Positions 1-21,839 of a stretch of 21,839 bases of DNA are shown here, one piece after another (position 1 is the first letter of the stretch; every line of letters begins with the position of its first letter). This stretch comes from a virus: IMG/VR virus record IMGVR_UViG_3300020001_000010, positions 1 through 21,839 of that record, one strand, 5' to 3'. A model generated the notes under the pieces. It did no database searches, was not told the origin of the DNA, and saw nothing but the letters and a program-made list of their open reading frames with translations. The position numbers were made by a program, and so were the translations under genes.

Positions 1-39
1 GCCGTCATCGCGACCACGAAGCTCACCGGTGGGGGGTAG
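1..39 (+). CDS. C-terminal end of an upstream gene (partial)
   Basis: From the first base, frame 1 reads twelve sense codons (AVIATTKLTGGG) and ends at TAG (37-39). The next gene starts six bases later with GTG at 45, and the G-rich end of this frame would supply its ribosome binding site, so a real gene end is plausible. Too little is present to name it. Position upstream of membrane proteins and a capsid protease would suit a portal or another head gene, but that is inference from usual phage order only. Confidence 0.45.
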   Translation, partial: AVIATTKLTGGG

Positions 40-44
40 GGCCG

Positions 45-605
45 GTGTTGCGCCGGGCGGCGGCGGCCACCGGCAGGGCATTCGCCAAGGTCTTTGACAT
101 GAAGACCCTGGTAGTCGCCGTCGTGCTCATTATCAGCCTGTCGGTACTGCTGACGGTGATCGACAACATCAGGGCGCGGAGAGACTCGGAGAGACGCGCT
201 GCGGCCCAGACGACCACCAACCAGCAGCTCGTCCAGCAGACCGCGCAGGCGGCGGCTGAGAGCCGGCGCAACGCCCAGCAGCTGGCTACCCTGCGAGGGC
301 AGATCGCTGAGCAGAACCGTCAGCTGGCGATCCTCCGCCAGCAACTGGTGGACGCGGGTATCCCCCCGGCCGACGTGATCCCGTCACCTTCCTCAGGGGC
401 CGCGCCGAGCCCTACGGCGACCCGGCACCCCGACGGGGGATCATCGTCGGGTGGATCGGGAGGTGGGAGCACACCGGGTCGCCCCCGGCCGTCACCGGCA
501 CCCCCAACCCGATCGCCGCCACAGCAGCCCCCTCCGGCCACTGGACCAGGAGGCGTCATCGGGGTCGTCTGCAGCGTCCCCCTCATCAACGACCTGCTGT
601 GCTGA
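45..605 (+). CDS. Membrane-anchored coiled-coil protein with Pro/Ser/Gly-rich tail
   Basis: This 186-residue protein has a basic N-terminus, one strongly hydrophobic segment at about residues 21-39, and a Gln/Ala/Arg-rich heptad-like region at about 45-102 that should form a coiled coil. A low-complexity Pro/Ser/Gly stretch follows (about 113-170), then a short hydrophobic end with two cysteines. The family is not recognised. GTG 45 follows a G-rich stretch, but ATG 99 (residue 19, directly before the hydrophobic segment) is an alternative start. It lies 10 nt before another one-helix membrane protein, so the two are probably co-expressed. A spanin or lysis role cannot be excluded, but nothing specific supports one. 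Confidence 0.75.
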   Translation: MLRRAAAATGRAFAKVFDMKTLVVAVVLIISLSVLLTVIDNIRARRDSERRAAAQTTTNQQLVQQTAQAAAESRRNAQQLATLRGQIAEQNRQLAILRQQLVDAGIPPADVIPSPSSGAAPSPTATRHPDGGSSSGGSGGGSTPGRPRPSPAPPTRSPPQQPPPATGPGGVIGVVCSVPLINDLLC

Positions 606-615
606 GGAGAACGAC

Positions 616-1041
616 ATGGACGAACTAGAGGACATCGAGCACTCGCCGCAGACGTTGGACGAGCTGCGCACCCTCGTGATGCGGCTGACCGCGATGGTCA
701 GGGACTTGCAGGACACGATCAAGGACCAGTTGCCGATGACGGCTCGCCGTCGGACGATCGGCTGGCTCATCCTGCTGGTGCTGGTGGCCGCGATCGCGGG
801 GCTGCTGATCACCCAGCGGTCGGACGTAGCCGCTCAGCAGCGGGCCAATATCACCGCGTGCGAGAACGAGAACAACCAGCTGCGCGCACAGCGAGCGCTC
901 TACCAGTCGCTGATCGTTGCCGAGCAGCAGATCCCGCCGACGACCGGAACGAACATCAGCATCAAGCAGGCCCGCATTCAGGCGTACAGCGTCGCGATAA
1001 ACGCCATTCGGCTGACTGATTGTCAACAACAGTACGGATAA
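616..1041 (+). CDS. Small single-pass membrane protein
   Basis: ATG 616 follows GAGGAG at the stop of the preceding gene, and the product is 141 residues. An acidic, helical N-terminus (about 1-40) is followed by a basic patch (ARRR, 43-46), one transmembrane helix (about 48-66) and a Gln/Asn/Ala-rich helical domain containing C82 and C136, which could pair outside the membrane. The same frame is open upstream to 451, but that part overlaps the previous gene and has shadow-like composition, so 616 is preferred. The family is not recognised. With the preceding gene it forms a membrane-protein pair upstream of the capsid protease. Confidence 0.8.
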   Translation: MDELEDIEHSPQTLDELRTLVMRLTAMVRDLQDTIKDQLPMTARRRTIGWLILLVLVAAIAGLLITQRSDVAAQQRANITACENENNQLRAQRALYQSLIVAEQQIPPTTGTNISIKQARIQAYSVAINAIRLTDCQQQYG

Positions 1042-1050
1042 CCTGACCGC

Positions 1051-1263
1051 ATGCACTGGACCATCGAGCCCGACGGCGACGACCTGATGCTGACCGAGGG
1101 TCGGCGAGTGCGGCTCTTCGGGGCCAACGAGCAGGAGATCCAGCGGTACCTCAAGAAGCATATGACGGCCGGGGACACCCTCAAGCGCGTCCACCCCGAC
1201 GGCCGGGTTGACGAGACCCGGGACGCCTCCCCCGGCCGCCGGCACTGGCGACAGGGCCGCTGA
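1051..1263 (+). CDS. Small hypothetical protein
   Basis: A 70-residue ORF starts nine bases after the preceding stop. Its first half (with the segment VRLFGANEQEIQRYL) looks like a compact folded domain, and the end is Arg/Gly/Asp-rich. No strong Shine-Dalgarno sequence precedes ATG 1051, so translation may be coupled to the upstream gene. The stop at 1261-1263 lies directly before the first late-type regulatory motif. No family is recognised. Confidence 0.65.
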   Translation: MHWTIEPDGDDLMLTEGRRVRLFGANEQEIQRYLKKHMTAGDTLKRVHPDGRVDETRDASPGRRHWRQGR

Positions 1264-1268
1264 CTCCC

Positions 1269-1308
1269 TCCTGCCCACCCCTGTCCGAGCCCGACGGAAT
1301 GGGCAGGA
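1269..1308 (+). promoter_or_regulatory. Late-type regulatory motif, copy 1
   Basis: TCCTGCC (1269-1275), a 19-nt spacer, CGGAAT (1295-1300), then GGG and CAGGA (1304-1308). It begins five bases after a stop codon and ends shortly before the GGAGG ribosome binding site (1312-1316) and the ATG of the capsid protease (1324). It matches four other copies in the window. It is probably a phage late promoter or activator site. The pattern is seen directly; the function is inferred. Confidence 0.6.
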
Positions 1309-1323
1309 CACGGAGGTGGGCGG

Positions 1324-3624
1324 ATGCTGCAGAAGTACGCCAGCGCGAAGGTGCTGGACAAGTTCGTGGTCCCGCACCAGGCAGGTACGAAGCTGCTGCG
1401 ACGGATGGCTCACCGAGCCCACTTCGACTACGAGCCCCGGCCGGGCTACCTGTACATCCGGTCGCGGATGATCTCGTCACGCTGCAACGACAATTATGAC
1501 GAGTTTCCGGCTGACGAGATCAAGAAGGCTTACCAGACGTTCGTCGGTAAGCCCGTCTTCGTCAACCACAGCAATGAGGATCACCGTCGCGCCCGAGGAG
1601 TGATCATCGCTGTCGCGCTGCACGAGGATCGCAACTCTGACGGCACTCCGGACACCTGGGTCGAGGGGCTGCACGAGGTGGACGCGGTCCGGTTCCCCAA
1701 GCTGGCCCAGGCCATCCTCGCCGGTCACGTGGACTGCACCTCGATGGGAACCGACGTGGCGTTCTCGGTCTGCCCGGTCTGTGACAACAAGGCCACCACC
1801 CCACTGGAGTACTGCCAGCACATCCCCGGCCAGAAGGGCCGTCGGATCTACCGCGCCGACCCGCACACCGGGCAGAAGGTCGGCGTGCTGGTCCGGGAGA
1901 AGTGCTACGGACTGTCGTTCTTCGAGAACTCTCTACTGGTGGAGCCCCCGGCGGACCCGACGGCAGTGTTCACCGGGGTGGACGACCGTGGCATGAAGAT
2001 GGCCAAGCTCGACCCGGAGGCTCCCAAGGGGCATCCGACCCCCAAGCGCGCGGACGCTCGTCGTCGCCGGCAGGAGCTGGAGAAGGCCGCGTCGTTGCGA
2101 CTGGTGGTCGCCGAGGGCGAGGAGGGCGGGCCGCCACCGAACCACCTTCCGCAGAAGGACCCGGTGGTGCGTGAGGAGGCGGCCTGCGCGACCTGCGGCG
2201 GGGCGATCTTCCACTCCAAGAACGGCGACGTGTGGATCCATTCTGAGCAGACCGGTGGCGGGCTGCCGCACCAGGCGAACCCCGGCGAGGAGGGGTACGA
2301 CGGCGCCAGCGGCCAGCGGATCCCGCAGAGCAAGGCGTACGAGAACCATCGCGACGCCATGCTGAAGGGCGCACCTTTCGCCGGGTATGACGACTTCGAG
2401 GACTGCGAGCAGCAAAACGAAGACAAAGGCGACAGTGCGGCATATTGCGGGGAGATCAAGCACCGCACTGAGGACTCCCACAAGGAATCCAGCCACCAGA
2501 CCGAGATGGACGACTACCACGGCCGCCGGCAGGTCGACCTCGAGGATCCGATCGACCTGAAGGCACACCTGATGCAGACCCACGGCTGGACGCCGGAGGA
2601 CTTCCACCAGCACGCCCTGGAGGAGCACCACCCGGCGCTCGGGATGACCGACGGCACCAGCCGGCCGTACACGGTCGCTGAGGTCCAGCACATCCACGGC
2701 TTCGAGCACACCCCGGCCGGCGGCGGCCATGACTTCCCGGAGGCACGCGTGGAGAACGGCATGCACAGGCACGCGGCGACGCAGGTGGAGGCGAAGCCAC
2801 GGCATGCCGACCCCGCCGAGCACCCAGCGTTCAAGGCGTTGGGGATGCATCCGGGCAACATCGTCGGGCACTGGGACATGGCTAGTGAAGAGGAGAAGGG
2901 CCAGGGCAAGAACTGGTACCCGGACGCGCACCACATCGCCAAGGCGATCGCGGGTGGTGACGCGCACAAGGGTGCGCACGTGTTGGCCACCTACAGTGCC
3001 CAGACGCCGTGGCCGATCAACATGCACAACGCGTCCCGGTCGTTTCGGGAAGGTAAGGCGGTCGGCGGTAAAGGTGGCGGCGTGATGGCATCCGGCCAGC
3101 AGCGCGACTCAGCGCAGCGAGTCATGAACGGCGAGAACGGCCAGGACGTACTCAAGGGACACAAGATCCGGGCGTTCGCGCATCTGATCGAGCACGGCGG
3201 CGACAAGGACCCGAGCAACCCCCGGGTGGTGGTGGACCGGCACGCGCTGTCGGTCGCGGCCGGCCGTCGGCTCTCGGACGCGGAGACCGGCCCAGCCCAG
3301 CAGGCGATGGCCAACCACCACTACTACAAGCACACCGAGGACATGTATCACCAGGCCGCGCAGCACATCAACAAGCGAGACGGCAGGACTGGTGACGACG
3401 AGGTGAAGCCGCACGAGGTGCAGGCCGCCACCTGGCTGGTGCAGCAGCGCTCGAACCAGAAGGACGACGCCGAGTCCGGTGAGGCGGCCGGCAAGGGGCG
3501 AGTGAACTCCTTCGAGAAGGGCAAGCGGGAATGGCTTGGGCACGCCCGTGAGCACTACGACGGGCTGGAGGGCAACATGCACATGGCCGGCCTGATCGAC
3601 CCCCGGAAGGTCACCAGTGCGTAG
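1324..3624 (+). CDS. Capsid maturation protease with C-terminal glycosylase-like domain
   Basis: A 766-residue protein with GGAGG eight bases before ATG 1324. Residues 1-220 resemble phage prohead proteases: a conserved NH (H82) and the segment CTSMGTD (S140) are likely catalytic, followed by a probable zinc site (C150, C153, C164, H166) as in other prohead proteases. Processing of head proteins during capsid assembly is the expected role, and the scaffold and capsid genes follow. Residues about 221-500 are a charged, His-rich linker with a second possible zinc motif (C288, C291). Residues about 500-710 form a separate domain with NWYPDA, SAQTPWPIN (558-566), LKGHKIRAF and VVVDRHALSV (635-644). 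Its motif order resembles HhH-GPD DNA glycosylases (see findings). The protein is much longer than a usual prohead protease. Confidence 0.85.
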   Translation: MLQKYASAKVLDKFVVPHQAGTKLLRRMAHRAHFDYEPRPGYLYIRSRMISSRCNDNYDEFPADEIKKAYQTFVGKPVFVNHSNEDHRRARGVIIAVALHEDRNSDGTPDTWVEGLHEVDAVRFPKLAQAILAGHVDCTSMGTDVAFSVCPVCDNKATTPLEYCQHIPGQKGRRIYRADPHTGQKVGVLVREKCYGLSFFENSLLVEPPADPTAVFTGVDDRGMKMAKLDPEAPKGHPTPKRADARRRRQELEKAASLRLVVAEGEEGGPPPNHLPQKDPVVREEAACATCGGAIFHSKNGDVWIHSEQTGGGLPHQANPGEEGYDGASGQRIPQSKAYENHRDAMLKGAPFAGYDDFEDCEQQNEDKGDSAAYCGEIKHRTEDSHKESSHQTEMDDYHGRRQVDLEDPIDLKAHLMQTHGWTPEDFHQHALEEHHPALGMTDGTSRPYTVAEVQHIHGFEHTPAGGGHDFPEARVENGMHRHAATQVEAKPRHADPAEHPAFKALGMHPGNIVGHWDMASEEEKGQGKNWYPDAHHIAKAIAGGDAHKGAHVLATYSAQTPWPINMHNASRSFREGKAVGGKGGGVMASGQQRDSAQRVMNGENGQDVLKGHKIRAFAHLIEHGGDKDPSNPRVVVDRHALSVAAGRRLSDAETGPAQQAMANHHYYKHTEDMYHQAAQHINKRDGRTGDDEVKPHEVQAATWLVQQRSNQKDDAESGEAAGKGRVNSFEKGKREWLGHAREHYDGLEGNMHMAGLIDPRKVTSA

Positions 3625-4705
3625 CTTCGCGTACGGCGAGACGGTGGCCCCCGCGCAGGTGGACACGCTCCGCGACGAGGAGTGCCCGATCTGCGGCGCG
3701 GACTCCGACGCGTTCGACGGCGACCGGTGCGAGGAGTGCGGATTCGTGTTGCCCCCGTCGTTCGTCCGGGACCCAGACCTGGAGATGGCCCGCAAGCTGG
3801 ACCTGCGCGGCGACCAGGAGCCCACCATCCCGGAGATCAGCCCGCAGGAGGCTGCGCCCGGCGGCCCGATGCCCGGCGTCGTCAGTCCGGACCAGGTGGC
3901 CGAGGACGGCTCGGTACCGGGGGAGGAGCAGGACGAGGACACCGTCGATCCCGACCAGCTGCCGGAGGACTCAGAGGACCCGGAGGCCGAAGAGGGCGCG
4001 GTCGACGAGCAGGGCAACCCGGTCGACCCGGAGGCGGCCACCGGCCACGTCAATCAGGGCGGGGAGTCGTTCACGCCCGACCCGAACGACCCGGAGCAGC
4101 CCGGCGAGCCGGAGGAGCCGGAGACGGTCGACCCGGAGGCCCTGGATGAGAACGGCGAGCCCCTGGAGGCCGAGGACGGCACTCAGGAGCCCGAGGAGGT
4201 CCCCGGAGCCGGCGACGGTACCGAGGACGACTCCGGGGTGGTGGAGGGCGACGTGGAGTCCCTGGGGGACGAGGAGGAAGCCCCGGGAGACGAGGCGGGC
4301 ATCGTCGAGGGGCAGCAGCCGACGACGGTCGGCGAGCCGCCACCACCAGGGACGCCAGGAGACGAGAGCCCGGACCTGGTCTGCCCGGCCTGCGGGTTCG
4401 AGGCCCCGGCAGCCCGGCCGACGAGCACCAATATGGACGACCCGATGAGCCCCGACGCCAGCGGTGACGGGATGCTGGCCGGCGACGCTTGCCCGAACTG
4501 TGGACAGGCCACCCTGCTGCCTATCGGGGATGTCGAGGAGATGCAGGCCGAGGCGCCGGTGGAGGAGGGCGAAGCTCCTGAGGACGACGCTGGGGGAGCG
4601 CCGGAGGAAGAGGCAGAGGCTCCCGAAGAGGGTCAGGAAGAGCCGGAAGCGGACGATCAGGATGAAGAGGACGACGGCAAGAAGAAGCCGCCGCCGTTCG
4701 GGTAG
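3617..4705 (+). CDS. Highly acidic protein with two zinc ribbons
   Basis: GTG 3617 overlaps the protease end by 8 nt and has GGAAGG (3605-3610) at good spacing. The 362-residue product has an N-terminal CxxC pair set (C23, C26, C38, C41) and a second set near residue 256 (C256, C259, C292, C295). Very Asp/Glu/Pro-rich linkers lie between and after them, and the end is basic-proline (KKKPPPFG). The composition suggests a mostly disordered, strongly negative protein. Its position between the protease and the scaffold candidate fits a head-assembly or core role, but the family is not recognised. It could instead be an internal DNA-mimic-like protein; that is speculation. Confidence 0.8.
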   Translation: MRSFAYGETVAPAQVDTLRDEECPICGADSDAFDGDRCEECGFVLPPSFVRDPDLEMARKLDLRGDQEPTIPEISPQEAAPGGPMPGVVSPDQVAEDGSVPGEEQDEDTVDPDQLPEDSEDPEAEEGAVDEQGNPVDPEAATGHVNQGGESFTPDPNDPEQPGEPEEPETVDPEALDENGEPLEAEDGTQEPEEVPGAGDGTEDDSGVVEGDVESLGDEEEAPGDEAGIVEGQQPTTVGEPPPPGTPGDESPDLVCPACGFEAPAARPTSTNMDDPMSPDASGDGMLAGDACPNCGQATLLPIGDVEEMQAEAPVEEGEAPEDDAGGAPEEEAEAPEEGQEEPEADDQDEEDDGKKKPPPFG

Positions 4706-4749
4706 GAGCAGCTCAGGACGGGTACCCGTGGCGCGACGAAGGGAATCAC

Positions 4750-4836
4750 ATACGCTACGGGTACTGGGGTGGCGGCGGACTACTCGGTCTGCTGCTGATT
4801 GTCCTGATCGTCCTGCTGATCGCGCACGTCATCTGA
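4750..4836 (+). CDS. Possible 28-codon membrane micro-protein with non-standard start
   Basis: In the gap after the acidic gene one frame encodes a Tyr/Gly-rich lead followed by GGGGLLGLLLIVLIVLLI, a clear transmembrane helix, and stops with TGA at 4834-4836. No ATG, GTG or TTG lies in this frame between the preceding in-frame stop (4663-4665) and the helix. The best start by position is ATA 4750, with AAGGGA (4739-4744) five bases upstream. Small Gly-rich one-helix proteins occur in phages, so a real gene with an altered start, an AUA start, or an inactivated copy are all possible. The late-type motif begins 10 nt after its stop. Confidence 0.35.
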   Translation: MRYGYWGGGGLLGLLLIVLIVLLIAHVI

Positions 4837-4846
4837 CCGGCGCGTC

Positions 4847-4886
4847 TCCTGTCCCGCACCCGCCCGCACCTGCGGAACTAGCAGGA
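4847..4886 (+). promoter_or_regulatory. Late-type regulatory motif, copy 2
   Basis: TCCTGTC (4847-4853), a 19-nt spacer, CGGAAC (4873-4878), TAG, then CAGGA (4882-4886). It lies in the 225-nt gap before the scaffold candidate, whose ATG is 52 nt downstream. The spacing is identical to copies 1, 4 and 5. Likely a late promoter or activator site, by inference from recurrence and position. Confidence 0.6.
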
Positions 4887-4930
4887 GGGCCTCGCTCAGG
4901 GGCCTGGGCATTCGAAGGGACAGAGTAGAG

Positions 4931-5866
4931 ATGCCCAAGTCGAACCAGGGCGGTAGCCGCCCCGTCATCGCGGCCGTACAGGGGCAGCAGAAGCACATCG
5001 CGGCGCTGGAGAAGTTCGCCACCGCGCAGGCCAACGAGATCGAGATCCTGAAGCTCAAGCTCGCGTACGTGGCGAGGCTGGCCGGGATCTCCCCGCAGAT
5101 GGACGCGATCGACCAGCGGGTCGCCGCGCTGAACCAGAAGTCGGCTGACGTGATGAACCCGGGCCAGCCGGTCCCGGATCCGGCGGACCAGGCTCCGAGC
5201 GAGACCACTGAGCAGGCGGTCACCCCGGAGACCTACGACGACCCGCGCCGGCCGGGCCAGACTCCCGGGTCAGTGCAGGACCTGCCGGCAGACGCCACCA
5301 CCACCGCCCTGGAGCCGGGCACCACGCTGCCCACCTCTCCGTACGGCGACATGGTGGACGTGACCGCGCCGGTGGCCGGTACCGAGACCCACGTGCCGAA
5401 CGAGCAGACCCGGATCGAGACCGACGTGCGTGTCGGGGATCCGATGAACCAGGACACCGCGTTCGCCTGGAACCCGAACATGGGGCCAAACCAGAGCAAC
5501 GGCCAGGCCCCGGCGAGTGGCGCTCAGGGCCGCGCGGCGTCGGTCCAGGACCTGGCCCGGGTCCGGACGATGGCGTCGATCAGGTTGGCCCGGCTGCGGA
5601 TCCAGGCGGGTATCGCGCAGGGCGACGACTTGTCGGTGGCCGGCGCGATCGAGGGCTCCGACCTGCCGGACGCCGCGATCGCGCACGAGATCCAGACCCT
5701 GGCCAGCGTGCAGAAGGTCGCGGCCCGACAGCCGCGCCCGGCCGGCCTGGTGCCTCGTTCGGCCAGCGCCCAGCGTGGCACGCCGTCGCTGGCGACCGGC
5801 ATCACGGCGTTCCGCAACCCGACCACGGCGGAGACGATCGAGGACTCTTCGGACATCTTCATCTGA
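4931..5866 (+). CDS. Probable capsid scaffolding protein
   Basis: ATG 4931 follows GAAGGGA about ten bases upstream. The 311-residue product has an N-terminal helical region (about 12-72) with heptad-like Leu/Ile/Ala spacing. A long Pro/Asp/Thr-rich segment follows (about 75-200), then a second helical domain (about 206-272) and a short C-terminal tail rich in Ser/Thr/Asp. This helix, disordered linker, helix layout and the position between protease and capsid genes fit a scaffolding protein that would be cleaved by the upstream protease. No diagnostic motif was recognised. It is followed by a strong terminator. Confidence 0.65.
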   Translation: MPKSNQGGSRPVIAAVQGQQKHIAALEKFATAQANEIEILKLKLAYVARLAGISPQMDAIDQRVAALNQKSADVMNPGQPVPDPADQAPSETTEQAVTPETYDDPRRPGQTPGSVQDLPADATTTALEPGTTLPTSPYGDMVDVTAPVAGTETHVPNEQTRIETDVRVGDPMNQDTAFAWNPNMGPNQSNGQAPASGAQGRAASVQDLARVRTMASIRLARLRIQAGIAQGDDLSVAGAIEGSDLPDAAIAHEIQTLASVQKVAARQPRPAGLVPRSASAQRGTPSLATGITAFRNPTTAETIEDSSDIFI

Positions 5867-5878
5867 TCCCCCGACAGC

Positions 5879-5916
5879 GGCCCCGTCCACCATCTCCCCC
5901 TTCGGTGGACGGGGCC
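5879..5916 (+). terminator. Rho-independent-type terminator after scaffold candidate
   Basis: A perfect 13-bp inverted repeat, GGCCCCGTCCACC (5879-5891) and its complement (5904-5916), with a 12-nt pyrimidine-rich loop. It starts 12 nt after the stop codon. No long T-run follows, as is common in GC-rich actinobacterial phages. The late-type motif begins four bases downstream, so one unit ends here and the next begins. Confidence 0.8.
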
Positions 5917-5919
5917 GCC

Positions 5920-5960
5920 TCCTGTCCAAGGCCCGGTGAGAGCCCGGAACAGACGTAGGA
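5920..5960 (+). promoter_or_regulatory. Late-type regulatory motif, copy 3
   Basis: TCCTGTC (5920-5926), an 18-nt spacer, CGGAAC (5945-5950), then AGACGTAGGA, which departs slightly from CAGGA. It sits directly after a terminator and 74 nt before the decoration-protein candidate and the major capsid gene. The spacer is one base shorter than in the other four copies. Probably a late promoter driving the most abundant head proteins; this is inference. Confidence 0.6.
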
Positions 5961-6024
5961 GAGATGGCTCGACGGATGACCCGGAGAGCCCCAGAGGCTC
6001 TGCACACGAGAGGGGCTAAATCGT

Positions 6025-6525
6025 ATGTTGCGGGTCAAAGCCAATAACAGCTACATCAAGCGGACTATCCGCGAGCTGTACGGATTCCACCAAGCCACCC
6101 CCAAGAGCGTCTACCTCGACGCCGCGTGGGACCGCTCCGTGGCGATCTACCCGGGCATGGTGATGTCCCGGACTCTCGGCGAGAACGTCACCCTCTACGG
6201 CGCGTCCCCGCTGAACGTGGCGTACGGACTGGCCGACCTGTACGTCGGCGGCGACGGCATCGACGAGCCGCTGGACGTGGGTCTGAACGTGTTCGCCGTC
6301 TGGGTGCTGAACCGGGACGCGGAGTTCGAGATCCTTGCCCCCGCGTTCGATACGACGGCCACGTTCACGGACACCGGCGACGGCACCGAGGTGCTGCTCA
6401 CCGCGCTCACCACCGGCGCCGGTCGGGGCAAGCTCACGCCCACCGGCGCCAACTCCGGCAACGCGATCGCGCGACTGCTCAAGGTCAACTCGGCCACCAA
6501 GATCACCATCGGCGGACTCCGCTAA
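6025..6525 (+). CDS. Probable capsid decoration/stabilisation protein
   Basis: A 166-residue protein with GAGGGG nine to ten bases before ATG 6025. It lies directly upstream of the major capsid gene and downstream of a terminator and late-type motif, where many phages encode a head decoration protein. The sequence is beta-rich with a central segment YPGMVMSRTLGENVTLYGAS and a Gly/Thr-rich C-terminal half. No cysteine, membrane segment or enzyme motif is seen. The call rests on position and composition and is moderately secure; another small virion protein is possible. Confidence 0.6.
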   Translation: MLRVKANNSYIKRTIRELYGFHQATPKSVYLDAAWDRSVAIYPGMVMSRTLGENVTLYGASPLNVAYGLADLYVGGDGIDEPLDVGLNVFAVWVLNRDAEFEILAPAFDTTATFTDTGDGTEVLLTALTTGAGRGKLTPTGANSGNAIARLLKVNSATKITIGGLR

Positions 6526-6552
6526 GACCGCTGGACAGGAGAGGGAATCAGC

Positions 6553-7533
6553 ATGAGCACTGCGCTCGCCCCCAGCGGCCTTCAGGGCAAGGTCGCGATC
6601 AAGAGCGATGACTATGTCAGCGCGATCGAGGCCCGCCGGGCCAAGGGACCACTGGACCACGATCAGAAGGTCCGTCGGCTGGCGATGGTCCTGTCGGACG
6701 AGGTGTCCGGCATCAAGCGACTCGGCGTCGGCATGGTCGGTCCGATCCAGCTGAAGCTGCGCTACCAGGGCATCGTCCGCAACGTGTTGGTCGAGGACCC
6801 GGTCACGCCGGGCACCCCGGTCGAATATGACGTTTGGGATGATCTGGGTCAGGCGTACTTGATGTCGTCCACTGACGGCGAGGTCCGGGTGACCCCGTTC
6901 GAGGGCAAGCGGATGCCCGTGAGGTTCTTCCGCATCGCCTCCCAGCCGACGATCCGCAAGGAGGACCTCTACTACCTCCGGATCAACGCGGTCGAGCAGG
7001 TCCAGGACGAGACCAAGCAGGCGATCCTCAAGCAGGAGGACAACCGGCTGCTGACGATCCTGCAGGCCGCGATCACCGACTACGCGACCCGGCCGGACCA
7101 CGTCGTCACCCCGAACCACACGATCACCGAGGCGTCCGGCTATCTGACCCCGGGCTCGCTGTACTCGGCGGTCGCGATGACCGACCTGCACGAGTTGCAG
7201 AGCGCGCGGATCCTGATCAACCCGTTCGACTACCGCGATATGTACAGGTGGGACATCAATCAGACCGGTTGGGCGTTTAAGGACCGAGTTGTCGCTGGCG
7301 AGACCATCACCAGCTTCGGCGAGTTCCAGATCCAGCGGTCGATCATCGTCCCGCAGGGCAAGATCTACCTCACCCCGGAGCCGAACTTTCTGGGCGTCTT
7401 CCCGGTGCTCTACAGCCTGGACGTGGAGGAGAACCACATGGTGGCCTCCTTCATGAAGGGGTGGGTGTTCGATGAAATGGTTAATATGACAATACTTAAT
7501 CCGCGTGGGCTGGCACTTATTAACAAGGTTTAG
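6553..7533 (+). CDS. Major capsid protein (HK97-type fold expected)
   Basis: ATG 6553 follows AGGAGAGGGA. The 326-residue product has an N-terminal helical arm, a central segment with VRFFRIASQPTIRKEDLYY, and a C-terminal part with PEPNFLGVFPVLYSLDVEE and MVNMTILNPRGLALI. This layout is familiar from major capsid proteins of large tailed phages. Position agrees: protease, scaffold, decoration, then capsid, with a very strong terminator directly after. No N-terminal delta domain is fused, which fits a separate scaffold. A different capsid-associated protein is unlikely given size and context. Confidence 0.8.
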   Translation: MSTALAPSGLQGKVAIKSDDYVSAIEARRAKGPLDHDQKVRRLAMVLSDEVSGIKRLGVGMVGPIQLKLRYQGIVRNVLVEDPVTPGTPVEYDVWDDLGQAYLMSSTDGEVRVTPFEGKRMPVRFFRIASQPTIRKEDLYYLRINAVEQVQDETKQAILKQEDNRLLTILQAAITDYATRPDHVVTPNHTITEASGYLTPGSLYSAVAMTDLHELQSARILINPFDYRDMYRWDINQTGWAFKDRVVAGETITSFGEFQIQRSIIVPQGKIYLTPEPNFLGVFPVLYSLDVEENHMVASFMKGWVFDEMVNMTILNPRGLALINKV

Positions 7534-7622
7534 CGAGGGTAGCGTACTCGCCGAACTGGCGTCCCTTCGGGATCTCTCCGTGACACAGGAAGTAGTAGCC
7601 TGAGACCCGTACGAACCCGCTG

Positions 7623-7668
7623 ATACGACAGAGCCCCCGAGATTCCGCACTCGGGGGCTCTGTCGTAT
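7623..7668. terminator. Strong bidirectional terminator after the major capsid gene
   Basis: A perfect 19-bp inverted repeat, left arm 7623-7641 and right arm 7650-7668, with an 8-nt loop and a GC-rich core (GAGCCCCCGAG). It lies between the plus-strand capsid gene and the minus-strand operon that runs towards it, so it can stop transcription from both sides. It is the left insulator of the non-structural island. Confidence 0.85.
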
Positions 7669-7782
7669 GTGGTCTCGGGACGCTTAGTCCCAGTGGTTGT
7701 CGCCGCGCATGAACCCACCCCCCTCGGTACCGTTCTAACCGATCATACCGGCATAGATGAGGTCAGACAGTCTTTCTCCGGC

Positions 7783-7923
7783 TCAGACCTTGCCGAGCTT
7801 TCCGGTCTCCTCCAGGTACCTGATCAACCGCGTCGCGCCGTACTGCGCGGTCGTAGCGAGTACCGCGATCGCCACGGTCTCGGCGAGCCGGCGACCGAAG
7901 GACTTCTCGTTGACTTTTGCCAT
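7783..7923 (-). CDS. Small hypothetical protein, last gene of minus operon
   Basis: A 46-residue protein starts at the minus-strand ATG at 7923, with GGAGGAAA seven bases upstream. It is basic at the N-terminus (MAKVNEKSFGRRL), has a mildly hydrophobic Ala/Val/Thr segment (about 14-26) and a charged helical end. The frame is open further upstream, but the ribosome binding site favours this start. One weak membrane-associated helix is possible. It lies 23 nt after the HTH gene, at the operon end before the bidirectional terminator. No family recognised. Confidence 0.65.
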   Translation of the reverse strand: MAKVNEKSFGRRLAETVAIAVLATTAQYGATRLIRYLEETGKLGKV

Positions 7924-7946
7924 CTGGCGGTTTCCTCCCATGGTGA

Positions 7947-8225
7947 TCATCGGGTCTCCACGAACCCCTGGGGCTCGTCGTACAGACCGGCCTCCTGGGC
8001 GAGCTTGGTCATCAGGTCCAGCAGGAACTGGCGGTAGTCGGCGTCTCGGTGGACCGCCGCCCAGGCGGTGACCTTGGAGGTGTTGACGCCCAGTGCGCAG
8101 GCGATCTCCTCGCGCTCGACCCCCGCCTCCAGCGCGGCGGCGACGGACGCGTACCGCTCCCGCTCGGCCAGTAGGACCGCCATCTCGGCGCGGACGGCCC
8201 GCTTGAGCGGTTCTGAGTAGCCCAT
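7947..8225 (-). CDS. Small helix-turn-helix DNA-binding protein
   Basis: A 92-residue protein whose minus-strand ATG (8225) overlaps the stop of the upstream gene as TGATG, implying coupled translation. Residues about 38-58 (REEIACALGV then NTSKVTAWAAV) fit a helix-turn-helix with a recognition helix. The flanks are helical, and an aromatic C-terminal half may dimerise. It is the only evident small DNA-binding regulator in the window besides the HTH parts of the HNH protein. It is therefore a candidate regulator of the island promoters, although a terminase-small-subunit-like or other DNA-binding role is not excluded. Confidence 0.7.
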   Translation of the reverse strand: MGYSEPLKRAVRAEMAVLLAERERYASVAAALEAGVEREEIACALGVNTSKVTAWAAVHRDADYRQFLLDLMTKLAQEAGLYDEPQGFVETR

Positions 8226-8542
8226 CAGCAGTCCAGGTCGTCGAAGTTGTACCCGTACTGGTCGCGCCAACGGACCAGACCTCGCGCCTGCGCCGTCTCG
8301 TACTCCTTGATCCTCTTCTTGGAGCGTGGATATCGGTACGGGACGCGTTCGGCGCCGTAGTAGTAGCCGGGGATGCGGCCAGGAGAGTCGTTGCCACCCC
8401 TCCAGATGTAGTGACAAGGGATCCCGCCGACGGCGGTGGCGATAGTCAGGACACCCTTGCGCACCTTGCTGGACTCGCAGAAGCTACAGCCGCCATCGGC
8501 ACACACGATGTCTGGGTCGGGCCAACAGACCTTGCGGGGCAT
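8225..8542 (-). CDS. Cysteine-rich small protein, possible zinc binding
   Basis: A 105-residue protein whose start (ATG at 8542) overlaps the upstream stop as TGATG. It has cysteines at 6, 14, 19, 22 and 43, then H44, and a terminal C105. The N-terminal cluster (CADGGCSFC) suggests a metal-binding knuckle. The C-terminal half is Tyr/Arg/Lys-rich (GYYYGAERVPYRYPRSKKR) and may bind nucleic acid. Family not recognised. Its place in a tightly coupled operon with an HTH protein and a TerD-like protein gives no clear function. Confidence 0.7.
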   Translation of the reverse strand: MPRKVCWPDPDIVCADGGCSFCESSKVRKGVLTIATAVGGIPCHYIWRGGNDSPGRIPGYYYGAERVPYRYPRSKKRIKEYETAQARGLVRWRDQYGYNFDDLDC

Positions 8543-8814
8543 CAGCCACTCCTCTCGCAGCTCCGGAAGACGTGGCCGCCACCGGCGCCACCACAGTGTT
8601 CGCAGCGGCGGCTCTCCAGGACATCCAGCTCGCTGTCCAGATCGGAGAGCACGCCCTGGAGGCCGGCGGCCTCGATCTCCCGCGACAGCGACTCGGGCCT
8701 GGCCATCAAGGCGTCGAGCGCCTCTTTCAGCCGCAGCTGGGCTTCCGTGGTGACCTCCCGCCGGACGACGACCTGCTCGCAGGGGCAGGCGTCCGGCGGC
8801 AGCAGATAGTTCAC
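8542..8814 (-). CDS. Small protein with C-terminal CxxCGG zinc motif
   Basis: The GTG at 8814 (minus) overlaps the stop of the upstream gene as GTGA, giving 90 residues. A short N-terminal CPC (10-12) is followed by a long helical stretch (about 22-68) and a C-terminal CEHCGGAGGG with C86. The latter resembles half of a DnaJ-type zinc ribbon. The frame is open to 9093, but that part lies over the upstream gene and is Arg/Gly-rich shadow. A helical adaptor with a zinc knuckle is plausible; no family is recognised. Confidence 0.7.
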   Translation of the reverse strand: MNYLLPPDACPCEQVVVRREVTTEAQLRLKEALDALMARPESLSREIEAAGLQGVLSDLDSELDVLESRRCEHCGGAGGGHVFRSCERSG

Positions 8815-9032
8815 GAGTTCTCCATCCCGCGCTCGTACGCCTGCCGCAGCGCCTCGGCAGAGGTCTTCCCCGTCGACCGCACGCCCTCGATGCTCTCGTC
8901 GATGGTGATCCAGGGCATCTCCTCGACCTCGCCGGCCTCCGCCTGCGCGACGCCCCGCCAGATGGACTCTGCGACCTCCTCGGGGGTATACAACTCCTCG
9001 GCGGGGTCGAACTCGGGTTGGTAACTGATCAT
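8811..9032 (-). CDS. Small acidic hypothetical protein
   Basis: A 73-residue protein from the minus-strand ATG at 9032, with GGAG eight bases upstream, 11 nt after the TerD-like gene. It is Glu-rich and helical (YTPEEVAESIWRGVAQAEAG), followed by a short segment PWITIDESIEG and a helical end. No metal-binding or membrane motif is seen. The next gene starts within its stop codon. Family not recognised. Confidence 0.7.
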   Translation of the reverse strand: MISYQPEFDPAEELYTPEEVAESIWRGVAQAEAGEVEEMPWITIDESIEGVRSTGKTSAEALRQAYERGMENS

Positions 9033-9043
9033 GACTTCGACTC

Positions 9044-9664
9044 CTACGGCTTGTAGACGTTCCGGGCGCCCTTGTCCATCCGCAGTCGACCACGGTGGTC
9101 GAACTTCGGCCGGTTCTCCGAGTTGGGGTCGGAGTACTGCTCCAGGGCCTCGATCTGCAGGCCGTCGGGGGTGTTCGTGATCATCGCGACGGCGACGGAA
9201 TAGATGCGGTCGTTGTTGTTCGCGTTGGCGGCATCGATGGTGACCACCGTGCCGTCGCCGTTGTCCACCTTGGTGGAGACCTGGTACCGGTGGAACGAGC
9301 CGGTGCTGTTCTTCTGCGCGCTGTAGGCGACCAGGACGATCTTGGACCAGCGCGGGTCGGCCTTGATCAGGATGGTCTCGTCCGCACGCCCGGTGCTGGC
9401 GTCCGGCCGAGTCACGTCGCCGAGGTGCTTGATGGTGCCACCGAAGGCAGAGTCCTGCGGGATACGCGTCGGGCCGGTCTCGGTGCCGAAGGTGGCCACG
9501 TGGACCTCCTCGCCTTCTGGCGTGCGAGCGATGGCGAACAGGTCGTAGTCGGTGGCCGACGGCCAGCTGACGGTGGCGGTGATGACGTGGCCTTTGTCGA
9601 TGCTGACGCGGTCGCCCTTGTTCAGGTTGACGGCGCCGGTCTTCTTGCCGAAGTCCACAGGCAT
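9044..9664 (-). CDS. TerD-family (tellurium-resistance-like) protein
   Basis: A 206-residue protein that opens the minus operon. TerD-like features are the N-terminal NLNKGDRVSID (13-23), the acidic segment WPSATDYDLFAIA (34-46), and a later region with HLGD (80-83), R88-D89, and DETILIKADP (95-104). In the family, Asp-rich segments of this kind bind calcium. TerD-domain proteins are linked to stress response, tellurite resistance and phage-related functions, and occur in many large phages, where the role is not settled. Start ATG at 9664 has a purine-rich GAAAGAGAG upstream. The gene lies about 40 nt from a divergent promoter region. Confidence 0.85.
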   Translation of the reverse strand: MPVDFGKKTGAVNLNKGDRVSIDKGHVITATVSWPSATDYDLFAIARTPEGEEVHVATFGTETGPTRIPQDSAFGGTIKHLGDVTRPDASTGRADETILIKADPRWSKIVLVAYSAQKNSTGSFHRYQVSTKVDNGDGTVVTIDAANANNNDRIYSVAVAMITNTPDGLQIEALEQYSDPNSENRPKFDHRGRLRMDKGARNVYKP

Positions 9665-9705
9665 GTGGCTCTCTTTCGTTGGCGGATAGCTGACGGTCTC
9701 CTGCT

Positions 9706-9734
9706 ATCATACATCAGGATGCTTGGAGACACAC
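9706..9734 (-). promoter_or_regulatory. Promoter of the minus-strand TerD operon
   Basis: On the minus strand GTGTGT (9734-9729), a 17-nt spacer and TATGAT (9711-9706) form a sigma70-like promoter about 40 nt before the TerD-like start. The spacer shares CAAG and TCCTG with the promoters at 11122 and 14718, at nearly the same places. A GGTCTCC (9695-9701) and GGAGAC (9725-9730) inverted pair brackets the -10 and reaches the -35. Confidence 0.6.
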
Positions 9735-9751
9735 CCGCCAGAGAGAATCGA

Positions 9752-10469
9752 GAGATCATACGATGATGGGCTACTCGCACGCCCGTTCGCCTAGACCAGT
9801 AGCTGCTCAGCTCAGAGGAAGCATTGACACGCTCCCTCTTCGCTTCCAGTCGAAGGTCGACGCCTCCGACCAAGATGGGTGTTGGTATTGGACGGGCGCT
9901 AAGAACCGGCTTGGATACGGACAGATCGACAAGGTTGGCGCTCACCGCGTTGCGTATTGGCTACATACTGGAGTCGATCCAGGAGACCGCGAGGTCTGCC
10001 ACCAGTGCGACAACCCTCCATGCGTACGACCGAGTCACCTGTTTCTCGGCACTCATGCGGAGAACATGGCCGACAGCGCTGCGAAAGGAAGATCCACTTC
10101 TGTCAAAAAAGTGACGATGGCCCAGGTGGATGAAATTCGCCACCTGTATGGAACCGGCGCGACGACAACAGAGATCGCCCCATTGTTCCGTATTTCTGCC
10201 TCTCAAGTCGCTCGCATCTGCCGAGGATTGAGCCGCTCTACCACTCCTGTCCAGGCTCCCTGGGAGCGCGCCGGCAAGAAGAGGTGGGGACTCAAGCTGA
10301 ACGACGAGCAGGTGGCGGAGATTCGCCGCCAGTACAGGTCGACCCCTGCTACACAGCGCTCGCTCGCTGCTGCGTATGGAGTTTCTCAACGATTGGTCTT
10401 CGACATTATCCACGACAATGAGCGCATTCAGGACACTAGGGAGATTGTCAAATGATGTCCTACTCGCAC
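9752..10469 (+). repeat. 29-bp imperfect direct repeats flanking the HNH gene
   Basis: Positions 9752-9780 and 10441-10469 align without gaps with 22 of 29 identical bases. Each has GAGAT, six variable bases, ATGATG, two variable bases and CTACTCGCAC or TACTCGCAC in register. Copy 1 is the ribosome binding site and first codons of the HNH gene; copy 2 is the same part of the membrane hydrolase gene. This suggests that the HNH gene inserted at, and duplicated, the hydrolase gene start. Confidence 0.7.
9763..10455 (+). CDS. HNH homing endonuclease with two HTH domains
   Basis: A 230-residue protein. Residues 40-110 carry an HNH_3-type nuclease: CWYWTG, GAHRVAYW (H61), CHQCDNPPCVRPSHLFLGTH (C79, H80, C82, C87, H92) and NMADSAAKGR. 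Two helix-turn-helix units follow, about 117-155 (QVDEIRHLYGTG then ITTEIA-like and SASQVARI) and about 178-215 (DEQVAEIRRQYRS then SLAAAYGVSQR), which would give site recognition. It is a free-standing homing endonuclease. The first residues (MMGYSH) mirror those of the next gene (MMSYSH). Codons are less GC-biased than in neighbours, consistent with recent transfer. It overlaps the next start by four bases (ATGA). Confidence 0.9.
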   Translation: MMGYSHARSPRPVAAQLRGSIDTLPLRFQSKVDASDQDGCWYWTGAKNRLGYGQIDKVGAHRVAYWLHTGVDPGDREVCHQCDNPPCVRPSHLFLGTHAENMADSAAKGRSTSVKKVTMAQVDEIRHLYGTGATTTEIAPLFRISASQVARICRGLSRSTTPVQAPWERAGKKRWGLKLNDEQVAEIRRQYRSTPATQRSLAAAYGVSQRLVFDIIHDNERIQDTREIVK

Positions 10470-11120
10470 AGCCTTTCCGGCGCGGCCGTCTGGCTGGCCG
10501 TCGTGCCCGCCGTGGGACTGGTCGCGCAGGTCGGCCCCCGGGAGATCCTGATGGGCGCCGTGGTGACCGCAGGAGCGGCGCTACTGCCTGACCTGGACTC
10601 GGTGGGCTCCACAGCCTCCCGCGCGCTCGGCGGCGCCTCAGCCGTCTTCTCCCGGCTCGTACGGCACGGCTCCGGCGGTCACCGGCAGGGCACCCACTCC
10701 CTCCTCGCGGTGGCCGCGATGGGACTGCTGGCCCAGCTGGCGGTCGTATTGGGGTGGGCCTGGGTACCGGTGCTCCTGGTGCTCTGGGCCGGCCTGCGGG
10801 GGCTGCGGCTCATCGGCTCCAAGCGCTCCACCGGACTGCTGGCGTTCGCTGCGGTCACGGCCGGTGTGCTGGCGATGCGGGCGATGGGTACCGGGATGGC
10901 CTGGGTGGGGATCGCGGTGGCGCTGGGCGCGCTGGCGCACCTGCTGGGAGACATGCTGACCCCGGAGGGGGTGCCGCTGGGATGGGCTCCCTGGCACCGG
11001 CACGCCCGTCGGTACACGGTGTCGCTGTTCACCACCAACACCTGGCCGGAGCACCTGTTGGTGACGCCGGCTCTGCTGGTCGGCATCGTGCTGTTGGGGA
11101 AGCTGGCGCTACTCGGATAG
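10452..11120 (+). CDS. Membrane-bound metal-dependent hydrolase, YdjM/DUF457-like
   Basis: A 222-residue integral membrane protein. Conserved polar residues lie among hydrophobic helices: H6 in SYSH, LLPDLDS (D47, D49), HRQGTHS (H77, R78, H82) and AHLLGDMLTPEGVPLGWAP (H163, D167). This pattern is that of the YdjM-like inner-membrane hydrolases related to LexA-regulated YdjM, which are thought to act on membrane lipids or similar substrates. Four to six transmembrane segments are expected. AGGGAG precedes ATG 10452. The natural promoter probably lay where the HNH gene now sits. Phage homologues are frequent, and the substrate is unknown. Confidence 0.85.
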   Translation: MMSYSHSLSGAAVWLAVVPAVGLVAQVGPREILMGAVVTAGAALLPDLDSVGSTASRALGGASAVFSRLVRHGSGGHRQGTHSLLAVAAMGLLAQLAVVLGWAWVPVLLVLWAGLRGLRLIGSKRSTGLLAFAAVTAGVLAMRAMGTGMAWVGIAVALGALAHLLGDMLTPEGVPLGWAPWHRHARRYTVSLFTTNTWPEHLLVTPALLVGIVLLGKLALLG

Positions 11121-11121
11121 C

Positions 11122-11150
11122 TTGTGTACCAAGGATTCCTGTGGCATTCT
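11122..11150 (+). promoter_or_regulatory. Island promoter with TTGTGT -35
   Basis: TTGTGT (11122-11127), a 17-nt spacer and CATTCT (11145-11150), directly after the hydrolase stop. The spacer contains CAAG and TTCCTG, as in the promoters at 14718 and 9734 (minus). The -10 is weak, which may mean that an activator is needed. It drives the group of small genes from 11182 onwards. Confidence 0.55.
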
Positions 11151-11152
11151 GA

Positions 11153-11176
11153 GGTCTCCGCCAGAGACAGGAGACC
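11153..11176 (+). promoter_or_regulatory. Inverted repeat over transcription start, possible operator
   Basis: GGTCTCC (11153-11159) and GGAGACC (11170-11176) flank the ten bases GCCAGAGACA. The left arm falls near the predicted transcription start and the right arm includes the GGAG ribosome binding site of the gene at 11182. It could be a repressor operator or, if fully transcribed, a hairpin hiding the ribosome binding site. A similar GGGTCT/AGACCC pair around GCCAGAG lies below the 14718 promoter. Confidence 0.45.
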
Positions 11177-11181
11177 GCAAC

Positions 11182-11364
11182 ATGCAAATCCTCATCAAAC
11201 ACCCGATAGACGTGCTGAACACTCAGGTCACAGAGAACTGCATCCTCATTGAGGTCGAGGACACCTGCAATGAAGAGCGCGTCGGCATCGTGCTGACCCG
11301 TGACGAGTTCCGTATCTATCTCCAAGACTGCCTCGCCGCGATGCAGTGGACCGAGCGGCGATGA
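11182..11364 (+). CDS. Small hypothetical protein, paralogue A
   Basis: A 60-residue protein from ATG 11182 with GGAG nine bases upstream. It is a short alpha/beta sequence ending in IVLTRDEFRIYLQDCLAAM. The next protein ends in IGIPRHDFKAYLLACLHEM, so the two share a [IV]-x2-[TR]-x-[DE]-F-x2-YL-x2-CL-x2-M signature and are probably tandem duplicates. The stop overlaps the next start (ATGA). No function known. Confidence 0.75.
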   Translation: MQILIKHPIDVLNTQVTENCILIEVEDTCNEERVGIVLTRDEFRIYLQDCLAAMQWTERR

Positions 11365-11558
11365 GCATCGAAGTCACCCACGACACGATCTCCGTCGACA
11401 ACGGCATGGTCGAGATGCACACCACGTTCTGGGACGAGGTCGTCCGGATCGAGACGCGCGACTACAGCGCGAGCGAGGAGCCGGTGACGGTCATCGGGAT
11501 ACCTCGCCACGACTTCAAGGCGTACCTGCTGGCCTGCCTCCACGAGATGATGGACTGA
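11361..11558 (+). CDS. Small hypothetical protein, paralogue B
   Basis: A 65-residue protein translated from ATG 11361 inside the stop of its paralogue. It has a beta-rich N-terminal half and the shared C-terminal signature DFKAYLLACLHEM. The frame opens 15 bases earlier, but the ATGA overlap favours this start. Tandem duplication followed by divergence explains the pair. No function is recognised; the conserved helix with a cysteine could be a partner-binding or metal-independent structural element. Confidence 0.75.
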   Translation: MSIEVTHDTISVDNGMVEMHTTFWDEVVRIETRDYSASEEPVTVIGIPRHDFKAYLLACLHEMMD

Positions 11559-11568
11559 GGAGCTGCGG

Positions 11569-11754
11569 ATGAGTGATGACTGGCCGATGCCCGGGTGCGG
11601 CTACCGGTACATGGTGGCCTGGTGCGACCGGGATGACCAAGGCCCGTGGATGAAGCCCTTCGAGACCACCGAGCAGGTGCTCGCGTTCATCGCGGAGAAG
11701 AAGAACGTCGCGAGCGGGTTCAGTGTCTCCTGCATCTATGACGACGAGGACTGA
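11569..11754 (+). CDS. Small hypothetical protein
   Basis: A 61-residue protein with GAGGAG overlapping the previous stop and ATG 11569 at good spacing. It is rich in Trp, Asp and Cys (residues include YRYMVAWCDRDDQGPWMKPF and a C-terminal acidic DDED). The helical segment TEQVLAFIAEKKNV is followed by a beta-like end. No family is recognised. It is part of the small-gene operon of the island. Confidence 0.7.
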   Translation: MSDDWPMPGCGYRYMVAWCDRDDQGPWMKPFETTEQVLAFIAEKKNVASGFSVSCIYDDED

Positions 11755-11765
11755 GAGGAGGCGCC

Positions 11766-12050
11766 GTGAAGATGATCGAGGAGCGCTTGACTCCTGAGGA
11801 CCTGGTCGCGTTGATGCGGGCCGACTTCGACGGCGACTGGTTCATCCAGAAAGACGGGATCTGGTACGAGATCGAGGGCTGCGAGGAACCGTACGTGGTC
11901 CATCCGATGTCGTCTCTCCATGAGGACCCGAACCCGTACCCCCGCGACAGCTGGGATCACTGGCTGGTCTGGGGCAACACCCAGGGAACTCTCGCGAGCT
12001 GGCTGCATCTGTGCTCCTACGAGAAGTACCTGGTACGGCGGCCGGCATGA
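11766..12050 (+). CDS. Small hypothetical protein, Trp/Asp-rich
   Basis: A 94-residue protein. AGGAGG (11756-11761) lies four bases before GTG 11766 and ten before ATG 11772; either start is possible, and GTG is given here. Features are an acidic helix (TPEDLVALMRADFDGDW), a beta-rich centre and many aromatic residues (WYEIEG, DSWDHWLVWG). The stop overlaps the next start as ATGA. No family recognised. Confidence 0.7.
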   Translation: MKMIEERLTPEDLVALMRADFDGDWFIQKDGIWYEIEGCEEPYVVHPMSSLHEDPNPYPRDSWDHWLVWGNTQGTLASWLHLCSYEKYLVRRPA

Positions 12051-12226
12051 ACGCTCCGGAGGAGACCTCGTGTGAGCACGAGCGTCGAGGGCGTCTCGGC
12101 TACAAGCAGGAGCTGTACTGCCTGATCTGCCAGGCGCGGTTGGACGAAGGCCTGCCGAGTTTCGGCATCGAGCTGGACCCGGCGCTGGAGCTTGATGACT
12201 ACGGGTTGTTGAGGAGGAAGCCATGA
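12047..12226 (+). CDS. Small protein with CxH...CxxC metal-binding motif
   Basis: A 59-residue protein started by ATG 12047 within the previous stop and ending within the next start (ATGA). CEH (9-11) and CLIC (about 25-28) form a likely zinc site in the first half; the second half is acidic. Phage proteins of this size and pattern are common and mostly uncharacterised. It directly precedes, and is translationally coupled with, the nucleotidyltransferase gene. Confidence 0.7.
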   Translation: MNAPEETSCEHERRGRLGYKQELYCLICQARLDEGLPSFGIELDPALELDDYGLLRRKP

Positions 12227-14094
12227 GCGGAGTCACTACGGACGATGTGGTCGAGGCACTACAGGAGCTGGCCAGGCGGATCGGCCCGATGGTGTCAATC
12301 ACGCCGGACTCGCCGAAGCAGACGATCGCCGTGAAGGGCATGATGCTGCGGGTCCTGGCGGGGTCCGAGGCGCATGGCACCGCCATCGCCGGCCAAGGCG
12401 ACCGCGACGAGATGGGTATCTGCGTGGAGCCACCGGAGACCGTCATCGGCCTGCAGAAGTTTGAGCAGTACGCGTTCCGCACCCAGCCGGAGGGAGTCTG
12501 CTCCGGGCCCGGCGACCTGGACCTGACCGTCTACGGACTGAGGAAGTACGCGGCGCTGGCCGCGCAGGGCAACCCGACCATCCTGACGCCGCTGTTCGTC
12601 GGCGACGAGTTTGTCCTGTATACGAACGACTTCGGGCTGCAGCTGCGCGAGCGCCGGGACATGTTCCTCTCCCAGCAGGCCGGCGCCCGGTTCAAGGGCT
12701 ACCTGCACTCGCAGCGGCTCGGCCTGATGGGGAAGCGCTCCGGCGGCACCCGCAACCAGGGACGCGCCGACATCCGCGCGAAGTACGGGTTCGACTGTTA
12801 CCTCGACGATACCGAGTTCCTCACTCGTCGTGGATGGCAGCGCTACGACGACATCGTCGATGATGAAGCGATCGGCACGTTCAGTACTGAGACTGGTGCT
12901 GTTGAGTTCCAGGAGCCGACGGCACGACTCGCCAAGACCTACACGGGGCCAATCCATTATTTCCGACACCGATACACCTCGTGCGCAGTCACGCCAGGTC
13001 ATCAGATGTGGACCTCGCCGGTGAATCGAGGCCCCTGCGGCCGGATCGGTAACGGATACCGGCCAGAGGTAGCCAGGTGGGACTTCCGCCCAGCGGTCGA
13101 GCTGGAACGCATCCACCACGTGCGCATCGCTGGTGCGCCACGAGAGACTGAGTATCCAATCTCAGACCCTAAGCTCGCACTCTACGGATGTTACCTAAGC
13201 GAAGGCTTCGTCGTGAAGCGCCGCAACGACGGCACGGCATCCGTGCTCTCCATGACGCAGCAAGTTGGCGGACGAATGGAGAGTGCTCTTGCGCTCGCCG
13301 GATCTGAGTTCCCGATGCGGACGTACACCTACACACGGGCTGACGGCGAGCGCTCCCGACCATGCACGTACACGATCTACAACCTGCCAGACCGTGAATT
13401 GGCAACGACGATGGATGTCGAGTGTGGACAAGGCTCACGTGGAAAGAAACTCCCCTCGTGGGCATTCGACTTGTCTGCGAGGCAGGCGAAGATTCTGCTG
13501 TCCGCCATGATGTCTGGCGATGGAACTCAGTGTCGCGGAGGCTGGCAGGTCTACTACTCAACATCTCGGCAACTCGCAGGAGATGTTCAGGCCCTCGCCG
13601 TTATAGCCGGTCGCCGGGCGAACATGTGGGGGCCGTATGCCCCGAAAGGCGTGTACCAGGTGATGGTCCAGGAGCCTGGTGGCCAGGTCCAGGCGGTCCA
13701 GATGCGCAGCAATCATCGCGTGGAGAGCGTCACGAACGGCCGGGTTGTTTGCTTCGAGGTTCCGAACGGCACGCTCGTGACTCGCAGAGAGGGGAGGGTG
13801 GCGATGCAGGGCAATTGCAAGTTCGCGACCCACATGGTCCGGCTCGGCGTCCAGGGCGTCGAGCTGCTCCGCACAGGCTCGATCAGCATGCCGGTGGGCG
13901 AGCCTGAGCTGGCCTGGCTGCGCGACCTGCGGCAGGGCCACCACACCAAGGAGGAGGCGCTGGATCGCGCCGAGGAGCTAGAGACCGAGATCGACGCGCT
14001 CATGCTGACCACCGACCTGCCGGAGCACCCGGACTGGGAGTCGATCAACAGCTGGCTGGCCAGCGTCCACGTCCGGTACTGGGGGCTGTCGTGA
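12223..14094 (+). CDS. RlaP-like nucleotidyltransferase with an in-frame intein
   Basis: A 623-residue precursor. GAGGAGG precedes ATG 12223. The N-extein (1-191) has a polymerase-beta-type nucleotidyltransferase signature, LAGSEAHGTAIAGQGDRDEM (G47, S48, D60, D62), then LDLTVYGLRKYAALAAQGNP (99-118), which fits the predicted nucleotidyltransferases of the RNA-repair-associated RlaP/PF10127 type. The C-extein (532-623) continues with CKFATHMVRLGVQGVELL and a helical end. Splicing out residues 192-531 would restore a contiguous KYGFD-CKFATHMVRL segment and give a 283-residue enzyme. The substrate in phage is unknown. Neighbours include a glycosylase-like protein, suggesting a nucleic-acid repair or modification setting. 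Confidence 0.85.
   Translation: MSGVTTDDVVEALQELARRIGPMVSITPDSPKQTIAVKGMMLRVLAGSEAHGTAIAGQGDRDEMGICVEPPETVIGLQKFEQYAFRTQPEGVCSGPGDLDLTVYGLRKYAALAAQGNPTILTPLFVGDEFVLYTNDFGLQLRERRDMFLSQQAGARFKGYLHSQRLGLMGKRSGGTRNQGRADIRAKYGFDCYLDDTEFLTRRGWQRYDDIVDDEAIGTFSTETGAVEFQEPTARLAKTYTGPIHYFRHRYTSCAVTPGHQMWTSPVNRGPCGRIGNGYRPEVARWDFRPAVELERIHHVRIAGAPRETEYPISDPKLALYGCYLSEGFVVKRRNDGTASVLSMTQQVGGRMESALALAGSEFPMRTYTYTRADGERSRPCTYTIYNLPDRELATTMDVECGQGSRGKKLPSWAFDLSARQAKILLSAMMSGDGTQCRGGWQVYYSTSRQLAGDVQALAVIAGRRANMWGPYAPKGVYQVMVQEPGGQVQAVQMRSNHRVESVTNGRVVCFEVPNGTLVTRREGRVAMQGNCKFATHMVRLGVQGVELLRTGSISMPVGEPELAWLRDLRQGHHTKEEALDRAEELETEIDALMLTTDLPEHPDWESINSWLASVHVRYWGLS
12796..13815 (+). mobile_element. LAGLIDADG intein (340 residues)
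   Basis: The intein runs from C192 to N531 of the nucleotidyltransferase. It starts CYLDDTEFLTRRGW, as expected for block A. Block B is CAVTPGHQMW (T257, H260). Two LAGLIDADG-type helices are LALYGCYLSEGFV (318-330) and ILLSAMMSGDGT (424-435), the latter with the acidic D433. The end is VVCFEVPNGTL...GRVAMQGN, followed by the +1 cysteine. The penultimate residue is Gly rather than the usual His; I recall this variant in other phage inteins. The endonuclease would target intein-free alleles. Codon choice is less GC-rich than in the exteins. Confidence 0.9.
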
Positions 14095-14261
14095 GGGGCT
14101 TCTCGTCCAACGACGAGGCGCTGCTGGGCGAGTACGCCGGCCTGGCCGTCGACCTGCACGAGGTCGGCGAGTACGGCGCCTAGTACCCCGGCGAGTACGA
14201 GGAGAAGGAGCAGCGCCGCGACGCCGTCAAGTCCGAGATCCTCCGGCGGATGCGCTCATGA
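14091..14261 (+). pseudogene. Small gene interrupted by an in-frame amber codon
   Basis: GTG 14091 overlaps the previous stop (GTGA). The frame reads 30 codons to TAG at 14181-14183, then continues in the same frame with 25 well-biased sense codons (ending KSEILRRMRS) to TGA 14259-14261, which overlaps the next start (ATGA). Both junctions match the coupling style of neighbouring genes, so the original gene was probably 55 residues plus this codon. TAG is a normal stop for many genes here, so general recoding is unlikely. Nonsense mutation, sequencing error or local readthrough remain possible. The product is acidic and helical. Confidence 0.6.
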
Positions 14262-14743
14262 GGCCCCTGATCCTCGGCGAGGCGCCGAGCAAGAGCGGGG
14301 ACCGGTACTGGCAGTTTCCGCTGTCTGGTGCCGTCGGCCAGCGGCTGTGTGAGTGGGCGGGACTGGACCCCTGGCCTGGCGGTACGCGCTACGGGCGCTA
14401 CTACTGGCCACTCAGCGAGGCGTTCGAGCTGCGCAACCTGCTGGAGCGTTACCCCGGCGCCCAGGGGCGCGGTGCGGCCCTCCCGGCAGCCTTGGCGCGG
14501 CCAGCGTGGGAGGAACTGCTCCCGGCGCTCTCCGGCCGCGTAGTGATCCTGTTGGGGTCTCGACTGCGGGAGCTGCGCGGCGGCCAGACCTACTACGACT
14601 GGGTCTCCTACCCGGGCGGGAAGCAGATCGTGGCCATTCCGCACCCGTCCGGCCTGAACCGGATGTACGACGCGGCGGGGCATGTCGAGAAGGCGTCCGC
14701 CGTCCTCCGTGAGGCGCTTGTGCTACAAGAATCCCTGGGGTAA
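14258..14743 (+). CDS. Uracil-DNA-glycosylase-superfamily-like protein
   Basis: A 161-residue protein. Motif 1 is LILGEAPSKSGD (GEAPS at 7-11), followed by PLSGAVGQRLCEWAGL. A hydrophobic strand VVILLGSRLREL lies mid-protein, and motif 2 is PHPSGLNRMY (128-137). This layout matches the UDG superfamily, in which GE[AP]PG and HPS segments contact the base and the DNA. It lacks an FxxC-type iron-sulphur cysteine pattern. The catalytic polar residue typical of active UDGs cannot be assigned with confidence, so the substrate is open. It overlaps the amber-broken frame by four bases and its TAA is part of the -10 of the next promoter. Confidence 0.75.
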   Translation: MRPLILGEAPSKSGDRYWQFPLSGAVGQRLCEWAGLDPWPGGTRYGRYYWPLSEAFELRNLLERYPGAQGRGAALPAALARPAWEELLPALSGRVVILLGSRLRELRGGQTYYDWVSYPGGKQIVAIPHPSGLNRMYDAAGHVEKASAVLREALVLQESLG

Positions 14744-14746
14744 TAT
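14718..14746 (+). promoter_or_regulatory. Island promoter TTGTGC-N17-TAATAT
   Basis: TTGTGC (14718-14723), a 17-nt spacer with CAAG and CCCTG, and TAATAT (14741-14746). It lies inside the end of the glycosylase-like gene, with the TAA stop forming part of the -10. It is the best sigma70-like promoter in the window and matches the promoters at 11122 and 9734 (minus) inside the spacer as well. It drives the two small genes at 14784 and 15104. Confidence 0.7.
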
Positions 14747-14766
14747 GGGTCTTGCCAGAGAGACCC
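14747..14766 (+). promoter_or_regulatory. Inverted repeat below the 14718 promoter
   Basis: GGGTCT (14747-14752) and AGACCC (14761-14766) surround TGCCAGAG. It starts immediately after the -10 and so overlaps the expected transcription start, as does the GGTCTCC/GGAGACC pair at 11153-11176 around the same GCCAGAG core. A protein-binding operator is the simplest reading. Confidence 0.4.
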
Positions 14767-14783
14767 GCACCAAGGAGATCCAA

Positions 14784-15107
14784 ATGAGCGTTCGCTGCGC
14801 CCACTGCCGCCAGACCCACTACTCCCTCGCCGTCGTTCTGCTCTGCTCGCAGGGGCTGACCCAGCCGTGCGGCGACCTGGTCGACGGAGGATACGACGAA
14901 GACGGCGGTCGCGTGATCCTGTCCTGCGACGCCGCTTCGTACTGGACCCCACGTGGCCGAGAGTGCGAAGCAGGCCACTCGTACGTCGACATGGAGACCC
15001 GCGCCCGCGAGGGCTGGGACTACTTCGACAACGACGACATCGAAGCGGCCAAGGCGCACGGCATCCTGGTCTTCACCGGCCCGGACGGCGAGACCCGGCC
15101 GTGGTGA
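14784..15107 (+). CDS. Cysteine-rich small protein
   Basis: A 107-residue protein. AAGGAG (14772-14777) lies six bases before ATG 14784. The N-terminus has CAHC and H12 (C5, C8), then C21, C29 and C48, and CEAGH (C61, H65), consistent with one or two zinc sites. The C-terminal half is acidic with YFDNDDIEAAKAHGI. No family recognised. The stop overlaps the GTG of the next gene. Confidence 0.75.
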   Translation: MSVRCAHCRQTHYSLAVVLLCSQGLTQPCGDLVDGGYDEDGGRVILSCDAASYWTPRGRECEAGHSYVDMETRAREGWDYFDNDDIEAAKAHGILVFTGPDGETRPW

Positions 15108-15271
15108 CCGGCGGGTGGGTCCAGGTCATCGTCGAGACCGTCGCGCAGCCCCGGGAGTTCGTGCTTACCGAGTACGACAACCAGGAGGCCGCCGACCGTG
15201 AGGTCGCCTGGCTGCTGGCCAACCTGCCCGACGGCGTCACCAACGCGTACGCGCACCGCCGCCACTACTGA
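15104..15271 (+). CDS. Small hypothetical protein
   Basis: A 55-residue protein from GTG 15104 overlapping the preceding stop (GTGA). GTG 15101 is an alternative. It has a beta strand (WVQVIVETV), a charged turn and a helix (QEAADREVAWLLANLP), followed by a His/Arg-rich end. No family recognised. It is the last gene of the island, two bases before a strong terminator. Confidence 0.7.
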   Translation: MTGGWVQVIVETVAQPREFVLTEYDNQEAADREVAWLLANLPDGVTNAYAHRRHY

Positions 15272-15273
15272 GC

Positions 15274-15316
15274 GCAAGAGGACCCCGGGTGTGAGGGAGA
15301 CCCGGGGTCCTCTTGC
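15274..15316 (+). terminator. Strong terminator closing the non-structural island
   Basis: A perfect 17-bp inverted repeat, arms 15274-15290 and 15300-15316, with a 9-nt loop. The core is GAGGACCCCGGGT and its complement. The right arm ends in CTCTTGC and lacks a U-run. It insulates the island from the tail genes, whose late-type motif begins 15 nt downstream. Confidence 0.85.
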
Positions 15317-15330
15317 CTGCATGTGTACGC

Positions 15331-15370
15331 TCCTGTCGGCCCCTTAGCGAGCCCAGCGGAATGGTCAGCA
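15331..15370 (+). promoter_or_regulatory. Late-type regulatory motif, copy 4
   Basis: TCCTGTC (15331-15337), a 19-nt spacer, CGGAAT (15357-15362), GGT and CAGCA (15366-15370). It lies between the island terminator and the first tail-module gene (ATG 15401) and would restart late transcription after the island. Confidence 0.6.
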
Positions 15371-15400
15371 GCAGTACTGACCCGCGAGAGGGGCGAGACC

Positions 15401-15931
15401 ATGCCTGAGGTCGAGCAGGTGGCAGCGCGCAACATGATGCCAGGGCCGACAGTCCTGAGCCTGGACCTCAACGGGCGGCTGTCCGTGGAGTGGATGGGCG
15501 CCAAGGACCCCGACGGGAACGACGTGAAGTACGTCCCCGAGGAGATCGTCAAGTCGGTCCAGTTCAAGCGCGCCCTGCGACTGGGAATCCTGCAAGTCGA
15601 GGAGGACCCGGACACCTACATCGACAAGCAGAGCGAGGCATGGACCCGGCGGTACGAGCAGAACCAGGCGGACGCGCTCGCGGCGATCGACTACCTCCCG
15701 CAGAACGACTACCTCGGTCTGGAGTGTGTCGGCCCGTCCCGCGAGGGATCTGGCGGCGCCTGCGGAGTGATGGTCCCGCTCAAGGCGTCACTGGTGAAGA
15801 TCACCCCGCCGCTGTGTGACAAGCACGTCCAGTTGGCCCCCCAGTACATGTCGGAGCCGGGAGTCGAGGAGCGGCCCGGCGACGACGGCACCCCCGTCAT
15901 GGTGCCCGTCACCCGCTGGCGGCGCATGTGA
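15401..15931 (+). CDS. Unknown protein, first of the neck/tail module
   Basis: A 176-residue protein from ATG 15401, with GAGGGGCGAG upstream. The frame is open from 15323 but the late-type motif lies there, so the internal ATG is preferred. Residues 1-100 are mixed and include KYVPEEIVKSVQF. A possible zinc site lies in the C-terminal half (C109, C121, C139, H142). Its place at the head of the tail module suggests a virion or head-tail connection protein, but no family is recognised. Confidence 0.7.
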   Translation: MPEVEQVAARNMMPGPTVLSLDLNGRLSVEWMGAKDPDGNDVKYVPEEIVKSVQFKRALRLGILQVEEDPDTYIDKQSEAWTRRYEQNQADALAAIDYLPQNDYLGLECVGPSREGSGGACGVMVPLKASLVKITPPLCDKHVQLAPQYMSEPGVEERPGDDGTPVMVPVTRWRRM

Positions 15932-15947
15932 GCGAGAGGACCCGATA

Positions 15948-16442
15948 GTGGGCTACCAGGAGAACCCAGACCACGTGCCGGACCCTACGGCAGTGTCCGG
16001 CACGCTGGATACCAGCGGCATCTACGGCGGCGGCGCGCACGAGAGCATCCGTGGCACCACGGAGGTGTTCAACGTCGCCGACCGGCTCTCGGCCCCCAGT
16101 GAGCCTGACGAGTCGATCGCCGACACCCCCGACGACGAGGTCGTGGTGGACGCGAGCCGTGAGCCCGACCTCGCCGGTCCGGTAGCTGACCCGGCGGAGC
16201 AGGAGAACCCCAGCCCGTTCCCCGAGGGCACCCTGGATGTCTCCGACGTGCTCACCGACGAAGAGATCGCCCAACGGTCGGATCCGGACCGCCCGGACCC
16301 GCTGGCGGCGGAGTTCGACCCGTCCGAGCACACCGTCGCCGAGGTGAACACCTACCTGGGCTCAGCCAGTGAGGACGAGCGCGCGCGGGTACTGGCGGCC
16401 GAGCAGGCCGACCGGAACCGCAAGGGCATCACCGGCGAGTAG
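15948..16442 (+). CDS. Acidic virion-type protein with C-terminal NRKGI motif
   Basis: GTG 15948 has AGAGGA about nine bases upstream and follows the previous stop by 16 nt. The 164-residue product is acidic and low in complexity (Asp/Pro/Glu) until residues 128-161, where HTVAEVNTYLGSASEDERAR and LAAEQADRNRKGI form a small helical motif. I have seen this motif at the ends of phage head or neck proteins, where it resembles a SAP/HeH-type fold. A head-tail or capsid accessory role is likely; the precise one is unknown. Confidence 0.7.
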   Translation: MGYQENPDHVPDPTAVSGTLDTSGIYGGGAHESIRGTTEVFNVADRLSAPSEPDESIADTPDDEVVVDASREPDLAGPVADPAEQENPSPFPEGTLDVSDVLTDEEIAQRSDPDRPDPLAAEFDPSEHTVAEVNTYLGSASEDERARVLAAEQADRNRKGITGE

Positions 16443-16468
16443 ACAGACCCAGCAGAGGAGTCAGCGCA

Positions 16469-17830
16469 GTGACTGGACCAGACACCACCGGCGTCGTCGG
16501 CGAGCCGGGGGCGGCCCCGATCGGTACCGCCGCCACGTCCGCGAAGGACGTGGACACCAGCACCGCCGCCGGAGCCGCGTACGGCAGCCTCACCGCGCGG
16601 CCGGGGCCGCCGCTGGAGGCCGTCACGAAGGACACAGAGGCCACCTACGGCGGCCGGGCGGTCAATGACCCAACCGCCGTCCAGCCGCTACTGGCGAGGA
16701 CCCTGGAAACCAACAACGGCGGTGGCTCGCCCATCGTCCAAGCCAACCCCGTGTACCGGGCGCCGGCCGTCCTGCTGTCCCCTGCGGTCACGTACGACAC
16801 CACCTGGACCGACCGACCCATCTCGGACGGTCTGACGCACACGCCGTCGGCGAACACCGTCGGCGGAACGCTGGAGACCGGGAACGTCGGCGCTGTGCCG
16901 GCCCCGGTGAGTCACAACACGCCGCCGGCTCCCTCCGCCCCGACCGTCGCTGCTGCCTCGCGGGGCGTCCAGGTCACGTGGGTAGCGCCGACACCGGTCT
17001 CTGGAGCGCCAACGCTCGGGTTCATGATCCAGTCCGACACCGGTGGCGTCCGGTACGCCAACGCCGACCAGGTCACGAAGTTCTTCGACACGGTGACCCC
17101 CGGTCAGGCGTACAAGTTCCGGGTGGCCGCCCGCAACTACAACGGCTGGGGCGCCTTCTCGGCCCTGTCGCTGGCCGCGACGCCGTACAACCCCGACGAG
17201 ACCGACGTGGGCAAGCCGGCGGCGGGAATCACCGTCGACAACCGGGCAAACCCGATCTACCGGCCGGACGGCACCGTGGTGGCTGGCACCGGCGGCTGGC
17301 CAACGACCCCGAAGACGGTGGCCGCCGTGCAGGCGTCCGCCACCTCCGCCACCGTCACCTGGACCGCGCCGGACTACGGGCTGCCGCTGACCAGCTACGT
17401 GGTGACCGCGTCCACCGGCCAGACCGCGACCGTCTCGGGCACCACGCTCACTGCGACGATCACCGGACTGACCACCGGCACGCCTGTGACGTTCACCGTC
17501 AAGGCCGTGAACACCAAGGGGAACTTCACCTCAGTGGCCAGCAACAGCGTCACCCCTGGCACCCCTTCGACGCCGAAGACGGTCGCGGCGGCGATCGCCA
17601 GCTCGACCTCCGCGACGGTCACCTGGGCGGCCCCAGACTTCGGTCTGCCGCTGACCGGCTACACCGTCACGGCATCTACAGGCGTCACTCCGGTCACCGT
17701 GTCCGGCACCACCCTGACCGCGACCTACCCGGGCCTGACCACCGGGGTCGCGGTGACCTTCACCGTCACGGCGACCAACTCCATCGGCAGCTTCACCTCC
17801 GCGCCGAGCAACTCCATCACCCCGGCGTAG
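16469..17830 (+). CDS. Virion protein with three fibronectin type III domains
   Basis: A 453-residue protein from GTG 16469 with AGAGGAG upstream. The first 150 residues are Gly/Ala/Thr-rich and extended. Three fibronectin type III domains follow at about 152-238, 277-363 and 366-453, each with the W in VTW and the closing SxxxxxTP strand. Domains 2 and 3 are near-duplicates (PKTVAA, SATVTW, APDxGLPLTxY, SGTTLTAT, GLTTG). Such domains in phage virions are thought to bind carbohydrates or cell surfaces, or to decorate the capsid or tail. It ends a transcription unit (hairpin at 17891). Confidence 0.85.
   Translation: MTGPDTTGVVGEPGAAPIGTAATSAKDVDTSTAAGAAYGSLTARPGPPLEAVTKDTEATYGGRAVNDPTAVQPLLARTLETNNGGGSPIVQANPVYRAPAVLLSPAVTYDTTWTDRPISDGLTHTPSANTVGGTLETGNVGAVPAPVSHNTPPAPSAPTVAAASRGVQVTWVAPTPVSGAPTLGFMIQSDTGGVRYANADQVTKFFDTVTPGQAYKFRVAARNYNGWGAFSALSLAATPYNPDETDVGKPAAGITVDNRANPIYRPDGTVVAGTGGWPTTPKTVAAVQASATSATVTWTAPDYGLPLTSYVVTASTGQTATVSGTTLTATITGLTTGTPVTFTVKAVNTKGNFTSVASNSVTPGTPSTPKTVAAAIASSTSATVTWAAPDFGLPLTGYTVTASTGVTPVTVSGTTLTATYPGLTTGVAVTFTVTATNSIGSFTSAPSNSITPA
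17309..17830 (+). repeat. Tandem repeat encoding two fibronectin type III domains
   Basis: Two copies of 264 nt (88 codons), starting at 17309 and 17573, encode domains 2 and 3 of the preceding protein. They keep similar codons at conserved positions (for example GGTCTGCCGCTGACC against GGGCTGCCGCTGACC), so the duplication is recent relative to domain 1. Confidence 0.75.
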
Positions 17831-17890
17831 GTCGTACGCTGGGTGCGCTCCACGCTCAGCGCGAGACCCAAAGACCAATCGAGCGCACCA

Positions 17891-17916
17891 TCGGCCCCGT
17901 CTCCGGACGGGGCCGA
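17891..17916 (+). terminator. Terminator after the fibronectin-domain gene
   Basis: A perfect 11-bp inverted repeat, TCGGCCCCGTC (17891-17901) and its complement (17906-17916), with a four-base loop TCCG. It lies 60 nt after the stop and 25 nt before late-type motif copy 5. It is followed by a short CACTTTGAG stretch. The core resembles that of the scaffold terminator at 5879. Confidence 0.8.
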
Positions 17917-17940
17917 CCACTTTGAGCGGCCCCTCTCGTC

Positions 17941-17980
17941 TCCTGTCGGCTCCCTGCCCAGGGCGCCTGAATAAGCAGGA
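17941..17980 (+). promoter_or_regulatory. Late-type regulatory motif, copy 5
   Basis: TCCTGTC (17941-17947), a 19-nt spacer, CTGAAT (17967-17972), AAG and CAGGA (17976-17980). It is placed directly after a terminator and 24 nt before the GTG of the next structural gene, nearly the same distance as copy 1 to the protease gene. Confidence 0.6.
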
Positions 17981-17996
17981 CTAGGGAGGGCTGTTC

Positions 17997-18629
17997 GTGG
18001 CGACATACACCAGCAGGTTGGGCCTGAAGCGCAACGACGGCTCGGATCCTTTTAAGCGACAGGACTTTGTCGACAACGCCAACCGGCTCGACGCCGCGCC
18101 CGGCGTGCACGTCTGCACCTCCTCCACCCGCCCCACCTGGGCCTCCGGGCAGGCTGGCCGGCTGATCTACGAGACCGACACCAACTCGCTGTTCCACTGG
18201 AACAGCACCGCGTTCGTCGCGCAGCTCACCACTCCACTCACCTGGGCCGGCGGCATCGCCCCCGGTGCGACGCTGTCGACGAACGCCACGGCCAGCTACA
18301 ACTTCGCGAACATCAACGCTCCCCGGGCCACCAACCTGATCATCGTGGGGACCGCCCGGTGCGCGGCCACCGGCTCCAACCTGGCCGGCGCCAGCGCCTA
18401 CCCGCTGCTGGACTCCACGGTGGTGGCCGTCGGCGCGATGCCGTACACCCAGTGGATCCTGCGCGACGGCACCCCGTACTACGACCACCGCGAGATCCCG
18501 TTCTTCGGCCTCACCCCCGTCTCCGCCGGAGCGCACACGGTGGGCTGCCGGGTCATCGTCGCCAACTATCCGCAGAGCGTGCTGGTGTCCGCCGTACGGG
18601 GACTGGCCTTCCTGGCCCAGGCTGCGTAG
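17997..18629 (+). CDS. Minor tail / virion protein
   Basis: A 210-residue protein from GTG 17997, with GGGAGGG upstream. The N-terminus RLGLKRNDGSDPF (7-19), QDFVDNANRLDAAPG (22-36) and the motif GRLIYETDTNSLFHW (54-68) are typical of actinophage minor tail or fibre-associated proteins. The rest is beta-rich with Gly/Ala/Thr and looks like a receptor or jelly-roll-like domain. It is the first gene after terminator and motif copy 5. The call is reasonably secure as a structural protein; the exact place in the virion is not. Confidence 0.75.
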   Translation: MATYTSRLGLKRNDGSDPFKRQDFVDNANRLDAAPGVHVCTSSTRPTWASGQAGRLIYETDTNSLFHWNSTAFVAQLTTPLTWAGGIAPGATLSTNATASYNFANINAPRATNLIIVGTARCAATGSNLAGASAYPLLDSTVVAVGAMPYTQWILRDGTPYYDHREIPFFGLTPVSAGAHTVGCRVIVANYPQSVLVSAVRGLAFLAQAA

Positions 18630-18635
18630 TCCCTG

Positions 18636-19517
18636 ATGGTCGACATCGACTTCCGGCAACGGGCCTACCTGAGCCGCTACAGCGCGGACGTGATCGGGCT
18701 GCAGATCCGCTCGGCCATCACCGGTGGGCTGATCGACCCGGACGGCGAGGACATCACCGTCACCCTCGTCAACGAGGCGGTGCCGCCGGTCGAGGTCTTC
18801 AGCCGGCCGGCCACCCGCAACGGCGTCGGCGACTACCAGATCGCGCTGAGCGGCGCTGAGACCGCCACCCCGGGCAGTTACACGATGAGCTGGACGTACC
18901 TGCTGGCCACCGTCGCCGACCGGTACGACATGTACCTGGCGATCGGGGACGTGACGCCCGGCTACGACCAGCTGGCGCCGCCGATGAAGACCGTCGTCGA
19001 CTCGGTCTGGAAGCGGTTCGCGGACTGCTTCGACTCCCCGCACGGGGGCCCGAACCTGATGACGTACTTCCAGACGCACTGGGACCGGGGACGGATCGCG
19101 GACTGCCTGCGGTGGGCGGTCAGCCGGATGAACGTCTCCGCCCAGCCGTACCAGAGCTACACCGTGGACGGCGTCGGCGGCGCGTCCTTCCCCACCGAGC
19201 AGTGGGGTGGCCTGCTTGAGATGGCCACCTACGTGGAGGCCCTGAAGCACCTGGTGCGCTCGTACACGGAGCAGCCGCAGGTCAACCTCGGGACGAACGT
19301 TTCCCGACTGGATCGGGCCTACTACTTCGACCGCTGGCGGACCTGGCTGAAGGACGAGGAGGCCCTGCTGAACCGGGAGTTCGAGGTCTTCAAGATCCGG
19401 AACATGGGGCTGGGGCACGGGCGGGCGCTGGTCTCCGGTGGGGTGTTCGGCCGGCGCGGGACGGTGCGGTACGCCGGCATGGCCTCCAGGCCACATCTGT
19501 GGACGAGGTACTACTGA
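18636..19517 (+). CDS. Virion structural protein, neck/tail
   Basis: A 293-residue protein from ATG 18636, six bases after the previous stop and without a clear Shine-Dalgarno sequence, so probably coupled. Residues 1-105 look like an Ig-like beta domain (VTLVNEAVPPVEVF, GSYTMSWTYLL). Residues 115-293 are helical and aromatic (VWKRFADCFDSPHGG, YVEALKHLVRSY, RAYYFDRWRTWLKDEEALLN), a layout seen in neck or baseplate proteins of phages. The end overlaps the next start (TGATG). Family not firmly recognised. Confidence 0.7.
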   Translation: MVDIDFRQRAYLSRYSADVIGLQIRSAITGGLIDPDGEDITVTLVNEAVPPVEVFSRPATRNGVGDYQIALSGAETATPGSYTMSWTYLLATVADRYDMYLAIGDVTPGYDQLAPPMKTVVDSVWKRFADCFDSPHGGPNLMTYFQTHWDRGRIADCLRWAVSRMNVSAQPYQSYTVDGVGGASFPTEQWGGLLEMATYVEALKHLVRSYTEQPQVNLGTNVSRLDRAYYFDRWRTWLKDEEALLNREFEVFKIRNMGLGHGRALVSGGVFGRRGTVRYAGMASRPHLWTRYY

Positions 19518-20038
19518 TGCGACTCATCTACCCCCAGGACCGCATCGCGTACGTCTACAAGCGCGCGGGCGACCCGATCATCATGCCCGGCCGGGTCCTG
19601 CTGACCGTCTACCTCGACGAGGAGTGCACCCAGCTCGCTGACATCCAGGACCTGGAAGCCCTCGCGGTCCCGCAGTCCCGGTTGTACGTCGGCGCCGACG
19701 GGCTGGTGCCGGAGTTCTATGGCCCCCCGGACGGCACCGCCCTGCTGTGGGTGCTGGCCGGCGAGTCGGTGGTCCCGTACAAGATCGACGCGCAGCCTGG
19801 CCCCCGGATCAGCGCCGTGGAACAGGCCCAGACGCGACCGATCGCGTACGTGCACGACCAGCTCGCCACCGCCGGTACCTGGTCCATCGCCCACAACCTC
19901 GGCTTCAGGCCTGGCGGCGTGACGGTGCAGGACACCGCCGGCACCACCATCATCGGCGCCGATGTCACGTATATCGACGACAACAATCTTCAGCTGAACT
20001 TCAGCCCGCCGCTCTCAGGCAAGGCCTACCTCTCGTGA
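19517..20038 (+). CDS. Virion protein with HNLG-type C-terminal domain
   Basis: A 173-residue protein from ATG 19517, inside the stop of the preceding gene. The N-terminal part (1-95) is a beta-rich domain (PGRVLLTVYLDEECTQLADI, TALLWVLAGESVVPY). Residues about 110-173 (YVHDQLATAGTWSIAHNLGF, then VTVQDTAGTTIIGADVTY and LNFSPPLSGKAYLS) are a small domain common in phage tail and fibre proteins. A related domain (THNLN) closes the next gene product. The protein is likely a tail or baseplate component. Confidence 0.75.
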   Translation: MRLIYPQDRIAYVYKRAGDPIIMPGRVLLTVYLDEECTQLADIQDLEALAVPQSRLYVGADGLVPEFYGPPDGTALLWVLAGESVVPYKIDAQPGPRISAVEQAQTRPIAYVHDQLATAGTWSIAHNLGFRPGGVTVQDTAGTTIIGADVTYIDDNNLQLNFSPPLSGKAYLS

Positions 20039-20048
20039 GGGAGACACA

Positions 20049-21542
20049 GTGACCATCGTCGGGAGCCCTCCGAACTGGAACAAGCAGGAGCTGCTGAACG
20101 CCCGGCTGCAGCAGCTCACCTCCGACCCGTCCGCCGTGTCTGGCGACAAGGGATGGATCTGGTTCAACACCGTCGGGGGTGTGGCCAAGGTCTGGAACGG
20201 CTCGGCCGTCGACACCCTCACCAACGTCCTGGAGTCGGTCGCCGGCTCTGGGGCGATCTCGGTGGGCGCGGTGTCCAGCAAGAGCCAGACCATCTCGGTG
20301 GCGGCGGCCACCGGCTCGGTCCCGGGCACCATGAGCGCGGCCGACTACACCACCCTGCACGCGGCTACCAGCGCCGCGACCAACAGCACGCTGGTGCAGC
20401 GGGACGGCTCCGGCAACTTCTCTGCCGGCACCATCACCGCGTCGCTGACGGGCACCGCGAGCAACGCCAGCGCGCTGAACAGCCAGGCGGCGGCGTTCTA
20501 CCTGAGCCGCGCGAACCACACCAACACCCAGTTGGCCGCGACCATCTCCGACCTGGCCGCCACCGTACAGGCGTACCGGTTGGACCAGTTCGCCGCCGGC
20601 ACCAGCCCGATCACCGCGTCCGACCCGACGCTGTCCACCCACCTGGCCACCAAGAACTACGTGGACTCGGTGGCCACTGGGTTGAACGTGAAGAAGGCCG
20701 TCCGGGCAGCCAGCACCGCGAACGTCTCAGTCACCTACACCGCCACCGGCGGCACCTCTGCACGTGGCCAGATCACCGCCGCGCCGAACACTCTGGACGG
20801 CGTCACGCTGGCGGCTACTGACCGGATCCTGCTCAAGGACCAGACCACTGCCGCCCAGAAGGGTATCTACGTGGTCACCACTCTGGGGTCGGGTGCCAAC
20901 GGGGTCTGGGACCGGGCCACCGACTTTGACCAGGACGCTGAGGTGACCGCCGGAGCGTTCACGTTCGTGGCAGAGGGCACCGTCAATCAGGACACCGGCT
21001 GGGTGCTGTCCACCAACAACCCGATCATCATCGGCGGCGCCTCCGGGACCGCGCTGACGTTCACCCAGTTCTCCTCAGCGGGGCTCGTCACCGCCGGAGA
21101 TGGCCTGACCAAGTCCGGCAACGTCATCACCGCCGTCGGCACCACCAACCGGATCACCATCCAGCCCGGAGCCGGCATCGACATCGCGTCCACCTACGTC
21201 GGCCAGACCTCGATCACCACCCTGGGGACCATCACCGCCGGTACCTGGACCGGTACGGCGGTCGCGGTGGCCAACGGCGGGACCGGCGCCACCGACGCCA
21301 CCACCGCGCGGGCGAACCTGGCCACCATCGGCAAGTTCGCCGCCGCGATCGGCGACGGGTCGACGACCACCATCACCGTCACCCACAACCTGAACACCCG
21401 GGACGTGGGAGTGATCCTCTACGACGCGAGCACCTTCGAGGAGTACCTGGCCAACGTGGTGCACGCGACCGTGAACACGGTAACCGTTGCGTTCACTACC
21501 GCACCGACCACCAACTCGATCCGCTGCGTGGTGATCGGGTGA
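20049..21542 (+). CDS. Tail fibre / minor tail protein
   Basis: A 497-residue protein from GTG 20049 with GAGGGAG upstream. It begins NWNKQELLNARLQQL, followed by GWIWFNTVGGVAKVWNG (35-51). A fibre-like repeat region has LVQRDGSGNFSAGTITASLT (115-134). A domain at about 214-340 (DGVTLAATDRILLKDQT, KGIYVVTTLG, VWDRATDFDQ, ALTFTQF) is typical of phage tail fibres. Residues 408-424 contain ANGGTGATDATTARANL, a tail-fibre motif, and 436-497 form an HNL-type terminal domain. Host recognition is the expected role. Confidence 0.85.
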   Translation: MTIVGSPPNWNKQELLNARLQQLTSDPSAVSGDKGWIWFNTVGGVAKVWNGSAVDTLTNVLESVAGSGAISVGAVSSKSQTISVAAATGSVPGTMSAADYTTLHAATSAATNSTLVQRDGSGNFSAGTITASLTGTASNASALNSQAAAFYLSRANHTNTQLAATISDLAATVQAYRLDQFAAGTSPITASDPTLSTHLATKNYVDSVATGLNVKKAVRAASTANVSVTYTATGGTSARGQITAAPNTLDGVTLAATDRILLKDQTTAAQKGIYVVTTLGSGANGVWDRATDFDQDAEVTAGAFTFVAEGTVNQDTGWVLSTNNPIIIGGASGTALTFTQFSSAGLVTAGDGLTKSGNVITAVGTTNRITIQPGAGIDIASTYVGQTSITTLGTITAGTWTGTAVAVANGGTGATDATTARANLATIGKFAAAIGDGSTTTITVTHNLNTRDVGVILYDASTFEEYLANVVHATVNTVTVAFTTAPTTNSIRCVVIG

Positions 21543-21742
21543 CCGAGTTGGAAGTGCGGCACATCGTCGCCGCGCAGAAACAAGAGATCGCCCGGCTGGT
21601 CGACGACCGGGTACTGCTACTCGCCCAGCTCGCCCAGACCGAGGAACAGGTGGCGACCCTGGCCACCGAGCTGTCCAAGCTGAAGGGGGGTGTCGATGCC
21701 AACCCTGAAGAACCTGGTCAGGCTGGTGACCAAGAGCAGTAA
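21539..21742 (+). CDS. Small coiled-coil protein
   Basis: A 67-residue protein from GTG 21539 overlapping the fibre stop (GTGA). Residues about 5-48 are strongly helical with heptad spacing (VRHIVAAQKQEIARLVDDRV, LLLAQLAQTEEQVATLATEL), ending in an acidic GDQEQ tail. It could be a trimerising or chaperone-type accessory of the fibre; this is inference from position and size. The next gene starts inside it. Confidence 0.65.
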   Translation: MTELEVRHIVAAQKQEIARLVDDRVLLLAQLAQTEEQVATLATELSKLKGGVDANPEEPGQAGDQEQ

Positions 21743-21839
21743 CCCGACCGGTGTCGCGGCCGGCGACCTCTACTACAGCACCACGACCAACAGCATCTGG
21801 GCGTACAACGGAACCACCTGGATCGACACCAACGCGGCC
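21696..21839 (+). CDS. Start of a further tail/fibre protein (partial)
   Basis: ATG 21696 has AAGGGGGG about six bases upstream and lies within the preceding gene, in another frame, with a 47-nt overlap. The 48 visible codons read into the window edge without a stop. The segment AAGDLYYSTTTNSIWAYNGT repeats the G-x-L-Y-x-[ST]-x-T-x-[NS] and W-x-[GT] layout of the genes at 17997 and 20049, so it is probably another tail or fibre protein. The gene is cut off by the window. Confidence 0.7.
   Translation, partial: MPTLKNLVRLVTKSSNPTGVAAGDLYYSTTTNSIWAYNGTTWIDTNAA

Follow-up and report, generated by a model that had tools for sequence, protein, structure and literature searches.

A repeated two-box element with fixed spacing stands in one orientation before the first genes of operons in Bxz1/Myrna-like actinobacteriophages, and its sites and host-type promoters form two separate promoter classes. 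Based on the fixed spacing, the single orientation, the operon-first placement and the mutual exclusion with host-type promoters, each copy is very probably a phage-specific late promoter, to which host RNA polymerase would be redirected by a phage factor. That the element represents a late promoter class unlike host sigma70 promoters had been proposed in the initial annotation of this DNA, and the computations described here support the proposal well. Repetition, constant geometry, location on the coding strand ahead of late operons and distinctness from early promoters, which are among the general marks of a phage-specific late promoter class, are all found. From these patterns we infer that transcription starts at the element, that it does so late in infection and that a phage factor is required.

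Five copies in a phage genome fragment

The window, which is the whole of one IMG/VR record (21,839 bases, 67% G+C), covers 21.8 kb of the genome of a Bxz1/Myrna-like actinobacteriophage, of which it is a fragment. Its major head protein (phrog_2522) is 58-61% identical to those of the Mycobacterium phages Myrna, Phabba and HyRo and the Gordonia phages Skog and Stormageddon, and 80-93% identical to those of 80 uncultured relatives. Two structural stretches (approximately bases 1-7533 and 15401-21839) enclose an island of small non-structural genes.

Five copies of the element had been placed at 1269, 4847, 5920, 15331 and 17941, and all are present at exactly these positions on the plus strand (Table 1), with the described spacers of 19 nt in four copies and 18 nt in one. 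The N3-CAGGA tail that was originally made part of the motif is exact in the copies at 1269, 4847 and 17941, while the copy at 15331 reads CAGCA and that at 5920 has no tail. According to our own gene calls, each of the five plus-strand gaps of at least 60 nt in the structural modules holds one copy and the gaps of the non-structural island (7534-7782, 9659-9762, 11121-11181 and 14184-14257) hold none, in agreement with the initial annotation; gap edges are approximate because the gene caller was a simple codon-usage script. In dinucleotide shuffles of the window, 0.01 matches to the five-copy pattern were expected by chance, and the reversed pattern had no match in the window. With this expectation and with reversed controls near 0, chance and base composition were rejected as the source of the copies. 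As the pattern was fitted to these five copies themselves, independent support comes from relatives.

Table 1. The five element copies, the genes that follow them and nearby hairpins in the window (hairpins read from the sequence)
Feature	Position	Strand	Description	Relatives
Copy 1	1269..1307	+	Box 1 TCCTGCC (1269-1275), box 2 CGGAAT (1295-1300), tail GGGCAGGA; predicted start site at about 1303-1307	G016:45035; site also before the orthologous gene in relatives
First operon gene after copy 1	1324..3624	+	phrog_2774/3842; also matches head maturation protease phrog_18299	
Copy 2	4847..4885	+	TCCTGTC-N19-CGGAAC-TAGCAGGA	G016:48552
Gene after copy 2	4931..5866	+	311 aa	Own sites before orthologs in G002, G003 and G004
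Hairpin	5877..5918	+	GC-rich, terminator-like; ends 1 nt before copy 3	
Copy 3	5920..5958	+	TCCTGTC-N18-CGGAAC, without CAGGA tail	G016:49606
Gene after copy 3	6025..6525	+	phrog_2783; followed directly by the major head protein gene, 6553-7533 (phrog_2522)	Site upstream of orthologs in G001-G004 (4 of 4)
Hairpin	15274..15316	+	GC-rich, terminator-like, 17-bp; 14 nt before copy 4	
Copy 4	15331..15369	+	TCCTGTC-N19-CGGAAT-GGTCAGCA	G016:61196
Gene after copy 4	15401..15931	+		Own sites before orthologs in G002 and G003
Hairpin	17891..17916	+	GC-rich, terminator-like, 11-bp; upstream of copy 5	
Copy 5	17941..17979	+	TCCTGTC-N19-CTGAAT-AAGCAGGA	G016:64585
Gene after copy 5	17997..18629	+		Own sites before orthologs in G002, G003 and G004

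The element in related phages

The search for the element in related phages that had been suggested as a check gave a positive result: contig G016 (L006/L285), the closest and only near relative (MCP 93% identical to that of the window), carries one at all five syntenic places. Over the five pairs, the two sequences agree at 33 of 35 positions in box 1 and 25 of 30 in box 2 (83-94%), compared to 50 of 93 (54%) in the spacers and 37 of 100 (37%) in the 20 nt upstream. G016 has further copies elsewhere, and the consensus for this lineage is close to YCCTGTC-N18/19-CGGAATAGGCAGGA. The exact window motif was matched once among the 80 relatives and TCCTGTC-N18-20-CGGAAT-N3-CAGGA had no match in IMG/VR, and the window's version of the element is therefore lineage-specific.

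Upstream of the phrog_2783 gene, the layout recurs in relatives, where box 2 has another sequence. In 1.06 Mb of their sequence, TSCTGTC-N17-22-GAANNGG occurs 56 times in the forward orientation, once in reverse and never in the reversed control. A spacer of exactly 20 nt separates the boxes at 58 of 64 distinct sites, a C is located four bases 5' of the GAA, and the consensus over the 64 sites is TSCTGTC-N16-C-N3-GAAGGGGTGRRRR. The five window copies share this C in the same register, and the element that they represent is thus the one found in relatives, in a diverged form. Counted against the late-promoter reading are the scores of the relatives' model on the window, where only copies 3 and 4 exceed 10 bits and box 2 differs, and a third lineage (L071, L079 and others), which has a different-looking element in the same place once per 20 kb.

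Four relatives of 154-160 kb (G001-G004) were scanned with models from whose training the scanned genome had been left out. At a score >15, these models found 17, 16, 14 and 15 coding-strand sites, respectively; the opposite strand had one site and the reversed sequence had none. The spread of matches through coding sequence that the initial annotation had named as counter-evidence did not appear in these four genomes, which were scanned whole.

Weaker versions occur in isolated phages: in Myrna before gp73, gp87, gp96, gp110, gp115 and gp239, in Skog before gp146, and in HyRo before gp88, gp89, gp94 and gp96. The statistical support in isolates is modest (nine forward sites above 10 bits in Myrna versus 4, 3 and 2 in controls), and de novo dyad counts exceeded those of reversed controls neither in the isolates nor in the third lineage. 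Of the matches listed by an unbiased IMG/VR scan with CTGTC-N19-21-GAAGGGGTGR, much was estimated to be chance, and only contigs of known relatives were used.

Placement of the sites and of host-type promoters

Nearly all sites are located 41-131 nt upstream of a start codon, mostly at 45-65 nt, with a few assigned starts farther away, and some overlap the stop codon of the preceding gene as TGATGTC. The downstream genes in relatives are mostly head, tail or lysis genes; those of G004 include genes for an endolysin, a maturation protease, the tail sheath and the baseplate, and also one for a 1606-aa ParB/RNA ligase protein. All five window positions precede genes whose orthologs have their own site in at least two of G001-G004. 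Where the gap is at least 40 nt, a site was found at 52 of 86 late-region genes versus 3 of 213 early-region genes, a contrast that is partly circular because the extent of the sites themselves served to delimit the late interval; at shorter gaps, 4 of 499 genes have a site.

Host-type promoters show the opposite distribution. TTGNNN-N16-18-TANNNT was matched 85 times in early-region gaps, compared to 11 in the reversed control, and 5 times in late-region gaps, compared to 5 in the control. This comparison, unlike the count of sites in late and early regions, is free of circularity. In the window, a scan for sigma70-type sites found none. TANNNT is absent from the -10 position of all 62 sites in G001-G004 and of the five window copies, and the element was rejected as a host sigma70/sigmaA promoter, which would have a TTGACA-like -35 box, TANNNT at -10 and 16-18 nt between them.

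These counts bear on the proposal that a phage activator binds the element as its operator, or that the element serves antitermination, with the sigmaA holoenzyme initiating transcription and the boxes not acting as -35 and -10 contacts. Activator boxes, too, may be fixed in spacing, and terminator-like hairpins often precede the sites. However, as TANNNT is missing from the 62 sites and late gaps have no more host-type promoters than the control, no sigmaA promoter is visible for an activator to act upon, and antitermination sites are usually found once per transcript near the promoter rather than behind every terminator. We therefore consider this proposal improbable.

It is highly improbable that the element acts at the RNA level as part of a 5' leader, whether as a processing site, a structured regulator or a translation signal. 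Box 2 often merges into the ribosome-binding site, with the ATG 45-47 nt past box 1, and TCCTG is complementary to CAGGA in three window copies. This pairing is lost in G016 and other lineages, however, and over 66 sites no covarying stem rises above the shuffled maximum (the MFE z of the element is only -0.79). Because TCCTG and CAGGA no longer pair in other copies and relatives, and because no stem covaries, we rejected the idea that the two form an RNA hairpin or an inverted-repeat operator. Rfam gave no match to a known RNA family, and the sites, whose distance from the start codon varies from 41 to 131 nt, are tied to genes that come first after a gap and not to every gene. Hairpin-prone DNA is enriched upstream of the sites (MFE below -30 in 41% versus 16% at other gene starts, p=2e-4). 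With this excess of hairpins, a fixed but unconserved 20-nt spacer, the lack of a covarying stem, a single orientation and the operon-first placement, a promoter fits better than a signal in RNA or translation.

Proposed mechanism of late transcription

As a late promoter, the element would use box 1 (TSCTGTC, or TCCTGYC in the window) as its -35 element and box 2 as a GC-rich -10/initiation region, in the form C-N2/3-GGAAT-NN-GCAGGA in the window and C-N3-GAAGGGGTGRRRR in most relatives. With box 1 in the -35 role, transcripts should begin approximately 34-38 nt after its first T, close to the ribosome-binding site. Early genes would be transcribed from ordinary promoters of the TTG...TANNNT kind by host holoenzyme in its unmodified state. 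A phage factor of the early or middle class would then redirect host RNA polymerase, which would start anew at each element to transcribe the head, tail and lysis operons. The conserved -10 region counts against this scheme, being GC-rich, a composition not usually seen where DNA has to be melted.

The proteins of the relatives were searched for the enzyme that might read the element. The multisubunit RNA polymerase family PF00623 had no match in 13 records of relatives and was found in all 14 control genomes (the window's own genome is incomplete), and a promoter for a multisubunit phage polymerase of the kind found in jumbo phages was rejected, as no beta or beta-prime homologs were detected in these relatives. 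For the single-subunit T7-type polymerase (PF00940), no match was obtained in the 13 records, and the control genomes were equally silent. Sigma region 2 (PF04542) was not matched in the relatives by a search that could miss a diverged sigma2. With neither a multisubunit polymerase nor a sigma region 2 detected, the likeliest reader is the host core polymerase with a phage factor that sequence searches do not recognize. WhiB was rejected as a general factor, being found in only 6 of the 13 records.

A candidate for the late factor

Our leading guess for the late factor, tentative and somewhat short of an even chance, is a 113-aa sigma-region-4-like protein encoded by 12 of the 14 relative contigs of at least 98 kb. 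The N-terminal third of phrog_2931 proteins such as Myrna gp201 is homologous to it, although the Myrna homolog scored weakly, and in three genomes the gene of the candidate is located behind a host-type TTGGCA-N17-TACNCT promoter. Its AlphaFold model (pLDDT 92) has credible Foldseek matches in the PDB that are nearly all to sigma region 4 or -35 binding domains (prob 0.99, target TM 0.7-0.8, but E 0.1 at best for these and 0.02-1 over the Foldseek hits). The AlphaFold model of a neighbouring protein, protein X, had a pLDDT of 56 and was left unused.

This candidate may equally be a terminase small subunit. We give roughly even odds that the element is a late promoter while the sigma4-like protein serves as a terminase small subunit or packaging protein, and that the role of late factor falls to a different phage protein or to an alternative sigma of the host. 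In a profile search of solved structures, terminase small subunits ranked first (2cmp, E 0.007). This match is weak and, of the HTH and oligomerisation domain of SF6/SPP1-type small subunits, it covers the HTH alone. In G004 the candidate gene stands at the head of a block that runs up to a gene weakly matching terminase large subunits, and genes for other helix-turn-helix-like proteins adjoin it. A packaging role is opposed by the Foldseek matches described above, by the VIA-align Z against sigma4 (7.5 at best, under the level that excludes a common arrangement) and by Pfam Sigma70_r4_2 (PF08281), which the protein matches over the cut-off in 4 of 16 genomes and below it in 6 others. Our most speculative proposal, which we regard as possible but doubtful, is that the GC-rich -10/initiation region (GGAAT/GAAGGGGTG) is opened only through a phage protein consisting of sigma region 4 together with an unrecognized partner, which would be a split sigma that arose independently of T4 in a large family of actinobacterial myophages.

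Bxz1/Myrna-like phages are among the most often isolated large mycobacteriophages, and we found no published account of how their virion genes are switched on. In the papers open to our search on cluster C/Bxz1 promoters and actinophage late promoter motifs, the element was not found. For this group, the element provides a concrete promoter map, with start sites predicted to within a few bases and a candidate factor, and it can be put to the test through the weaker versions that Myrna, HyRo and Skog carry. Where expression in actinobacteria is to depend strictly on a phage, a GC-rich promoter from which host sigma is excluded would also be of use as a tool.

Comparison with known systems

The Start-Associated Sequences (SAS) of cluster K mycobacteriophages are 13-bp GGGATAGGAGCCC repeats located 3-7 bp from the start codon and proposed to act in translation (PMC3203893). 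Like them, the element is repeated in one orientation upstream of many genes in an actinobacteriophage family. Unlike them, it is approximately 40 bp long with a fixed spacer and is mostly located 45-65 nt upstream, and GGGATAGGAGCCC is absent from the window at up to two mismatches; cluster K SAS were thus rejected as its identity.

SPO1-like and Kayvirus phages have dedicated two-box middle and late promoters that are read by the host core polymerase with a phage sigma. The element resembles these as a dedicated two-box promoter class, while its boxes are different and no phage sigma region 2 protein was detected in the relatives.

The late promoter of T4 consists only of an AT-rich -10 box resembling TATAAATA, with no -35 element. 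T4 late promoters depend on the sliding clamp, whereas here two boxes, a fixed spacing and a GC-rich -10 region are found. A T4-type late promoter was rejected, as TATAAATA does not occur in the window at up to one mismatch. In T4 late transcription, gp55 and gp33 form a "split sigma" on host RNA polymerase, and gp33 is a 112-residue mimic of sigma4 on the beta flap (PMC2988020). The 113-aa candidate is comparable in size to gp33 but has some sequence similarity to sigma, which gp33 lacks, and no homolog of gp55/sigma2 was found in the relatives. As in phages of the T4 type, late virion genes would be expressed from phage-specific promoters unlike those of the host, by host polymerase carrying phage proteins. 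Phage-specific late promoters are already known; what is new in this class is its own two boxes and GC-rich -10 region.

Sequences associated with the element in relatives

In a third lineage (relatives' loci L055, L061, L064, L071, L074 and L079), the syntenic place of the element, the two-box putative late promoter, is occupied by CCCCAGAAGGAATAGCAGGA, which occurs in this lineage once per 20 kb. TSCTGTC is absent from the CCCCAGAAGGAATAGCAGGA element at this place in these six loci. In many relatives (L008, L052 and other loci), the leader between the element and the start codon of the phrog_2783 gene, which in the window directly precedes the major head protein gene, is conserved with the pattern CCGTC..ATCGGACA..GACGG..TGTCCGAT, and by its appearance could fold into a hairpin or an H-type pseudoknot.

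Genes and candidate promoters of the island

The RlaP/phrog_388 nucleotidyltransferase appears to be split by an intein-like insert that begins with CYLDDTEFLTRRGW and ends with ...RVAMQGN|C, based on sequence and weak NCBIfam matches to intein-containing proteins. The two host-type promoter candidates share TTGTGY-N17-CATTCT/TAATAT, are each followed downstream by GCCAGAGAGAC-like sequence, and may belong to one family of early promoters in the phage.

Locations of island features and of the sigma4-like protein block
Feature	Location	Remarks
Host-type promoter candidate	11122-11150	window island; similar to the second
Nucleotidyltransferase (RlaP/phrog_388)	12223-14094	window island; 623 aa
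ORF matching uracil-DNA glycosylase superfamily (PF03167)	14258-14743	window island
Host-type promoter candidate	about 14715-14745	window island; similar to the first
Sigma4-like protein block	L258 (relative); Myrna gp201-gp204	

The sigma4-like ORF and its neighbors

The block containing the sigma4-like protein (the candidate late factor), a small protein (phrog_2849, which in three phages has a Cys-rich tail resembling a zinc ribbon), phrog_2807 and phrog_2898 is kept from uncultured relatives to Myrna. Across 12 phages (L255-L266), the apparent starts of the conserved sigma4-like ORF are all near-cognate codons, namely GTG, CTG, TTG, ATA and ATT, and none is ATG, with an SD-like run immediately 5' in several of these phages. 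Such starts would be similar to the rare-start control of infC.
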